From assembly GCA_021155905.1 (NCBI GenBank), contig JAJNBG010000004.1, positions 62,001 through 126,000 on the forward strand: DNA of 64,000 nt. The letters run 5' to 3'. Source of the stretch: Bacteroidota bacterium. GTDB taxonomy: Bacteria > Bacteroidota > Bacteroidia > B-17B0 > Aurantibacillaceae. Below, in pieces: positions 1 through 64,000 of this stretch (within the stretch, counting starts at the first letter, position 1; each line of letters opens with the position of its first letter). The notes below the pieces were generated by a model. The model saw only the letters and a program-made list of their open reading frames with translations, was not told the DNA's origin and did no database searches. The translations under genes were made by a program, and so were the position numbers.

Positions 1-831
1 TACATAAGGTCCAACTACAGAATTTATCAACGTTACGTTTTCGCCAATATAACACGGTTCGATGATAACTGAGTTATGCGAGGTATGCATTTTAGAAACA
101 AGATCTTCTTTCTTGTTAAATTCAAGTATACGTTGGTTAGTGTAAACTGTTGAATCTTTGTTCCCGCAATCCAGCCATTCAGTGACCTGACCCGGTGTAA
201 ACTTTAAACCTTTATTTTTCATATTCTCGAGGGCATTCGTCAATTGAAATTCCCCTTTGTCTTTAATGTTATTATCGAGAAGGTACTGCAACTCTTTTTT
301 AAGGTTCGCACCATCTTTAAAATAGTAAATACCAATAATCGCCAAATCTGATACAAATTGCTCTGGTTTTTCAACGAAATCAGTGATCACATTTTTTTCA
401 TTGATTTTAACGACTCCAAATGACTTTGGATCATCAACTTTTTGCACCCAGATAATTCCATCTTTTGAATCATCCAGTTTAAAATCAGCTTTGAATAATG
501 TATCCGCAAAAGCGACAATAACTTTTCCCTTTAATGCTTCCTTGGCGCACATAATAGCGTGAGCTGTGCCTAAAGCTTCTTCCTGATAAAAAATACTGGC
601 CTTGGCTTTTAGGTCAATTGCAATTTTTTTGAGCTTATCTTCAGTTTCTTTTCCAAGGTGACTAATGACAAAAGCAATTTCGTCCACTTTTTCATTCGAG
701 ACACTAACAATATCTTCTACCAGACGTTGAACAATTGATTTACCTGCAATCGGAAGAAGGGGTTTGGGTGTGGTAAAGGTATGCGGTCTCATTCTTTTAC
801 CTATACCGGCCATTGGCACAATTATTTTCAT
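1..831 (-). CDS. Sugar-phosphate nucleotidyltransferase, C-terminus cut by window edge
   Basis: The reading frame starts at an ATG (829-831 on the complement) and stays open to the window edge, giving 277 residues of an incomplete protein. It begins MKIIVPMAGIGKRMRPHTF, the nucleotide-binding signature of glucose-1-phosphate thymidylyl/uridylyltransferases, followed by the KPLLPIAGK substrate loop. Family members activate sugar 1-phosphates with NTP to make NDP-sugars for glycans. The substrate cannot be told from this fragment; a C-terminal left-handed beta-helix would lie outside the window. The last visible residues (IEPCYIGENVTLINSVVGPYV region) already look like the start of hexapeptide repeats. 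A composite promoter lies 41 nt upstream. Confidence 0.9.
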   Translation of the reverse strand, partial: MKIIVPMAGIGKRMRPHTFTTPKPLLPIAGKSIVQRLVEDIVSVSNEKVDEIAFVISHLGKETEDKLKKIAIDLKAKASIFYQEEALGTAHAIMCAKEALKGKVIVAFADTLFKADFKLDDSKDGIIWVQKVDDPKSFGVVKINEKNVITDFVEKPEQFVSDLAIIGIYYFKDGANLKKELQYLLDNNIKDKGEFQLTNALENMKNKGLKFTPGQVTEWLDCGNKDSTVYTNQRILEFNKKEDLVSKMHTSHNSVIIEPCYIGENVTLINSVVGPYV

Positions 832-872
832 GACAAATTTGTTTTGAAGTTTTAAAATGAATTTGAATAATC

Positions 873-935
873 TAAATGTAGATAGTACTTGCGTTTAATT
901 ATTAATATTTCGGTAAAAGCTACTTTTTATACGCC
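873..935 (-). promoter_or_regulatory. Composite activator site plus -7 element for the nucleotidyltransferase gene
   Basis: On the minus strand: GGCGT, 17 nt, CCGAA, 28 nt, TACATTTA. It matches the window-wide pattern RGCTA-N17-HCGAA-N28-TAnnTTTG with a change in the first box (GGCGT for GGCTA). Confidence 0.7.
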
Positions 936-1029
936 AGGATAAATGAATGAACTGTTATGTACGTTCAATAAAAATATTGTAGTTTTTTGAATAAATTTTT
1001 GGCTCATCAACATACTCCTTTCCTGTTTT

Positions 1030-1092
1030 GGCTATTTTAATTCATTTTTCATCGAAAGGAACAAAAATTATGGAACAAACGTTATAGTTTAG
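1030..1092 (+). promoter_or_regulatory. Composite activator site plus -7 element for the LytTR regulator
   Basis: GGCTA, 17 nt, TCGAA, 28 nt, TAGTTTAG, ending 24 nt before the start codon of the LytTR gene. The -7 element is one base off TAnnTTTG. If the LytTR protein is the activator, this would be autoregulation. Confidence 0.72.
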
Positions 1093-1116
1093 CCTTGTTA
1101 TTTAAAGTATTTCAAT

Positions 1117-1839
1117 ATGCAAACCTTAAAACCAAAACAAATGAGATGTATTATAGTTGATGACAACAAAATGTCACGGGAAATGGTAAAACAATTGGTA
1201 GACCAGGTTGATTTCCTCGAGCTGAAAGGAGAGTGCGAATCTCCGATGGAAGCGTTTAATTATCTGAAGAAAGAAGATATCGATCTTGTGTTTTTGGATG
1301 TTGAGATGCCAGGAATGACCGGGATCGAACTAATGAAAAATCTTGAAAAAAGACCAATAACAATTCTTATCACCTCTAAACAGGATTATGCGGTTGAGGC
1401 ATTTGAATTGAATGTTGCTGATTATATTATTAAACCGGTTACTTTATCACGTTTTATGGTCGCCATCGATAGAGCGAAAGAGCTATTTGAAGGTAAGAAT
1501 CCTAAAGTGGAAGTGAGCGGAAAAGAAAAGGATTATATTTTTGTCAGATCAAATTCCTTATTGACGAAAGTGAAAATTAAAGACATCATTTACGTTCAGG
1601 CCCTGGGAGATTATGTAAACATATTTACCAATGATACGCGGTTAACGGTACACATTACTTTAAAAGGAATGGAAGAAAAACTTCCTTCGGACAAGTTTTA
1701 CCGACTTCATCGTTCCTATTTAACTGCCCTACATCATATCGACAATATTGAGGAAGGTACAGCATATATTGGTAAACATCCATTACCAATCGGGGAGCAA
1801 TATAAAAAAGAACTTTTAAGAAAAATTAATCTGATTTAA
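1117..1839 (+). CDS. LytTR-family response regulator (LytR/AlgR type)
   Basis: A 240-residue two-domain response regulator. The N-terminal receiver (about residues 9-125) has the acidic pair at V-D-D and the phospho-acceptor Asp61 in FLDVEMPG, plus the conserved KP near residue 107. The C-terminal LytTR domain (about 140-238) shows the typical IYVQALGDYVNIFT and FYRLHRSYL segments that bind DNA, usually as two sites about two helical turns apart. An internal ATG at 1141 (Met9) is also a plausible start. It precedes the giant hybrid kinase by 280 bp with a terminator between, so they are separate units but probably functional neighbours. No LytS-type membrane kinase is adjacent, so the cognate kinase is not fixed by the sequence. 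Confidence 0.93.
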   Translation: MQTLKPKQMRCIIVDDNKMSREMVKQLVDQVDFLELKGECESPMEAFNYLKKEDIDLVFLDVEMPGMTGIELMKNLEKRPITILITSKQDYAVEAFELNVADYIIKPVTLSRFMVAIDRAKELFEGKNPKVEVSGKEKDYIFVRSNSLLTKVKIKDIIYVQALGDYVNIFTNDTRLTVHITLKGMEEKLPSDKFYRLHRSYLTALHHIDNIEEGTAYIGKHPLPIGEQYKKELLRKINLI

Positions 1840-1882
1840 CCTGTTTTTTTCTGGACCTATTCAACAAAATTGAACAATATTT

Positions 1883-1929
1883 AGCCGGAAACACCAACTA
1901 TTTTTGTGGTGTTCCCGGCTATTTTTTTT
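1883..1929 (+). terminator. Rho-independent terminator after the LytTR gene
   Basis: Inverted repeat AGCCGG(A)AACACCA / TGGTGTTCCCGGCT with an AT-rich loop, followed by ATTTTTTTT. It separates the LytTR unit from the kinase operon. Confidence 0.85.
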
Positions 1930-2119
1930 GCCTTTTCACCGAATTTGTTCCGGAGCAAAGGCAGTAATTTTTAAATTTAAAACGGTGCTTTATTGTTTTT
2001 TCACCTATATTTAATATAGTGGAGCAATGGTTTAGCTTCCACTATTTACGAATTCAAATTATTTTATCAATCTGGATTATTTAATTAAGACGAACCAACA
2101 CTTTTATAAACCCCCGTAT

Positions 2120-5100
2120 ATGAAAAGTAAAACCCTGAAACCAAAATCAAAAAGTCCCCAAACAAAGAAAAGTAGCAGCACGCCTAAATCAAATGCAGGG
2201 GATCAAAAAACTGTTTTAGTACGCGCGAAAACCAGCGGCAGTACAGCAAAAACGAATAGGGCAGCTACAAAAACAAGCACTACGAAAGGAAAATCTTCTA
2301 AAGCTGTTACATTTACAGCAAATGGTAATGCCCAAAGGGTAAAATCAAACGGTATCCATTCAAATGGAAGTGGCGCTTTTTATGAAGACCGTGTATTAAC
2401 GGATGCAGAATTATTAAAGATGCTGATAAAGGTTAAGAACGGTAATTTTTCTACACGTTTACCTGCCGGTCAGACCGGGGTCAAGGGGGCGATTAATGAT
2501 GCTTTGAATGAGATCATTGATTTGAACGAAAGAATGGTATTTGAATTTGAAAAAGTTGGTACCAGTATTGGTAAGCAAGGTAAATTAACTAACAGGGTTG
2601 TGCTTGAAGGCGCTAGAGGTTCCTGGGGCTCATGCGTTGATTCTGTAAACATGCTTATTTCCGATTTGGTGCATCCAACTATTGAGATTGCACACGTAAT
2701 CACCTCCGTAGCAAAAGGTAATTTGTCACAGGAAATGCCTTTGTCTATTGAGGGAAATCCATTGCAGGGGGAGTTCTTGCGAATTGCAAAAGAGGTAAAT
2801 GGAATGGTAAAGCAGCTGAACTTATTCTCCATGGAGGTAACGCGTGTTGCCCGTGAGGTAGGTACAGAAGGTAAGTTGGGTGGACAAGCGAAAGTGAAAG
2901 GGGTAGGTGGTGTATGGAAAGATTTAACAGATTCAGTAAATAAAATGGCCTCGAACTTAACGGGCCAGGTACGTAATATTGCCGATGTAACAACAGCGGT
3001 AGCAAAGGGTGACTTATCGAAGAAAATTACGGTAGACGTAAAAGGAGAGATCCTTGAATTAAAGAATACGATTAATACGATGGTGGATCAGCTGAACTCA
3101 TTCTCTTCCGAGGTAACGCGTGTTGCGCGTGAGGTAGGTACAGAGGGAAAATTAGGTGGTCAGGCACAGGTAAAAGGTGTTGGTGGTACATGGAAAGATT
3201 TAACGGACTCTGTAAATAAAATGGCTTCTAACTTAACGGGCCAGGTACGTAATATTGCCGATGTAACAACAGCGGTAGCGAAAGGAGATTTATCAAAGAA
3301 AATTACGGTTGACGTGAAAGGAGAGATCCTTGAGTTAAAGAACACGATCAATACGATGGTGGATCAGTTGAACTCTTTCTCATCAGAGGTAACACGTGTG
3401 GCGTTAGAGGTGGGATCAGAAGGAAAATTAGGTGGTCAGGCTAAGGTACGGGGTGTAGGTGGTGTATGGAAAGATTTGACTGACTCTGTAAATCAAATGG
3501 CATCTAACTTAACAGGTCAGGTGCGTAATATTGCCGAGGTAACAACAGCGGTGGCTAAAGGTGACTTATCTAAAAAAATTACAGTAAACGTTGCAGGTGA
3601 AATCCTTGAGTTGAAGAACACGATTAACACGATGGTGGATCAGTTAAACTCATTTGGTGCGGAGGTAACGCGTGTTGCCCGCGAGGTAGGATCAGAAGGA
3701 AAACTGGGAGGACAGGCAAAAGTAAAAGGTGTTGGTGGTACGTGGAAAGATTTAACGGATTCGGTAAATCAAATGGCATCCAACTTAACCGGCCAGGTGC
3801 GAAACATTGCAGAGGTAACAACTGCAGTGGCAAATGGTGATTTATCCAAGAAAATTACAGTAAATGTTGAAGGAGAAATTCTCGAATTGAAAAAAACAAT
3901 TAACACGATGGTGGATCAGCTGAACTCGTTTTCATCTGAGGTGACCCGTGTGGCGCTTGAAGTAGGTACAGAAGGAAAATTGGGCGGGCAAGCAAAAGTA
4001 AAAGGAGTTGGTGGTACATGGAAAGATTTAACGGATTCGGTAAATCAAATGGCCTCTAACTTAACAGGACAAGTACGTAACATCGCCGAGGTAACAACCG
4101 CGGTGGCTAAAGGCGATTTATCTCGTCAAATCACGGTAGATACAAAAGGAGAAATTCTTGAATTAAAAAATACAATTAATACCATGGTGGGCCAGCTGAA
4201 CTCCTTCGCATCAGAGGTTACCCGTGTGGCGAAAGAGGTAGGTACAGAAGGAAAATTGGGTGGACAGGCGCAGGTAAAAGGAGTAGGCGGTACGTGGAAA
4301 GATTTAACGGACTCAGTAAATTTAATGGCATCGAACTTAACAGGCCAGGTACGTAATATTGCTGAAGTAACAACCGCGGTAGCGAAAGGTGACTTATCCC
4401 GTCAGATTACGGTGGACGTAAAAGGGGAAATCCTTGAATTAAAGAACACGATCAATACCATGGTGGATCAGTTAAGAGGATTTGCGTCTGAGGTAACCCG
4501 TGTGGCGAGAGAAGTGGGTACCGAGGGGAAACTGGGAGGACAAGCCGATGTACCGGGTGTTGCCGGAACATGGAAAGATTTAACGGATTCAGTAAATCAA
4601 ATGGCCGGTAACTTAACTGCTCAGGTACGTAACATTGCCGATGTGGCGATTGCGGTAGCGAGTGGAGATATGTCCCGTAAAATTACGGTGGATGTACGCG
4701 GAGAAATTTTACAATTGAAAGAAACACTGAACACAATGGTGGATCAGTTAAGGGCGTTTGCATCAGAGGTAACACGTGTGGCGAGAGAGGTTGGTACTGA
4801 AGGAAAATTAGGAGGACAAGCTAACGTACCGGGTGTTGCCGGAACATGGAAAGATTTGACTGACTCTGTAAATCAGATGGCTGGTAACTTAACAACACAG
4901 GTACGTAATATTGCAGAGGTAACGATAGCGGTAGCTAACGGAGATATGTCGAAGAAAATTACGGCCGATGTACGTGGAGAAATCTTACAGCTGAAAGAAA
5001 CAATTAATACGATGGTGGATCAGCTCCGTGCCTTTGCATCAGAGGTAACCCGTGTGGCAAAGGAAGTTGGTACAGAAGGAAAATTAGGAGGACAGGCGTT

Positions 5101-8100
5101 CGTACCTGGTGTAGCGGGAACATGGAAAGATTTAACGGATTCTGTAAACCAAATGGCCGGTAACTTAACAGGTCAGGTACGTAATATCGCAGAGGTAACA
5201 AAAGCGGTGGCAAGCGGTGACTTATCCAAAACAATTACGGTTGACGTAAAAGGAGAGATCTTCGACTTAAAGAATACGATCAATACAATGGTGGAGCAGC
5301 TCAACTCCTTCGCATCCGAGGTAACCCGTGTGGCAAAAGAGGTGGGTACAGAAGGGAAATTAGGAGGCCAGGCACAGGTAAAAGGTGTCGCCGGTACGTG
5401 GAAAGATTTAACGGATTCAGTAAACTTAATGGCCTCTAACTTAACAGGCCAGGTAAGGGGAATTGCGAAAGTAGTAACATCCGTAGCAAAAGGTAACCTG
5501 AAACAAAAATTATCGATTCAGGCTAAAGGAGAAGTAGCGCAGTTAACTGATACGATTAATGAGATGATTGACACCTTAGCAACCTTCTCCGACCAGGTAA
5601 CAACTGTAGCACGTGAGGTAGGAGCTGAAGGAAAATTAGGAGGGCAGGCGAATGTACCGGGCGCATCCGGAACATGGAAAAACCTGACAGAGAACGTAAA
5701 CCAACTGGCAGCAAATTTGACGACGCAGGTGCGTGCGATCTCTGAGGTAGCATCGGCGGTAACGCAGGGTGACCTTACGCGTACAATTGGTGTAGAAGCA
5801 AAAGGAGAGGTAGAAGCATTAAAGGATACTATTAACCAGATGATTTCCAACCTGAAAGCAACGACGTTAAGAAACCAGGAGCAGGATTGGTTAAAATCCA
5901 ATCTGGCTAAGTTTACCCAAATGTTACAGGGACAAAAAGAGTTGAATTCAGTAACAAAAGCGATCTTAACAGAATTGGCACAGGTTGTAACAGCGCAACA
6001 TGGATTATTCTATATTCTTGAAGAAGGTGATAAGTTCGAAACATCTAGATTAAGATTGATTGCTTCATATGCTTATAGAAAACGTAAAAATGATACCAAT
6101 AGTTTCTTGATGGGCGAAGGTTTAATTGGACAATGTGCTTTGCAAAAAGAGCGTATCCTTTTAACCAATGTACCAAGCGACTATGTAGAAATAAATTCCG
6201 GACTTGGTTCAGCTAAACCATTAAACATTATCATCTTACCGGTTTTATTTGAAAACAGGTTAAAGGCTGTAATTGAACTGGCTTCCTTTGATTCATTCAG
6301 TCAGACTCATCAGGATTTCCTTGAAGGATTGACTGAAAGTATTGGTATCGTATTAAATACAATCGAGTCCAACTCAAGAACAAGTGAACTTCTTGTACAG
6401 TCTCAATCTTTAGCCAGTGAGTTAAAGAGTCAGCAGGAAGTATTACGTAACACAAACGAGGAATTAGAAGAGAAAGCAGTGTTATTAGCCGCACAGAAAA
6501 ATGAGGTAGAATTAAAAAATCAGGAAGTAGAGGAAGCGAGAAAATCTTTAGAAGAAAAAGCAAATCAGTTAACGCTGACTTCTAAGTATAAGTCTGAATT
6601 CCTAGCGAACATGTCTCATGAGTTAAGAACTCCATTAAACAGTTTGCAGATTCTTGCACATGAATTGATCCAGAATCATGACGGAAATCTGACTGAGAAA
6701 CAAATTCAGTTTGCGAAAACAATTAATGCATGCGGGGAAGACTTAATTCAGTTGATTAATGATATCCTCGATCTTTCTAAAATTGAGTCAGGATATATTT
6801 CTGTGGATTATTCTCCTGTACGCTTTACTGAGATTACAAAATATGTGGATAATACCTTCAAGCATATTTCGGAGGCTAAAAATCTGAAGTTCACAATCGA
6901 AGCAGATGATAATTTACCTGAAATTCTTGAAACAGATCCACAACGATTGAATCAGATCCTTAAAAATCTATTATCCAATTCGTTTAAGTTCACTGAAAAA
7001 GGTGAAGTTGGATTGAAAATTTACAAAGCCGACCATAACTGGAAACCAGGAACGCCGAGTCTGGATAACGCAGATACTGTGATCGCATTTGAAATTTCAG
7101 ATACAGGAATTGGTATTTCAAAAGATAAGCAAAACATTATCTTCGAAGCCTTCCAGCAAGCAGAAGGTTCAACAAGCCGTAAGTATGGTGGTACAGGATT
7201 AGGTTTATCTATTAGCCGTGGTTTATCGGATCTGTTAGGTGGTACTATTGAGTTGGAGAGTGTACCAGATCATGGAAGTAAATTTACTTTGTTCTTACCA
7301 ATTAAAGTTTCTGCAAGTGTTGAGAATAAACAACTGGAAATGGAGAACAAGGCGATCGTTAAGGAAGCGCTTAAAACAACTCCTGATACAACGTTTCACT
7401 TATCGGAGATTGAGCAGTATTTTATTGATGAAGTTGGTGATGATCGATTAAATATTACAGCCAGCGATAAGGTTATATTAATTGTTGACAAGGATATTGA
7501 ATTTGCGAAAATGATGCTGGAAAGAGCGCATACAAATGGAATTAAAGTTGTTGCTACAACCAAAGGTAGTGACATGATTGACTTCCTGAATCAATTCCGT
7601 CCGCAGGCAATTATCCTAAACATCAACCTTCACGATACAAATGGATGGAAGATTATGGATAGACTTAAAAACGATTTAACGTTAAGGCATATTCCTGTTT
7701 ACATAACGTCCACGGAGGAAGACAGGGACAGTGCATTAAAACGTGGTGCCAGAAATTTCCTGGTGAAGCCGGTGAAGGAAAAAATGTTGAACCATATCTT
7801 TACCGATATTACTGATTTTACAGAGAAAAAAGCAAGAACTTTATTGATTGTTGATGATAACCCACAGGAACTGGATATGGTTGTGAAAGCCGTTGAAGGT
7901 GATGATATACAGGTAACAACTGCGCAAACTGCCAAGGAAGCCATCAATTTAGTTCGTGAAAAGAATTTTGATTGTATTATCCTGGATCTTGTTTTACCTG
8001 ATGCTCAGGGATTGGATATTATTAAAGAGCTTGAGAACGACAAATCAGAGCATGAAACAGCGCTGATTGTTTATTCAGCGAAGGATTTAAATCCAAAAGA

Positions 8101-8635
8101 AAAAGAACGGTTAAAACAGTTTGCTAACAGTATCATTCTTAAGAGTGCGCATTCCCTGAGTAAATTAGTTGACCAGACTGCTTTATTCCTGCACCGCATA
8201 CAAAAAGATCTGCCGGAGAAAATGCGCGAAACCATTGACGCTTATTATTTGAGCGACGATTGTTTATTAGGAAAAAAAGTACTGATTGTGGATGATGATA
8301 TGCGAAACCTGTTTGCCTTAACGACTGCTCTTGAGCGTTTTGGATTAAATATCATGAACGCTGAGAGTGGGCAGGAAGCGATTAATAAACTGGAAAAAAA
8401 TCCTGATCTAGATATTATCCTTATGGATATCATGATGCCGGAAATGGATGGTTATGAAACAATGAAGAGAATCAGGGGCGAAGAAAAAAACAGAGACCTT
8501 ACCATTATTGCATTAACTGCTAAGGCTATGAAAGGCGACAGACAGAAATGTATTGAGTCAGGCGCATCTGATTATATTACTAAACCTGTGAATGTTGAGC
8601 AATTGCTGAGCCTCATGCGTGTTTGGTTGAAGTAA
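2120..8635 (+). CDS. Giant poly-HAMP hybrid histidine kinase with three receiver domains
   Basis: A 2171-residue soluble kinase with no membrane segment or signal peptide. Order: a Lys/Ser/Thr-rich basic tail (about 1-75); two divergent HAMP units; eleven near-identical 92-residue HAMP-connector units (about 265-1250, each with WKDLTDSVN and [10 protein letters not shown]); a GAF domain (about 1275-1425); a coiled coil; HisKA with His1500 in SHELRTPLN; HATPase ([15 protein letters not shown]); and three receivers. Receiver 1 has Asn1834 where the phospho-Asp should be and is probably inert; receivers 2 (Asp1956) and 3 (Asp2103) are intact. The layout resembles group III kinases such as fungal Nik1/Os-1, which sense osmotic stress through poly-HAMP arrays, but with more units. 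The next kinase follows 28 nt downstream, suggesting one operon. Confidence 0.96.
2912..5875 (+). repeat. In-gene tandem repeat, 276-bp unit, 10 full copies plus a partial
   Basis: The DNA coding for the HAMP units repeats with an exact period of 276 bp (92 codons): the V/T-W-K codons recur from 2912 to 5672 in ten equal steps, followed by a shorter eleventh unit. Several neighbours differ only at synonymous positions, which suggests recent duplication or gene conversion. Such a tract is prone to copy-number change and to misassembly from short reads. Confidence 0.95.
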
Positions 8636-8663
8636 TGATTTGATTTTAAAGTACTGTAACAAG

Positions 8664-11384
8664 ATGGAGATAGATCACACAGTTAAAATATTAATGGTTG
8701 ATGACAGACAGGAAAACCTGTTTGCGCTGGAGGTTATTTTAGCAGATAGAAATTATGTTTTTGTTAAGGCTAATTCAGGAAAAGACGCGTTAAAGATATT
8801 GTTACAGGAGCAGGACTTTGCTATCATTTTAATGGATGTTCAAATGCCCATCATGGATGGTCTTGAGACTGCTAAAATTATACGGGAGAGCGATAAATTT
8901 AAACATGTTCCGATTATTTTCCTTACCGCTAACATAGATAACCCGGAGGATATTTTTAAGGGTTATGAAACAGGGGCGGTAGATTTTATGGTGAAACCAT
9001 TGTCACCTGATATTCTAAGAGCTAAAGTGTCTGTTTTTGTAGAGCTCTATAAGAAAAATCATGAATTGACGGTTCAGAGTGAATACATGAAATCTCTCAA
9101 TAGTCAATTGGAGAAACAGTCCAGGTATGTTAGAAGCCTAATTGAATCAAGTCTTGATCCGATGGTGACGATCAATTTGGATGGTAAAATCACCGACATG
9201 AATGAAGCGCTTGAAAAAATTACAGGCTTGTCTCGTGAAACGATTAAAGATACTGATTTCGTAGATTATTTTACCAGACCGAAAATTGCCAATGAAGCCT
9301 ATCATGACGTTTTTGAGAAGGGGTATATTGCCGATTATCTGCTGGCGATTAAGGATAAAGACGGTACAGTAACGGAAGTACTATGTAATGGTTCTGTTTA
9401 TAAAGATGAGCATGGTAAGGTTACAGGGGCCGTTATAGTAGTCAGGGAAAAATTACTTTCAAAATATTCACGAAGTTTAATTGAAGCGAGTCTGGATCCA
9501 TTAATTACCATTAGTTCCGAGGGTAAGATTACAGACATGAATGAAGCGCTGGTTGATATTACCGGTATTACGCGTGAAAAAATAAAGGGTACGGATTTTT
9601 TCGATTATTTCACAGAGCCGGAAAAGGCGAGACGAGTGTACGAAGAGGCTTTTGCGAAAGGTTTTGTGGTCAATTCTCCGCTTACTATTCGTCACAAAGA
9701 CGGAAAAGTGACAGATGTATTATTTAACGGTTCTACCTATAAAGATGAAAGAGGTAATATATTGGGAATTGTTATTGTCGCGCGCGATGTAACCGAGCAA
9801 AAACGTTTTGAAAAAGAATTAATTGAAGCAAAAAGTAAAGCAGAAGAGGCGATGCGGGCCAAGCAACAGTTTCTTTCCAACATGAGCCATGAGATCAGGA
9901 CTCCATTGAATGCAATTATTGGATTTACAAATGTCATAGTTAAGACTAAATTAGACGAGAAACAGAAAGAATATGTAAATGCGATTAAATCGTCAGGAGA
10001 TTCGTTGATTGTATTGATTAATGATATTCTTGATCTGGCGAAAGTGGATGCCGGTAAAATGACCTTCGAGGAAACTCCATTTAAATTGCAGGATTCTATT
10101 ACATCAATGCTGAAAATGTTTGATACAAGGATAACTGAAAAAGAAATCAAGCTTATTAATGAGTATGATTCATCCATTCCTGAAGTATTGGTTGGCGATC
10201 CGGTTCGTTTACACCAGGTGTTAATGAACCTAGTTAATAACGCCATTAAATTTACATCCCAGGGCAAAGTAACAGTTGGTGCTAAACTGCTTAATGAAAA
10301 TGAAGAAAAAGCAACTATAAAGTTTTATATACAGGACACCGGTATAGGTATTCCTAAAGATAAAATCGAAACAATTTTCGATAATTTCCAACAAGCTACG
10401 ACTGGTACAACGCGTTTGTTTGGAGGAACCGGTTTGGGACTTTCCATTGTGAAGCAATTAGTTGAGGCGCAGGGAGGGAAAGTGTTTGTAGAAAGTGAGG
10501 ATGGAAAAGGTTCAACGTTTTCTTTTACACTGAGTTTCCTTAAAACAAATGAAACCATTAAGACGGAGGATACAAACAACATTGAGCCAAAAAGTGAAAA
10601 TAAGAACGTAAAGATTTTGGTTGCAGAAGATATTAAGTTTAACCAGCTTTTGATGAAAACGATATTGGAAGGTTTTGGTTTCTCGATGGACATTGCTGAA
10701 AACGGAAAACTGGCGGTTGAAAAAATGAAATCAAAACCGTATGATCTTATCTTAATGGATTTGCAAATGCCTGAAATGAATGGATTTGAAGCAACTGAGT
10801 TTATTCGGAAAAATATTAATAAGGAAATCCCGATTATTGCTTTAACGGCAGATGTCACTACAGTTGATGTTAAAAAATGCAGAGCTATTGGAATGAATGA
10901 TTATATCTCTAAACCGGTTGATGATAAATTGCTGTATAAAATGATCATGGATTATATTAAACCGGGGAGTGATAAGAATGGTGTAACGGAAAATAAAGAT
11001 GCGGCGAATGCTACGGAAGAAAAAGTTAAATACGTTAATCTTAATTATTTAAAAGAACTTACCGGAGGAAAACAGGAAGGGATGGTATTAATGATAAAAG
11101 CATACCTGGAAGAAACTCCCACGCTGCTTAAAGCGCTGAAAGATAACATTGGCACAAAAAACTGGGATGCCGTTGGCGCCGCTGCTCATTCCATTATCCC
11201 GTCTTTTTCAATGTTGGGAATGGATGTCAAATATGAAAAAATGTCCAGAAAAATTCAGGAACTGACGACAAAAAAGGAAAACCTTGAATCAGTAGAAGGT
11301 TTGGTTTTAGAAATAGAGGAAGCTTGTCTTCAAGCGATGAAAGAACTGGAAGAAGAGTTGGTTGTTTTAGAAGAGATTCATTAG
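8664..11384 (+). CDS. Hybrid histidine kinase: REC-PAS-PAS-HisKA-HATPase-REC-HPt
   Basis: A 906-residue soluble kinase (from ATG 8664; an in-frame TTG at 8640 is less likely). The N-terminal receiver has Asp58 in LMDVQMPIMDG. Two similar PAS domains (each with SSLDPxxTI / ASLDPLITI and a TDF.DYFT segment) look like an internal duplication. HisKA carries His409 in SNMSHEIRTPLN, then HATPase with DTGIGIP and [10 protein letters not shown] second receiver has Asp699, and a C-terminal HPt domain has His842 in AAHSIIPS. The protein thus holds every step of a phosphorelay, and an N-terminal receiver allows control by another kinase. The start lies 28 nt after the poly-HAMP kinase stop, so the two are probably co-transcribed and may form one relay. 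Confidence 0.95.
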   Translation: MEIDHTVKILMVDDRQENLFALEVILADRNYVFVKANSGKDALKILLQEQDFAIILMDVQMPIMDGLETAKIIRESDKFKHVPIIFLTANIDNPEDIFKGYETGAVDFMVKPLSPDILRAKVSVFVELYKKNHELTVQSEYMKSLNSQLEKQSRYVRSLIESSLDPMVTINLDGKITDMNEALEKITGLSRETIKDTDFVDYFTRPKIANEAYHDVFEKGYIADYLLAIKDKDGTVTEVLCNGSVYKDEHGKVTGAVIVVREKLLSKYSRSLIEASLDPLITISSEGKITDMNEALVDITGITREKIKGTDFFDYFTEPEKARRVYEEAFAKGFVVNSPLTIRHKDGKVTDVLFNGSTYKDERGNILGIVIVARDVTEQKRFEKELIEAKSKAEEAMRAKQQFLSNMSHEIRTPLNAIIGFTNVIVKTKLDEKQKEYVNAIKSSGDSLIVLINDILDLAKVDAGKMTFEETPFKLQDSITSMLKMFDTRITEKEIKLINEYDSSIPEVLVGDPVRLHQVLMNLVNNAIKFTSQGKVTVGAKLLNENEEKATIKFYIQDTGIGIPKDKIETIFDNFQQATTGTTRLFGGTGLGLSIVKQLVEAQGGKVFVESEDGKGSTFSFTLSFLKTNETIKTEDTNNIEPKSENKNVKILVAEDIKFNQLLMKTILEGFGFSMDIAENGKLAVEKMKSKPYDLILMDLQMPEMNGFEATEFIRKNINKEIPIIALTADVTTVDVKKCRAIGMNDYISKPVDDKLLYKMIMDYIKPGSDKNGVTENKDAANATEEKVKYVNLNYLKELTGGKQEGMVLMIKAYLEETPTLLKALKDNIGTKNWDAVGAAAHSIIPSFSMLGMDVKYEKMSRKIQELTTKKENLESVEGLVLEIEEACLQAMKELEEELVVLEEIH

Positions 11385-11410
11385 CATTTAACTATAAAAA
11401 AAACTCTTTT

Positions 11411-11473
11411 AGCTTAGAAAAATGGGTTCGTACCGAATATTAAGTTATTTTTTTATTTGAGTTGCTACTTTCG
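11411..11473 (+). promoter_or_regulatory. Composite activator site plus -7 element upstream of the 11.5 kb gene
   Basis: AGCTT, 17 nt, CCGAA, 28 nt, TACTTTCG, ending 34 nt before the start codon. The first box and the -7 element each differ from consensus at one base. Confidence 0.7.
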
Positions 11474-11507
11474 AAAAAACTAAATTATTAACCTAAAAAA
11501 AAACCTT

Positions 11508-11948
11508 ATGAAAAAAGCACTAATGATTATTTTCCTTGCTGCTGCAGGAATCGGCAACACTATCATGGCACAACAACCAAAAGTAGTGGTAAGCGACAAA
11601 ACAGGCTGGCACAAAATAGGAGAAACCACTGTTAAATTTGAAAAGGAGACAGATGAAGTAATGATCATGGGAGCAGATAAGTTTGCTTCACTTAAGTTTA
11701 AAGTAACAGATGCTGCAATCGATTTGATTAGCGCTGACGTTTACTATGATAATGGAACTTCTGAGAAAATAAACATTAACATGCCATTGAAAATGGCTGG
11801 AGAAACAAAAGTGTTTAATATCAAAGGTGGAGAACATGATTTGAAAAAAGTGGTTCTTACTTACAAAACACTTCCAAATTCAAAAGATCAGAAAGCACAT
11901 GTTGAAATTTGGGGTTTAAAAACTAATGCTGATAAAAATCACAAATAA
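11508..11948 (+). CDS. Small secreted protein, possibly DUF2541-like
   Basis: A 146-residue protein with a cleavable signal peptide (MKKALMIIFLAAAGIG, probable cleavage after IMAQ). The mature part is a beta-rich single domain with GWHKIGETTVKF, an ADKF.SLKFKV stretch, FNIKGGEHDLKKV and a terminal VEIWG. I associate this pattern with the periplasmic DUF2541/YaaI-like family, but from memory only. No catalytic motif is visible. It is a single-gene unit with its own composite promoter and a strong terminator, so it is probably controlled with the other genes carrying that motif. Confidence 0.8.
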   Translation: MKKALMIIFLAAAGIGNTIMAQQPKVVVSDKTGWHKIGETTVKFEKETDEVMIMGADKFASLKFKVTDAAIDLISADVYYDNGTSEKININMPLKMAGETKVFNIKGGEHDLKKVVLTYKTLPNSKDQKAHVEIWGLKTNADKNHK

Positions 11949-11986
11949 TATCAGGATATAACTTTAAAGAAGCTGTTTGTTTAGGG

Positions 11987-12022
11987 AAAAGCCATCTTAC
12001 GATTTTGTAAGGTGGCTTTTTT
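11987..12022 (+). terminator. Rho-independent terminator
   Basis: Stem AAGCCATCTTAC / GTAAGGTGGCTT with loop GATTTT followed by a T run, directly after the small secreted protein gene. Confidence 0.85.
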
Positions 12023-12105
12023 ATTTTGTAAACATCACATTAAACGGTCTATTTGTAATATCCCATTTTCCATTTGATAATATATTTACTTAAAAAATAG
12101 AGAAG

Positions 12106-13704
12106 ATGGACGATCAAAATTCAAAACCGTTTGACAGCAATGTTACCTCCGGAAAAAATAAACCATTTTGGATCACAAATGAGCCCAGTTTAAAATTCGA
12201 GAAATTAAACCAAAATGCTGTGACAGAAGTTTTGGTCATTGGTGGAGGGATTGCCGGATTAACAACAGCCTATTGTTTATTAAAAGCAGGAAAAAAAGTT
12301 ATACTGGTAGAAGATGGATACCTTGGCAGCGGCGAAACTGGCCGAACTACTGCTCACATTACCTGCGCATTAGACGATCGTTATTATAATCTGGAAAAAT
12401 TGTTTGGCAGAGCAAAAACCACTCTTATTGCCAATAGTCATATGGCCGCGATCCAATGGATAGAAAATACCATTCTGCATGAGAATATTGAATGTAATTA
12501 CAAAAGGGTAAACGGTTATTTGTTTCTAAGTGCAACCGATAAAAAAGGTTCTATCGAAAAAGAATTTGAATCCACCAAAAATGTGGGCCTGATCACAAAA
12601 ATGCTGAATTATGTTCCGGATATGAAATCGGAGGAAGGTGAATGGAGTATTGAATTCCCTGACCAGGGACAGTTTCATATTATGAAATACCTTAAAGGGT
12701 TGTCGGGTGCCATTATAAAAATGGGTGGGAAAATATATACTGAAACAAGAGCAGAAGATATTTCCTCTACCGGTATCAAAGCAAATGGTTTTGAAATTAA
12801 AGCGAACGACATAGTTGTTGCTACCAATACTCCAATAAATGATTGGGTAACCATGCATACTAAACAATGGCCTTATCGTACCTATGTCATTGGAGCAAAA
12901 ATTCCGAAAGGCACATTAAGCTATTCGTTGTGGTGGGATACAGGTGATATGGAATCAAAATGGATAAGTGAACCATATCATTATGTGAGAGTTGAGCCTT
13001 TTGATGAAAAGTATGATGTACTGATATCCGGAGGAGAGGATCATAAGGTTGGCCAGGCCGAGGCCGAAGATATTGCCGAAGAAGAGCGATATCTGAGGCT
13101 TGCTAAATGGACAAAAAAACGTTTTCCTGAAATGGGAGAGATTGAATACAAATGGTCGGGCCAGGTTTTGGAGCCAATAGATTCGCTTGCTTTTATAGGA
13201 AAAAATCCGGGTAATGACAATATCTATATTGTTACAGGGGATTCAGGAAATGGAATGACGCACGGGACATTGGGAGGCATCATTATTTCGGATTTAATTA
13301 CAGGGCGTGATAATCCTTGGGCTGCAATTTATGATCCGTCACGTATTACTTTAAAAACAACAGGGGATTATTTGCACGAAGCCGGAAATATGACAGCGCA
13401 GTATGTAGATTGGATCTCTGACGGAGATATTAAACAGGCTGAAAATTTAAAACCTGGACAGGGGGCAATCATTAGTTCAGGATTAAAAAAGATTGCTGTG
13501 TATAAGGATGAAAATAACGAGATACATGCATGCTCTGGTGTTTGCCCGCATCTGGGAGGAGTTTTACATTGGAATGATGATGAAAAGTCGTTTGACTGTC
13601 CCGTTCATGGTTCTCGTTTTACGGCTGATGGAAAAGTGATAAACGGGCCGGCCATATCAGATCTTAAAAAGATTGACATCCATCATGAAATCAATGTAAA
13701 ATAG
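12106..13704 (+). CDS. FAD-dependent oxidoreductase fused to a Rieske [2Fe-2S] domain
   Basis: 532 residues. The N-terminal DAO-type FAD domain has the dinucleotide fold VIGGGIAGLTTAY near residue 45 and GETGRTTAH, typical of amino-acid/glycine-oxidase-like enzymes. The C-terminal Rieske domain (about 430-530) has both ligand pairs: C480-x-H482 and C498-xx-H501. This fusion is known from the uncharacterised YhfW-like family, in which the iron-sulfur cluster presumably passes electrons to or from FAD; the substrate is unknown. No signal peptide, so cytoplasmic. Its upstream region has a TATATTTA -7 element (12081-12088) but no HCGAA box, unlike its neighbours. Confidence 0.93.
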   Translation: MDDQNSKPFDSNVTSGKNKPFWITNEPSLKFEKLNQNAVTEVLVIGGGIAGLTTAYCLLKAGKKVILVEDGYLGSGETGRTTAHITCALDDRYYNLEKLFGRAKTTLIANSHMAAIQWIENTILHENIECNYKRVNGYLFLSATDKKGSIEKEFESTKNVGLITKMLNYVPDMKSEEGEWSIEFPDQGQFHIMKYLKGLSGAIIKMGGKIYTETRAEDISSTGIKANGFEIKANDIVVATNTPINDWVTMHTKQWPYRTYVIGAKIPKGTLSYSLWWDTGDMESKWISEPYHYVRVEPFDEKYDVLISGGEDHKVGQAEAEDIAEEERYLRLAKWTKKRFPEMGEIEYKWSGQVLEPIDSLAFIGKNPGNDNIYIVTGDSGNGMTHGTLGGIIISDLITGRDNPWAAIYDPSRITLKTTGDYLHEAGNMTAQYVDWISDGDIKQAENLKPGQGAIISSGLKKIAVYKDENNEIHACSGVCPHLGGVLHWNDDEKSFDCPVHGSRFTADGKVINGPAISDLKKIDIHHEINVK

Positions 13705-13733
13705 TTCATGCCAAATCATATTCGATACGCTAT

Positions 13734-13796
13734 AGCTATCAAATGAACTTTGTTACCGAATTTTATTACGATAATTTGTTTTTGCGTGTAATTTTA
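13734..13796 (+). promoter_or_regulatory. Composite activator site plus -7 element for the repeat protein at 13.8 kb
   Basis: AGCTA, 17 nt, CCGAA, 28 nt, TAATTTTA, ending 27 nt before ATG 13824. It overlaps a possible upstream in-frame ATG at 13743, which argues for the downstream start. Confidence 0.75.
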
Positions 13797-13823
13797 AATT
13801 TAAGAATTTTAAAAATAAGCATT

Positions 13824-14429
13824 ATGAAAAAAATTACATTTTTATCCATTTCAGCATTGTTTTGTGCGTCAATTATTGTAGCACAGCCATCGGCAAGCAG
13901 TAGCAATGAACCAGTTAAAAAAGCAGTCAGTAAAGAGGACGCTAAAGCTGAAAAAGCATTTATGGAAAGGTATTACGCCATGAAAGAATCGTATCCGACT
14001 ATGAAGAACCTGCATGGAAATTATGCTGCTTCAGCTAACTCCATGGAAAAATATATCGAAAGATATTATGCGATAAAAGCCGCTTATCCCGATATGAAAA
14101 ATGGTCATGATAACTACGCGGGATCAGAGTATACTTTGGAAGAATTCGCGTCTCGATATTATGAAATTAAGGATACTTATGCTTCTATGGGGAATTACTA
14201 CGGCGATTATGCAGGGTCAAAAAAAACATTGCCTGAATTTATAAAACGTTACTATGAAATAAAGGATTCTTCACCGGCAATGACGGACAGTTTTGGCCAG
14301 TTTGCGGCATCTGATTACACTTTAACTGAATTTTCCAAGCGTTACTATGGCTTAAAAGCAAGTAAAACGGGTATGGACAATTGTTCAGCGGATTACGCCG
14401 GTTCAGCAAACAAACTTTCAAAACAATAG
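13824..14429 (+). CDS. Secreted protein of five 31-residue repeats
   Basis: 201 residues from ATG 13824. A signal peptide (MKKITFLSISALFCASIIVAQ) directly follows this Met, and the promoter lies just upstream, so the longer frame from 13743 is rejected. After a Lys/Glu-rich linker come five tandem repeats of 31 residues with the pattern [ER]RYYxxKxxxxxMxxxxxxYAxSxxxLxEF. The regular aromatic spacing suggests a repeated helix-turn-helix or short solenoid. I do not recognise a named family. The protein is probably periplasmic or at the surface. It is a single-gene unit ending in a terminator. Confidence 0.85.
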   Translation: MKKITFLSISALFCASIIVAQPSASSSNEPVKKAVSKEDAKAEKAFMERYYAMKESYPTMKNLHGNYAASANSMEKYIERYYAIKAAYPDMKNGHDNYAGSEYTLEEFASRYYEIKDTYASMGNYYGDYAGSKKTLPEFIKRYYEIKDSSPAMTDSFGQFAASDYTLTEFSKRYYGLKASKTGMDNCSADYAGSANKLSKQ

Positions 14430-14440
14430 AATCATTATAA

Positions 14441-14489
14441 TATTGAAAAGCCATCATCCGGTTACAAAAACCGATGGTGGTTTTTTACA
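14441..14489 (+). terminator. Rho-independent terminator
   Basis: Stem CCATCATCCGGTT / AACCGATGGTGG (one bulge, one wobble) followed by a T run, after the 31-residue-repeat gene. Confidence 0.75.
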
Positions 14490-14598
14490 TTTTATCTTAT
14501 AGTAAAGGGAATACATGCAAGGGTCCAAATACCATAACTGTTACCGTTATATTTTTAAGCGATTGGTTGGTTTATATAACCATTACATATAAAGTTTC

Positions 14599-14661
14599 GG
14601 CTAGCTAAAATCCACTATTAACGAATATTACAATAAAGTGTTCTCTTTACTTTTAGATTTG
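14599..14661 (+). promoter_or_regulatory. Composite promoter of the 14.7-21.9 kb polysaccharide operon
   Basis: GGCTA, 17 nt, ACGAA, 28 nt, TAGATTTG: a perfect match to the deduced consensus, ending 24 nt before ATG 14686. There is no TTTG-type -33 box between HCGAA and the -7 element. Confidence 0.82.
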
Positions 14662-14685
14662 CAATAAACTACTAATATCATTAAT

Positions 14686-15456
14686 ATGAAATCAGCAATT
14701 TACCATTCAGACAATACATCAGGTATAAAATTTAGATTATCATCAGGAAAAACGATTGGATTGATAGTCATATTTTTTATGATTCAGATGGGCGTAATTT
14801 ATGGTCAGAAAGTAACTTATGACAATTTTGAGGGAAGAAAATTTATCCATTATGGTGAAAGGACAGGTGTTCTGGATTCTTTGGCTAGAAATCCGGTAAT
14901 GGATTCAGTCAATAAAAGTCAGAAGTGTGCTTTTTATACCAGGAATGGAGCAAAGAAGTTTGATAATATTAAAATGTACGTGCATGGCAGATTAACCGGC
15001 GTTAATGAGTATGCAACTTATCTCGGCATTCCTCCCAGATTCAAAATCAAAGTGTATACTTCTGCACCCGCGGGAACATTAGTTGAAATATTAATTGGCA
15101 GCAAGAATGGAAATAATGATTATCCCGCTGGGACCAATAGCCAATACCAAACTTACACCACTAAAACAAATGCCTGGGAAGAGTTAGAATTCAAATTTTC
15201 TCAGGTTCCGCAGGGAAGTGAAACTGCGTTTGATCAAATTGATCAGGTAACTTTATTGTTCAATCCCAATTCTTCTACATCAGATACTTATTACTTTGAT
15301 GATATCACAGGCCCCGGCATAGTTGAAAAACAAGAGCCTATCGCCGCGCCGGTAACTCCGGAAATTAATAACGATTCTTCAAAAAAAACAGAATCACCTA
15401 AAAAAAACACCCCGGTTAAGAAAGAAAATCCAAATAAAAAATTAAGTAAGAATTAG
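14686..15456 (+). CDS. Secreted carbohydrate-binding-like protein
   Basis: 256 residues. A long N-region precedes a hydrophobic segment (about 23-37, TIGLIVIFFMIQMGVIYG) ending at a likely cleavage or anchor site. The rest (about 40-210) looks like a galactose-binding jelly roll: it opens with VTYDNFEGRKF and ends with YYFDDITGPG, a pattern seen in CBM-like modules where the last strand carries FDDI. The C-terminal 40 residues are Pro/Lys/Ser-rich and low in complexity, perhaps a cell-wall or polymer-contact tail. First gene of the glycan operon; no catalytic residues visible. Confidence 0.75.
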   Translation: MKSAIYHSDNTSGIKFRLSSGKTIGLIVIFFMIQMGVIYGQKVTYDNFEGRKFIHYGERTGVLDSLARNPVMDSVNKSQKCAFYTRNGAKKFDNIKMYVHGRLTGVNEYATYLGIPPRFKIKVYTSAPAGTLVEILIGSKNGNNDYPAGTNSQYQTYTTKTNAWEELEFKFSQVPQGSETAFDQIDQVTLLFNPNSSTSDTYYFDDITGPGIVEKQEPIAAPVTPEINNDSSKKTESPKKNTPVKKENPNKKLSKN

Positions 15457-15531
15457 TTAGTTCTTCCGACCAGGAAGTAAATTGACTTTATAATTAATAT
15501 GACTTAAGATCTCTAATTAAACAATAACGAT

Positions 15532-18021
15532 ATGCGCAGAAAAGAAAAACTTGCCTTTGGTTGGCCCGGAATTGATGCCAGATGGACTACCAGTGCTAAG
15601 AGCGCGGTTGGAACGTCTTTGAACTCAACCAGCAAAGTTTGGTACTCCATTAGCCACGGAATTTTAAACGAAATTTATTATCCACAGGTTGATCAAGCCT
15701 GCACCAGGGATTTAAGTTTAATTGTAACAGATGGAAAAGATTTTTTTTCAGAAGAACAATTTGATACTTCACACCAGATTAAGTATGTGGCGGATAGTGT
15801 TCCGGGATATCATATTACCAATTCATGTAACAATCACCATTATCGGATTGAGAAGGAAATAATTTCTGATCCGTCAAGAGACACGCTTCTTCAGCGTATT
15901 CATTTCTCTCCAATGAACAAGAAGCGGAAAGATTTCAAATTATTTATGCTTCTTGCTCCTCATCTTGGAAATTCAGGAGCCGGTAATACCGCGTGGGTTG
16001 GAGATTACAGAGGCTTACCGATGTTGTTCGCACAGCGTGGTGAAATCTCTCTTGCACTTGCATGTTCAATTCCCTGGAAGAGAGGTTCGGCCGGATTTGT
16101 TGGCACTTCAGATGGCTGGCAGGATTTAAATAAGCACAAGGAAATGTTATGGGAGTTTGAGCGGGCTGAAGGTGGAAACGTTGCGTTAACCGGCGAGTTT
16201 AATCTTGAAGAAAGTAATGGAAATAGTTTCGTTGTAGCCCTGGGTTTTGGAAGAAATCCGGAAGAAGCCGGTCAGCGTGCCCGCGCAAGTATATTTGAAA
16301 GTTTTGAGGCTGCGAAGGATTTGTTCATTTCAGAATGGGAAGGTTGGCACAAAAAATTGTATACAGTCGCAAATACAAAAAAAGATGCTCCGAAATATTT
16401 GAAAATAAGTGCTACCATGCTTCGGGTGCACGAATCTAAACGTCATCCCGGAGGATTAATCGCAAGTTTGTCTATTCCATGGGGTTTTAATAAAGGCGAT
16501 GATGATTTAGGAGGATATCATTTAGTTTGGCCTAGGGATATGGTTCAAACTGCCGGTGGAATGCTTGCGGCAAATGCCGGCAGAGATGCGAGAAGGGTTT
16601 TGAATTATTTAATGGTTACGCAGGAAGCTGATGGGCATTGGTCTCAGAATATGTGGCTGGATGGCGCTCCGTATTGGATAGGTATTCAAATGGATCAAAC
16701 TTCCTTGCCCATAATGCTGGTTGACCTGGTTAATCGCGAAACGAAATTAAGTGAGGTTGAGCAAAGACATTTCTGGCCAATGATTAAAAAAGCAGCCAGC
16801 TATCTTGCTATTAATGGCCCAAATACCGAACAGGACAGATGGGAAGAGAATGCGGGTTATTCTACATTTACTTTAGCCGTGGAAATTTCTGCTTTATTAA
16901 TCGCCGCTGAATACGCTGTTTTTAATAATGAACCTAAATTAGCTGAATTTTTAAGAGACACCGCAGATTCATGGAATTCCTGCATCGAAAGATGGACATA
17001 TGTTACAGGTTCAGATCTTGCCAAATTTGTTGGAGTAGATGGATACTATGTGCGTATTAGTTCAAAAGAAGTGATGGATTCTGATAATCCTGAAGCTGAT
17101 TTACTTCGTATTTCCAATCGTCCGCCCGGAGAAAATATTTGTCCTGCAAGTGAAATGGTAAGTCCTGATGCGCTGGCCTTGGTTCGGTATGGATTAAGAT
17201 CTGCTGACGATCCGAGAATTCTGAATACGATAAAGGTAATTGATGCTACCCTTAAGCTTGATAATCCATTAGGCCCTGTTTGGTACAGGTATAACCGTGA
17301 TGGATATGGTGAGCAGGTAGACGGACGGCCATTTAACGGTACCGGCATAGGAAGACCATGGCCTTTACTCACGGGTGAACGAGCTCATTATGAAGTTGCG
17401 GCGGGCAACTATAGCGAGGCAGAACGACTGATGAAAACCATGGAAAATTATGCTAATGAAACAGGATTATTTCCCGAACAAATATGGGATTCAGCGGATA
17501 TACCGCAATATGGCCTCTATTTGGGGAAAGCTTCAGGGTCCGCTATGCCATTAGTTTGGGCTCATGCAGAATACATAAAACTATGTCGTTCCATAAAATC
17601 AAAGAAAATATTTGATATGCCGAATCAAACTAAAGAGCGATATGTAAAGGAGAAAAAAACATCGAATCTTATCATTTGGAAGTTCAGTAATAAATACACT
17701 AATATTCCAAAAGGCTCAGTGCTCAGAATTCATTGCCTTGCATCAGCCATTGTGAAATGGACAACTAATAACTGGAAAACTTCTCATGATACTCACACCA
17801 TTGATTCGGGTATTGGTGTTCACTATGTCGATTTGCCAACCGATAAGCTGGCTAATGATCAGATGATAGATTTTACTTTTTACTGGAAAGATTCTAAAAA
17901 CTGGGAAAATAGGGACTATAGATTAAGTATTGAAAGGTTTAGGGAAAATAGTAATACGGAAGCTGGTACCGTAAATGGAAAAAAGATGCGCAACAAAACG
18001 AAAATTTACTATCCTTCTTAA
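15532..18021 (+). CDS. GH15 glucoamylase / glucodextranase-like alpha-glucan hydrolase
   Basis: 829 residues. The N-terminal beta-sandwich (about 1-270) has WYSISHGILNEIYYP and TRDLSLIVTDG, typical of bacterial glucoamylase/glucodextranase N domains. The GH15 (alpha/alpha)6 barrel (about 290-690) includes HLVWPRDMVQ and the RWEENAGYST segment with the acidic catalytic region. A C-terminal beta domain (about 720-800; VKWTTNNWKTSHDT) resembles a small starch-binding or Ig-like fold. Family members release glucose from the non-reducing ends of alpha-glucans. There is no signal peptide, so it is probably cytoplasmic and could act on glycogen, fitting the GT4/GH57 pair elsewhere in the window. Confidence 0.93.
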   Translation: MRRKEKLAFGWPGIDARWTTSAKSAVGTSLNSTSKVWYSISHGILNEIYYPQVDQACTRDLSLIVTDGKDFFSEEQFDTSHQIKYVADSVPGYHITNSCNNHHYRIEKEIISDPSRDTLLQRIHFSPMNKKRKDFKLFMLLAPHLGNSGAGNTAWVGDYRGLPMLFAQRGEISLALACSIPWKRGSAGFVGTSDGWQDLNKHKEMLWEFERAEGGNVALTGEFNLEESNGNSFVVALGFGRNPEEAGQRARASIFESFEAAKDLFISEWEGWHKKLYTVANTKKDAPKYLKISATMLRVHESKRHPGGLIASLSIPWGFNKGDDDLGGYHLVWPRDMVQTAGGMLAANAGRDARRVLNYLMVTQEADGHWSQNMWLDGAPYWIGIQMDQTSLPIMLVDLVNRETKLSEVEQRHFWPMIKKAASYLAINGPNTEQDRWEENAGYSTFTLAVEISALLIAAEYAVFNNEPKLAEFLRDTADSWNSCIERWTYVTGSDLAKFVGVDGYYVRISSKEVMDSDNPEADLLRISNRPPGENICPASEMVSPDALALVRYGLRSADDPRILNTIKVIDATLKLDNPLGPVWYRYNRDGYGEQVDGRPFNGTGIGRPWPLLTGERAHYEVAAGNYSEAERLMKTMENYANETGLFPEQIWDSADIPQYGLYLGKASGSAMPLVWAHAEYIKLCRSIKSKKIFDMPNQTKERYVKEKKTSNLIIWKFSNKYTNIPKGSVLRIHCLASAIVKWTTNNWKTSHDTHTIDSGIGVHYVDLPTDKLANDQMIDFTFYWKDSKNWENRDYRLSIERFRENSNTEAGTVNGKKMRNKTKIYYPS

Positions 18022-18033
18022 CGTGATACGAGA

Positions 18034-19206
18034 ATGAAAAAGAATAAGGTATATGGACTAATTCTGGGATTTCAGATATTCTGTCTGGTTCCGGGGTTTT
18101 CCATGACCTATTCTTTTGATGTACCGCAATCAAATGTTAGAGATTCCGCTTTGGCTTACGTTTCGTATGGGATTCAAAGAAATAATTTGAATAACTTTCA
18201 TGAGGCGATTGATTTTTTCACGAAAGCATTGGAAATTGATTCGGGACTAGTATCCGCTTATATCAACCGTGCCTTTGCGAAAAATAAATTAATGGATTAT
18301 CAAAGCGCGCTTGATGACTATAACAAGGCCTTGAAATTGGAACTAACCTGGGAGGAATCCTATGAAATTCATTTTAATAAAGGATTGACTCTTGTCTCCC
18401 TGAATAATCTTAAGGGTGCGATGGCAGGTTTCAATAACGCAATCAGAATTAAACCTGATTATGCTGATGCTTACTACAACAGGAGTATTCTTAGAGGGAT
18501 GGTAGGCGATTACCAGGGTGAATTGAAAGATATTGAGAAGGTTATTGCATTAAAGCCCAATGATGCAAACGCCTATAATAGCAGGGGAATAGTTAAGTCT
18601 ATTATGGGGTCTACTCAGGGTGCACTTGATGATTTTAATAAAGCTATAGAATTAGACAAATCCAGCATAGACAGTTATTTTAACAGGGCATTGATTTATT
18701 GCCACCAGAAAAAGTATCGTGAAGCGTTAAGTGACTTTAATATTGTTGTTCAGGTTAAAGCCGACGCGGAAGTTTTAAACAGGAGAGGTAATGTAAAATG
18801 CAGGTTAAAAGATTACAGGGGAGCAATTGAGGATTACAACCAATCTATAAAATTAAGGCCAGCTGACTACCTTGCATATCTTAATCGTGGACAATTGAAA
18901 TATGAATTGAAGGATTACCAGGCTGCTATTGATGATTACTCAATTGCAGTACAATTAAAGCCCGATTGCGCACTTATATACTATTATAGAGGATTGGCAA
19001 GAAAACAATTGAATGATCATAAAGGTGAAATTGAAGATTATTCATCTGCCATTGAATACAGACCAAATTATGAGGACGCTTATAAAGAGCGGGGCATTGC
19101 CAAATATGAGGTAGGTGACAAATCAGGCGGTTGCGAAGATCTCAATACCGCTGTAAAGTATGGAAGTGATGTTGCATACAGTTACCTCATTGAACATTGC
19201 AGATAA
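18034..19206 (+). CDS. TPR-repeat protein
   Basis: 390 residues with a hydrophobic N-terminal segment (signal peptide or anchor, residues 7-25) followed by roughly ten 34-residue tetratricopeptide repeats. The repeats show the usual A-Y-x-N-R-G/A and A-I-x-D-Y/F-x-x-A spacing, for example YKGAIEDYNQSIKLRP-type units. TPR solenoids are protein-binding scaffolds and are common partners in exopolysaccharide assembly (AlgK and BcsC style). The start is 12 nt after the glucoamylase stop and 37 nt before the barrel gene, consistent with one operon. Confidence 0.9.
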   Translation: MKKNKVYGLILGFQIFCLVPGFSMTYSFDVPQSNVRDSALAYVSYGIQRNNLNNFHEAIDFFTKALEIDSGLVSAYINRAFAKNKLMDYQSALDDYNKALKLELTWEESYEIHFNKGLTLVSLNNLKGAMAGFNNAIRIKPDYADAYYNRSILRGMVGDYQGELKDIEKVIALKPNDANAYNSRGIVKSIMGSTQGALDDFNKAIELDKSSIDSYFNRALIYCHQKKYREALSDFNIVVQVKADAEVLNRRGNVKCRLKDYRGAIEDYNQSIKLRPADYLAYLNRGQLKYELKDYQAAIDDYSIAVQLKPDCALIYYYRGLARKQLNDHKGEIEDYSSAIEYRPNYEDAYKERGIAKYEVGDKSGGCEDLNTAVKYGSDVAYSYLIEHCR

Positions 19207-19243
19207 AAAGAATTAATAATTAATCGGAATCCACTAAATAATT

Positions 19244-20224
19244 ATGCTTTTACCAACACTAACAAGAACTATATCAATATATACACGCAACCGTTTTTCC
19301 AGAATATGTATTTTCATTTTTGTTGCTCTTCTCTACAGGGGATATAATTTGTCCGCGCAAATCGTTATAGAAGAGGAGCCGAAACGATTATACTATGAGT
19401 TCGCGATAAAACGCATCAAAGATCCAAAAAAGTGGAACAACTTCAGGGACGTCTTCCATAAGGACAAGTTATTGATGGGGAAAAATAGAATTTTAGGAGG
19501 TATTTCATATAATACCGGTCGGGTTTTAGTTACAGGAGCTGACGGCAAGACCAAGGCAGAATATCGTCAGGCAATTGCTTTTAATACAAGAATCAGGTTT
19601 TACGAGCAATTCAGCTTCAATACTACCTTTTATCTTGATTTTAACCGACGGGCCTATGCGAGGTGGATCTCGGATTACTCTTATACTTTAGGAAGGTATC
19701 ACTACAAACTGTATAAATTTAATTATGGCTACGAAAATTATATGGATAATAAGTATTCAGATAACCGGCATCAGTTTTGGGAGAAGTTTTTAGAAGGATA
19801 TTATTTTCTTTCCTACAACTATGGTATATCTGAAGCATTTAGAAATAAGATTGCTTTTGATAACACCACAAACATCAAGCTGGTTCCTTTTGTTCGTTAT
19901 GCTTTTAGGTATAGAGACGAATTTGAACGGGAACATGGCAGTCCCGTCAACGGAAAAATGACTTTAGGTCTTGCGGCTCGCTATACCATCTACAAGAATA
20001 TTTATGTGGAGGGAGCGGCCTATTATTATACGGAAGAAGCCAAACGACAGCCATGGGACCCGGATTATTCTTATGGTTTCGGTTATTTTGACTGGCGCTC
20101 GTTTCGGCTTTCTTTGACATATGGTAACTGGGCAATCAACCGATGGCCCGGATCCAAAACTTATTACCCGGCATACGGTTTTCCTGACGGACAATTCAGA
20201 ATAGTCGCCAACTGGATTTGGTAG
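19244..20224 (+). CDS. Probable outer-membrane beta-barrel protein
   Basis: 326 residues: a signal peptide with a long basic N-region (hydrophobic core about 22-36, cleavage near LSAQ) and then alternating aromatic and polar residues typical of beta-barrel strands (FNTRIRFYEQFSFNTTFYLDF, RFRYAFRYRDEF-like runs). It ends in an aromatic residue (NWIW), matching the C-terminal signal recognised by the BAM machinery. I do not recognise a named family. Together with the TPR protein upstream it could form an exopolysaccharide export pore, but this rests on context only. Confidence 0.72.
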   Translation: MLLPTLTRTISIYTRNRFSRICIFIFVALLYRGYNLSAQIVIEEEPKRLYYEFAIKRIKDPKKWNNFRDVFHKDKLLMGKNRILGGISYNTGRVLVTGADGKTKAEYRQAIAFNTRIRFYEQFSFNTTFYLDFNRRAYARWISDYSYTLGRYHYKLYKFNYGYENYMDNKYSDNRHQFWEKFLEGYYFLSYNYGISEAFRNKIAFDNTTNIKLVPFVRYAFRYRDEFEREHGSPVNGKMTLGLAARYTIYKNIYVEGAAYYYTEEAKRQPWDPDYSYGFGYFDWRSFRLSLTYGNWAINRWPGSKTYYPAYGFPDGQFRIVANWIW

Positions 20225-20237
20225 AAAATAATATTTT

Positions 20238-21896
20238 ATGATGAGAGTATTAATTCAATTGGCATTATGTTCTTTTCTCTTTTTTAAACCTGTTAGTTCT
20301 CAGGTTAAATTTATTGTAGACGATTTTGAAGGATTCGCAAATGGATCGTCCGAAATGAAGATGAATGGCGTATTTGCTTTTGGAAGTATTAAAGTTAGTA
20401 TTGAAACTCATAAAGGTACCCAGAAGAAAAGTCCCGATTATTTTGGTGACAGGTTTATTGAAGCTAAGACTGAGTTAAACAAAGATTACGGAGGTTGGGG
20501 GAAAGGTATTTGTTTGAGTATTGATTTGAATCCCGATAAAGATTACCTTAATTTTTATGTCTATCAGCCAAGCCACGATTTTGGAGATAAATTAAAGGTC
20601 CAGTTGCAAGAGGATGATAACGAATCCAGGGAATATGAAAAAGAAAGTGATGATGCGTGGGTTTATGAGCAGACATTAAATTCTTCAGGAGATTGGCAAT
20701 TGGTTTCAATTCCATTAAATAAATTTTCAGATGAAAATTCAGGTGGAGACGGAGACTTTAACTGTAGTTATAAGGAGGGAAAGCTGCTTTGTTTTATAAT
20801 TACTTTTTTAAAGAATTCAAAAAAGGAAAAGGGGAGGATCAACAAAGATCCCCAGGCAATTTTCTTCGATTTTATTTCATTTTCAGAAGGACCTTTAAAC
20901 AGCACTGTTTCTGATTGCCCGGAAAATAATTTCTGTAATCTTGGTTTGTGGTCTGCTGAAGGAAATTCAGCTAGGTTTATTGATATTGCCACTGGTTTTG
21001 AGAATATGTTTAAAAAGGAATCGGATAAAAAACTGGGTGTAATCCACTTTTTTCAGCCTTTTGCTTTTGATGGAGGAGTAACTCAAAATAATTATCCGTC
21101 CATTGAACGAATCGATAAAGTAATTGAAGAAGGTTTTATCCCAATGATTACCCTCGAAAACCATTTCGTGAATCTGCCTTCCAAAGTCATGCGAAATGAT
21201 AAAAAACAGCCGGATCTGTCTGATATTATTAACGGAGAATGTGATCATTTCTTAACTAATTGGGCAAGGCAAATAAAGCAGGTGAATGGAATTGTATTGC
21301 TAAGGATTTTTCATGAGTTTAACGGAGACTGGTATCCATGGTGTATTTCCAGGAATAACAATAATCCCGAATTACTGATTAAAGCATTCAGGCATATTTA
21401 TGATGTGTTCAGAGTGCAACAGGTTACAAATGTCAGGTTCATCTGGTGTCCTAACTCAATGTCTGTTCCGCAGGAAAAGTGGAATTATATTATGGATGCG
21501 TATCCCGGCGACGAATATGTCGACTTTGTCGGTCTGGATGTTTACAACGGTGCCGGTGAATCTAAAATCTGGACTTCCTTCAGGAAAGTTGGTATTGAAA
21601 ACTACTTCATTTTAACAAAAGAATTACCTGATAAGCCTATATTTATTTGTGAAACGGCTTCCAGGGAACGTCGAAGCAATGAATCGGAGTCTCAAACAAA
21701 AGCCGAATGGATCGTACAAATGAGCGAAGCAGTTAAATCTGATATGTCGAATGTAAAATTACTTTCCTGGTTTAATGAAAGGGACTATTTTAGAATAAAT
21801 TCATCGGAAAATTCAAAGAATGCTTTCCTTAATAGCGTATTGAAAAATGATTATTTCAAATCCGGAACTGATGATTTAATGCCCTTGATCAGATGA
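20238..21896 (+). CDS. Secreted GH26-like glycosidase with N-terminal CBM11-like domain
   Basis: 552 residues with a signal peptide (cleavage near VSSQ, residue 22). Residues about 25-215 form a jelly-roll opening with VDDFEGFANG and including YGGWGKG, similar to CBM11/carbohydrate-binding modules. Residues about 235-545 fit a GH26 TIM barrel: the acid/base Glu360 in FHEFNGDWYPW and the nucleophile Glu472 in IFICETAS. GH26 enzymes mostly cut beta-1,4-mannan or mixed-linkage beta-glucan. In an exopolysaccharide operon it may trim the polymer made there. The binding domain has a stand-alone paralogue at 36117. The stop codon is 2 nt from the convergent DUF2490 gene. Confidence 0.88.
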   Translation: MMRVLIQLALCSFLFFKPVSSQVKFIVDDFEGFANGSSEMKMNGVFAFGSIKVSIETHKGTQKKSPDYFGDRFIEAKTELNKDYGGWGKGICLSIDLNPDKDYLNFYVYQPSHDFGDKLKVQLQEDDNESREYEKESDDAWVYEQTLNSSGDWQLVSIPLNKFSDENSGGDGDFNCSYKEGKLLCFIITFLKNSKKEKGRINKDPQAIFFDFISFSEGPLNSTVSDCPENNFCNLGLWSAEGNSARFIDIATGFENMFKKESDKKLGVIHFFQPFAFDGGVTQNNYPSIERIDKVIEEGFIPMITLENHFVNLPSKVMRNDKKQPDLSDIINGECDHFLTNWARQIKQVNGIVLLRIFHEFNGDWYPWCISRNNNNPELLIKAFRHIYDVFRVQQVTNVRFIWCPNSMSVPQEKWNYIMDAYPGDEYVDFVGLDVYNGAGESKIWTSFRKVGIENYFILTKELPDKPIFICETASRERRSNESESQTKAEWIVQMSEAVKSDMSNVKLLSWFNERDYFRINSSENSKNAFLNSVLKNDYFKSGTDDLMPLIR

Positions 21897-21898
21897 CA

Positions 21899-22618
21899 CT
21901 AAAATTCAATCGCATATCCAATTCCAAAAACAAAATAACGATCTAATGGGTTGATTGTATAGGATATGTCCTGGTCATACCAGTCACCCTGTTGCAATTG
22001 TAAATGGTACATCAGGTATGCTTCTATTTTCTGATGTTTACTAACATTTATGTCAGTTCCTAAAAATGTCCTTGCACGGCTTATTCCTGTTAATTGAGGG
22101 TTATTTAGCGGAATATTTATGTCTTCCCTAACGTAAAAAGAAACCCTTTTTGATTGCTCATATTTAATTGTAATTCTGTTCCTGTCGTAAAGATATGCTA
22201 TATAACCATCGTAACTTGTAAAAGGATTTTTATATCGACACATAAACAGGTTACGGTAACTGAATTCAAATCTTCTAATGTCCTTTTTCAGTTCAATTGC
22301 TCCGTAATAAGAATGCCTTGTTCTAAAAATGTCATCTTTATTTCTTTTTTCAATGAAAGAATATCCTGCCAGTAGTTTAATGTTTTTATGAACTTTGTAG
22401 GAGATTCTCAAATTAGAAGAAGCGCGTCCTAATTCTGAAGCATCGTTTTTTAACCTGGCTTGAAGTTTAAGTGTGATGTCCAGTTTCTTCGTGATTTCTT
22501 TTGTCAGCTTAAAATGCGCCCACAACTGAGAATCATCGGAATATGTTTGAGATGTTCCCGTCAGACAATTGAAGAAAATAATAACACTGAGTATAAATGT
22601 TGCAATTGTTTTATTCAT
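21899..22618 (-). CDS. DUF2490-type outer-membrane protein
   Basis: 239 residues: signal peptide (about 1-23, FFNCLTGTSQ) and a beta-barrel-like body with alternating residues, ending GIGYAIEF with a terminal Phe as in BAM substrates. The opening SQLWAHFKLTKEITKKLDI pattern is typical of DUF2490, found next to VTC/DUF4956 genes in Bacteroidota. Function unknown. Its start overlaps the DUF4956 stop by 8 nt, so translation is probably coupled. Last gene of a five- or six-gene minus-strand operon. Confidence 0.85.
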   Translation of the reverse strand: MNKTIATFILSVIIFFNCLTGTSQTYSDDSQLWAHFKLTKEITKKLDITLKLQARLKNDASELGRASSNLRISYKVHKNIKLLAGYSFIEKRNKDDIFRTRHSYYGAIELKKDIRRFEFSYRNLFMCRYKNPFTSYDGYIAYLYDRNRITIKYEQSKRVSFYVREDINIPLNNPQLTGISRARTFLGTDINVSKHQKIEAYLMYHLQLQQGDWYDQDISYTINPLDRYFVFGIGYAIEF

Positions 22619-23252
22619 AGAAGTATATTTTTAGTTGAGCAGAATCTTTCAGGAAGTTAATTTTTTGAACAGAAACTCTATGCACATTTATACCTGTTCT
22701 CAATCTTATGTCTGCTAATAATTCATCTTGTCGGTTTGACTGTATCAATTCAATGTTTTCATAAACGATTGTGTTTGTTTGCTCTTTTCTTGAAAACATT
22801 TTACTTTCTAACAAATAAGTTATTGTCAGAATTGTGACATTAACTATACCCAGGAATAAATACTCTTCAAAATCAGTGGCGCCTTTTATTTTAGTAACGG
22901 CCGAAACTAACCCGACTGCGATACATAAAAAAAGGTAAGTCATATCTTTGATTGAAATATTATCGGTTCTGTAACGAAGCATACTGAACACAGCAAATAA
23001 ACCGAACGCGGCCCCCATCGATAAATCTACCTTGTTTAGGAGAAAAGAGACGAGAAAAATGATAAGGTTAAATATAGCAAACATAAAAAAGAACTCTTTA
23101 TTTCTATAAATTGGAAAGTAGATAAATCTTACCAGGACAAAAACGGTAGCCAGATCAATTAGTATTCTGATTATCATTTTGTAAGAGATTTTTGTAAATG
23201 CATCTACATTTTCAACTGCGATGTTATCGTTAAGCATTTGCAATAGTGTCAT
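22611..23252 (-). CDS. DUF4956 membrane protein
   Basis: 213 residues with four predicted transmembrane helices in the first half (about 26-45, 52-72, 75-92 and 107-125), then a soluble domain of about 75 residues (SVQKINFLKDSAQLKIYFYE end). The conserved MGAAFGLFAVFSMLRYRT segment is diagnostic of DUF4956, a family regularly encoded beside VTC-domain polyphosphate polymerases. It may supply the membrane channel or anchor for the polymer made by its neighbour; this is inference. The gene overlaps the VTC gene by 23 nt. Confidence 0.93.
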   Translation of the reverse strand: MTLLQMLNDNIAVENVDAFTKISYKMIIRILIDLATVFVLVRFIYFPIYRNKEFFFMFAIFNLIIFLVSFLLNKVDLSMGAAFGLFAVFSMLRYRTDNISIKDMTYLFLCIAVGLVSAVTKIKGATDFEEYLFLGIVNVTILTITYLLESKMFSRKEQTNTIVYENIELIQSNRQDELLADIRLRTGINVHRVSVQKINFLKDSAQLKIYFYE

Positions 23253-23997
23253 GGCCGAGTATATGTTTTAAGGTTATTAATTTTTGTTTGAAATTATTTT
23301 TTTTGATTCCCTCACAGGTTAAAGCTATTCCCATACAGTACTTACTGATGGAGCCTTCCCTTATGTGATATTTTTTCATCATTTTTAAAAAAGCTGTTGG
23401 CTTTCTCTTCTCTTGTTTTACTTCAGCGATAACTAGTCCGTCCAGTTTTTTAATTACTGAGTCCTTAACAAATTCAAGGTTTATATCAATTGTAAGCCTT
23501 TCGAGTTCTGTTTTATGCACCAATGTATAGCGGCAATAGTTGACCCATATTGCAGGTATTAATGTGTTGGGGTCAAAGGGCTGGGTTTTGTTTAAGAAAG
23601 CTCGGCTGTCTCCTTCCCAACTGGTTGGAGGCAATTGTTCTTTTATTCTTTTCTTTATAGTTCTCCCCTTGTTGTTTTTAAATTTTACCTCTACATAGCC
23701 TGTTTCTGATTCAACATAGGTTCTATGCCTGATTTTATATCGGTTAAGTTTCCCTTTTTGATGCTGGGCATACAGGTGCAACTTTTCCGTATCATAGTAG
23801 AGAGTTTTATATTGGTTTAATCTTTTTCCATTTACCTCCAATACTCTGTATTGATCTTTTACTTCATTCATTACAGCTTCAAATTGTTTCATAGTGAATA
23901 GAAACTTGGTGTCCGTCCTATTCATTAACTTAACACTATCCATTTCGTTTAGGTCAATGGGTTCAAACTGGTCTAGTATTTGGTATGAAGTATTCAA
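23230..23997 (-). CDS. VTC-domain polyphosphate polymerase-like protein
   Basis: 255 residues of a single VTC (CYTH-like triphosphate tunnel) domain. Visible basic and acidic tunnel residues: NRTDTKF near residue 25, YKIRHRTY, EVKFKNNKGRTIKKR, a late Glu in IAEVKQEK and SKYCMGIAL near the end. In yeast Vtc4 this fold makes polyphosphate from ATP. The start is a TTG overlapping the previous stop (TTGA), chosen because the FEPIDLNEMDSVKLMNRTD segment is conserved in the family and would be lost from the next ATG. The VTC-DUF4956-CotH gene group recurs in many bacteria, so the product could be polyphosphate or another phosphate-linked polymer. Confidence 0.92.
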   Translation of the reverse strand: MNTSYQILDQFEPIDLNEMDSVKLMNRTDTKFLFTMKQFEAVMNEVKDQYRVLEVNGKRLNQYKTLYYDTEKLHLYAQHQKGKLNRYKIRHRTYVESETGYVEVKFKNNKGRTIKKRIKEQLPPTSWEGDSRAFLNKTQPFDPNTLIPAIWVNYCRYTLVHKTELERLTIDINLEFVKDSVIKKLDGLVIAEVKQEKRKPTAFLKMMKKYHIREGSISKYCMGIALTCEGIKKNNFKQKLITLKHILGHDTIANA

Positions 23998-24473
23998 TTG
24001 AATAAGTAATTATAAGTTCGTGTTGATATAGTTCTACCGGTTGCATCCAGCGTCTTTTTCTCAGTCTTTAATCCTTTTGAATTATAGGTGTAATAATGAG
24101 TTCTGACTTTTTTACCCAAATGATCGTAAACTTCCTCCTCGGTTTTTTCTCCTAATGAATTAAATTTGCAAACTCGTTTTTCAGTTAACTTTGTTTTTGC
24201 ATCATACTCTTCTTCTTCTTCAACTTCACCGTCTTTGTTATATTTATACTTTCGTGAAATTTTCAAATTGCCATCCTTATCGTAGTCAAGTTCTTCTATG
24301 GTTTCGCCATTTTTATCAAATACCGTTTTTTTGTTATTTAGCGTTTTACCATTTTCTGAATCGATTATAGTGATGGTTTTTATGTTGTTTTTCTTGATTT
24401 CTTTTTTACTCTGTGCTGAGACCATAGATATGGAAAACAGACATAGTAATAATATTATATAACATAATTTCAT
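23994..24473 (-). CDS. Secreted protein with MORN/RHS-like short repeats
   Basis: 159 residues with a signal peptide (about 1-20, SISMVSAQ). The body is made of about six short beta-hairpin-like repeats of the type YDKDGNLKISRKYKYNKDGE, rich in Lys, Glu and Asp, similar to the toxin_wall/MORN_2-like antiparallel repeats often found in Bacteroidota surface proteins. No enzymatic motif. It is translated as the second gene of the CotH-VTC operon, overlapping the VTC start by 4 nt. Function unknown; a periplasmic or cell-surface structural role is possible. Confidence 0.75.
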   Translation of the reverse strand: MKLCYIILLLCLFSISMVSAQSKKEIKKNNIKTITIIDSENGKTLNNKKTVFDKNGETIEELDYDKDGNLKISRKYKYNKDGEVEEEEEYDAKTKLTEKRVCKFNSLGEKTEEEVYDHLGKKVRTHYYTYNSKGLKTEKKTLDATGRTISTRTYNYLFN

Positions 24474-24495
24474 AACAATTTATTTTTTGGTTTAT

Positions 24496-26541
24496 TTACT
24501 GAACAATTATTTTCCCGGTTGTAACCGTGTTATTTATTTCCAATTGGTATAGATAAATTCCTGATTGCATTTGGTTTCTTTCCAATACTATTTTTGAATC
24601 CCCCGGTGGAACGTTCGTATTCAGGAATCGGGTGACTTCTTTTCCGACAAGATCTGTTATACAAAGAGAGATGTCGGATTCTTTTTCCAATTTCATAGAG
24701 AAAGTAGTTTGAGATTCCATTGGATTCGGATAGACGAGCAATTTATTATTTACGAAATGCTCTTGTAATCCAACTACACAGTTGCCGGGTAGGTTTGCAT
24801 CTATCCAGGCTGCCCGGCTGGCAATCCAGCTTTTTAGATCTGCAATTTCAGTAGCATAACTGGCGCCGGCCTGGTTTTGCGGGTTTGGATTAATGTAGGC
24901 ACCTATGATGGGCCATTGTCTGAAATTTCTTTGTTGTGCTTCACTTAAAGCTGCTGCTGATACATCAATGTAGTTATTTAAATAACTTGTGCTTAAGATA
25001 TTTTGTCTGAGTGAACTCCATCTACATTTTACTTTATCCGCAAAATTTGCATCATCCATTAAACGTGACCACCACTTCGGCACCGGATAAGAATTGTCCT
25101 GCAACTGGTACGCCCATCCTGAAGAAATGAATGAGTTATTATAGTTGCAGTTATGCCATGCAATATCATAATCCCACACCGGACCTACTGAAAGTTTCCC
25201 CCCTTCAATAATACTCTTTTTGTACATATAGGTACTAAGCCTGTAACCGTCGATGTTTTTACTGAGTTCATTAATTATAAAAAGGTCTACAAAAGAATCT
25301 ATATCAATGTACTTGGGATAACCGTTTACCGGATCTGCATAGGTGGCAGAGCTCATCATTGTTTCGAAGTCATTCATGTATGTTTGAATATACGTCTTCT
25401 GAGAAGCTGTGATGTCAGAATCATTAGGGTAAACATATTGATAGTAAAATTTCGAATTAGCCGGACAATTCCCTGCGAGATGAGAGTACCATCCTGGTTC
25501 GATAGGCCGGTCAATTTTAAAAATGTATCCTCCACTCACATACGGCTGGGTATTTTCTGTTTTATCAAGTTTTTCAATATTGATGCGGTTTATATTACGC
25601 TTTGGTTTTTCCGCTAATGCATAGATCCCCTGGTATTCATTGTTCAAAAATACTTCGACATTCTTATAACGGGATGAGTAATGTCCCATTAGCCTGTATA
25701 GATCAAATGTCAATGGATTTCTAATTAGTGTTTTATCAATATAGGAAGCAATTAGCACCCAGTCACTTTCAGCCGGCATGCCAACGAGCGGCGCATCCAG
25801 TTCTTTCCCGGTGGCATCGTGTGTTTCTATTGAAAATGATTTTTTTTCAAAGTTTTTACTGGTATTTCCGCGAATGTTAATTTGCGCTTTATTGTTGTAG
25901 TTGTTACGTGTGTCTGTTAAATTATTGCGACCTGAACCATTATACACGATTCCAATATCTGCTGGTGAATTATTGTCGGTTATAGGCTGAGTGGTATTAA
26001 TAAATACAAGGGGAAGGTTTGAGGAGTTTAAAATAACCGGATGAGCTGGCGTGTTTCCAAACTTTATATTCCATGATACTAATGTCCCTGCATTTGTAGA
26101 CGGGAAGCCATCGTGCACAATCAGGTTCCAAACTCCGTTTCCTGTTTGTCCTGTATTAAATCTTCCTAAGTAGCCAACAGGTTTGTAATTTCCTGTGTAT
26201 GGAGACGTCCCAAGGGTTATCGAATTTCCAGTTTGGTTTTCAAAACACGTGTTTGAAAAATTCGCTCCTGCCGAACTGTTTCCCAATGTTAATTCAACTA
26301 TAATCCCGGCCGGTGACTTAAGATAAATATAGAGTTCGGAAACATCGGCATGTGTGATTGTAAAACATATTTGTTCTATTCCAAAAACACTATCAATTGA
26401 TGTTGGATTTAATCCTGTCACATTTATTGGAAAATAGGAGTCCTGGCCATTATTCAGTATTGAACCACCTGTGCCGGTGAATACTTGTGCATTGGTCAAA
26501 AGGGTAATAAGGAGACATGAAACAGTAATTATTTTTTTCAT
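24496..26541 (-). CDS. CotH-family protein with P-domain and T9SS sorting signal
   Basis: 681 residues. Signal peptide (about 1-18), a proprotein-convertase P-like domain (about 30-155; ICFTITHADVSELYIYLKSP and WNLIVHDG), a CotH kinase-like domain (about 180-590; INIRGNTSKNFEKKSF and the VWDYDIAWHN catalytic region), and a C-terminal type A T9SS sorting domain (YPNPMESQTTF and a closing GKIIVQ). CotH in Bacillus is a spore-coat protein kinase, so this one may phosphorylate secreted proteins after export to the surface. First gene after the DksA-like gene (84 nt gap) and at the head of the VTC/DUF4956/DUF2490 set. Confidence 0.93.
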   Translation of the reverse strand: MKKIITVSCLLITLLTNAQVFTGTGGSILNNGQDSYFPINVTGLNPTSIDSVFGIEQICFTITHADVSELYIYLKSPAGIIVELTLGNSSAGANFSNTCFENQTGNSITLGTSPYTGNYKPVGYLGRFNTGQTGNGVWNLIVHDGFPSTNAGTLVSWNIKFGNTPAHPVILNSSNLPLVFINTTQPITDNNSPADIGIVYNGSGRNNLTDTRNNYNNKAQINIRGNTSKNFEKKSFSIETHDATGKELDAPLVGMPAESDWVLIASYIDKTLIRNPLTFDLYRLMGHYSSRYKNVEVFLNNEYQGIYALAEKPKRNINRINIEKLDKTENTQPYVSGGYIFKIDRPIEPGWYSHLAGNCPANSKFYYQYVYPNDSDITASQKTYIQTYMNDFETMMSSATYADPVNGYPKYIDIDSFVDLFIINELSKNIDGYRLSTYMYKKSIIEGGKLSVGPVWDYDIAWHNCNYNNSFISSGWAYQLQDNSYPVPKWWSRLMDDANFADKVKCRWSSLRQNILSTSYLNNYIDVSAAALSEAQQRNFRQWPIIGAYINPNPQNQAGASYATEIADLKSWIASRAAWIDANLPGNCVVGLQEHFVNNKLLVYPNPMESQTTFSMKLEKESDISLCITDLVGKEVTRFLNTNVPPGDSKIVLERNQMQSGIYLYQLEINNTVTTGKIIVQ

Positions 26542-26625
26542 ATTTTAGTTATTTGTTTTACAAAGCGGATATTTGCTGTATAAAATTCTTCAATGTCCCT
26601 TTTCTGATTCATGTGAGATAAATGA

Positions 26626-27078
26626 TTACCGGTTTGCACTCCCTAGTTTTGCATTGATACTTAAGGTTGAATGAGGAACAGCTCTTAATCTTTCTTTTGC
26701 AATTAATTCTCCTGTTAAACTGCATATCCCGTACGTTTTGTTTTCTATACGAATCAGTGCATTATTTAAATGCTCAATATATTTTTGTAGCCTTAATGCC
26801 TGGCTTGATACTTCTTCTTTGTAAATAGCATCATTCACATCCTCAGCAACATTGTATGTCGGGCATGTATCGTCAGTACCATTGTTAGTTTTATGAGAAA
26901 GAATTTCCCTTAGTTGTTCATACTCTTTTTGTGATTCGTTTAATTTCGTTAGAATTAAATCTTTGAATTCTTTTAAATCGCTATCAGAATAACGAATAGG
27001 GTTTGTTTCATTTGAAGAACTTGGACTGATGTTTAAGTTCGTGGCCGGTACCTTTAGAAATTGTGGTTGATTTTTCAT
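26626..27078 (-). CDS. DksA/TraR-like protein with degenerate zinc finger
   Basis: 150 residues. A disordered N-terminus (about 1-30) leads to a coiled coil (about 32-75, DLKEFKDLILTKLNESQKEYEQ) and a C-terminal TraR/DksA-type finger, YGICSLTGELIAKERLRAVP. Only the first Cys of the usual four-Cys zinc site remains, as is usual in Bacteroidota members. DksA proteins insert a coiled coil into the RNA polymerase secondary channel and, with ppGpp, redirect transcription under stress. It has a composite promoter and lies 84 nt before the CotH gene with no clear terminator between, so it may lead that operon. Confidence 0.9.
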   Translation of the reverse strand: MKNQPQFLKVPATNLNISPSSSNETNPIRYSDSDLKEFKDLILTKLNESQKEYEQLREILSHKTNNGTDDTCPTYNVAEDVNDAIYKEEVSSQALRLQKYIEHLNNALIRIENKTYGICSLTGELIAKERLRAVPHSTLSINAKLGSANR

Positions 27079-27147
27079 ATTTACAGATTAACTTATTTTT
27101 AGTTCAATTTGGGGTTTAGAGTAAGTTAAAATCACGTTCTCTATCGG

Positions 27148-27211
27148 TAAATATACTTTTACAACAGTCCATGAAAATTAATATTTCGGTAAAATTCTAT
27201 TTTGCCTAGCC
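27148..27211 (-). promoter_or_regulatory. Composite promoter of the DksA-like gene / CotH-VTC operon
   Basis: On the minus strand: GGCTA, 17 nt, CCGAA, 29 nt, TATATTTA. It is the only full site with 29 rather than 28 nt before the -7 element. The -7 element ends 69 nt before the start codon. Confidence 0.75.
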
Positions 27212-27337
27212 AGAAGGTGAAAAATTACAATTTGCAAAATTCTGTTAATTTATTATTGAGATGTATAAAACGTAGGTTATGATTTTGTTTCACTTTTAAC
27301 CCGCATTTTATTATGATTATCTCGATTATTAGTTGAA

Positions 27338-27510
27338 AGCGGCAAAAAAATAGGCAGGAGCGGCAAGAAAGTCGCCAATATCTGTTAAGTTTTCGATTAT
27401 CATATAACCTTATACTGTTTACTCTAGTATACAAGTCTAGTAACGACGAAAGGGCAAAAAAAATAGCCAGGAGGAGTTGAAAGATCGCCAGTATCGTTCA
27501 GAGTTAAACT
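27338..27510 (+). repeat. Two imperfect direct repeats of about 55 bp upstream of the 27.5 kb glycosidase gene
   Basis: The segments starting at about 27335 and 27447 share GAAAG..GGCAAAAAAA, a TAG[GC]CAGGAG stretch, GAAAG.[TC]CGCCA.TATC and a downstream GTTAA/GAGTT, with a period of about 110 bp. They lie in the 456-bp gap 27079-27534, which otherwise holds only the DksA promoter at its left end. Possibly an RNA leader or tandem protein-binding sites; I cannot name a known riboswitch. Confidence 0.55.
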
Positions 27511-27534
27511 ATAAACGTTAAAACCAAAAACCAA

Positions 27535-29220
27535 ATGAAACAAATAAAAAAATCCCTACAATTTTGTCTAATAGTGGTTAGTATTATCTTTTTTAATCCT
27601 ATTAAAGCACAAACAATTTCTAATCACTTTTTCGGGCAAAATGCCTGGATGCCGGATACCATTGGTACCTCAGTTTATTATGGTAAATTACATAAGAACT
27701 GGAGTAACATCAAAAACAGTAAAACAGCAATTGTTCGTTTTGGTGGTATTGGAGCAGATAGGAGTATGCCAACCAATTATCAGTACATTAAAATGATTGA
27801 TTCAATCCGTGCAAAAGGTATGGAGCCAATTATCCAGGTACCATTTGATAAATATAAGTACAGTGCTCAACAAGCAGCTACTATCGTTAATTACATTAAT
27901 AAAGTTAAAGGTAGAAACATTAAGTACTGGAGTATTGGTAATGAACCGGATTTAGGTTATGCCTATACAAATGCAAATCAGGTTGCAAACTACTTGAAAT
28001 CATTTGCTACAGCTATGAAAAATGTTGACCCTACAATTCTTATTATGGGACCTGAAACTGCCTGGTTCAATTTTAATATCATTAATGGTTTAACTACACC
28101 TAATGGTCCGGATGATATTACCGGTAAAGATGCAAATGGACGATATTATTTAGATATTATTTCGTTTCACGCTTACCCGTTTGATGGTAGCCAGACCAGA
28201 GCTCAAATGCTTACTAAATTAACTTCTGCTGGAGGATTACAGGATAACTTAGTATATCTGAATAATCGTATTGCTGCTTGTAATACAGCACATAACAGAA
28301 CGGGTTCTGCTGCATTAAAAACAGCAATTACAGAAGCTAATATCGGATGGCAGAATAATTCAGGCGATAACTTGTATGGTAATGGAGCGAATAGTTTTAT
28401 TGGTGGTCAGTTTTGGGCAGAGATGATAGGTATATCCTTAAAAAACAAAGTTGATTTTATCAATTTCTGGAGTGTAATTGAAGGTAATTCAAACGCTTTA
28501 AACATTGGATTCTTAGATCAGGGAACAGGTACAAAGAAGCCAATCTATTATCACTTTAAAATGTTAGCTGAAAACTTAAAAGGAACCTACATTAACGGTA
28601 CTACAAACCAGACTAATGTAAAATCATATGGTAGTCAGAATTCACAGCAGATAGCAGTAGTTATCTTAAACGAAGAATTAACAAATAACCTGAACTATAC
28701 AGTTAAATTAAATACGACAGCTATTGCAGGTAATAATGCTTTAAAAATCAATATAAACGCTAATCTTGCAACTGAGTATTCAGGAACTATACAGGCTCAA
28801 TCAACTACGTTGTTAATCTTCAATGCGCAGGGTCAATTGGTAAAGAAATATGAGTATTCTCTTAATAACCACGCAGCTGCTAATCTTGAGCCTACAGTAA
28901 CTCAATATATTGCAACAGGTGTTGCAGAGCAGCTTAATGGTGAAGGTACCGGACCGGAATTTGAAATCAAAAATGTATTCCCGAATCCAACCAACGCAAA
29001 AGTGAACATTCAGTTAAACAAGCCTAACCGTGAAGAAAGAGAATTTGGTATTGAAGTGTTTGATATGCAGGGTAGGTTAGTGCTACAGAAAAAGGCTTAC
29101 TTTTTCAAAGGTACAGAAGAATTAGATCTTTCTCAATACAATTTAGCTTCCGCAATGTATGTTGTGAGAGTGAAGTACCAGAAAATACTGAAAACAGCAA
29201 AAGTAATGTATATCAAATAG
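27535..29220 (+). CDS. Secreted clan GH-A glycoside hydrolase with T9SS sorting domain
   Basis: 561 residues with a signal peptide (cleavage near IKAQ, residue 26). A TIM barrel covers about 27-350, with acid/base Glu137 in SIGNEPDLG and likely nucleophile Glu267 in AITEANIGW, the two-Glu layout of clan GH-A (GH5/39/44/51-like). A beta-sandwich domain follows (about 350-445), then a type A T9SS sorting domain (VFPNPTNAKVNIQL, ending KVMYIK). It should be delivered to the cell surface and cut beta-linked glycans. Its codons are notably uniform (AAT, TTA, GGT, AAA), which may reflect high expression. A strong terminator follows; there is no composite promoter. Confidence 0.87.
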   Translation: MKQIKKSLQFCLIVVSIIFFNPIKAQTISNHFFGQNAWMPDTIGTSVYYGKLHKNWSNIKNSKTAIVRFGGIGADRSMPTNYQYIKMIDSIRAKGMEPIIQVPFDKYKYSAQQAATIVNYINKVKGRNIKYWSIGNEPDLGYAYTNANQVANYLKSFATAMKNVDPTILIMGPETAWFNFNIINGLTTPNGPDDITGKDANGRYYLDIISFHAYPFDGSQTRAQMLTKLTSAGGLQDNLVYLNNRIAACNTAHNRTGSAALKTAITEANIGWQNNSGDNLYGNGANSFIGGQFWAEMIGISLKNKVDFINFWSVIEGNSNALNIGFLDQGTGTKKPIYYHFKMLAENLKGTYINGTTNQTNVKSYGSQNSQQIAVVILNEELTNNLNYTVKLNTTAIAGNNALKININANLATEYSGTIQAQSTTLLIFNAQGQLVKKYEYSLNNHAAANLEPTVTQYIATGVAEQLNGEGTGPEFEIKNVFPNPTNAKVNIQLNKPNREEREFGIEVFDMQGRLVLQKKAYFFKGTEELDLSQYNLASAMYVVRVKYQKILKTAKVMYIK

Positions 29221-29246
29221 TAGGGATATTTGATGTTCATTTGGTG

Positions 29247-29277
29247 AGCCCCGACTGTCAAGTCGGGGCTTTTTTTA
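29247..29277 (+). terminator. Rho-independent terminator
   Basis: Stem AGCCCCGAC / GTCGGGGCT with loop TGTCAA followed by seven T, after the T9SS glycosidase gene. Confidence 0.93.
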
Positions 29278-29333
29278 TATGTATTTCTATAAACAGTGTT
29301 TTTAATACCTCCAACCTATAATTTTCAACTTTT

Positions 29334-29396
29334 AGCTATTCTAAGAGCTCCATCAACGAATACTATCATAAACAGCCCTTATCTAAAATAAATTTG
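29334..29396 (+). promoter_or_regulatory. Composite promoter of the GT4-GH57 operon
   Basis: AGCTA, 17 nt, ACGAA, 28 nt, TAAATTTG. A close match, 97 nt from the start codon (the longest leader of the set). Confidence 0.8.
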
Positions 29397-29493
29397 CATA
29401 TAAATAAGAATTGCATAATTCCCGTAATTTTTTGAGTTAAACTTTTTCCTTTTTACAGCAAAGAGCCAAAATAATATATGAATTTAAACTAGT

Positions 29494-30780
29494 ATGGAAG
29501 AGAATTTACCGAAGGTGTTAATGTTAGGATGGGAGTTTCCGCCAATTATAAATGGTGGATTAGGTGTTGCTTGCCATGATCTTTCGAGTGCTATGTCAAA
29601 GTTTGCGGACATCACCATGGTGGTTCCGAAATCAAGCCTTGATTTCAAAACAGGCAAAGTGAAGCTTGTTGGCGCAAATAATATGGATTTGGGAGCATTG
29701 CCTAATTATTCACTTACTACAAAGATGCCTTTTAATCTTCATTCGATACCAGTTGATTTAGATCCATATTATACGTCTAGTTCCACGGGTGAAAATGTTT
29801 CCGCCGATTTTTTCAATGGAAATAAAAATGGATTGAAAGCCGGTCAATTTGATATTGAAAATTTGTATGGCGGAGATGTTATTAAGAAGGTAGTCCAGTT
29901 CAGTGATATCGCCGCGGCCTATGCATCAACTGTTGATTTTGACGTGATACACGCTCATGATTGGATGACGATGATTGCCGGTATGAAAATAAAGGAACAA
30001 ACCGGAAAACCATTGGTTATGCACATTCATTCATTAGAAGTTGATCGTAGCGGGCCACAAAGTAAAGGCTGGGTATATGATCTCGAAAAGAAAGGCATGG
30101 AGAGCGCAGATATGCTGATGCCAGTGAGTAATTTCACAGCAGAAAATATTCATCAGTATTATGGGATTAGTAAAAATAAAATGTCTGTTATCCACAATGG
30201 AAGTGTAACAGTTCCATCCTATAAGGGCAAAAAGACCTTTAAAGAAAAAACAGTGTTATTTGTGGGTAGACTCACACGCCAAAAAGGTCCGGAGCGTTTT
30301 CTCGACATCGCGGCGAGAGTTCTTGAAAAAGATCCTAACGTGAGATTTGTAATGGCTGGAACAGGAGACTACTTTAAATCCATGTTGGAGCAAAGTTCTT
30401 ACAGGCATATTGGGAACAGATTTCATATGACCGGTTTTTTAAATTCTGAAAAACTTAGACAATTGTTTTCAATCACTGATGTGTACTGCATGCCATCCGT
30501 TTCAGAACCATTTGGATTATCAGCTGTTGAAGCTGCTCAGTTTGGAATTCCATGTGTAATATCAAAACAGTCCGGGGTATCTGAAGTTTTAAAAGGCGCC
30601 TTGACGTTTGATCACTGGGATGTTAACAAAGCAGCGGATCATATCCTGAGTCTAATAAATGATTCGGTTTTTAGAGAGAAAATTGTTGCCGACGCCTATC
30701 AGAATTTAGATAACATCACCTGGGATATATCTGCGCAAAAAATAATGCGTTCCTATTCATCATATAATTTTATTCAATAA
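29494..30780 (+). CDS. GT4 glycosyltransferase, glycogen-synthase-like
   Basis: 428 residues. The N-terminal Rossmann domain starts with VLMLGWEFPPIINGGLGVAC, the glycine-rich nucleotide-sugar loop of glycogen/starch synthases, followed by VIHAHDWMT. The C-terminal domain has TVLFVGRLTRQKGPERFL and the donor-binding E-x7-E region (PSVSEPFGLSAVEAAQ). Enzymes of this GT4 group in Bacteroidota lie beside GH57 and make glycogen-type alpha-1,4-glucan from a nucleotide sugar. The GH57 gene follows after 18 nt. Cytoplasmic. Confidence 0.92.
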   Translation: MEENLPKVLMLGWEFPPIINGGLGVACHDLSSAMSKFADITMVVPKSSLDFKTGKVKLVGANNMDLGALPNYSLTTKMPFNLHSIPVDLDPYYTSSSTGENVSADFFNGNKNGLKAGQFDIENLYGGDVIKKVVQFSDIAAAYASTVDFDVIHAHDWMTMIAGMKIKEQTGKPLVMHIHSLEVDRSGPQSKGWVYDLEKKGMESADMLMPVSNFTAENIHQYYGISKNKMSVIHNGSVTVPSYKGKKTFKEKTVLFVGRLTRQKGPERFLDIAARVLEKDPNVRFVMAGTGDYFKSMLEQSSYRHIGNRFHMTGFLNSEKLRQLFSITDVYCMPSVSEPFGLSAVEAAQFGIPCVISKQSGVSEVLKGALTFDHWDVNKAADHILSLINDSVFREKIVADAYQNLDNITWDISAQKIMRSYSSYNFIQ

Positions 30781-30798
30781 CTTAAAAACAAAATCCCC

Positions 30799-32136
30799 AT
30801 GACTTCAATTTGCTTCTATTTTCAGGTACATCAGCCATTTAGGATCAGAAACTATTCCTTTTTTGATATTGGCACAAATAATCCTTACGAGGATGATATA
30901 AAGAATGAAGAAATTCTTCATAAAGTCTCAGATAAATGTTATCTGAAGACTAATCAAAAAATGTTGGAGCTGATCAAACGTCATGAGGGCAAGTTTAAAA
31001 TAAGTTATTCCATTAGTGGGACGGCTATGGAACAATTTGAGAAATACCGCCCGGATGTTTTGCAATCATTTATTGATTTGGCCAATACGGGTTGCGTTGA
31101 ATTTCTTGCTGAAACCTATTCGCACTCTTTAAGTTTTGTTTATTCGAAAAAGGAATTTGTGAGACAGGTTAAAAAGCATGGTAAAATGATTAAAAAGTAC
31201 TTTAATCAGGAACCGAAAATTTTCAGAAACACAGAGTTGATTTACAATAATGAGCTAGCCGTTTTCCTTGAAGGAATGGGCTATCAAGGTGTAGTATGTG
31301 AGGGAGTAGATCGATTACTTAATGGCAGAAGCCCGAATTTCGTGTACAAACCACAAGGTGCTGACAAAACTAAATTATTACTCAAAAATCATTTATTATC
31401 TGATGATATTGCTTTCCGTTTCTCTGACAGGGGATGGAAAGAGTTTCCTTTAACAGCTGATAAATTTTCAACCTGGGCCCATGCAGTTGCTGGTCAGGGA
31501 GAAACTATTAACTTATTCATGGATTACGAAACTTTTGGTGAACATCAATGGGAGTCAACAGGAATTTTTAATTTCCTTGATCATCTTCCAGCTCAGATTT
31601 TAAAGCACCCGGATTTTGATTTCAAAACGCCGTCGGAAGTGATTGCAAGTTATCCTGCCCGGGATACTTATGATGCTCATAATTTTATATCCTGGGCCGA
31701 CACAGAAAGGGATCTATCGGCCTGGTTAAGTAATTCGATGCAACACGAAGCTCTTAAGCAAATATATTCGCTGGAAGACACCGTTAAAGCTTGTGGTAAC
31801 AATGAAATACTTAAGATATGGGAAAGGCTTCAGACTTCCGATCATTTTTATTACATGTGTACTAAATTCTGGAATGACGGCGATGTACATAAGTATTTCA
31901 GTCCATTTGAATCTCCTTACGACGCATATATGTATTATATGAACGTATTTAGTGATCTGGAATGTAAATTAAGAGATATGATAGAAAAAATACAGCCAAT
32001 TACTGTTCAACAACCAAACCAAATCAATCTCGAGTTTCCGGGAGATGCTCAGGCACTTGGTATAGTAATTGGTAACATCGAACACGCTATGGTAGAGGAA
32101 AACAACTCGAAGAGTTCGCAACTGGCAGTAGCTTGA
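30799..32136 (+). CDS. GH57 alpha-amylase / glucanotransferase family protein
   Basis: 445 residues. It opens with ICFYFQVHQPFRI, the first conserved GH57 region (HQP). The nucleophile is Glu146 in FRNTELIYNNE and the acid/base Asp242 in LFMDYETFGEHQW. GH57 members cut or transfer alpha-1,4-glucan chains or make alpha-1,6 branches. The adjacent glycogen-synthase-like gene suggests a branching or chain-trimming role in glycogen metabolism, though the exact activity cannot be read from sequence. No signal peptide. The unit ends in a terminator. Confidence 0.94.
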   Translation: MTSICFYFQVHQPFRIRNYSFFDIGTNNPYEDDIKNEEILHKVSDKCYLKTNQKMLELIKRHEGKFKISYSISGTAMEQFEKYRPDVLQSFIDLANTGCVEFLAETYSHSLSFVYSKKEFVRQVKKHGKMIKKYFNQEPKIFRNTELIYNNELAVFLEGMGYQGVVCEGVDRLLNGRSPNFVYKPQGADKTKLLLKNHLLSDDIAFRFSDRGWKEFPLTADKFSTWAHAVAGQGETINLFMDYETFGEHQWESTGIFNFLDHLPAQILKHPDFDFKTPSEVIASYPARDTYDAHNFISWADTERDLSAWLSNSMQHEALKQIYSLEDTVKACGNNEILKIWERLQTSDHFYYMCTKFWNDGDVHKYFSPFESPYDAYMYYMNVFSDLECKLRDMIEKIQPITVQQPNQINLEFPGDAQALGIVIGNIEHAMVEENNSKSSQLAVA

Positions 32137-32173
32137 ATCAGGTTATCTGAAAATTAGACTTGGGTAAATAAAC

Positions 32174-32206
32174 AAAAAAGCCGTCATATATTGACGGCTT
32201 TTTTGT
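32174..32206 (+). terminator. Rho-independent terminator of the GT4-GH57 operon
   Basis: Stem AAAAAGCCGTCA / TGACGGCTTTTTT with a short AT loop. The rest of the 32137-32451 gap (about 32207-32396) shows nothing I can identify. Confidence 0.9.
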
Positions 32207-32396
32207 TTACTATTTGATTAATCATTTAATAAGATTCAGCAGGATATGCCCAACTCGTGTCGCGATCTCAATCTATTCATTTTACAGGGGCATGGGGCTA
32301 ACCTTGTAGTTTGTCAAGTGTATTCGTAGGGTATCATTAATAAAACCTGTGTGGTTGTTCTGTTGTTATAAAAGATAAATAAAGTAAAATCAGGTC

Positions 32397-32432
32397 AAAA
32401 AAAAACCGATAGGCAGGGCCCATCGGTTTTTT
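32397..32432 (-). terminator. Terminator of the AraC-family gene
   Basis: Near-perfect inverted repeat AAACCGAT.GG / CC.ATCGGTTT flanked by A and T runs, 20 nt beyond the AraC stop. It could work on both strands. Confidence 0.85.
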
Positions 32433-32451
32433 AAAATAAACTTTATGATTA

Positions 32452-33096
32452 TTATCGTTGCTGGTAAACTGCGTCATTCCCGGAATGACCATTTAAATTA
32501 CCTAAATTGAAAAGTACCGGATTATCCTGTAAAGTTGTTGGTTGGCTTGCAGGTAATGACTCTGGTAATTTGTGAGTTTTGATAAATTCACTTTTTGAAA
32601 TAGAAGCTAAGTATTGAGACGGACTTAAGCCGGTAATCTTTTTAAACTGATTTGATAGATGTGCTAAACTGCTATAGTGCAATTTATACGATATCTCAGT
32701 TAAAGTTAATCCTTCATAGATTAATAGTTCCTTAACACGCTCAATTTTTGTTGCAATAATAAAGCTTTGGATACTGCATCCGTGAACTTTTGCAAATAAA
32801 TTGGCCATATAAGTATAATGGTAGCCTAATTTCTCACTTAAATAGTCTGAGAAGTTTGTTTTGATTTGTTCCTCCGAATAATAAACCTGTTCAATAACAG
32901 TCTTTTTTATTTTCTCAATAAGGATGTTTTTCTTCTTATTGATTAATTCAACCCTTACTTTATCTAAAGCGGCATCAAGATTTTCAGATGTTGTATTCTC
33001 TCTGTTTAAAACCGTGTTACTGTTCTTATCAAAATTTTGTTGAATTGGATTCGGGACATCGGAGTTTTGCATTGATTTTTCGTTAGGATTTTGCAT
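32452..33096 (-). CDS. AraC-family transcriptional regulator
   Basis: 214 residues. The C-terminal AraC HTH domain (about 85-185) is clear: SEKLGYHYTYMANLFAKVHG for the first helix-turn-helix and LTEISYKLHYSSLAHLSNQF followed by GLSPSQYL for the second. The N-terminal 60 residues are polar and low in complexity, and there is no sugar-binding cupin domain, so the inducer is unclear. Small AraC proteins of this type are common in Bacteroidota. A degenerate composite promoter site lies 71 nt upstream. Confidence 0.9.
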   Translation of the reverse strand: MQNPNEKSMQNSDVPNPIQQNFDKNSNTVLNRENTTSENLDAALDKVRVELINKKKNILIEKIKKTVIEQVYYSEEQIKTNFSDYLSEKLGYHYTYMANLFAKVHGCSIQSFIIATKIERVKELLIYEGLTLTEISYKLHYSSLAHLSNQFKKITGLSPSQYLASISKSEFIKTHKLPESLPASQPTTLQDNPVLFNLGNLNGHSGNDAVYQQR

Positions 33097-33167
33097 AGAC
33101 TTAATGATTTAAATTGTTAATATTTTAGTTATTAATGAGTATCTAGAGTTACCTTAGTTTTCCATTG

Positions 33168-33230
33168 TAAAAGTACTTTAGGAATAGGGATTCTGTAAGC
33201 TTAATCGTTAACAGGGCATTTATTGGGGTT
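33168..33230 (-). promoter_or_regulatory. Degenerate composite promoter of the AraC-family gene
   Basis: On the minus strand: AACCC, 17 nt, ACGAT, 28 nt, TACTTTTA. The spacings and the -7 element fit the window-wide pattern, but the first box keeps only two of five consensus bases and the second four of five. Weak on its own. Confidence 0.4.
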
Positions 33231-33295
33231 GAAAAAGGTACAATAATCGGTACAGAACTGTCTTTTTAATCGACGGGGTACTATAAGTGTAAGAA

Positions 33296-33562
33296 TTAGT
33301 TACTATTCCCCCCGGATTCTAAATAGATTTCCAATTGACGTTCCAACTGCAAACTGTCTAGTTTTCCTGCTTTAAAGTCAATAATAATCTTTTTTAAATG
33401 CTTTTTTTTATACCCGATGGAACCCGGAGGATCTTCAAACAATGATTTATATTTACCAAAATCGGAAGGCGATATTTCTTCAATTTTGAATACAAGCCAG
33501 GTTGCAAATATCAAATTAAATAGAAAGAATGCCGGTTTAAGAAGAAAAGTATAATTTTTCAT
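33296..33562 (-). CDS. Small membrane-anchored protein of the GT2 operon
   Basis: 88 residues: a single N-terminal hydrophobic helix (about 6-25, LLKPAFFLFNLIFATWLVF) and a charged tail rich in Lys, Glu and Leu that is likely helical. No family recognised. Its ATG is 5 nt after the GT2 stop, so it is translated from the same mRNA. Small membrane subunits often accompany cellulose-synthase-like enzymes, which is the simplest guess for its role. Confidence 0.75.
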   Translation of the reverse strand: MKNYTFLLKPAFFLFNLIFATWLVFKIEEISPSDFGKYKSLFEDPPGSIGYKKKHLKKIIIDFKAGKLDSLQLERQLEIYLESGGNSN

Positions 33563-33567
33563 TTTAG

Positions 33568-35400
33568 TTAATCTATGACAGGTTTATTATTTAATGGTTT
33601 CCAATAGGCTGCTCTTATCATAATACTTAAAGAAATAATATTAAAAATGCACCAAAAGGCATTTGCTGCGAATCCTGAAGGAGTTGGATGATGACCAATT
33701 GAAATTAAAAAAATATTATAGAGTATTCCAATAAGTATTAATGCTATAATTACAATATGGGGGATCACATGTTTTAAATTATTATTACTGAGTTGCAGAT
33801 CCTTCCTGGTCACATTAAACTCTACTTTTTTACCCCTGATGACAGAAAGTAATGACATCAACATAAACCAAAAACTCGAGATATAATATTGATCGCCCCT
33901 TTTTGTTGAAATGCCCCAACATCCCAATGTCATGGTTAAGGTATTCATGATTTGGAAGGGGAGGAAATATTTAAAAAAATCAAAGCTATAGGCTCTAACA
34001 GGCAGTGAAAGGGTGAAGAAAAAAATGATGGGACTAATTAGAAATACGAGGATCCAAAGTGGTGCAAAATAGGACCAGATGGTATTAAAATAACAGATTT
34101 TCTGACCCAAAGTTAAACCGTTTTTAAAGATCGGGTTGTCCTTTAATGCGATATCAAGGGAGCCTTCTGCATATCTCTTGTGCTGTTTGATCCAACTGTC
34201 AAGGTCTTGTGTTGAAAGCATTTTGCACTCAATATCTGCATGTTGTATACTTTCCCATCGGTTTTCTTTATCTGCGTGGAGCATAATGGAGGTATATATG
34301 TCCTCAGAAGCATGAAATTTAAAAGGTATGACTTCCTGATGTAGGATTAATTCATTGGTTTGTTTTCTTATCTCTGTTTTACTTTTATGTTGACTTTTTA
34401 GATCTTCCTGAAGTTTTTGGATTTCATCTGAGAAATCTTTTACGGCAAGACTCATAATCGCTTCTCTCCGGTGAATGGAAGCTGCGCCGCAACAAAAAGC
34501 CGCGTTATGATAATTCCTTTTTCGTAAAATCGCATCGTAAAAAAGCCGGGGGTCATTTCCGTATATATCTTCATTGACCATTACTTTTCCAAAAATGAAA
34601 GCAATTATTTTTTTTAAATTTTTATTTGATACATTCAATTTTGTAATAATAACGTCACTTAATTTCTCAGCTTCAGTGGTGTCGTAAAACCATTGAGGGG
34701 TTTGAACCCATGCTACTTTTTTTCTTTTAAAATATCCTGTAGTGTTAACAAGGAATTCGGGAAAAGCTCTGGTATCAGCGTCCAGTATCACAAAAAGATC
34801 GCCGTCTGTATGTTCCAGCGCATTTTTTAGATTTCCCGCTTTATAACCTTCATTATGCTCACGGATCAGATAGTTAACACCTTCTTCCTCAGCTACCTGT
34901 TTCATGTTTTCTTTAGCAGGGTTTCTCCCGTCCCGCCTGCCGTCATCAAGCACATAAACTTTTACTTCCACATCTGCATAAGGGTATTTTATTTTTTTTG
35001 CGTCTATGATACTAAGCCTAACCAGCTCTACTTCTTCATTATAGGTAGCAATAAAGACATCAATTTTAACCGGCCTGTCGGGTCTTCCCTCCAGATCCTC
35101 AATTTCAGAGAGGAAATGAACCGGCGGCTTTTTTTCCGGGTCCTTATTTGCCCAGAAATTTACTACCAATAAAACAGTACTGATAAAGCTTAAGGTTTCC
35201 GCTGTGACAAGCAGCAAGGAAAACCACAGGACATCGTAATTAAAAGAAAATTTCCATCTCCAGTTTAGATAGGCAATGCCAAGGGCAATAGTTACTATTC
35301 CTGAAAACTGGAATAAAAGTGTCCGGTACTTATTTTCAGGAATTGGTTTATAGGGCAACCTATCATCAAATTTGCTAAAATAGAATTCTTTCTGGCTCAT
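33568..35400 (-). CDS. Cellulose-synthase-like GT2 membrane glycosyltransferase
   Basis: 610 residues from ATG 35400 (a TTG at 35415 overlaps the previous gene and is less likely). Two N-terminal transmembrane helices precede a GT2 domain with IDVFIATYNEE, VYVLDDGRRDG, the DAD of FVILDADTRAF, a TPQWFYD acceptor loop, SEDIYTS (TED-like base) and the polymerising Q-x-x-R motif as QHKRY. About five C-terminal helices follow, with EFNVTRK matching the FxVT gating loop of BcsA. No PilZ domain, so it is not directly controlled by c-di-GMP. It should make and extrude a beta-glucan-type polymer. Five nt follow the STAS gene. Confidence 0.92.
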   Translation of the reverse strand: MSQKEFYFSKFDDRLPYKPIPENKYRTLLFQFSGIVTIALGIAYLNWRWKFSFNYDVLWFSLLLVTAETLSFISTVLLVVNFWANKDPEKKPPVHFLSEIEDLEGRPDRPVKIDVFIATYNEEVELVRLSIIDAKKIKYPYADVEVKVYVLDDGRRDGRNPAKENMKQVAEEEGVNYLIREHNEGYKAGNLKNALEHTDGDLFVILDADTRAFPEFLVNTTGYFKRKKVAWVQTPQWFYDTTEAEKLSDVIITKLNVSNKNLKKIIAFIFGKVMVNEDIYGNDPRLFYDAILRKRNYHNAAFCCGAASIHRREAIMSLAVKDFSDEIQKLQEDLKSQHKSKTEIRKQTNELILHQEVIPFKFHASEDIYTSIMLHADKENRWESIQHADIECKMLSTQDLDSWIKQHKRYAEGSLDIALKDNPIFKNGLTLGQKICYFNTIWSYFAPLWILVFLISPIIFFFTLSLPVRAYSFDFFKYFLPFQIMNTLTMTLGCWGISTKRGDQYYISSFWFMLMSLLSVIRGKKVEFNVTRKDLQLSNNNLKHVIPHIVIIALILIGILYNIFLISIGHHPTPSGFAANAFWCIFNIISLSIMIRAAYWKPLNNKPVID

Positions 35401-35405
35401 AAATG

Positions 35406-35759
35406 TTAACTGCAATTAATAAATTTATCCAATCCCATGGTTTTGATTTTAACTTGTATTCTCTTATTTACATTAACAAATTTCAATTTTATACCATTCT
35501 TCATAGATGCTTTTAAAATTCTTATCAAACTGGCCAAACCGTTATTGTTTATGTACGGTACATTTTTGAAATCGTAATATTGTACTCCCTGACATAATAC
35601 TCCGGCAAGCGCTTTTTCTTTTTCCTGGTCATCATCTATTTGTATACTTCCATGATCGTAGACCTGTTCGTTCAATAGGAATAAACCAGGTTCAGCGGTG
35701 CTCTGGTCCAAATTATTTGTCTGTATTTGTTCAACTTGTTTTTCCAATTTGGTTTCCAT
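35406..35759 (-). CDS. STAS-domain protein lacking the phosphorylatable Ser
   Basis: 117 residues. After a polar N-terminus (about 1-30) comes a STAS-like alpha/beta domain with YDFKNVPYINNNGLASLIR and VNVNKRIQVKIKTMGLDKFI, the layout of SpoIIAA/anti-anti-sigma proteins. The usual DSSG, whose Ser is phosphorylated by an anti-sigma kinase, is replaced by Asn71-Asn72-Asn73-Gly74. The site therefore cannot be phosphorylated in the classical way. It heads the GT2 operon (5-nt gap) and could be a fixed-state regulator or structural partner of the synthase. Confidence 0.8.
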   Translation of the reverse strand: METKLEKQVEQIQTNNLDQSTAEPGLFLLNEQVYDHGSIQIDDDQEKEKALAGVLCQGVQYYDFKNVPYINNNGLASLIRILKASMKNGIKLKFVNVNKRIQVKIKTMGLDKFINCS

Positions 35760-35808
35760 GATTTCTATTTTTTTGTTGGTTGGTATGAGGTAAGGACAAT
35801 ACCTGTTT

Positions 35809-35871
35809 CAAAAATAGTCCCGCTATCGAGAGAATAACTTACATTTCGTTAACTGCTTATTTCTGATAGCC
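35809..35871 (-). promoter_or_regulatory. Composite promoter of the STAS-GT2 operon
   Basis: On the minus strand: GGCTA, 17 nt, ACGAA, 28 nt, TATTTTTG, a full match. It shares the 357-bp gap 35760-36116 with the divergent site at 36016; I see nothing else there. Confidence 0.82.
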
Positions 35872-36015
35872 AGAGAGACTATTATTTTACCTGCATATTA
35901 TAGAATTATAGATGTTTGAAATCTATTAAAAAGCTCACCTAATTCTATGTTTGTAAACTTTATCCGGATGACCAGACTTAAGAAGCTGAATTATGATCTT
36001 TGATAACGAGTTTTA

Positions 36016-36078
36016 AACTATTCAAATGCCAGAGTGAACGAATACTCTTTTTTTAATCTTAAAAGGAGTTTAATTTGG
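36016..36078 (+). promoter_or_regulatory. Composite promoter of the CBM-acyltransferase operon
   Basis: AACTA, 17 nt, ACGAA, 28 nt, TAATTTGG. The first box and the -7 element deviate slightly; the spacings are exact. Divergent from the STAS-GT2 promoter. Confidence 0.68.
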
Positions 36079-36116
36079 TATTAATTTAAGGATCGTTTAC
36101 CCTAAAAGTTTATCAC

Positions 36117-36839
36117 GTGGAATCAAATAAATCTGCCATTAAAATTTTACTTACATTATATTTAACCGCCTTATTGGTTTTCTGTATTGAACGAAATTTT
36201 CTCGTTGCTGAGATACGTGGCGAGACACTTAGTAATTACTCTAATATTTCCTGGATTGATCAGATCGTACTTTTGATTGATGACTTTGAAGGTCTCAGAT
36301 CGGACAGTGTTTCTGTTCAAAAAGCGGGTTTCTTTGGCTACGGAAGGATGAAAATATCACTGGACAGCGTTCATGTTGATCAAAATTTAGCTGCGTCAAA
36401 AACCTGTTTAAAAATTGACTGGAGTGGGAAAGACAGCTATGCCGGTTGGGGGAAAGGTGTGGGTAAGAATGTAGATATAAATACATACACAGACTATCTG
36501 AATTTTAGGGTATTGGTACCTATGGGAACTTCTAAAGAAGAGACTTTGCTGGTACGGCTGGAAGAGGATGATAATAGTAATGGCGTGTTAGATGAAACAA
36601 ATGACGATAGCTGGGGATATAGGTTGAAAATTAAGCCTCAGGATAAATGGCAATTAATTTCTATTCCTTTAACCGATTTTACGGATGGGAATGTAGGAGG
36701 AGACAGCCTTTTAAATATCACAAGGAAGGGTGGCCTTCACACTATTATATTTTCTTTTGAGCAGGTAGAAAAATACACATCTGAACACAATTGGTATTTT
36801 GATTTTATCTGCTTTACGAAAGGCAAAATTAAGGACTAA
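36117..36839 (+). CDS. Membrane-anchored CBM11-like carbohydrate-binding protein
   Basis: 240 residues starting at a GTG (no usable in-frame ATG upstream). A hydrophobic segment (about 8-24) acts as a signal or anchor. Residues about 50-238 form one jelly roll, LLIDDFEGLRSDS to NWYFDFICFTKG, with SYAGWGKG and a LVRLEEDDNSNG loop rich in acidic residues that may bind calcium. It is clearly paralogous to the N-terminal domain of the GH26-like enzyme at 20238, but without a catalytic domain. The acyltransferase follows after 14 nt. It probably holds an exopolysaccharide at the cell surface. Confidence 0.8.
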   Translation: MESNKSAIKILLTLYLTALLVFCIERNFLVAEIRGETLSNYSNISWIDQIVLLIDDFEGLRSDSVSVQKAGFFGYGRMKISLDSVHVDQNLAASKTCLKIDWSGKDSYAGWGKGVGKNVDINTYTDYLNFRVLVPMGTSKEETLLVRLEEDDNSNGVLDETNDDSWGYRLKIKPQDKWQLISIPLTDFTDGNVGGDSLLNITRKGGLHTIIFSFEQVEKYTSEHNWYFDFICFTKGKIKD

Positions 36840-36853
36840 ATTTTTAAAGTACT

Positions 36854-38077
36854 ATGGGAACCCAAAACACACAACGGATTTATTTCAAGAACCTTGATAT
36901 CTTAAGATTCATGGCGGCGTATATGATTGTATTGCTTCATTGTTTTTTTGGATGGCAGATTAAATTCGGGAATCCCGAATTGTTGGTTAGTACCTTTTCT
37001 CATTCCTCTGTTGAGAAAATTGAACTTCTACTACATAACTTTTCTTTTGGGGTTGATATTTTTTTTATCGTTAGTGGTTTTTTATTAACTTATTTGCTGC
37101 TTGTTGAAAAAGAGAAAACCGGGAAGGTGGATATTCTTAAATTTTATATCCGCCGGGCATTTAGAATTTGGCCTCTTTATTTTTTCATGATCCTGTTAGG
37201 TCCTGTGCTGAGTTATTTTTTGTATGAGCAAAGTCCGACCTATATTTATCATTTTTTATTTTCTGGAAATTTTGATTTAATAGAAAACGGTCCAAAATCT
37301 GTAGCGACCAATCATCTGTGGTCAATTTGCATAGAAGAGCACTTTTATGTCTTTTGCCCATTGATTATAGCCTTTATTCCAATGAAGAAATTACCGCAGA
37401 CCTTATTGAGTATCATATTGGTTTGCATAATTTTCAGGGGATTTTTTCTGTCACACACTAGTGATTACGGCATGTCTTATTATGTGCATACGTTGAGTCG
37501 GATAGACGTCCTGGCGCTGGGTGGTTTGTTTGGGTATTTGTTTTATCATCAAAAAATAAAATTTAACCATGCGCTTCCTGTACGATTGATTATTTACAGC
37601 ATTTTTTTATTGATTTTTTTCAATGTTAATTATGTAGAAAGCGGTTGGTTTTTAATTGACACTATGAAAAAGTATCTTTTTATCATACCGTTTTCATATT
37701 GGCTTGGAAATTTTCTATTCCATAGAAATGCTTTGTTTTCGGTCGATCGCCCAAATATATTTCATTTATTTGGAAAAGTTTCATACGGGATCTATATGTT
37801 TAATCCTGTCATTATTTTTTTAGTAATAAGCTTTTTCGAAAAATATGGTTTCAAAAATTATTTCTATTTTTTAGTTGCAGTGCATGTACTGTTGGCCATT
37901 GCAGCGTTTCTTTCCTATCGTTTTCTGGAGTTGCCGTTTCTTTCTCTTAAGGAAAAGTTTGCCGTTGTGAAAAGTGGAACAGGCTCTGATGAAGAGGAGT
38001 CAAAGCAGGAGAGCACAGAGGAAGCTCTTGCGCAGGAAGTAATTATTGTTGATGTAATTAAAAATGGAAGTAGTTAA
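36854..38077 (+). CDS. Acyltransferase 3 family membrane protein
   Basis: 407 residues with about ten transmembrane helices. N-terminal IYFKNLDILRFMAAYMIVLLH and FGVDIFFIVSGFLLTY are the two hallmark motifs of the acyltransferase_3/OatA family, including the catalytic His in the first helix. Such enzymes move acetyl or other short acyl groups onto extracytoplasmic sugars. It is therefore likely to O-acetylate the polysaccharide made by the neighbouring GT2. The last 40 residues are an acidic, Glu/Ser-rich cytoplasmic tail. Confidence 0.94.
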   Translation: MGTQNTQRIYFKNLDILRFMAAYMIVLLHCFFGWQIKFGNPELLVSTFSHSSVEKIELLLHNFSFGVDIFFIVSGFLLTYLLLVEKEKTGKVDILKFYIRRAFRIWPLYFFMILLGPVLSYFLYEQSPTYIYHFLFSGNFDLIENGPKSVATNHLWSICIEEHFYVFCPLIIAFIPMKKLPQTLLSIILVCIIFRGFFLSHTSDYGMSYYVHTLSRIDVLALGGLFGYLFYHQKIKFNHALPVRLIIYSIFLLIFFNVNYVESGWFLIDTMKKYLFIIPFSYWLGNFLFHRNALFSVDRPNIFHLFGKVSYGIYMFNPVIIFLVISFFEKYGFKNYFYFLVAVHVLLAIAAFLSYRFLELPFLSLKEKFAVVKSGTGSDEEESKQESTEEALAQEVIIVDVIKNGSS

Positions 38078-38097
38078 AATATATATTTCATTTCTCT

Positions 38098-38160
38098 GGC
38101 TATTCTAAATCCGTAGTCACCGAAATTATATCCAAACTGCTTTTTCATGAAGTAAGTTTA
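38098..38160 (+). promoter_or_regulatory. Composite promoter of the first beta-propeller gene
   Basis: GGCTA, 17 nt, CCGAA, 28 nt, TAAGTTTA, 32 nt before ATG 38193. Confidence 0.8.
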
Positions 38161-38192
38161 CAACAAAAGAACCGTACTAAAAACAACACGTT

Positions 38193-39860
38193 ATGAAGAA
38201 AATTTACTTATTGATATTATTAAACCTGGCTTATAATAATTTCAAATCACAAACATTTGGATGGGCTAAAGGTGAAGGTCTTTGGGCCTATGACTACGGA
38301 ATGGGAATAGTAAATGATAATGCAGGGAATGTTTACGTAGCCGGAAAATACGAAATGGCTGCTAATTTCAGTGGAACAACTTTACCGTGTGCAGGCGTTC
38401 CTGATTGTAATCATGATCTTTTTCTGGCGAAATATACGTCCGGCGGAGCGTTGACATGGATTAAAACATGCGGTGGTTCATTGGGTGATTACGCGCATGA
38501 CCTTGATAGCGATGGCTCTAATTATTTATATGTGGCCGGTGAGATAGAAGGAGCCGGAACCCTGATTTCTTTTCCCGGATCTACTGTTACGTTAAATGCC
38601 ATGGGTGACAATGATATCTTATTGACAAAATATGATATGAGCGGAAATCTTTTGTGGGCAAAAAGAGACGGTGGCTATTATAGTGAAAAAGCTTTGGGAG
38701 TAACCCACGATAACTCCGGAAATGTGTATATGTGCGGGTACTATAAAGATACTTGTACTTTTGGCGGAACGACAACTATTTATGGCGCCGGTGATAGCGA
38801 TATGTTTCTTGCTAAGTACGATGCTAATGGAACTTTCCAATGGGTACGTAAGGCAGGTGGACCCGGACGCGACGAAATGAAAAATATCAAATGCGATGCT
38901 AATGGCAATGTTTATGTTTGCGGTTTTTACTCAAACGGTGCTGTATTTGGATCACAAACCTATTCAGTGAGCAGTGGATCTTATTATGATGCGTTTGTGG
39001 CGAAATACTCCAGCAGCGGAAACCTGGATTGGGTGACAACTGCCGGTGGAGATTATGATGAAGTTGCCTGGGATATCACAATGGATAATGCGGGTTTCAT
39101 ATATGTGACCGGGGAATTTAATGCATCGGCCATGTTTGGCACAACTCAGTTAATCACTTCTGGAAATGCGGACGTATTCATCGCATCTTATGATGTTAAT
39201 GGAACTACACTATGGGCAAAGAAAGCCGGCGGGTCACTAATTGATCGTGCAAGAGGAATTGGAACTGATGGAACAAATATGTACATAACCGGTCAGTTCG
39301 GGAGTTCTGCAATGTTCGGAGCAACAACAATAACTGCAGTTGATAGTTCAGATGTATTCTTTGCGGCCTTTAACAGTTCAGGTACATTTATTAGCGCTGC
39401 TTCAGTTGGCGGAATAGCAGATTCAGTTGAAACGTTAGGGTATGAGTCGGGAGTGGCAATATGCGCAGATGGCATGGGTAATGTTTATGCTACGGGGGGC
39501 TTACTGGACGGCGGTACTTTTGGTGCAACCAGTGTAACGAATTATGATAGAACTGATGTTTTTGTAACTCAAATATCGCAGATGGTTGGCGTAAATAATT
39601 TATCCGCTTCGTCAAAAAGTATTCACATTTATCCAAATCCGGGTACAGGAAATTTTACTGTTGACCTTTCGCAGTTTAATAATCAGAAAGTTGATCTTAA
39701 TGTGTTCAATTGTCTGGGAGAAACTATTGAACCAAAAATAAATCGTTCTTCTTCAAAAATTAATGTTGATTTGTCGACAATGGAAAATGGAATTTATTTT
39801 GTCGAGTTAAAAGATAGCGAGAGGGTAATTACAACGAGAAAAATCGTAGTTCATAAGTAA
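38193..39860 (+). CDS. Secreted SBBP beta-propeller protein with T9SS sorting domain
   Basis: 555 residues with a signal peptide (about 1-19). About eight blade-like repeats of roughly 50 residues each contain a DNAGNVYVAG or DANGNVYVCG strand and a W-x-x-x-x-GG turn, typical of SBBP-type beta-propellers. The type A T9SS sorting domain (IYPNPGTGNFTVDL, ending RKIVVHK) closes the protein. It should be exported and anchored at the surface; ligand unknown. It has a composite promoter, and its 3' flank is a hairpin-repeat array leading to a second 555-residue propeller gene. Confidence 0.9.
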   Translation: MKKIYLLILLNLAYNNFKSQTFGWAKGEGLWAYDYGMGIVNDNAGNVYVAGKYEMAANFSGTTLPCAGVPDCNHDLFLAKYTSGGALTWIKTCGGSLGDYAHDLDSDGSNYLYVAGEIEGAGTLISFPGSTVTLNAMGDNDILLTKYDMSGNLLWAKRDGGYYSEKALGVTHDNSGNVYMCGYYKDTCTFGGTTTIYGAGDSDMFLAKYDANGTFQWVRKAGGPGRDEMKNIKCDANGNVYVCGFYSNGAVFGSQTYSVSSGSYYDAFVAKYSSSGNLDWVTTAGGDYDEVAWDITMDNAGFIYVTGEFNASAMFGTTQLITSGNADVFIASYDVNGTTLWAKKAGGSLIDRARGIGTDGTNMYITGQFGSSAMFGATTITAVDSSDVFFAAFNSSGTFISAASVGGIADSVETLGYESGVAICADGMGNVYATGGLLDGGTFGATSVTNYDRTDVFVTQISQMVGVNNLSASSKSIHIYPNPGTGNFTVDLSQFNNQKVDLNVFNCLGETIEPKINRSSSKINVDLSTMENGIYFVELKDSERVITTRKIVVHK

Positions 39861-39878
39861 TTTAATATTGTTGGGTTA

Positions 39879-40524
39879 AATCCCGTAAGGTTGACCAATA
39901 CTTCATCGAATACCGTTCTTTTATTTTATAAAAATCACATAGGATTGGGTAAGCCCCGTAAGGCCGACCAATTTTTTGACACTGATTAATTTAAGTGAGA
40001 AGTAGAAACAAAAGTTGAGCAGGCCCCGTAAGGCTGATTGAAGTTTGATCGCTAAGCATTTAAATTAATCACCATTTAATTGAATTAGATAAGCCCCGTA
40101 AGGCTGACTAGTTTAAAAAACTGGATAATTTATTTGAAACTAAATGAAATTGAATAAGCCCCGTAAGGCTGATCAGAGTTTAGTTTGAAAATTGAATTAG
40201 CCGACGATTACAAATAATGATCGGATTAGCCCCGTAAGGCTGACTGATTAATAATTTTGCTCTCTGGAAGAATTGAATATCATGATTTTAACCCCGTAAG
40301 GTTAACTGATTTAGATTCGTACAAAGGGCAAGCAATTCGAATAAAAAGTTAGGTATGTCCCGTAAGGCAGACTAATTTTAAGGTTTATTTAAAAGATTTA
40401 GTTGAAATTATTATTTGAGCAAGCCCCGTAAGGCTGATCGGTTGTAAGAGATCTGAATATTTTAAATGGATTAAAAGTCAATTTACAAGGATCAGTAAGC
40501 CCCGTAAGGCTTCCTGATCCTTGT
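39879..40524 (+). repeat. Array of ten hairpin-forming repeats with invariant CCGTAA loop
   Basis: The 677-bp gap between the two propeller genes holds ten copies of a 14-nt element, NNNN-CCGTAA-NNNN, in which the flanking tetramers pair. Starts: 39879, 39952, 40022, 40092, 40157, 40228, 40290, 40356, 40422, 40498 (spacing 62-76). Most are AGCC/GGCT, but variants keep pairing: AATC/GGTT, AACC/GGTT (extended to TTAACC/GGTTAA), TGTC/GGCA. The loop is identical in all ten. Intervening DNA is AT-rich and unrelated. Spacings are not multiples of three, so it is not coding. Confidence 0.88.
40485..40524 (+). promoter_or_regulatory. Long hairpin in the 5' leader of the second propeller gene
   Basis: The tenth array element is embedded in a longer stem: ACAAGGATCAG (40485-40495) pairs perfectly with CTGATCCTTGT (40514-40524) around the inner AAGCC/GGCTT stem. 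It ends 13 nt before ATG 40538 and has no T run, so it fits control of translation or mRNA stability better than termination. Confidence 0.7.
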
Positions 40525-40537
40525 TATTTTAATAAAT

Positions 40538-42205
40538 ATGTCGAGAGAAAAATATTCTATTTTAAAATTCAGATGTGTTTTTGCGTTCCTTGTCTGCGGG
40601 TACTTTATATCTGCGCAACCGACACTTGATTGGGCACGGCAGTTTAAGGGAACAGGAAGTGATGAAGGACTTTGTATAAAAGCTGATAATGCCGGTAATA
40701 TTTACACAGCAGGATATTTTTGGGGACTTACAGATTTTGATCCTGGCCCTGCGTTTGATACATTAAGGGCTATTGGCACGGATGGATTTATTACCAAATT
40801 CAATTCTCAGGGAAATTTGACTTGGGTGCGGCAAATTTCCGGCTACGGTTCCCAATATCCTTTTGGAATGGCATTGGATGATTCCTCTAACATATATGTG
40901 GCCGGTATGTTCAGCGGCGTCACAGATTTCGATCCGGGACCGGGCGTTTATAACTTAACTCCTGTCACAATCAACAGTAGTTTATTTATTTTAAAATTGA
41001 ACCCTTCCGGAAATTTTGTTTGGGCGAAACAATTGGGTGGCGACTGGTTTCAGGACCTGAGAGGTATGACGGTTGATAAAAGTGGTAATGTGTTTGCAGC
41101 AGGTATGTTTAGCGCCAATATTGATTTTGACCCTGGACCTGGAACATATTCCTTATCCGTTATTGATGGACCGGTTAACGGATATGTTTTGAAATTAAAT
41201 AACTCAGGCAATTTTTTATGGGCTAAACAATTTACGGGATCAAGTGTAAATGGGAATGCAATTGCTGTCGACGCCGCCGGAAACGTTTATACAGCCGGTC
41301 GTTTTGGCGGTCCCAGTTGTGATTTTGATCCCGGGCCACTTTCGTATACTCTTGCCAGCCAGGGTAATTTTGAGGTATTTGTAAATAAACTCGATAAAAA
41401 CGGTAATTTTTTATGGGTAAAACAACTTGGGAGTGTTAATTCGGATTACGCTTACGCCTTGACGCTTGATCAATACAATAATGTTTATACCGGTGGATAT
41501 ATGGGGAATAGTTTTATCTCCAAAATGGATTCTTTGGGAAATTTGAAATGGATGCATAGCATAAATATTGGATCTGTTAATGGTCTTGCTATTGATGGAT
41601 CTGATAACGTTATCGGTGTTGGTAATTTCTGGGGAACTTCTGATTTTGATCCGGGACCCGGTATCGATTCAATAAAGTCTTCAGGAAATTATGACGCATT
41701 CATTGTAAAGTTAAATTCAAAAGGAAAATATGTTTGTGGGGCAGGAGTAGGCGGATCGGATAAAGATGTAGCAACATCGGTTGCTATTGATAACTTTCAA
41801 AATATATGCATAACAGGATGGTTCGCAGATACTGCTGATTTTGATCCCGGACCCGCAAATTTCAATTTGGTTTCAACTGCGGCACCTAATTCCTTCGAAA
41901 GAGGAAATGTGTTTGTTGCAAAGTACTCTTCCTGCCAGTTTATCACTGATAACAATATACCGCTCGATGTTAGTTCATCAATTTCAGTTTTCCCAAATCC
42001 TTCCAATGGTTTGTTCGGGCTGAAGATAGGCAATAAGATTATAATTGATGAAATACAGATCTACAATATGTTCGGACAAAGAATTGAATGTAGTATTGAT
42101 ATTAGGAAGAGTCTGATAGATATTCAGGACGAACCTGCCGGTAATTACATTATCAGGTTAAAAGCCGAGGATAATTTTTTTTCCAAAATAATCGTCAAGG
42201 AATAA
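40538..42205 (+). CDS. Secreted SBBP-like beta-propeller protein with DFDPGP repeats and T9SS domain
   Basis: 555 residues: signal peptide (about 1-26, cleavage near FISAQ) and about seven blades marked by DFDPGP (for example TDFDPGPAFDT, TDFDPGPGVYN) alternating with GNFLWAKQ and DAAGNVYTAG strands. The acidic DxDxG-like loops could bind calcium. A T9SS sorting domain (VFPNPSNGLFGLKI, ending KIIVKE) follows. Same length and fold as the propeller upstream but with different repeats, so an old duplication or independent recruitment. No composite promoter was found; the leader contains the hairpin array. Confidence 0.9.
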   Translation: MSREKYSILKFRCVFAFLVCGYFISAQPTLDWARQFKGTGSDEGLCIKADNAGNIYTAGYFWGLTDFDPGPAFDTLRAIGTDGFITKFNSQGNLTWVRQISGYGSQYPFGMALDDSSNIYVAGMFSGVTDFDPGPGVYNLTPVTINSSLFILKLNPSGNFVWAKQLGGDWFQDLRGMTVDKSGNVFAAGMFSANIDFDPGPGTYSLSVIDGPVNGYVLKLNNSGNFLWAKQFTGSSVNGNAIAVDAAGNVYTAGRFGGPSCDFDPGPLSYTLASQGNFEVFVNKLDKNGNFLWVKQLGSVNSDYAYALTLDQYNNVYTGGYMGNSFISKMDSLGNLKWMHSINIGSVNGLAIDGSDNVIGVGNFWGTSDFDPGPGIDSIKSSGNYDAFIVKLNSKGKYVCGAGVGGSDKDVATSVAIDNFQNICITGWFADTADFDPGPANFNLVSTAAPNSFERGNVFVAKYSSCQFITDNNIPLDVSSSISVFPNPSNGLFGLKIGNKIIIDEIQIYNMFGQRIECSIDIRKSLIDIQDEPAGNYIIRLKAEDNFFSKIIVKE

Positions 42206-42236
42206 AAAAAGGGTCAATAAAATGACCCTTTTTTTA
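42204..42236 (+). terminator. Bidirectional terminator between convergent genes
   Basis: Perfect stem AAAAAAAGGGTCA / TGACCCTTTTTTT with a small loop, shared by the propeller gene and the minus-strand ferritin-like gene. Confidence 0.92.
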
Positions 42237-42689
42237 TTAAGAAATAAATGCCTTTTTCAAATTAGCGACTTTGTCCATATCATCTTTTATCATGAAATAG
42301 TGCCTGGCGATTAATTCTTTGTTACTTAACCTCGACTCTTCAGCTTTCTTAAGCGCATCTTCATACGCCATTCGAACCACATGGTCACAATAAACACTGG
42401 AAGTAAAAACCAGTTTTTTATTGTTATTGATGTCCATGGATTTCAGATCCTGCCATGGCAGATACATTGTCGGTTTTGATACTGTATCCTTAGTGCCTCC
42501 AAGTCGTCTTAATTCAGCATCCAGTTCCTGACGACATTCCCAACTAGTTTCAGCCATTCTTGAAAATAGATGTTTCATTGTTGGGCCGTCAATCTCATCA
42601 GCGATACAGTTGTAGCCTTCAGCTCTGCATTGATTGATTTCAATGAGAAGGTTAATTGCCTCCATAAATTGTTTATTGCCGTTTTCCAA
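42237..42689 (-). CDS. PA2169/DUF2383 ferritin-like four-helix protein
   Basis: 150 residues forming four helices: AINLLIEINQCRAEGYNCIADEI, the TSWECRQELDAELRRLGG region, YCDHVVRMAYEDALKKA and the closing DMDKVANLKKAFI. This matches the DUF2383/PA2169 ferritin-like family, associated with general stress responses in other bacteria. The frame begins at a TTG 11 nt after the phosphohexomutase stop; an ATG at 42665 would drop eight residues. Last gene of the OmpA-phosphohexomutase unit driven by the composite promoter at 46083. Confidence 0.85.
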   Translation of the reverse strand: MENGNKQFMEAINLLIEINQCRAEGYNCIADEIDGPTMKHLFSRMAETSWECRQELDAELRRLGGTKDTVSKPTMYLPWQDLKSMDINNNKKLVFTSSVYCDHVVRMAYEDALKKAEESRLSNKELIARHYFMIKDDMDKVANLKKAFIS

Positions 42690-42700
42690 AGTCTTCGTTT

Positions 42701-44155
42701 TTAAGCGTTTAAAAATTGATCGCCATTTGTTTGGTTTGATTTATCAAGAGCAGTCATTAATGCTTTTTCAGCAGCTTTTAAGATAGAATTTGTTTTCTTT
42801 GATGAACTTGATTCAGCATAATTTCTTAGCACAGGTTCCGTTCCTGAAGCACGTATCATCAACCACTCATCATTGGAGAAAAAATATTTATAGCCGTCCA
42901 GGTCTTCAATTCTCTGTATTTTATAATCTCCGAAGCTTTTATAGGTATTCTGTTTACAGTTTTCTATAATTGCATTTTTCAGTGTTTCATTGATATGTAA
43001 ATCAGAGCGCTCAAACGAGAAAGGACCGACAATCGCATAGACATCTTTTATGAGGTCCTGTAAGGATTTGCCGGATTTTGCCATGCATTCCCATATGGTT
43101 AAACCCATCCATATACCATCTCTCTCAGGTATATGACCTTTAATTGCAATACCGCCTGATTCTTCGCCTCCAAGCATAACATCCTCAGTAACCATAGACC
43201 CCGCAATATGTTTAAATCCGATTTTAGTGACCTGGTGCTCTAACCCAAAATGTTCGCACATCTTTGCAACTTTCGGGGTTACCGAAAAAGCAGTAACCAC
43301 TTTTCCACGTAATCCTTTACTTTCATAAAGGTATTTAATCAGAATCAAGATAATATGATTGGAGTCTATAAAATTGCCCTCCTTGTCATAAAGACCTATT
43401 CTGTCTGCGTCACCATCCGTTGCCAGACCACAATCAATTGATTTTTCTCTTTTAATAAGTGCTGAAAATTCCTGCAAATTCTTGTGGATTGGTTCAGGAG
43501 CCTGTCCATGAAATGAGGGATTGTTTTCGCAATGCAATAAAGCGGTGTTTGGTAATAAACGGCTTACTACATTTTGTCCAGCTCCATACATGGCATCGTA
43601 AGCCAGTTTCAAACGTGATTTTCTTATCAGTTCCAGGTCAAAATTTGCTTCCACATGTTTGCAGTACATTGTTTCGAGATCGATGTACTCGATCATTTTG
43701 TTTTCTATAAAATCATTTAAATTTAATTTGCTAAGATCGTGTTGGGTTTCTGTTGGGATTAAGTTTTCAATTTCTTCAACCTTTTCCGGCAATAACGGTC
43801 CTCCATAGGAACCTTTCAGTTTGAAGCCATTATAGGACGGTGGATTATGACTGGCCGTAATAACTATTCCAAGGTCAGCTTTTTGTTTTACTGTACCTAG
43901 CGAAACCATGGGTGTTGAAACAAATCCTTTAGCCAGATAGACTTTTATACCATGTTTGCATAGGATAATGGCAGTAGTTTCGGCAAATAGTTGGCCGCCA
44001 AAGCGCGGGTCATGTCCGAGAACTACCTGGGGATTTTTCTTGCTCTTTAATAACCAAAGGGCAGTAGCCTCCGCAACTCTTGCAACGTTTGATACAGTGA
44101 AGTCTTCCGCGATTATGGCTCGCCAGCCATCGGTACCGAATTTGATTGGTGTCAT
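42701..44155 (-). CDS. Phosphoglucomutase / phosphomannomutase family enzyme
   Basis: 484 residues. The catalytic phosphoserine loop TASHNPPSYNGFKLK, the metal-binding DGDADRIGLYD, the sugar-binding GEESGG and the phosphate-binding RASGTEPVLRNYAES are all present in order, so the enzyme is intact. It interconverts hexose 1- and 6-phosphates, linking central metabolism to the NDP-sugar, glycogen and exopolysaccharide genes of this window. Substrate preference cannot be told. It lies 37 nt after the OmpA/PD40 gene in the same unit. Confidence 0.95.
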   Translation of the reverse strand: MTPIKFGTDGWRAIIAEDFTVSNVARVAEATALWLLKSKKNPQVVLGHDPRFGGQLFAETTAIILCKHGIKVYLAKGFVSTPMVSLGTVKQKADLGIVITASHNPPSYNGFKLKGSYGGPLLPEKVEEIENLIPTETQHDLSKLNLNDFIENKMIEYIDLETMYCKHVEANFDLELIRKSRLKLAYDAMYGAGQNVVSRLLPNTALLHCENNPSFHGQAPEPIHKNLQEFSALIKREKSIDCGLATDGDADRIGLYDKEGNFIDSNHIILILIKYLYESKGLRGKVVTAFSVTPKVAKMCEHFGLEHQVTKIGFKHIAGSMVTEDVMLGGEESGGIAIKGHIPERDGIWMGLTIWECMAKSGKSLQDLIKDVYAIVGPFSFERSDLHINETLKNAIIENCKQNTYKSFGDYKIQRIEDLDGYKYFFSNDEWLMIRASGTEPVLRNYAESSSSKKTNSILKAAEKALMTALDKSNQTNGDQFLNA

Positions 44156-44192
44156 AAATTTAATTTTACTTGTTTATATTATGGTTGGATAT

Positions 44193-46055
44193 TTATTTAC
44201 TGGCTAAAATTTTCAATTCGAGTTTTTCTGAATTTTCTTCGGTTTGTGTGGTACTGCGCGATTTTTTCTTTTTTGATTTCTTATAAACCATAGGCTCTAT
44301 ATTGCTTTTATCAATTCCTTTTTCAGTGAGGAAATTGATTACAGATTGAATTTTGGATTCCATAAGTTTGACCTCGTCTGTTGCGCTTTTCTTTTTAACT
44401 GAACCGGATATTTCCACTCTGAGGCCCGGGTTATTCTTTAAGAAATGCTGGAGCCTATTTAATTCAAGTTCTGAAGAGGAGGTTAATACAGCTTTTCCGT
44501 CTTCAAAGAAAAGGTTATTCAATACGGTTCTTGACCCTTCCGAAATTGGTTTGAGAACCACCGGCTGCTGTAACCTGAAGTATCCCTGGTCCTTAGGAAT
44601 AGCGATGTTTTCAGAATGGAACAGATACCCCTTAGCTTCAAAAGTGACATTGTTATTTATTCCTGAAGGAACTATACAGGTATATTTCCCGGTTTTTGAA
44701 TCCGGGCAATAGACACCTGCAGTGCTCCCAGTTTCATTATTTGCTACAGTAATTTCTATCAAAGGAGGGACAGTTCCATTATTGTCGCTAACTATTTTTC
44801 CTTTAATAACTGTTATCGGTAAATTTTTCTGACTGATGAAAGTCGAGATATAATTCTCTTTTTTAAAGTTGGTATCTGCCTGACTAATCTCTGACTTAAT
44901 TGTTTCATGTAAGGGATATCCAATATTTACAGGAGATGACCATCCCGAACTGTCTGAAAAAAAGCAAGTGAAATTATCAAATCCCCCTTTGGGTCGGTTG
45001 CGGTTTGAACTAAAGTACAGGGTTGCTCCATCCGGAAATAGGAAAGGTGCTTCTTCATCATATACTGTGTTGATTGATGGTCCTAAATTTATTGCTTTTC
45101 CCCAATCTCCGCCCGGGAGCTTTTCACATTTATACAGATCCTTACCGCCGTAACCACCATCTCTTTTACTGGCAAAATAAAGTGTATTGCCGTCTGATGA
45201 AATAAATTCATCGGGTTCCCAACTGCTATTATTTATTACTTTGTTTAATTTTTCCGGTTCCATCCATTCATTTCCATTTAATACCGAGGTATATAGATTT
45301 GCTTCACCACAATCATCTCTGTAAATCAAAATTATTTGACCATCGGTTGACGAGGCAATGGTTGTTTCCATCTTGGTTTTACTTGAGTCAGCGGTCTTCG
45401 AAGGTTGGTTTACATTTTTTACATATCCTTTATTATTTTCTTCAAAGAACTCACTGTCGTCATGGCCATTCTTTAAGTTAATTTTCTTTGATGCAAAAGC
45501 AGGAGAAGAATTTGAGATACTGTAGCCTGTTTTTTCGTAACCCGAAAAATTTCTGTTCTTCCTGGATTCATTTTTTTGATTAACCAGTTTAGCCGTTATT
45601 TCTTTTAATTCCTGTAGTTCCTTTGCCATTTTACACATTTCAATTTCGTGGCTGATATCTTCTACGGATGTATTTGGATTTGCCTTCGTCAGCGTTCTGT
45701 ATTTTTCATAGTTTTCAATGGCATTGTCAAAATTGCCTGTCAGGTAGTTAGCGTCTCCTAATTGCTTAAAAGCCAAAGCCTGGTAATTGACATTGTTTTT
45801 TTGTAAAGTTGTCGCTCTTTTTAAATATTGAATTGCTTTTTCCTTCTGTGATCTGGAATTCAGGTAGCAAATTCCCATTTTGTAATTTAGCTCGGTGTTC
45901 AGGGAATCTTCTTTGAGTTTATCTTTATAATATTTCCATACAGCGGCATAATATTTCTTATTGAATAACTCTTCTGCTTCATAAGGTTCAAGGTCCTGAC
46001 TTACTGCAGAAACAGCTAAAACACTCAAAAGAGAAATAAGAAATAATTTGAACAT
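44193..46055 (-). CDS. OmpA-family outer-membrane protein with TPR and PD40 repeats
   Basis: 620 residues from ATG 46055, chosen because a signal peptide (MFKLFLISLLSVLAVSAVSQ) starts there; the longer frame uses a TTG. TPR-like helices (about 25-145) are followed by WD40-like PD40 motifs (DEFISSDGNTLYFASKRDGG and FLFPDGATLYFSSNR), a carboxypeptidase-regulatory-like domain (about 395-490), and an OmpA-like peptidoglycan-binding domain (about 515-615; LNNLFFEDGKAVLTSSSELELN). This layout is common in Bacteroidota envelope proteins, some linked to T9SS and gliding (PorE-like). The end is Lys/Ser-rich. Confidence 0.9.
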   Translation of the reverse strand: MFKLFLISLLSVLAVSAVSQDLEPYEAEELFNKKYYAAVWKYYKDKLKEDSLNTELNYKMGICYLNSRSQKEKAIQYLKRATTLQKNNVNYQALAFKQLGDANYLTGNFDNAIENYEKYRTLTKANPNTSVEDISHEIEMCKMAKELQELKEITAKLVNQKNESRKNRNFSGYEKTGYSISNSSPAFASKKINLKNGHDDSEFFEENNKGYVKNVNQPSKTADSSKTKMETTIASSTDGQIILIYRDDCGEANLYTSVLNGNEWMEPEKLNKVINNSSWEPDEFISSDGNTLYFASKRDGGYGGKDLYKCEKLPGGDWGKAINLGPSINTVYDEEAPFLFPDGATLYFSSNRNRPKGGFDNFTCFFSDSSGWSSPVNIGYPLHETIKSEISQADTNFKKENYISTFISQKNLPITVIKGKIVSDNNGTVPPLIEITVANNETGSTAGVYCPDSKTGKYTCIVPSGINNNVTFEAKGYLFHSENIAIPKDQGYFRLQQPVVLKPISEGSRTVLNNLFFEDGKAVLTSSSELELNRLQHFLKNNPGLRVEISGSVKKKSATDEVKLMESKIQSVINFLTEKGIDKSNIEPMVYKKSKKKKSRSTTQTEENSEKLELKILASK

Positions 46056-46082
46056 TTTATGATTTATTAGAGAATTGTATAA

Positions 46083-46145
46083 CAAATCTAGTTACATCAT
46101 TCTTCTACAAGTTCAATATTCGGTAACAGGATATTTTTAATAGCC
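46083..46145 (-). promoter_or_regulatory. Composite promoter of the OmpA-phosphohexomutase-ferritin unit
   Basis: On the minus strand: GGCTA, 17 nt, CCGAA, 28 nt, TAGATTTG, a full consensus match, 27 nt before ATG 46055, which supports that start. Confidence 0.82.
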
Positions 46146-46164
46146 GAAAGAGGAAAGTATTTGT

Positions 46165-46551
46165 TTATCGGCTTTTTTCTACGTCGCTTGCAAAATTTGC
46201 ATCAAACTTGTTCAATGTTTCGGTTAATCCCTCCAGGGTAAAAGGCTTTACCATAAAATCATTGGCACCGGCTGCAAAAGCTGCTTCTACTACAGGTTTA
46301 TCGTTAAGAATCGACATCGCAACGATTGGTGTTTTAACAAGGTGAACGGTCCTTAAAATGGTTAATAACGAAAGGCCTGAAATGCCCGGCATCATTATGT
46401 CACTAAATACTAAATCAAATTTTCCGTCTACGATCTTATTCATAGCTTCTTCTGCATTCTCCGCCAGAACTACTTTGTGTCCTAAACTCTCAATAACATG
46501 TTTGAGTGAATGCAATGTTAATTTGTCGTCTTCAATTATCAGAATATTCAT
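46165..46551 (-). CDS. Single-domain response regulator
   Basis: 128 residues from ATG 46551 (the longer frame starts at a TTG). A complete CheY-like receiver: acidic pair in LIIEDDK, phospho-acceptor Asp51 in VFSDIMMPG, Ser near 77-80 (AMS) and Lys in MVKPF. No output domain, so it acts as a phosphate shuttle or by protein binding. Divergent from the receiver at 46876; both have composite promoters. Confidence 0.93.
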   Translation of the reverse strand: MNILIIEDDKLTLHSLKHVIESLGHKVVLAENAEEAMNKIVDGKFDLVFSDIMMPGISGLSLLTILRTVHLVKTPIVAMSILNDKPVVEAAFAAGANDFMVKPFTLEGLTETLNKFDANFASDVEKSR

Positions 46552-46617
46552 AACCAAAATTTAGTATTAATTATTAATCAAGAAAAAGCTTAATCAGCGA
46601 TATTTTAAGTGTACATA

Positions 46618-46680
46618 CAAAATTAAACCTGATTTTTCCGATAAATAGTTTAATTCGTTAATAGGGGATTTTGCCTAGCT
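46618..46680 (-). promoter_or_regulatory. Composite promoter of the receiver gene at 46.2 kb
   Basis: On the minus strand: AGCTA, 17 nt, ACGAA, 28 nt, TAATTTTG. It shares the 324-bp gap 46552-46875 with the divergent site at 46759; nothing else was seen there. Confidence 0.82.
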
Positions 46681-46758
46681 AAAACTGACGGAAATATTGC
46701 ATTTAGAAACATATATTTTTAAACATTGCGAAAGACTAAATATAAACTTTCATTTTCG

Positions 46759-46821
46759 GGCTATTGATTATGCCCATTTATCGAATGCTTGGATATTTCA
46801 CTTATTGTAAAAGTATCTTCG
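46759..46821 (+). promoter_or_regulatory. Composite promoter of the receiver-HPt pair
   Basis: GGCTA, 17 nt, TCGAA, 28 nt, TATCTTCG, 54 nt before ATG 46876. One -7 base differs from TAnnTTTG. Confidence 0.75.
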
Positions 46822-46875
46822 AATTAACAAAATTATAATTCACGACTTTTCCAAATACTTGAAAAAATATAGATT

Positions 46876-47310
46876 ATGTTAACAGACAGAGTAATACCGG
46901 ATGAAATAAAAGCCAAAATTAATATTTTAGTCGTTGAAGATAATCTTTTAGGGAGAAAGATGATCGGCTTCCTTTTGAAAAAATGGGGCTTTCGTTTTGA
47001 TGCATGCGCCAATGGAAAGCTTGCACTCGAAAATCTCAAGCTCAATAAGTATGATCTTATTTTGATGGACATCCAGATGCCTGAAATGGACGGACATGAG
47101 ACATCCAAATACATTCGTGATAAGCTAAAGCTTGGGTTACCGATTATTGCAATGACGTCAAATGCGACTGAGGAAGAACGAAAGAGATGTCTTATTTCAG
47201 GAATGGTAGATTACATAGCAAAACCGATAGTTGAGGAAGAGTTGTATAATTTAACGGTGAATTACCTTTTTACCACAGTTGTTGAAAACCCTGAGAACCA
47301 ATATCAGTAG
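46876..47310 (+). CDS. Single-domain response regulator
   Basis: 144 residues: receiver with ILVVEDN, phospho-acceptor Asp65 in LMDIQMPEMDGHE, Thr/Ser in AMTSN and Lys in IAKPI. The sequence resembles receivers attached to hybrid kinases (MDIQMPEMDG type), so it may once have been part of one. The HPt gene follows after 40 nt, giving a two-protein phosphorelay module. Confidence 0.93.
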   Translation: MLTDRVIPDEIKAKINILVVEDNLLGRKMIGFLLKKWGFRFDACANGKLALENLKLNKYDLILMDIQMPEMDGHETSKYIRDKLKLGLPIIAMTSNATEEERKRCLISGMVDYIAKPIVEEELYNLTVNYLFTTVVENPENQYQ

Positions 47311-47350
47311 GTGCGCAACGCATTTTTATTAAATCTTAAAATTAAATTAA

Positions 47351-47725
47351 ATGGAAACCAAGACCGAGAAAATTGAAAAAACAACTGATTTAACTTATTT
47401 AATGGAGTTATCAGATGGTAATAAGACATTTGTTAAAGAGATGATTAACCTGTTTCTTTCTGAAAACCCGGAAGAAATTAGAGCATTTGAAAAAGGTATT
47501 GCAGAAAAAAATTATAAGGGAATTAAAACTGTTGCCCATAAATTAAGATCTACAATACCGTTTATTGGCTTGGATAAAGTAATTGAAAAAGAGGTCGCCG
47601 AGATTGAAGCACTTGCATCGGAAATGGGAGACATAAAAGAAATCGAATCACGCTTTTTGAAAATTAAATCAGCTTGTGAAAAAGCATATATAGAACTAAA
47701 TCCGGTTTCATCTGTCATTTCCTAA
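47351..47725 (+). CDS. HPt domain phosphotransfer protein
   Basis: 124 residues forming a four-helix HPt domain. The phosphorylatable His63 lies in KTVAHKLRSTIPFIGL, matching the AHxLKS pattern. HPt proteins pass phosphate between receivers; the adjacent receiver at 46876 is the likely partner, and hybrid kinases at 2-11 kb are possible sources. Confidence 0.9.
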   Translation: METKTEKIEKTTDLTYLMELSDGNKTFVKEMINLFLSENPEEIRAFEKGIAEKNYKGIKTVAHKLRSTIPFIGLDKVIEKEVAEIEALASEMGDIKEIESRFLKIKSACEKAYIELNPVSSVIS

Positions 47726-47770
47726 TTATCCCAGCTATTTGAAAAAGGAATAATCATTTTAAGGTTTATC

Positions 47771-48091
47771 CTAAAAATGATTATCTCCTCCGAGGCTATA
47801 GTAATTATTTTCTTCGTCCTCACTTCCAACATTTTCCATTTCATCGTCTAATTCAGTTCCGGGGATATCTAGATCTCCCCCGGAATAGTCATCCATAAAA
47901 TCTTTTTCATTTCTTTTTCCTGGATATTCGTTCGGTGCTTTTAAGTGTGTAGGATCCTCAGGATCTATTTCCGTTTCCTCTTTCTGTTGCCTGTAGATGT
48001 CATCTGACGCAGGGTAATGCTTATAGCCTGGTAATTTTGATTTATTTTTTACCGGAGCGGTAGTATCACTCCTGTTGTTTACTGATTTCAT
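47771..48091 (-). CDS. Small acidic conserved Bacteroidota protein
   Basis: 106 residues, very acidic in the C-terminal half (LDIPGTELDDEMENVGSEDE then NNYYSLGGDNHF) and probably disordered. The motif pair YPASDDIY and GSEDEENNYYSLGG recurs, as I remember it, in many short Bacteroidota proteins without known function. No signal peptide. It follows the Lys-rich gene by 40 nt and shares its composite promoter. Confidence 0.75.
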   Translation of the reverse strand: MKSVNNRSDTTAPVKNKSKLPGYKHYPASDDIYRQQKEETEIDPEDPTHLKAPNEYPGKRNEKDFMDDYSGGDLDIPGTELDDEMENVGSEDEENNYYSLGGDNHF

Positions 48092-48131
48092 GATTTCTAA
48101 TTTTTAAATTAATTAACTTGAGTTTGACACG

Positions 48132-48533
48132 TTATTCTTTGGTGTCTTCGGGTCCCATCGTTGCTACAACTGTTTCTTTTTTACCTTCTGTTTCCTTCCT
48201 GGTTATAATTTCTTTTTTCCCTTTCTCTTTTTTAATTGATTGCTTTTCTTCTTTGGCTTTCTCTTTCTTTGCCTTCTTTCTTTCTCTGTTCACCATCTTT
48301 TTTTGCGAATTATAATTTGATAAGGTACCCAGCTTATGTTTTTTTCGGGCTTTGTTTTCGTTCCTTACTGCAAGATTTTCTGTTGCATTATGAATTCTGT
48401 TCTCTTTTCTCAATAATTTTTTACCTCTTATAGAAGTCGTGTTACTAATTCCTTCCTGCTTTGTTGCCCTTTGGCCTATACTTTTTATGTTCATTATAAA
48501 CATAAAAAGTAAAATGTAAATTGAAGTTTTCAT
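48132..48533 (-). CDS. Lys/Arg/Glu-rich small protein with signal peptide
   Basis: 133 residues. A short hydrophobic N-terminus (MKTSIYILLFMFIMNIKS) looks like a signal peptide. The rest is highly charged (KKMVNRERKKAKKEKAKEEK), likely helical or disordered. No family recognised. First gene of a two-gene unit with a composite promoter. The biased composition weakens coding evidence, but the promoter and the start position support a real gene. Confidence 0.65.
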   Translation of the reverse strand: MKTSIYILLFMFIMNIKSIGQRATKQEGISNTTSIRGKKLLRKENRIHNATENLAVRNENKARKKHKLGTLSNYNSQKKMVNRERKKAKKEKAKEEKQSIKKEKGKKEIITRKETEGKKETVVATMGPEDTKE

Positions 48534-48602
48534 GGTTCTGTATTTTAGAATTAAATGTATATTATGGTGCGTGTCACCAAGATTAAGTTCTACATTTTAG
48601 AA

Positions 48603-48665
48603 CAAAATTAAATACATAAAGAGGCATAAAACATTATATTCGTTAAACAATAATGGAGTATAGTT
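48603..48665 (-). promoter_or_regulatory. Composite promoter of the small-protein pair at 48 kb
   Basis: On the minus strand: AACTA, 17 nt, ACGAA, 28 nt, TAATTTTG. The remaining part of the gap, 48666-48904, shows nothing I can identify. Confidence 0.78.
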
Positions 48666-48904
48666 GAATACTACTAAATAAAAGTGAAAGTTTTTTTAAC
48701 GTTGATTATTGTCGGTTTTTTTTACGCGAAATTACGTTGCCTCTGGTAATAACCACATATCGTTGGATTACCTGTTTACCTGGCGCGCATCAAATCTTTG
48801 AGTCTGCATAGGAATTTTCAGTATTGATCTTAAAAAGACGATTTGGAATTACTGCAGCAAAGTGCAATGGATGCAGACCCAGGCCATGTCGTTATGATTG
48901 GAAC

Positions 48905-49786
48905 TCATGAGTTCTCCAGGTACTTTTTAATTTCTTTGATGATCGCCTGATTGCCTTTATCAAAACTGGATAGTTTCTTTAATAATTCGTCTTTTTCCTG
49001 ATCAGTAGAAGCATTACGCTCAATGAAATTTAATTGTTCTGCTAAGTCTTTCAGACCCAAAACAGAGTAGGAGGGTAGCGCTTTATGTGCGGCTTTTTTG
49101 AGATTAATCAAATCATTCAGGCTAATAGCAGATTTCATGGATTCGCTGCACTCAATTGCTGATTCAATAAATTTATCAAGCATATTTTTGATAAATGCCT
49201 CATTATTATTGCTGATCCTTTTCAATTGATCGAGATTAAAAGATTGATAGTTTAAAGGTGAATTCCTTTTTGGAATTAATTTTTTAAATTTTCTGATCAT
49301 TTTAATCAAGTCCGTTTCCTTATAAGGTTTCAACAAAATTTTATCGAAATTATTATTAAGGTATTCGGCAACGTTTTGCTCTGTTATACGGTTTGTTAGG
49401 GCGAGTAGAAATGTTTTAGGAACGTCCCCATTTTCTTCCCAGATTTTTTTTATCAACCCTTCCCATAACATTTCAGAATCATTTATTCCGGTGAGGACAA
49501 TATGAAAGGTGCTTTTTTCCAGTGCGAAGATAGCTTCACTTTCAGTGGTCGCCAGTTCAAAGGTGAAATTGTGTTTTTCGAGAATCGTTTTTATAACAAT
49601 TATACTCATATCATCATTCTCGGCTACCAGTAGGTCTTTTTTGTTTTTTTTTAAAGGAATATTGATATATGAACTCATGACTTCCGGTTGTAAAGCCGCA
49701 ACCATATCCGGTTCCGTTTCGGCTTTAATGTCCTTTTTTTTTGTCTGAATTTGTGAGTCGATTTGATGCCTGGCTGAAATTTTCAT
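48905..49786 (-). CDS. Degenerate receiver fused to an HPt domain
   Basis: 293 residues: a 45-residue linker, a receiver-like domain (about 48-172) and a C-terminal HPt domain (about 185-290). In the receiver the acceptor position is Gly100 (FHIVLTGINDSEM) instead of Asp, though AENDD and KPYKE are kept, so it should fold but not be phosphorylated. The HPt has its His234 in KAAHKALPSYSVLGL. The protein looks like the tail of a hybrid kinase with a pseudo-receiver, perhaps used as a docking module. No composite promoter was found in the 377-bp gap 49787-50163, in which I recognise nothing. Confidence 0.88.
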   Translation of the reverse strand: MKISARHQIDSQIQTKKKDIKAETEPDMVAALQPEVMSSYINIPLKKNKKDLLVAENDDMSIIVIKTILEKHNFTFELATTESEAIFALEKSTFHIVLTGINDSEMLWEGLIKKIWEENGDVPKTFLLALTNRITEQNVAEYLNNNFDKILLKPYKETDLIKMIRKFKKLIPKRNSPLNYQSFNLDQLKRISNNNEAFIKNMLDKFIESAIECSESMKSAISLNDLINLKKAAHKALPSYSVLGLKDLAEQLNFIERNASTDQEKDELLKKLSSFDKGNQAIIKEIKKYLENS

Positions 49787-50163
49787 TGTTCGCAGAATTT
49801 AGTTCCCCGAACTATATATAAATATTGTACCATATTCTTCATTCCTTTAATACGGCTTGCTTCATTGATTTTTTTATAATTGTAGATATGGAGTTTTCTT
49901 AAACCGGGATGTATTTTCCCAATTCAGGAAAGTATATTTACAAAAATCACAGGAATTATTGTTTTTTTATTTTATTTGGAATATATTTAAATGTCTCGTA
50001 ACTTCATTATACTTTGGCAAAATTGGAATTTTTGAAACTATAATTAAAAGACATTTTCTCTTTGGATTAATTGTTGTTTTATCAATAACCAATACGATCA
50101 TATTTCTTGTCGATTTTGAATTTAAAGGGAATTAATTCTGTATAACAAATTGAAATACGTTTT

Positions 50164-50613
50164 ATGAATAACACCGAAAAAACAAGGGCTATCAACATAC
50201 TATTAGTTGAAGATAATCCTGGCGACATCAGACTTACGCAGGAAGCGTTTAAAGACGGTAGAATTCAAAACGAGTTAAATGTAGTGACGGACGGAGAAGA
50301 AGCTATTTTCTACCTGAAAAAAGAGGGTAAATATGCGTCGGCTAAAACACCGGATATCATCCTACTGGACCTGAATCTTCCAAAAAAGGATGGCAGGGAA
50401 GTTTTATCTGAAATTAAAGCGAATCCATCGCTCATGCTAATTCCGGTGATTATCCTCACCACATCTTCTGCTCAAAGCGACATTATAAACACCTATACAA
50501 ATCATGCCAATTGTTATATTATGAAACCTGTGGATTTTAATCAGTTTATAAATGTGGTAAGGACCATTGAAAACTTCTGGTTAACAATTGTAAAGTTGCC
50601 AAATAATGAATAG
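50164..50613 (+). CDS. Rcp1-type single-domain response regulator
   Basis: 149 residues. NILLVEDNPGDIRLTQEAF, the acceptor Asp69 in IILLDLNLPKKDG and LTTSSAQSD followed by MKPVDFNQF are typical of the Rcp1/CheY-like receivers that partner phytochrome-type kinases. The kinase at 51071 has the matching ASHDLQEPLR HisKA, and a small protein lies between them, so the three form a likely signalling operon. Confidence 0.94.
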   Translation: MNNTEKTRAINILLVEDNPGDIRLTQEAFKDGRIQNELNVVTDGEEAIFYLKKEGKYASAKTPDIILLDLNLPKKDGREVLSEIKANPSLMLIPVIILTTSSAQSDIINTYTNHANCYIMKPVDFNQFINVVRTIENFWLTIVKLPNNE

Positions 50614-50651
50614 TACTCAAAGGGAATGACAGTTAAAATTAAATATCGATC

Positions 50652-51047
50652 ATGATCAAGCCTCCTAAAAATACGAAGGTTATGGATTGGGCGTCTTCAA
50701 CGTTTTGGTTTGATGAAACCGGGATTGTTTGTTCAATTTCTAAGAAGTCAGCGCCCCAGACATTAACGGAAGTAAAAGAAATTCTAGCAACTTTCAGAGG
50801 AATGATTGGCGACAAAAAGATTTGTTTGCTGGCTGATGCGACTAACAGCCCTGAATCTACAAAGGAAGTGCGTGATTACGTCGCAGTTGAATTTCCTAAA
50901 TTTATAAAGGCAATCGCCATCCTGTCGGATTCTTCGCTGGGTATAATGCTTGCCAATCTGTTTTTTAAGCTAAAAACTCAGCCTTACCCTACGAAAATGT
51001 TCAATAATGAAATAGAGGCAAAAGAATGGTTGCAGCAATTTTTATAA
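50652..51047 (+). CDS. Uncharacterised small alpha/beta protein, STAS/SpoIIAA-like
   Basis: 131 residues. The alternation of beta (TFWFDETGIVCSISK, KKICLLADAT) and alpha segments (LTEVKEILATFRGMI, EAKEWLQQFL), with a final I-E-A-K-EWL helix, resembles the SpoIIAA-like/STAS-like proteins found beside kinases in Bacteroidota. No catalytic residues seen. Placed between a receiver and a histidine kinase (38 and 23 nt gaps), it may modulate their signalling. Confidence 0.7.
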   Translation: MIKPPKNTKVMDWASSTFWFDETGIVCSISKKSAPQTLTEVKEILATFRGMIGDKKICLLADATNSPESTKEVRDYVAVEFPKFIKAIAILSDSSLGIMLANLFFKLKTQPYPTKMFNNEIEAKEWLQQFL

Positions 51048-51070
51048 CTGAATAAATATTTTTTACCATT

Positions 51071-52942
51071 ATGAAACCTGTTTTGAATAGACCAAATGAT
51101 GAACGCATCAAACAAGCACTTGAACAGGTTTCTGAACTTTTGAAACTTGATTTTCATTTAAATGGATCTTCTCTTGAATCGGATAATGGTATTGATGCAG
51201 TATGTAATATACTTGATGCTGCTACGAAAGAACTAAAGAAGAAGAATAAAGAGATTGATAATTATAAAAAACAGTTCAATGACATGTCCACCGTGTTATT
51301 GGAATACGCTGTCATGGATTTCTCAAGAAAAATAAAGTTAAGTGATAAAGGAGATGAAGTGGACTCTATTGCAGCAGGGCTAAATACATTGGGGGAAGAA
51401 TTAGAATTTTCTCTGAATTCCCAAAAAAAATATGCGGACGAACTTGAAAAAGCAAACAGTCTCTTACTCGAAAGTAACGAGAAGGTACACGCCATATTTA
51501 ATAATGCCCCGGATGCAATTATTGCTGCGGATCTGAATTATTCGATTACCGAGTGGAACAAGGCAGCAGAAAGAATGTATGGCTATAAGAAAGAGGAAGT
51601 CATAGGGGAAAACCTTGAACAAATTATTCATACTAAGCATATAGCCCCATATACGAAAGAAAAAGCTGCTGTTCAAATGAGAAATAGTGGCGGATGGAGT
51701 GGAGAGATTATTCAACATACCCATCGCAAGAAAAATAAAATGGTGGTCCAATCTACCAATTCTTTTTTAAGGAACGATGAAGGTTTGCCAACCGGTTACC
51801 TGGGGGTTTTTAAAGATGTGACCGAATTTAAAAAAGTACAGGAAGCATTGGAAATTAGTGAAGAAAAATTCAATAAGGCCTTTATGCTTAGTCCGACCGG
51901 ACTTGTACTGACGAAGATGACTACAAGTGAATATATTGAAGTGAATGATAGTTTTTTGAAGATCACGGGATACGATAGAGATGAAATCATTGGACATTCT
52001 TCTTTAATGGTGAATATCATTGATAAGGATGAACGAAGCAAAATTTTGGAAGAATTTCAGGAGGAGGGATCTGTTAAAAACAAGGAAGTTGCGTTTACTA
52101 AAAAGAACGGGGAAAAAGGTGTTCTTTTGTTTTCAACAGAAATCATTGAAGTTAATCATGAGAAATGTACACTGACAATCATCTATGATATCTCAAAAAG
52201 AAAAGCCATTGAGATTGAACTTAATAAGAAAACAGAAGAGTTAACACGCTCAAATGCGGAGCTGGAACAATTTGCTTATATCGCTTCGCATGATTTGCAG
52301 GAACCGTTAAGAATGATCACCAGCTATGTTCAGTTACTTGAGAAGCGATATTCTGACAAGCTGGATCAGGATGCCCATGATTTTATCAATTATGCGGTGG
52401 ATGGTGCCGGACGAATGCAGACGCTCATTTATAGCCTTTTGGAATATTCAAGGGTTAACAGGGTTAAACCTTTTGAATATATTGACGTACAGGATATATT
52501 GGCTGAAGTAATGAAAGACCTGAGTGTTGTTATAAAAGAAAATGATCCCAAAATTCAAATTGGAGACCTTCCTGTCATATTTGGAGACAGGGTTTTGATT
52601 GGTCAGTTGTTTTTTAATCTCATAGCAAACGCAATTAAATTTAAGAGCGAAAGGCCGATTGAAATATTTATTGAAGGAAAGCGGGTAGGGAATGAATTTA
52701 AATTTTCGGTTAAGGACAACGGTATTGGAATTCAAAAAGAGTACAGCCAAAAAGTATTTACTATTTTTCAAAGGTTGCATACCAAAGATAAATATCCCGG
52801 AACCGGTATAGGTCTGGCAATTTGTAAAAAAATTGTAGAGCGGCATGAAGGAAGAATATGGATTGATTCAGAGGTTAATAAGGGTTCAACTTTCTTTTTT
52901 ACAATTAAAACTGATTTGAAGAGCCCTAAAATAAACAGTTAA
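51071..52942 (+). CDS. PAS-PAS histidine kinase of the phytochrome-like HisKA type
   Basis: 623 residues, soluble. An N-terminal helical region (about 1-135) is followed by PAS domain 1 (about 140-255; IFNNAPDAIIAADLNYSI), PAS domain 2 (about 265-380; AFMLSPTGLVLTK), a coiled coil, HisKA with His407 in YIASHDLQEPLRMI, and HATPase (NLIANAIKF, DNGIGIQ, PGTGIGLAI). There is no receiver or HPt, so it should signal to separate receivers, first of all the Rcp1-type protein upstream and the receiver at 53012. PAS ligands are unknown. Confidence 0.95.
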   Translation: MKPVLNRPNDERIKQALEQVSELLKLDFHLNGSSLESDNGIDAVCNILDAATKELKKKNKEIDNYKKQFNDMSTVLLEYAVMDFSRKIKLSDKGDEVDSIAAGLNTLGEELEFSLNSQKKYADELEKANSLLLESNEKVHAIFNNAPDAIIAADLNYSITEWNKAAERMYGYKKEEVIGENLEQIIHTKHIAPYTKEKAAVQMRNSGGWSGEIIQHTHRKKNKMVVQSTNSFLRNDEGLPTGYLGVFKDVTEFKKVQEALEISEEKFNKAFMLSPTGLVLTKMTTSEYIEVNDSFLKITGYDRDEIIGHSSLMVNIIDKDERSKILEEFQEEGSVKNKEVAFTKKNGEKGVLLFSTEIIEVNHEKCTLTIIYDISKRKAIEIELNKKTEELTRSNAELEQFAYIASHDLQEPLRMITSYVQLLEKRYSDKLDQDAHDFINYAVDGAGRMQTLIYSLLEYSRVNRVKPFEYIDVQDILAEVMKDLSVVIKENDPKIQIGDLPVIFGDRVLIGQLFFNLIANAIKFKSERPIEIFIEGKRVGNEFKFSVKDNGIGIQKEYSQKVFTIFQRLHTKDKYPGTGIGLAICKKIVERHEGRIWIDSEVNKGSTFFFTIKTDLKSPKINS

Positions 52943-53011
52943 TGTTTATGTATCGTTGATGGTTGGGTCGTTATGATCGTATGATAAAGAAAATCACTAA
53001 CTTGACAATCC

Positions 53012-53440
53012 ATGAACCATTCGGCACACGAGGAAACAGATAATGATTTTCCATTAAAGGGGATAAGAGTTTTACTCGTTGAAGATAATTTTTTTAACCA
53101 ATTGCTGGCGTCTAAAATACTCGAGAACTGGAAATGTCAGGTTGAGATTGCCGGAAACGGTCACATAGCCATAGAAAAAGTTAGGGAGAATTTCTTTGAT
53201 CTTATTTTAATGGATATTCAGTTGCCGGAAATGGATGGATATGAAGCTACTGTGTACATCAGGACCAAAATTCCTGCACCCAAATGTCTTCTACCGATCA
53301 TTGCGATGTCAGCAAATGCATTTGCGAATGAAATAGAGAAATGCCTGAGTTTAGGAATGGATGATTATGTTTCTAAGCCATTCGATGAACATATCCTCTT
53401 TGAAAAGATTTTAAAAACTCTTCAGAAAAAATCTGGTTAG
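53012..53440 (+). CDS. Single-domain response regulator
   Basis: 142 residues: receiver with VLLVEDNFFNQLLA, acceptor Asp68 in LILMDIQLPEMDG, AMSANAF and YVSKPF. Close in type to receivers of hybrid kinases. It lies 69 nt after the PAS kinase on the same strand and could be its second target. Confidence 0.93.
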   Translation: MNHSAHEETDNDFPLKGIRVLLVEDNFFNQLLASKILENWKCQVEIAGNGHIAIEKVRENFFDLILMDIQLPEMDGYEATVYIRTKIPAPKCLLPIIAMSANAFANEIEKCLSLGMDDYVSKPFDEHILFEKILKTLQKKSG

Positions 53441-53621
53441 GTCGTAATGTAATTTTTCCTTCTAATTATCTGATAATCCCGAAATAGGAATAATATTCTC
53501 TCAACGGGAATATTAATCATTTTCCCTAATGCACAACCGATTGATTTTCAGTAGTTTGTCGATTGGCACAACAATCGATATAACTCAGCGAACATTCTAT
53601 GTTTCAGTTAAAAAATGTATT

Positions 53622-55262
53622 ATGCAACGTACCGCAAAAAAGAATAATAACAAAAAGCATATTCTTCCTGATGCCAAGAAGATTGAGGTTAGGCATTTGG
53701 AATTGCATGATTATCTGGGACTATATGGTTCAATGAAAGAAGCTTACAAAAACTGGCATGGATTGTTATGGACAAAAGACCAGATAAGATTGCTGCTTGA
53801 AATATTTCCTGAAGGACAAATTGTGGTATTGTTTAATGATAAGGTGGTCGGTGTTGCATTGTCAATTATTGTAAACTACAATGATTTTGGTGACGACCAC
53901 ACCTACAAGCAAATTACAGGAAACTATACATTCAAAACGCATACCGATTCAGGAGATGTTTTATATGGAATAGAAGTTTTTGTTCACCCGGAATACAGAG
54001 GACTAAGGTTGGCAAGGCGTTTATATGATGCCCGAAAAGAATTGTGTGAGCGTTTAAATCTCAAGTCTATTGTGTTTGGTGGTAGAATTCCTAATTATGC
54101 CAGCCATGCAAACACGCTATCACCAAAGGAATATATTAATAAAGTAAAATCAAAGGAATTACATGATATGGTACTGTCTTTTCAGCTATCCAATGAGTTC
54201 CACGTTAAAAAATTACTTACTAATTATATGCCTGATGATGAAGAATCGAAGGAGTGCGCCACGTTAATGGAATGGAACAATGTTCTCTATTCTATGCCTA
54301 ACAAAAATATTCTGCAGAAGAAGAGTACCGCCAGGATTGGGTTAATTCAATGGGAAATGCGTTCATTTATTAATTTTGAAGCGCTATGCGAGCAGATCGA
54401 ATTTTTTGTGGACGCAGTTTCCGGCTACCATTCTGATTTTGTTGTATTTCCGGAATTATTTATGGCCCCTTTAATGGCAGATTTTAATCATCAAACAGAG
54501 GCACAAGCTATCAGAAGCCTGGCCACCTTTACAGAACCGTTAAGGCAAAAGTTTATTGATTATGCTATTGCTTATAACGTTAATATCATCACAGGAAGTA
54601 TGCCTTTTATAAGGCATGGTGATTTATACAATGTTGGTTATCTATGCAGAAGGGATGGCTCCATTGAACGGTATAACAAAATACACGTTACCAGAAATGA
54701 GGTTGCCAGTTGGGGAATTGTAGGGGGAAATAAACTGAAAGTGTTTGATACGGATGCAGGAAAAATTGGTGTGTTGGTTTGCTATGACGCTGAATTCCCT
54801 GAATTGGCGAGATTACTGGCTTTACAGGGAATGGAAATCCTGTTTATCCCATTTCTAACGGATACCCAAAATGCTTTTACGAGGATTAAAACCTGCGCGC
54901 AGGCGAGGGCCATTGAAAATGAATGTTTTGTTGCGATAGCGGGGGCAGTTGGTAATCTTCCTAAAGTTCATAATATGGACATTCAATACGCCCAATCGGG
55001 TGTCTTTACTCCCGCTGATTTTGCATTCCCAACTAATGGTATCAAAGCGGAAGCGACAACCAATACCGAATCTGTTTTAATTGTTGACGTTGAACTTGAT
55101 CTTCTGAAAAAATTAAGGCTTCAGGGTAGTGTTCATAACCTGATTGACAGGAGGCTGGACTTATATGCACTGAAACAATTAAAACCAAATGGTCGACTGG
55201 AATTATTGAAAGAGTATGAAAACGAGAGATATCTGAAAAATGATTCGAAGCCAAAGATTTAA
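53622..55262 (+). CDS. GNAT acetyltransferase-like domain fused to a carbon-nitrogen hydrolase (nitrilase superfamily)
   Basis: 546 residues from ATG 53622; an upstream ATG at 53529 adds 31 residues of unlikely coding sequence. The N-terminal GNAT fold (about 20-215) has VFVHPEYRGLRLARRLYDAR, the acetyl-CoA loop. The C-terminal nitrilase domain (about 235-510) has the full triad Glu278 (FPELFMAP), Lys353 (YNKIHVTR) and Cys387 (LVCYDAEFPE). This fusion is widespread but uncharacterised; it probably cleaves an amide and acetylates an amine in the same pathway. No composite promoter. UspA follows after 22 nt. Confidence 0.93.
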   Translation: MQRTAKKNNNKKHILPDAKKIEVRHLELHDYLGLYGSMKEAYKNWHGLLWTKDQIRLLLEIFPEGQIVVLFNDKVVGVALSIIVNYNDFGDDHTYKQITGNYTFKTHTDSGDVLYGIEVFVHPEYRGLRLARRLYDARKELCERLNLKSIVFGGRIPNYASHANTLSPKEYINKVKSKELHDMVLSFQLSNEFHVKKLLTNYMPDDEESKECATLMEWNNVLYSMPNKNILQKKSTARIGLIQWEMRSFINFEALCEQIEFFVDAVSGYHSDFVVFPELFMAPLMADFNHQTEAQAIRSLATFTEPLRQKFIDYAIAYNVNIITGSMPFIRHGDLYNVGYLCRRDGSIERYNKIHVTRNEVASWGIVGGNKLKVFDTDAGKIGVLVCYDAEFPELARLLALQGMEILFIPFLTDTQNAFTRIKTCAQARAIENECFVAIAGAVGNLPKVHNMDIQYAQSGVFTPADFAFPTNGIKAEATTNTESVLIVDVELDLLKKLRLQGSVHNLIDRRLDLYALKQLKPNGRLELLKEYENERYLKNDSKPKI

Positions 55263-55284
55263 CTGAGTACTAAAAATAAACATC

Positions 55285-56106
55285 ATGAAAACTATTATTG
55301 CACCCACCGATTTTTCTCCATCATCAAACAACGCAGTTGATTATGCTGTAGAACTGGCAAAATTATTCTCTGCCAGGATTGTCTTAGTTAATGCTTTTCC
55401 AATTCCTGAAACTCATTATGAAATGGGAGGTTCATTCGAACTTATGTCTACATTAAAAGATGTGTCATTGGAAAATCTGAATCAGTTAAAAGAAAAAATT
55501 CAAATGACTAATCCGGACGTTGTAGTTGAGTGTGTTTCAGATATGGGACATCCTTATGGAGTTATTGATACAGTTTCAAGAGAAAAACGTGCAGACCTGA
55601 TCGTGATGGGAATTGTTGGTGAGCCGGGTTTAATGAAAGAAAGGATAATAGGAAGTACGGCTATAGAAATTGCAAGGAACCAGGAAGTGCCAACCTTTAT
55701 TATTCCGGAAGACGTAAAATACCATGAAGTCAATAAAATTTCCTTTGCCTGTGATTTAAAAAGAACAGAAAAGACTGACCTCGTGTACGTTGCAAAATAT
55801 TTTGCTGAAAAATTTCATGCGGAATTAGAAATTGTAAATGTGGATAATCCGGAGGAAGAGGTAACGATTGAAAAAGCGGTGACTAATTTGTTTATTGAAA
55901 GGAAATTAATGGGCGTAAAGCATGAAACCATGCATATATCAGGAAAAGAGGTGGATGAAGAATTGGAAAACTACTTTAATTCTCATGAAACGGATGTTGT
56001 ATTAGTAAATCCAAAGAAACACAATATGTTTTATTATTTATTTAATAAAAGTATTACAAAGGAACTTGCCTTTCATTCACACAAACCAATTCTTGCAATA
56101 CATTAA
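55285..56106 (+). CDS. Universal stress protein, tandem UspA domains
   Basis: 273 residues made of two UspA-like domains (about 1-145 and 150-273). Domain 1 begins TIIAPTDFSPSSNNAVDYA and carries VMGIVGEPG...GSTAIEI, close to the ATP-binding G-2x-G-9x-GS pattern; domain 2 is more divergent. Such proteins are cytoplasmic stress factors. Stop and start overlap with the receiver gene (TAATG), so the two are translationally coupled. Confidence 0.92.
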   Translation: MKTIIAPTDFSPSSNNAVDYAVELAKLFSARIVLVNAFPIPETHYEMGGSFELMSTLKDVSLENLNQLKEKIQMTNPDVVVECVSDMGHPYGVIDTVSREKRADLIVMGIVGEPGLMKERIIGSTAIEIARNQEVPTFIIPEDVKYHEVNKISFACDLKRTEKTDLVYVAKYFAEKFHAELEIVNVDNPEEEVTIEKAVTNLFIERKLMGVKHETMHISGKEVDEELENYFNSHETDVVLVNPKKHNMFYYLFNKSITKELAFHSHKPILAIH

Positions 56107-56561
56107 TGTTGAGCATTTTAAAACAAACAGAACTTATGGAACCAAACAGCGAATTTAAAATTGTTGTCTTAGAAGATAATGATTTTTACAATAGTTTATT
56201 AACCAGGCAACTGCAGAATTACACGGATGAAATTGCCCATGATAAAGGCTACAAATTTGAGATCAGTTCCTACACCAATGCAACGGATTGTTTAAAAAAT
56301 ATAAAACCTGATACGGATATTGCTTTTGTAGATTATTATTTGGGTGAAGATAAAAATGGTCTGGAAGCCCTTAAAATTATTAAACAGAAATGTCCGGATT
56401 GTAAAGTAGTTGTGATTTCCCGTGAAGATAATATGAAGACTTCGTTTCAAACCCTTAATGAAGGAGCATATACGTTTATATATAAAGACAAGGATGCGCT
56501 GATAGCAAGTTGTTATTTGGTCGATGAAGTTATCAAAGAACGGTTTCACCCATTGGTCTGA
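56106..56561 (+). CDS. Single-domain response regulator coupled to UspA
   Basis: 151 residues (an internal ATG at 56136 is also possible). Receiver with IVVLEDNDFYNSLL, acceptor Asp76 in IAFVDYYLGEDKNG, ISREDN and FIYKDK. The LG after Asp-Tyr-Tyr replaces the usual MPxxDG. It overlaps the UspA stop by one base, a rare link between UspA and phosphorelay proteins. A terminator follows. Confidence 0.9.
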   Translation: MLSILKQTELMEPNSEFKIVVLEDNDFYNSLLTRQLQNYTDEIAHDKGYKFEISSYTNATDCLKNIKPDTDIAFVDYYLGEDKNGLEALKIIKQKCPDCKVVVISREDNMKTSFQTLNEGAYTFIYKDKDALIASCYLVDEVIKERFHPLV

Positions 56562-56652
56562 AAATAACAGGCCATTCGTTCTGAATCATTCTTAGAGTTT
56601 TACTTTAGATGAATCTTTTTGATAAAAATAATTACTTTAGTATAGATTTAAT

Positions 56653-56683
56653 AAAAGAGCCTGAATCTTTCAGGCTTTTTTTA
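56653..56683 (+). terminator. Rho-independent terminator
   Basis: Stem AGCCTGA / TCAGGCT with loop ATCTT followed by seven T, after the UspA-receiver genes. Confidence 0.9.
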
Positions 56684-56709
56684 TATTGAACCAATGCTTT
56701 GATAAATTA

Positions 56710-57705
56710 ATGTCCTTTAACCAGATTAAAATAAATACTATGAAGCTTACTTTAATTGTAGGCTTCCTTTTGATGTGCTTAAAATTTCTGGCTTTTTATC
56801 TAACACAATCTAATGCTATTTTGACGGATGCTATTGAATCCATTGTAAACGTGCTGGCGGGTTCCTTTGCTTTGTATAGTTTGTATTATGCGGCAAAGCC
56901 AAAAGACGAGGACCATCCGTATGGACATGGAAAGATTGAGTTTCTTTCAACAGGAGTGGAAGGAGGGATGGTCACGCTTGCCGGGCTCGCGATGACCATT
57001 AAAGGTATTCACTCTTTTTTTGATCCGAATAATTTACAGAATGTTGACATCGGTTTAGGTATTTCGCTTTTTTCCGGTATAGTAAATTACTTTTTAGCCA
57101 GAACGTTAATTAAAAAGGGTATGCTTTTACATTCATCGACCATGGTTGCCGATGGAAAGCATTTATTGACAGATACCTGGAGCAGTGCCGGATTGGTTCT
57201 TGGATTGATCATCATTTATTTCACCAATTTGTTTTGGATTGATTATGTAATTACCATTGGCCTTGGTATTTTCATAACCGTTACCGGATTTCATTTGATT
57301 AAAGAATCGATTTTCAATTTGTTGGATAAAGCGGATTATGGTAAAATAGAGCATTTGATTTCCGTTTTAAATGTGAAACGAAATCCCAGCTGGATCGATA
57401 TTCATAACCTAAGAGTGGTAAAATATGGATCCGTAGTTCATGTAGATTGTCACATGACGCTTCCCTGGTATTATACTTTGGAAGAATCCCATAAAGAAGT
57501 TGATAGTCTTGATAAGTTAGTAACTACAGAATTCAGTCATGAGATTGAATTTTTCATTCATGCCGATCCCTGTGTTCCAAAATCGTGTTCAATTTGTGAA
57601 ATACATGATTGTAAAGTTCGAAAGGATAATTTTGTTAAACGCCTGGAATGGAAGATGGGTAATGTACTACCGGATGAGAAACATACAGCTAGTTCAATTC
57701 TTTAG
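56710..57705 (+). CDS. Cation diffusion facilitator (CDF) transporter
   Basis: 331 residues from ATG 56710 (TTG 56686 lies next to the terminator; ATG 56740 is also possible). Six transmembrane helices, with the metal-site signature DAIESIVNVLAGSFALYS and HPYGHGKIEFLS in the first half and ADGKHLLTDTWSS (HxxxD) in the second. The cytoplasmic C-terminal domain (about 215-300) ends in a Cys/His-rich tail (PCVPKSCSICEIHDC). It exports divalent metals such as zinc or iron using proton exchange. The 3' end overlaps the convergent cca gene by 17 nt. Confidence 0.94.
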   Translation: MSFNQIKINTMKLTLIVGFLLMCLKFLAFYLTQSNAILTDAIESIVNVLAGSFALYSLYYAAKPKDEDHPYGHGKIEFLSTGVEGGMVTLAGLAMTIKGIHSFFDPNNLQNVDIGLGISLFSGIVNYFLARTLIKKGMLLHSSTMVADGKHLLTDTWSSAGLVLGLIIIYFTNLFWIDYVITIGLGIFITVTGFHLIKESIFNLLDKADYGKIEHLISVLNVKRNPSWIDIHNLRVVKYGSVVHVDCHMTLPWYYTLEESHKEVDSLDKLVTTEFSHEIEFFIHADPCVPKSCSICEIHDCKVRKDNFVKRLEWKMGNVLPDEKHTASSIL

Positions 57706-59083
57706 CTTTTGCTTTTAAAAAGACTAATGCTTCTTCGCGATCATTTGGAATGATACCATCTAAGATTGCATCCTTTAACGCGTTTTTTAAGTCACCCACT
57801 TTTTTGCAGGGCGCCAGGTTGAAAATCGTCATAATTTCCTCGCCACTCACAGGTGGTTGCCAGTTTCGAATTTTATCCTTCTCCTCCAGCTCTTTGAGTC
57901 GTTCGCGAACCAATTCAAAATTCTGTAAATACCGTTTTACTTTATTCGGATTTTTTGTAGTGATGTCCGCTTCGCACAGAGCCATCAGATCTTCCACATC
58001 ATCACCCGCTTCAAACAAAACGCGACGAACCGCGCTATCGGTAATTTCAGTTTTAGCTAACACGATAGGGCGTAAATGAAGCAACACCAGTTTTTGGACA
58101 TACTTCATTTTTTCATTCAGCGGCAAACGAAGTGCTTCGAATATTTTTGGTACCATCCTCGCTCCTTTGTCTTCATGACCATGAAATGTCCAGCCATGCT
58201 CAGGTTCAAAACGCTTAGTGGCTGGTTTAGCGATATCATGTAAGATAGCAGACCATCGGAGCCAAAGGTTATTACTTTTCTTTGCTACATTATCCAATAC
58301 CTCCAGGGTATGGTAAAAATTATCTTTATGGGATTTTCCATTGATGGTTTCCACTCCGTGTAATTTCATCATTTCAGGAAAGATCATTGCTAAGAGTCCT
58401 GTATCGGATAATAATTTAAAACCAACCGATGGAACAGGGGAGAGGATAATTTTATTTAATTCGTCCGTAATGCGCTCTTTGGAAACAATCTTGATGCGGT
58501 CTTTATTTTTGGAAATCGCCTCTAAGGATTCCTTTTCAATCGTAAAACCCAATTGAGTTGAAAACCGAATGGCGCGCATCATTCGCAGTGGATCGTCACT
58601 ATAAGTAATTTCAGGTTCTAACGGAGTACGGATAATCTTGTTTTCAATATCCTCCACGCCATGAAAAGGGTCCAGTAATTTTCCGAAATTAGATTTACTT
58701 AATCCAATCGCTAAGGCGTTAATGGTAAAATCCCTGCGATTCTGATCATCGGTCAAGGTACCGTCTTCCACTATTGGCTTGCGTGATTCACGGTTGTAGG
58801 ATTCCCGCCTGGCGCCTACAAATTCGATCTCGAGGTCATTGATTTTTACCTGTGCTGTTCCGAATGTTTTGAAAACAGACAAATGTGCGTCGGGCCCAAG
58901 CTGTTGATGAACAAGTTCCGCCAGTTCAATTCCTTTACCTATCGTCACCACATCAATATCTTTGCTTTCCCGTCCCAAATAAATGTCGCGAACAAATCCA
59001 CCAATCACATAGGCTTCTACGCCCAACTGATTGGCGCAATCTGCCAGCACTTTAAAAACAGGATGAGTTAGATGCTTGTCCAC
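57689..59083 (-). CDS. cca: CCA tRNA nucleotidyltransferase with HD domain
   Basis: 464 residues from a GTG start. The polymerase head has VIGGFVRDIYLGRESKDIDVV, DGTLTDDQNRRDFTINALAI and PLRMMRAIRFSTQLGF, the family's hallmark motifs. An HD phosphohydrolase domain (about 250-370; LRWSAILHDIAKP and TFHGHEDKGA) and a C-terminal helical part follow. It adds the CCA end to tRNAs, and the HD part may repair 2',3'-cyclic phosphates. Housekeeping; no composite promoter. Confidence 0.94.
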   Translation of the reverse strand: MDKHLTHPVFKVLADCANQLGVEAYVIGGFVRDIYLGRESKDIDVVTIGKGIELAELVHQQLGPDAHLSVFKTFGTAQVKINDLEIEFVGARRESYNRESRKPIVEDGTLTDDQNRRDFTINALAIGLSKSNFGKLLDPFHGVEDIENKIIRTPLEPEITYSDDPLRMMRAIRFSTQLGFTIEKESLEAISKNKDRIKIVSKERITDELNKIILSPVPSVGFKLLSDTGLLAMIFPEMMKLHGVETINGKSHKDNFYHTLEVLDNVAKKSNNLWLRWSAILHDIAKPATKRFEPEHGWTFHGHEDKGARMVPKIFEALRLPLNEKMKYVQKLVLLHLRPIVLAKTEITDSAVRRVLFEAGDDVEDLMALCEADITTKNPNKVKRYLQNFELVRERLKELEEKDKIRNWQPPVSGEEIMTIFNLAPCKKVGDLKNALKDAILDGIIPNDREEALVFLKAKAKELN

Positions 59084-59126
59084 AGGGTAAAAATAAGGTA
59101 ATTTTTGAGAAAATGTAAGGTGATCT

Positions 59127-59525
59127 CTATATCTTAAGAGCAGAAAGCTTACTGGCCATTGTATTCACAAGTTCTCTTAATGGTTTTTCTGCCATGACTT
59201 TAATAAACGGATTCATATCACCTTCCAGCTCCACATCGGTGGTTTGGTTTTCAAGTAAATGAATATGAAGTGTAAAAACAAATTTTGCAAGACCGGTTGT
59301 TTCAAAGGTAATGCGGGATTTTGGCAAACGTTCTTTAATCCTGATGGTTAAAGCAGTTAAGCCTTTAATCGTAAAAGAACATTGTTCAGATGTACATTCA
59401 AAATTATCGATCTTGTCTTCCGGCAACAGATGCTTGAAGTGATTGAAATCCCCCATGAAATCAAACAGTTGATCTGTAGGTGATTGTACTGGGTGTGTTT
59501 CGCTAAGTATACTGAAATGTGCCAA
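59127..59525 (-). CDS. SRPBCC/START-like lipid-binding-fold protein
   Basis: 132 residues with a TTG start. The pattern PTDQLFDFMGDFNHFKHLLP, a central ITFETTG, and a final EKPLRELVNTMASKL helix is that of polyketide-cyclase/START-like folds, which form a hydrophobic pocket. In Bacteroidota such a gene regularly sits next to pyrE, as here (10-nt gap). Ligand unknown. Confidence 0.83.
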   Translation of the reverse strand: MAHFSILSETHPVQSPTDQLFDFMGDFNHFKHLLPEDKIDNFECTSEQCSFTIKGLTALTIRIKERLPKSRITFETTGLAKFVFTLHIHLLENQTTDVELEGDMNPFIKVMAEKPLRELVNTMASKLSALKI

Positions 59526-59535
59526 GTATTAAATT

Positions 59536-60180
59536 TTATTGTTTCCAGGAAAAAGGACTCTTTCTCCATTCTTTTAATGATTCTAAGTCGTTTTCAGAAA
59601 TATATTTATGCTTTAATGCCACTTCAATTAATGTATTGTAATCACATAAAGTGGTTAAAGGACAGTTTGCTTTTTTCATGTTTTCAGTTGCTTCATCAAA
59701 ACCGTAAGTGAAAATAGCAACCATTCCTTTTACATTGCAACCTTGTTCACGTAATGCTTCCACAGCCTTTATACTGCTGCCACCGGTAGATACCAAATCT
59801 TCAATCACGACTACATTTTGTCCTTTTTCAACAACGCCTTCCACCATGTTTGTTAAGCCATGTTTTTTTGCTTCACTGCGCACATATACAAATGGCAATC
59901 CCATATCCTGTGCAATTAAAGCTCCCTGCGCTATTCCTCCTGTTGCTACACCCGCAATGACATCCGGTTTGGCAAACTGATCATTGATCACATTTACATA
60001 TTGCTGACGGATGTAAGTTCTGATCTGCGGATAGGATAAGGTTTTGCGATTATCACAATATATGGGAGATTTCCAGCCCGAAGCCCATGTAAAGGGTTGG
60101 TCAGGCTGAAGCTTGATTGCTTTGATTTGTAATAAAAATTCGGCAACTTTATGCGCGGAATCAAATGGAGTCATTGTCAT
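59536..60180 (-). CDS. pyrE: Orotate phosphoribosyltransferase
   Basis: 214 residues. The PRPP-binding VVVIEDLVSTGGSSIKA motif and the ATGGIAQGALIA and YVRSEAKKHG segments identify OPRTase, which converts orotate and PRPP to OMP in pyrimidine synthesis. ATG 60180 gives the fuller N-terminus; ATG 60174 is possible. Only 17 nt separate it from the divergent Nudix start, so both promoters must lie partly inside the coding regions or one start is further in. Confidence 0.96.
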   Translation of the reverse strand: MTMTPFDSAHKVAEFLLQIKAIKLQPDQPFTWASGWKSPIYCDNRKTLSYPQIRTYIRQQYVNVINDQFAKPDVIAGVATGGIAQGALIAQDMGLPFVYVRSEAKKHGLTNMVEGVVEKGQNVVVIEDLVSTGGSSIKAVEALREQGCNVKGMVAIFTYGFDEATENMKKANCPLTTLCDYNTLIEVALKHKYISENDLESLKEWRKSPFSWKQ

Positions 60181-60197
60181 AGGGGCACAAAAATTAT

Positions 60198-60785
60198 TTG
60201 TCGAAAAAAATTATTGTTCAGGAAATAAATCAAAGCACAGAAAATCAATCCTTTATAAATATCGATCACTTAAAAAAATCTGAATTGTTAGATGAATTTG
60301 CAAAATTTGCCCATCAAACAGATCAAACATTGCTGACTTTAGTAACAAAAGACATCGGGCAGGCCCTTGAAAAGTTCAGGAAACCATTTAAATACATTTA
60401 TGCAGCCGGCGGATTAATTGAAAAGGATAATCGTTTTTTGTTTATTTATCGCTTAAAGAAATGGGATCTTCCAAAAGGAAAATTAGATTTAGGAGAAGGA
60501 CCGGAAGAAGCTGCCATCCGAGAGTGCGAAGAAGAATGCGGTATAACTCAGTTAACTATTACAAGGGCATTGGATCCTACTTATCACATTTATGATCATA
60601 AAGGAAGTTATGCCCTGAAAAAAACATACTGGTATGCAATGACTACCAAACATGAAGGGAAACTTGTACCGCAGGTAGAAGAACACATTGAGCGGGTTGA
60701 ATGGTTTACTAAGGATCAGATTCAAAAAGAGGTTTTATCCAACACTTATCCGGCCATTGAGGCAGTGATAAAACATATAACCTAA
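60198..60785 (+). CDS. Nudix hydrolase
   Basis: 195 residues. The Nudix box GKLDLGEGPEEAAIREC then EEECGI fits Gx5Ex7REUxEExGU (about residues 95-117). The N-terminal 70 residues are a helical extension found in Bacteroidota Nudix proteins. The only start in frame after the upstream stop at 60180 is the TTG at 60198. Substrate is not predictable. Confidence 0.9.
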   Translation: MSKKIIVQEINQSTENQSFINIDHLKKSELLDEFAKFAHQTDQTLLTLVTKDIGQALEKFRKPFKYIYAAGGLIEKDNRFLFIYRLKKWDLPKGKLDLGEGPEEAAIRECEEECGITQLTITRALDPTYHIYDHKGSYALKKTYWYAMTTKHEGKLVPQVEEHIERVEWFTKDQIQKEVLSNTYPAIEAVIKHIT

Positions 60786-60801
60786 AAACTTTAGAATTTT
60801 A

Positions 60802-60831
60802 TCTAAACTTGTTTAGAATTTATTATATTTG
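60802..60831 (+). promoter_or_regulatory. LacI-type operator palindrome and -7 element
   Basis: TCTAAACTTGTTTAGA (60802-60817) is a 16-bp inverted repeat, seven-base arms around TT. It lies 6 nt upstream of TATATTTG (60824-60831), a good Bacteroidota -7 element, and 39 nt before the LacI start, so it fits autorepression by the gene that follows. Confidence 0.72.
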
Positions 60832-60856
60832 TTTATAGTATTAATATTTGAACAAT

Positions 60857-61882
60857 ATGGGTATTAAAAAAACATTATTAGAAGATATTGCCAAAGAACT
60901 GAATGTGTCAAAAACATTGGTTTCCATGGTAATCAATGGAAAAGGTGATGCTTATGGTATCAGTAAAAAGACACAGGAAAAAGTGTTGTCCAAGGCCGGA
61001 GAAATGGAATACACGCCTAATGTTTTTGCCCGCGCATTAAGAACAGGGAAAAGCCACCTTATTGGTTTACTGGTCGCGGATATTTCAAATCCTTTTTATT
61101 CACATATAGCTAAACATGTGGAAAGGGAATTAGCCTCCAAAGGTTATAACCTGATGATTTGCAGTACCGGTGAAAACGTTGACCGTGAAGAGAAATTAAT
61201 TAGTTTGTTTGCTGAACAACATATGATCGATGGATTGATTATAGCGACAACGAGTACATCAGGCGAGTATTTTAAGAAGGAACGTTTACGCAATTTTCCT
61301 ATTGTTTTTATTGATCGTTACTTGCCGGATATAGAGTCTAACTACGTGGTTGCCAATAATTACCAGGGTTCATTTGAATTAACGGATTTATTGATCCACA
61401 AAGGATGTAAAAATATTTTGGCCTTAAACATTACTCCTTCTCATATCAGTTCGTTAACTGAGCGTGTGAAAGGTTATAAAGATGCTCTGAAAAAATATGA
61501 CATCCCTTTTAAGGAAGAAAATTTAATGGAGATCTCCTTTAATAATATACAGAATGATGTGCGCGAGAAATTATTAAAACGTTTAAAATCTGGGAATAGG
61601 ATTGATGCGATTTACACCCTGAATAATCATATCGCAACAGCCTGTTTGAATGTATTTAATGAGATTGGCTTTGATGCTAAAAAAGAAGGCGTTTATTTTG
61701 CCTCCTTTGATGATATCAGCTTGTTTGATTTTGTGAAACCGCATGTCATATCTGTTTCGCAGCCTGTAGAACAAATAGGAATTGAAGCAGCCAATTTAGC
61801 GCTTCAGTTAATTGACAACAAAGGCACGGATCATGCCATTCAAAAAATTGTCCTTCCTACGTCCATCATTTCAAGGAACTAG
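60857..61882 (+). CDS. LacI-family transcriptional regulator
   Basis: 341 residues from ATG 60857 (the frame begins at a TTG at 60848). The N-terminal HTH (KTLLEDIAKELNVSKTLVSM, then VINGKGDAYGIS and VFARALRTGKSHLIGLL) is followed by a periplasmic-binding-protein-like sugar domain (about 60-341). The HTH lacks the usual leading sequence but is intact. Effector and targets are unknown; the palindrome upstream suggests autoregulation. Confidence 0.93.
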   Translation: MGIKKTLLEDIAKELNVSKTLVSMVINGKGDAYGISKKTQEKVLSKAGEMEYTPNVFARALRTGKSHLIGLLVADISNPFYSHIAKHVERELASKGYNLMICSTGENVDREEKLISLFAEQHMIDGLIIATTSTSGEYFKKERLRNFPIVFIDRYLPDIESNYVVANNYQGSFELTDLLIHKGCKNILALNITPSHISSLTERVKGYKDALKKYDIPFKEENLMEISFNNIQNDVREKLLKRLKSGNRIDAIYTLNNHIATACLNVFNEIGFDAKKEGVYFASFDDISLFDFVKPHVISVSQPVEQIGIEAANLALQLIDNKGTDHAIQKIVLPTSIISRN

Positions 61883-61910
61883 GGGGTGACTTTCAAGAGA
61901 ATTGGAATGC

Positions 61911-62020
61911 TCGAGTCCGCGTGAGGGATGTGAGCGTAAATCCTTTTATGTAACGGAGTGGAATACAAGATTGCAGCGGGCAGCCCGACGGAGCTGTCTC
62001 TTTTGCGCCGGCACGCCCAT
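61911..62020. repeat. GC-rich intergenic REP-like element
   Basis: Between the LacI and lipoamide dehydrogenase genes lies a stretch much richer in GC than its surroundings, with GTGAGGGATGTGAGCGTAAA, GCAGCGGGCAGCCCGACGGAG and a self-complementary GGGCAGCCC core. I recall similar GTGAGGG...AGCCCGAC elements scattered between genes in Bacteroidota genomes. No coding potential. Only one copy lies in this window, so repetition is not shown here. Confidence 0.5.
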
Positions 62021-62120
62021 ATAATCTTTTCAAGACCTTTAAAGGGTAAGTATATTACTTTATCCACCCTGTACCAATTAAATAAAAAACTTTATATTAG
62101 CACCACTAAAAAAAAACACT

Positions 62121-63509
62121 ATGAACTACGATGTTATTGTTATAGGAAGCGGTCCGGGCGGTTATGTTACTGCAATCCGTGCTTCTCAATTGGGATTAAA
62201 AACAGCGATTATTGAAAAAGAAAACCTTGGAGGCATTTGCCTTAACTGGGGTTGCATACCAACCAAAGCGTTATTAAAAAGTGCACAGGTATTTGAATAT
62301 TTAAATCATGCTAAAGAGTATGGTATCAGTGCAGATAATATCAAAGCAGACTTTGGCGCAGTAATCAAACGTAGCCGCGACGTAGCAGATGGGATGAGCA
62401 AAGGAATTCAGTTCCTTATGAAAAAGAACAAGATTGATGTGATCATGGGAACAGCTACTGTGAAAGCAGGGAAGAAAGTGGAAGTAAAATTAAATGACGG
62501 CAAAACAGAAACCCACGAAGGAAAACATATTATTATAGCAACCGGAGCCCGCTCTCGTGCTTTACCAAATTTACCACAGGATGGTAAAAAGATTATTGGT
62601 TACCGTGAAGCTATGACCTTACCAAAATTACCAAAAACAATGGTGGTTGTTGGTTCAGGAGCTATCGGGGTTGAATTTGCTTATTTTTATGCCACGATGG
62701 GAACTAAGGTTACTGTTGTTGAATTTTTACCAAACATTGTTCCGGTTGAAGATGAGGAAGTATCTAAACAGTTAGAGAAGTCTTTCAAAAAAGTGGGTAT
62801 CGAGATCATGACAGAAGCATCTGTTGAGAGTGTGGATACGAAAGGCGATATCAGTAAAGTGAATGTGAAAACCAAAACAGGGAATGTTGTTTTGGAAGCT
62901 GAAATAGTTTTATCAGCTGTAGGTATTGAAGCAAACATCCAGAACCTTGGACTGGAAGCCTTAGGTATTAAAACTGATAAAGGTAAAATTGTGACTGATA
63001 AATTTTATGCTACTAATGTTGCCGGGTATTATGCGATTGGTGATTGTGTTGGAGGACAGGCTTTAGCACACGTAGCAAGCGCTGAAGGAATTACCTGTGT
63101 TGAAAAAATCGCAGGAGCCCATACCGAGCCAATTGATTACAAAAATATTCCTGGTTGTACGTATTGTCAACCAGAAGTTGCTTCGGTTGGTATGACTGAG
63201 AAGCAAGCAAAGGAAGCCGGTTATACTTTAAAAGTTGGTAAATTTCCTTTCTCCGCATCGGGAAAAGCAAGTGCATCCGGTGCAAAAGACGGGTTCATTA
63301 AATTGATCTTTGATGCCAAGTACGGAGAGATTCTGGGAGCTCATATGATTGGTGCCAACGTAACCGAAATGATTGCTGAAATTGTAGCGATTCGTAAACT
63401 GGAAACGACCGGACATGAGTTAATCAAAACCATCCATCCGCATCCAACCATGAGTGAAGCAATTATGGAGGCTGCTGCAGCCGCTTATGGCGAAGTGATC
63501 CATTTATAA
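62121..63509 (+). CDS. lpdA: Dihydrolipoyl dehydrogenase (E3)
   Basis: 462 residues. FAD site VIVIGSGPGGYVTAI, redox-active Cys40 and Cys45 in GGICLNWGCIPTKA, NAD site VVVGSGAIGVEFAY, second FAD motif YAIGDCVGG, and the catalytic dyad region HPHPTMSEAIMEA at the C-terminus. The enzyme reoxidises lipoamide in the pyruvate, 2-oxoglutarate and branched-chain dehydrogenase complexes. Stands alone, followed by a terminator. Confidence 0.97.
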   Translation: MNYDVIVIGSGPGGYVTAIRASQLGLKTAIIEKENLGGICLNWGCIPTKALLKSAQVFEYLNHAKEYGISADNIKADFGAVIKRSRDVADGMSKGIQFLMKKNKIDVIMGTATVKAGKKVEVKLNDGKTETHEGKHIIIATGARSRALPNLPQDGKKIIGYREAMTLPKLPKTMVVVGSGAIGVEFAYFYATMGTKVTVVEFLPNIVPVEDEEVSKQLEKSFKKVGIEIMTEASVESVDTKGDISKVNVKTKTGNVVLEAEIVLSAVGIEANIQNLGLEALGIKTDKGKIVTDKFYATNVAGYYAIGDCVGGQALAHVASAEGITCVEKIAGAHTEPIDYKNIPGCTYCQPEVASVGMTEKQAKEAGYTLKVGKFPFSASGKASASGAKDGFIKLIFDAKYGEILGAHMIGANVTEMIAEIVAIRKLETTGHELIKTIHPHPTMSEAIMEAAAAAYGEVIHL

Positions 63510-63574
63510 TTGTAATTTATGTGTTAGTCTGAGGTGAACACAGGACTAACATAATCACCTTGAATAAAAATAGT

Positions 63575-63607
63575 AAAAACCATCCACCTTTAGGCGGATG
63601 GTTTTTT
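63575..63607 (+). terminator. Rho-independent terminator after the lipoamide dehydrogenase gene
   Basis: Stem AAAACCATCCACC / GGCGGATGGTTTT (one mismatch) followed by a T run. Upstream of it, 63523-63550 forms another inverted repeat (GTTAGTC / GACTAAC). Confidence 0.88.
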
Positions 63608-63767
63608 GTTTGATACCATTGTATAATTCATGTATCCCGAATCATAAATATATAAAGGCAGATTTATTCAAGATAATCCTCGTTCAAAAGCCGTTAGCTT
63701 ACTTTGGATTCGCTTTTTTTTAGTATTTTAAGGAACTATATTTAAGGGAACTCTTTTTATAGAACTA

Positions 63768-64000
63768 ATGGACCCTTATTGGACTCAAATGCGCATACTA
63801 ACAATGGTTGAACAAGGACATTTGAAAGAAGAAACAAGTACAAAACAGTCTGATTACAGGCTGGCTAAAAAACAAAGGGTTTTTAAGTTAACCCTGTTCA
63901 GGCATTTTAAAGATTTTATTTTAATCTCTTTGGGGGTTATTTCTGCAACGTTTGGTTTTAAGGGTTTTTTATTGACTAATCATTTCATCGATGGTGGTGC
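63768..64000 (+). CDS. YitT-like membrane protein, N-terminal fragment
   Basis: The frame from ATG 63768 runs off the window edge (77 residues visible). After a polar N-terminus, LFRHFKDFILISLGVISAT and FGFKGFLLTNHFIDGGA match the first transmembrane region of the YitT/DUF161 family, membrane proteins of unknown transport role. Alternative ATGs at 63789 and 63804 are possible. The 63510-63767 gap holds a terminator and nothing else I recognise. Confidence 0.8.
   Translation, partial: MDPYWTQMRILTMVEQGHLKEETSTKQSDYRLAKKQRVFKLTLFRHFKDFILISLGVISATFGFKGFLLTNHFIDGG

Follow-up and report, generated by a model that had tools for sequence, protein, structure and literature searches.

A rigidly spaced composite promoter in an Aurantibacillaceae gene cluster, very probably recognised by a LytTR response regulator

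Fifteen copies of a composite promoter, RGCTA-N17-HCGAA-N28-TAnnTTTG, are found in a window of 64,000 nucleotides from a Bacteroidota bacterium, and a LytTR response regulator encoded in the same cluster very probably binds to this element. Judged from sequence, there is good reason for confidence that the sites are LytTR operators fused to a sigma-A promoter, at which the product of 1117-1839, a putative autoregulated activator, would bind as a dimer and replace the -33 contact. The original prediction, that the composite promoter is rigid and served by a dimeric activator spanning two helical turns, is supported, and a strong candidate for that activator can be named.

The 14 sites first listed in the window are all real, and a fifteenth at 1917-1979 (+), which reads GGCTA-N17-CCGAA-N28-TAAATTTA, had been overlooked (Table 1). 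As described, HCGAA stands 17 nt past box 1 in all 14 of the listed sites, and box 2 is followed by the -7 element after 28 nt in 13 of them and after 29 nt in one (27148). The other two boxes are less uniform: RGCTA is exact in 10 of 14 sites, with one mismatch at 11411 (AGCTT), 36016 and 48603 (both AACTA) and two at 873 (GGCGT), and TAnnTTTG is exact in six, the other eight matching five of its six specified letters. With the additional site included, at least five of the six letters match in 15 of 15. Between the boxes, little sequence is common to the sites except for an A-rich stretch at positions 9-12. Every one of the 15 sites faces a gene, with a candidate start codon (ATG, save one GTG and one TTG) 24-140 nt beyond the -7 element.

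The -33 box of Bacteroidota sigma-A promoters is TTTG. Its reported absence is borne out in that none of 58 distinct sites carries it at a spacer of 17-23, a count for which composition alone predicts only about 2.5. The inferred box positions of about -43 and -65 fit what is described for F. psychrophilum, in which the -7 box of sigma-A promoters spans -12 to -5 (PMC9723704). The two boxes do not resemble each other and seem to lie 22 bp apart, as originally proposed, but the overt direct repeats near distant relatives indicate that the half-sites are RGCTAW and AHCGAA, 21 bp apart.

Table 1. Composite promoters, the operator-like copy and the signalling genes discussed in the text (window coordinates; genes listed for a promoter are those it would drive)
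Feature	Position	Strand	Genes and remarks
Composite promoter	873..935	-	1-831(-), sugar nucleotidyltransferase cut by window edge; box 1 two mismatches
Composite promoter	1030..1092	+	LytTR response regulator, putative autoregulation; conserved in G007, G009, L101
LytTR response regulator, proposed activator	1117..1839	+	Pfam Response_reg 4.7e-22, LytTR 5.4e-19, both above cut-off
Composite promoter	1917..1979	+	Multi-HAMP hybrid kinase 2120-8635, PAS hybrid kinase 8640-11384
Hybrid histidine kinase	2120..8635	+	Pfam: 11-12 HAMP stretches, GAF, HisKA, three receivers
PAS hybrid histidine kinase, two receivers	8640..11384	+	Pfam
Composite promoter	11411..11473	+	Box 1 one mismatch; 11508-11948 (no family), then DAO-Rieske oxidoreductase 12106-13704 (Pfam)
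Composite promoter	13734..13796	+	ORF 13743-14429, probable true start ATG 13824 (201 aa, no family)
Composite promoter	14599..14661	+	14686-15456 (no family), GH15 glucodextranase 15532-18021, TPR 18034-19206, 19244, GH26-like 20238-21896
Composite promoter	27148..27211	-	Spacing 29; 26626-27078 (zf-dskA_traR), CotH 24496-26541, VTC, DUF4956 and DUF2490 genes
Operator-like copy, no -7 element	27329..27355	-	144 bp upstream of the 27148-27211 site
Composite promoter	29334..29396	+	GT4 glycosyltransferase 29494-30780, GH57 30799-32136
Composite promoter	35809..35871	-	STAS 35406-35759, GT2 cellulose-synthase-like 33568-35415
Composite promoter	36016..36078	+	Box 1 one mismatch; 36117-36839, acyltransferase 36854-38077
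Composite promoter	38098..38160	+	SBBP beta-propeller T9SS cargo 38193-39860
Composite promoter	46083..46145	-	TPR-PD40-OmpA protein 44193-46085 (probable start ATG 46055), phosphoglucomutase 42701-44155, DUF2383 42237-42689
Composite promoter	46618..46680	-	Receiver-only response regulator 46165-46557
Composite promoter	46759..46821	+	Receiver-only response regulator 46876-47310, Hpt 47351-47725
Composite promoter	48603..48665	-	48132-48533, 47771-48091; box 1 one mismatch; below 12 bits in cross-genome matrices

The candidate regulator gene is flanked by three composite sites, and the one just 3' of it is also found in relatives. Its product has 240 aa, most of which is covered by the receiver and C-terminal LytTR domains, and D14, D15 and D60, presumably the residues of the phospho-acceptor pocket, are invariant in an alignment of nine sequences. 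The best NCBIfam match is BtsR, below cut-off, and in a search of solved structures the best 60 of 124 matches align for the most part with the receiver domain half. A LytTR paralogue with 65% identity (C58:61101-61799), located just left of the window, has its own upstream site and could share the operator. LytTR domains are abundant in these organisms, with 13 in this genome and 46 in the relative G031.

Sites are also conserved in the syntenic relatives G007 and G009. Orthologues of the 873 site score 23.7 bits in G007 and 30.5 bits in G009, and the whole G007 orthologue of the truncated product matches Pfam NTP_transferase. In both relatives the orthologues of the protein starting at 13824 have 200-201 aa with sites 24 nt upstream, the counterparts of the 27148 site are likewise 29-spaced, and copies similar to the operator-like one (14.6 and 13.9 bits with two matrices) are present; in G009, the site orthologous to 36016 also has spacing 29. 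NCBIfam returned no family for seven of 10 proteins tried.

The exact pattern RGCTA-N17-HCGAA-N28-TAnnTTT has 13 matches in the genome, eight of them in the window, and none when written backwards. Scanning with a gapped matrix built from 43 sites of other genomes, with the -7 columns omitted and a cut-off of at least 12 bits, gave 15 window matches where 60 Markov-1 simulations lead one to expect 0.27. These are 14 of the 15 known sites (48603 is absent) and 27355; 14 matches are intergenic, and the remaining one lies partly in an ORF that probably starts further downstream. The matrix behind the orthologue scores above and the 68 matches below was itself trained partly on sites from the window and from these relatives; later matrices left this genome out. 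A stricter matrix of 23 training sites, from which G007, G009 and locus L101 were also removed, found the identical 15 matches with 0.27 expected, 14 of them with a -7 element at 28 or 29 nt. Three loci judged to be chance matches (L015, L021, L022) were dropped before the matrices, the -33 count and the repeat scoring, and are still included in the comparison of sequence between the boxes.

Both spacings stand out when they are left free. Across six regulator-bearing genomes, 34 of 41 matches had the boxes 17 nt apart in a scan of N10-24 (13 matches for the reversed pattern), and 32 of 60 had box 2 and the -7 element 28 nt apart in a scan of N14-42, with 14 at 29 and 14 together at the remaining 27 spacings (34 matches for the reversed pattern). 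Outside the training set, 52 distinct matches of at least 14 bits were found at 26 other loci, 43 of them with a -7 element at 28 or 29 nt; the nine without a good -7 box count against the reading as operator and promoter combined. Among all 68 matrix matches, which include 16 training sites picked for spacing 28, no offset from 10 to 35 other than 28 and 29 exceeds one. The element lies upstream of the promoter at a fixed phase, as the LytTR operator of an activator does.

In 87 genomes of the family, element and regulator occur together in 17, the regulator alone in two, the element alone in three and neither in 65 (Fisher p 3.6e-13, uncorrected for phylogeny), where the element is the pattern with an extra T (RGCTAT) and the regulator a match at E<=1e-70. 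Sites are present in each of the 16 genomes in which the best regulator match reaches at least 71% identity. The 19 regulator-bearing genomes hold 69 of 72 pattern matches; the reversed pattern has three matches there and nine in the 68 others. The two regulator matches without the exact pattern are in G031 (62%), where the match is possibly an orthologue of the paralogue, and G095 (51%). Sites without a close regulator are single matches in G034, G106 and G022, and G041 has two strong sites, which a contig end follows at a distance of about 2 kb, its best regulator homologue being 38% identical. No site was found in the flanks examined at L109 (77%; 455 bp of them upstream) or L108 (71%), the latter sharing its genome with G068, where two sites are present at other positions; at L104 (72%) there is a single site, of the distant type. 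Some loci are not independent: L101, L102, L107, L108 and L110 come from the same genomes as G104, G109, G086, G068 and G107, and L103 and L105 share one genome. Co-inheritance of a single cluster could inflate the co-occurrence, an objection weakened by the spread of sites over 4-7 contigs in G108, G086, G069 and G070.

Homologues with 38-52% identity occur in Chitinophaga, Mucilaginibacter, Pedobacter, Sphingobacterium and Chryseobacterium. Beside them the element is an overt direct repeat, AMCGA-N16-AHCGAA, with half-sites 21 bp apart and the -7 element mostly at 29 nt. When 11 box spacings were tried, 48 sites were found in 36 of 70 loci, which include many species of one genus; all were at 17 and none at the other 10, and the reversed-sequence control had none at 28 or 29. 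The repeat score of this distant set is 9.28 at shift 21, below -5 at every other shift from 15 to 28, and -3.47 for the best inverted arrangement. In the window's own motif, shift 21 scores -4.25, less than either shift 17 (-1.19) or the highest-scoring inverted arrangement (-3.05), and this lack of a visible repeat counts against the simplest LytTR reading. An inverted repeat was rejected, since it falls behind the 21-bp direct repeat in the distant set and neither stands out in the window set. In 12 genomes a strict pattern gave 19 matches, 15 of them inside regulator loci, with none for the reversed control and none with the spacing one base off. As these genomes were chosen among the 36 site-bearing loci, at least one match in each was expected, and it is the placement of the matches and the off-by-one control that are informative. 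LytTR sites generally consist of 9-11-nt repeats with 11-13 nt between them (PMC4847170), and the predicted operators beside the distant homologues are of this LytTR architecture.

Other readings of the same sites fare worse. That the boxes belong to a dispersed repeat, or are an AT-rich pattern that arose by chance, is scarcely credible: the sites do cluster in one genome region, but they have boxes and spacing in common and hardly any of the intervening sequence, and chance is already contradicted by the matrix scan (15 matches against 0.27), by the reversed pattern (none) and by the wrong box spacings, which yield no -7-linked sites near distant homologues. Recognition of the boxes as promoter parts by an alternative sigma factor, with no activator, would account for the rigid -7 spacing and the absent -33 box. 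It is nevertheless very improbable, given that the -7 element has the usual sigma-A sequence TAnnTTTG, that the 21-bp repeat near homologues and the co-occurrence with the LytTR gene suit an activator, and that boxes at about -43 and -65 probably lie beyond the direct reach of sigma.

The sites might instead be the operator of another regulator of the cluster, either the AraC-type protein at 32452-33096 or the second LytTR paralogue left of the window. Both are encoded within the cluster, the paralogue is 65% identical with a site upstream of its own gene, and of the 87 genomes 46 have an AraC homologue (E<=1e-30), including 14 that are site-bearing. However, sites are present in 20 genomes, while a close AraC orthologue (E<1e-50) and a second LytTR copy (61-65%) are each found in only five (G000, G007, G009, G104 and G108), and six of the 20 lack an AraC match even at E<=1e-30. 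The AraC-type protein is rejected on this distribution, and the reading as a whole appears improbable. A small chance remains that the same LytTR regulator represses, or both represses and activates, as some LytTR proteins are repressors, for example CoxC, whose operator overlaps the -35 box (PMC11347149); the boxes described here always precede the -7 element by a set distance and no -33 box is present, as expected of activator-dependent promoters.

AgrA of S. aureus activates its own operon. Like AgrA at agr P2 and P3, the candidate activator is a LytTR response regulator; AgrA binds as a dimer to a pair of direct repeats that precede a promoter, as the candidate would, and its promoter-proximal repeats are centred near -60. 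Unlike the AgrA promoters, which keep a -35 element at suboptimal spacing, those of the window have no -33 box and a fixed distance of 28-29 nt to the -7 element (PMC4227749). The nearest case in the literature covered is that of the LytTR regulatory systems (LRS), including those of Bacteroides thetaiotaomicron and B. ovatus, which have a LytTR regulator, 11-bp repeats with 11 bp between them (22-bp period, ACCG core), a TATCTTTG -7 box and presumed autoregulation (PMC6193735). The same source gives LRS regulators transmembrane segments and a membrane partner, and the 240-aa receiver-LytTR protein is not of this type; it places the LRS repeats 11 bp upstream of a TGTA/TGTG element, so that the calculated distance from core to -7 element is about 41 nt against 30 here, or about one helical turn more (PMC6193735). 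The E. coli proteins YpdB and BtsR are likewise LytTR response regulators, and YpdB binds a direct repeat (PMC4847170); their half-site and promoter type differ from the window element, and the targets named for them are yhjX and yjiY (PMC5552118), compared with about 15 units here. In the part of the literature searched, no title pointed to the operator of any two-component LytTR regulator from Bacteroidota.

Under the preferred reading, the phosphorylated regulator would bind as a dimer to RGCTAW and AHCGAA, half-sites two turns (21 bp) apart at about -67 to -40. The promoter-proximal subunit would abut RNA polymerase where the -33 element usually lies, and their contact would stand in for the absent box; the position of the -7 element, 28-29 nt on, would therefore be fixed within one base. 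The regulator would switch on its own expression and that of the neighbouring hybrid kinases, forming a positive loop, and would activate about a dozen further units for receivers and Hpt, glycan synthesis, alpha-glucan enzymes, and T9SS-secreted or surface proteins.

The balance tips slightly towards a phylum-wide class of LytTR regulons in Bacteroidota with one promoter grammar, namely a 21-bp repeat, 28-29 nt to the -7 element and no -33 box, the regulator replacing -33 recognition. Its core would be the regulator neighbourhood (hybrid kinases, Dps-like ferritin, cupin and surface glycan genes), and in the lineage of the window the upstream half-site would have changed from AMCGA to RGCTA, leaving box 2 and the geometry as they were. 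The system would be a clear example of how an activator can take over the -33 contact, in a phylum whose sigma-A promoter is itself unusual, and the regulator, its site and the strict spacing rule are now directly testable in cultured Pedobacter, Mucilaginibacter and Chitinophaga.

On re-reading, the geometry of the original prediction held at all 14 promoters, with 17 nt between the two boxes, 28 nt (29 once) from box 2 to the -7 element and every element pointing at a gene. Box 2 reads HCGAA throughout; RGCTA in box 1 is exact in ten sites (one mismatch in three, two at 873) and TAnnTTTG is exact in six, with one letter missing in the other eight. A fifteenth site was missed in the first reading (Table), and a candidate start codon lies 24-140 nt beyond the -7 box at 15/15 sites. 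Mechanical ORF starts overlap the promoters at two genes, whose true starts are likely the ATG codons in the Table. Conserved columns outside the letters fixed by the search, namely T6 (30/37), T20 (30/37), A22 (32/37) and the A-rich positions 9-12, indicate that columns left free carry signal.

Table. Coordinates of sites, genes and loci (L, fetched locus; G, compared genome)
Feature	Location	Strand	Remark
Proposed LytTR regulator	window 1117-1839	+	
Fifteenth site	window 1917-1979	+	
Hybrid kinase	window 2120-8635		HAMP-array query, 2120-5000
ORF overlapping promoter	window 13743-14429		likely ATG 13824
ORF overlapping promoter	window 44193-46085		likely ATG 46055
Operator-like copies	window 27329-27355	-	no good -7 box
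Operator-like copies	L084 17189, 17302; L088 9694, 9806		no good -7 box
Second LytTR regulator	G000:C58:61101-61799		left of window (L081)
Weak site upstream of second regulator	L081 18526		
Regulator, different genus	G104:C13:329203-329922		
Operators before ~157-aa genes	near 9140-9375 in L150, L154-L156, L159-L161, L165, L175-L177		Chryseobacterium, Pedobacter, Sphingobacterium

The element is far more frequent than chance predicts. The exact pattern matches 13 times in the 4.06-Mb genome, eight of them inside the 64-kb window, and its reverse nowhere in that genome. A matrix trained on 43 sites from other genomes (-7 columns excluded, threshold at least 12 bits) gave 15 window matches versus 0.27 expected, 14 of which are followed by a -7 box after 28 or 29 nt; a reduced matrix of 23 sites, with the syntenic relatives G007 and G009 and locus L101 also dropped, returned the identical 15 (expected 0.27). 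The 48603 site scores below 12 bits, and the remaining match, at 27355, is an extra operator-like copy. When the box-to-box spacing was left variable in six genomes, 17 was the spacing of 34 of 41 matches (reversed pattern, 13 matches); with the box-to--7 spacing variable over 29 values, 46 of 60 fell at 28/29 (reversed, 34). The -7 box is poor or absent in 9/52 non-training matches, four of these being extra copies 5' of the zf-dskA_traR operon. In the window and in two relatives, such copies stand about 110-145 bp apart on the 5' side of the zf-dskA_traR/CotH operon site.

A receiver-LytTR protein is encoded between sites 873/1030 and 1917. Among 20 genomes of the genus, the exact pattern and an orthologue of this regulator (76-98% identical, the window's genome excluded) coincide in the same six; the other 14 have neither a pattern match nor a regulator match at E<=1e-70, and hold only more distant LytTR proteins. 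Across 87 family genomes, in raw counts ignoring kinship, 17 have both, two the regulator only, three the pattern only (a single match each, two of the genomes being 56% and 78% complete) and 65 neither. Close AraC orthologues occur in only 5/87. Sites were not found in some regulator-bearing loci or genomes (L109, G031, G095), and L104 has a single site, of the distant type described below. In G041, from another family, two strong sites precede genes homologous to those of the window; the contig ends about 2 kb from these sites, and the genome's best regulator homologue is not above 38% identity. A second LytTR regulator, 65% identical to the first, has a weak site upstream and is present in only 5/87 family genomes; this paralogue may share the operator. 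Horizontal transfer of regulator plus sites is possible, given 89% identity to a regulator in a different genus versus 77% in the same-genus G003.

A site directly 3' of the regulator gene recurs in five genomes (G003, G007, G009, G012, G017) and six loci (L101, L102, L103, L106, L110, L114; -7 box with only 4/6 letters in L103 and L106). In Mucilaginibacter (L139, L140, L146), a repeat-type site follows the regulator gene and precedes a 735-aa protein, established as a hybrid kinase in L139; at 28/29 nt these three sites have no good -7 box. The recurrence supports a predicted wiring from regulator to signalling genes. The HAMP-array part of the window's hybrid kinase shares ~78-79% identity over ~860-880 aa with Azospirillum plasmid proteins, a striking value across phyla, which suggests transfer or extreme constraint.

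The geometry extends to distant homologues. In 70 loci around proteins 38-52% identical to the regulator, the pattern A[ACT]CGA-Nx-[ACT]CGA[AT], followed after 28/29 nt by a -7 box, was sought at every x from 12 to 22; only x=17 gave sites, 48 of them spread over 36 loci. The box 2 to -7 spacing is 29 in 42/48, and reversed sequences gave no sites at 28/29. A strict genome-wide search of 12 chosen genomes gave 19 matches in 11, 15 within fetched regulator loci by coordinates; reversed and one-base-off patterns gave none there. The sites near distant homologues have as their consensus TTCAACGA...TTTTGCC.GTTCA.CGAA, which forms a direct repeat of period 21; the window's own motif does not score as one. 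Because box 2, geometry and the centre of some sites agree (at 1917 the centre, TTTTTTGCC, resembles the distant consensus), RGCTA is the positional counterpart of AMCGA. In Chryseobacterium, Pedobacter and Sphingobacterium, the gene downstream of the operator is mostly ~157 aa and precedes the LytTR regulator gene; 29 nt from box 2 these operators have only a weak -7 box, e.g. GAACTTTA.

Placing the -7 box at -12 to -5 (PMC9723704) puts box 2 at -45 to -41 and box 1 at -67 to -63, in line with the positions first proposed. As in the first reading, no TTTG occupies the -33 position in 58 distinct sites, nor was any conserved -33 element seen in their spacers; about 2.5 TTTG are expected by composition over seven placements, so this absence by itself is weak evidence. 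According to PMC11347149 and PMC4847170, the repeats recognised by LytTR proteins are spaced by about two turns, and most of these proteins are described as activating from positions upstream of the -35 region. The operator here extends to the -33 position itself, from which we infer that a bound LytTR dimer would take the place of the -33 contact, which would account for the rigid 28-29 spacing. Bacteroides LytTR regulatory systems differ in a core-to--7 distance of ~41 nt (calculated), one turn more than here, and in a listed -33-like element (PMC6193735), whereas none is conserved in the present sites.

Predicted signal-transduction targets comprise the regulator itself, multi-HAMP and PAS hybrid kinases, two receiver-only proteins and Hpt; other predicted targets are a sugar nucleotidyltransferase, GT4, GH57, GH15, phosphoglucomutase, STAS-GT2, an acyltransferase, T9SS cargo and OmpA-type proteins. 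Near distant homologues, the proteins scanned include a bicupin (L156), alpha/beta hydrolases (L150, L176), histidine kinases (L139) and a ferritin-like protein (L160; Pfam), the one ~157-aa product scanned. Judged from gene names only, the regulon would serve surface glycan, storage and stress functions.
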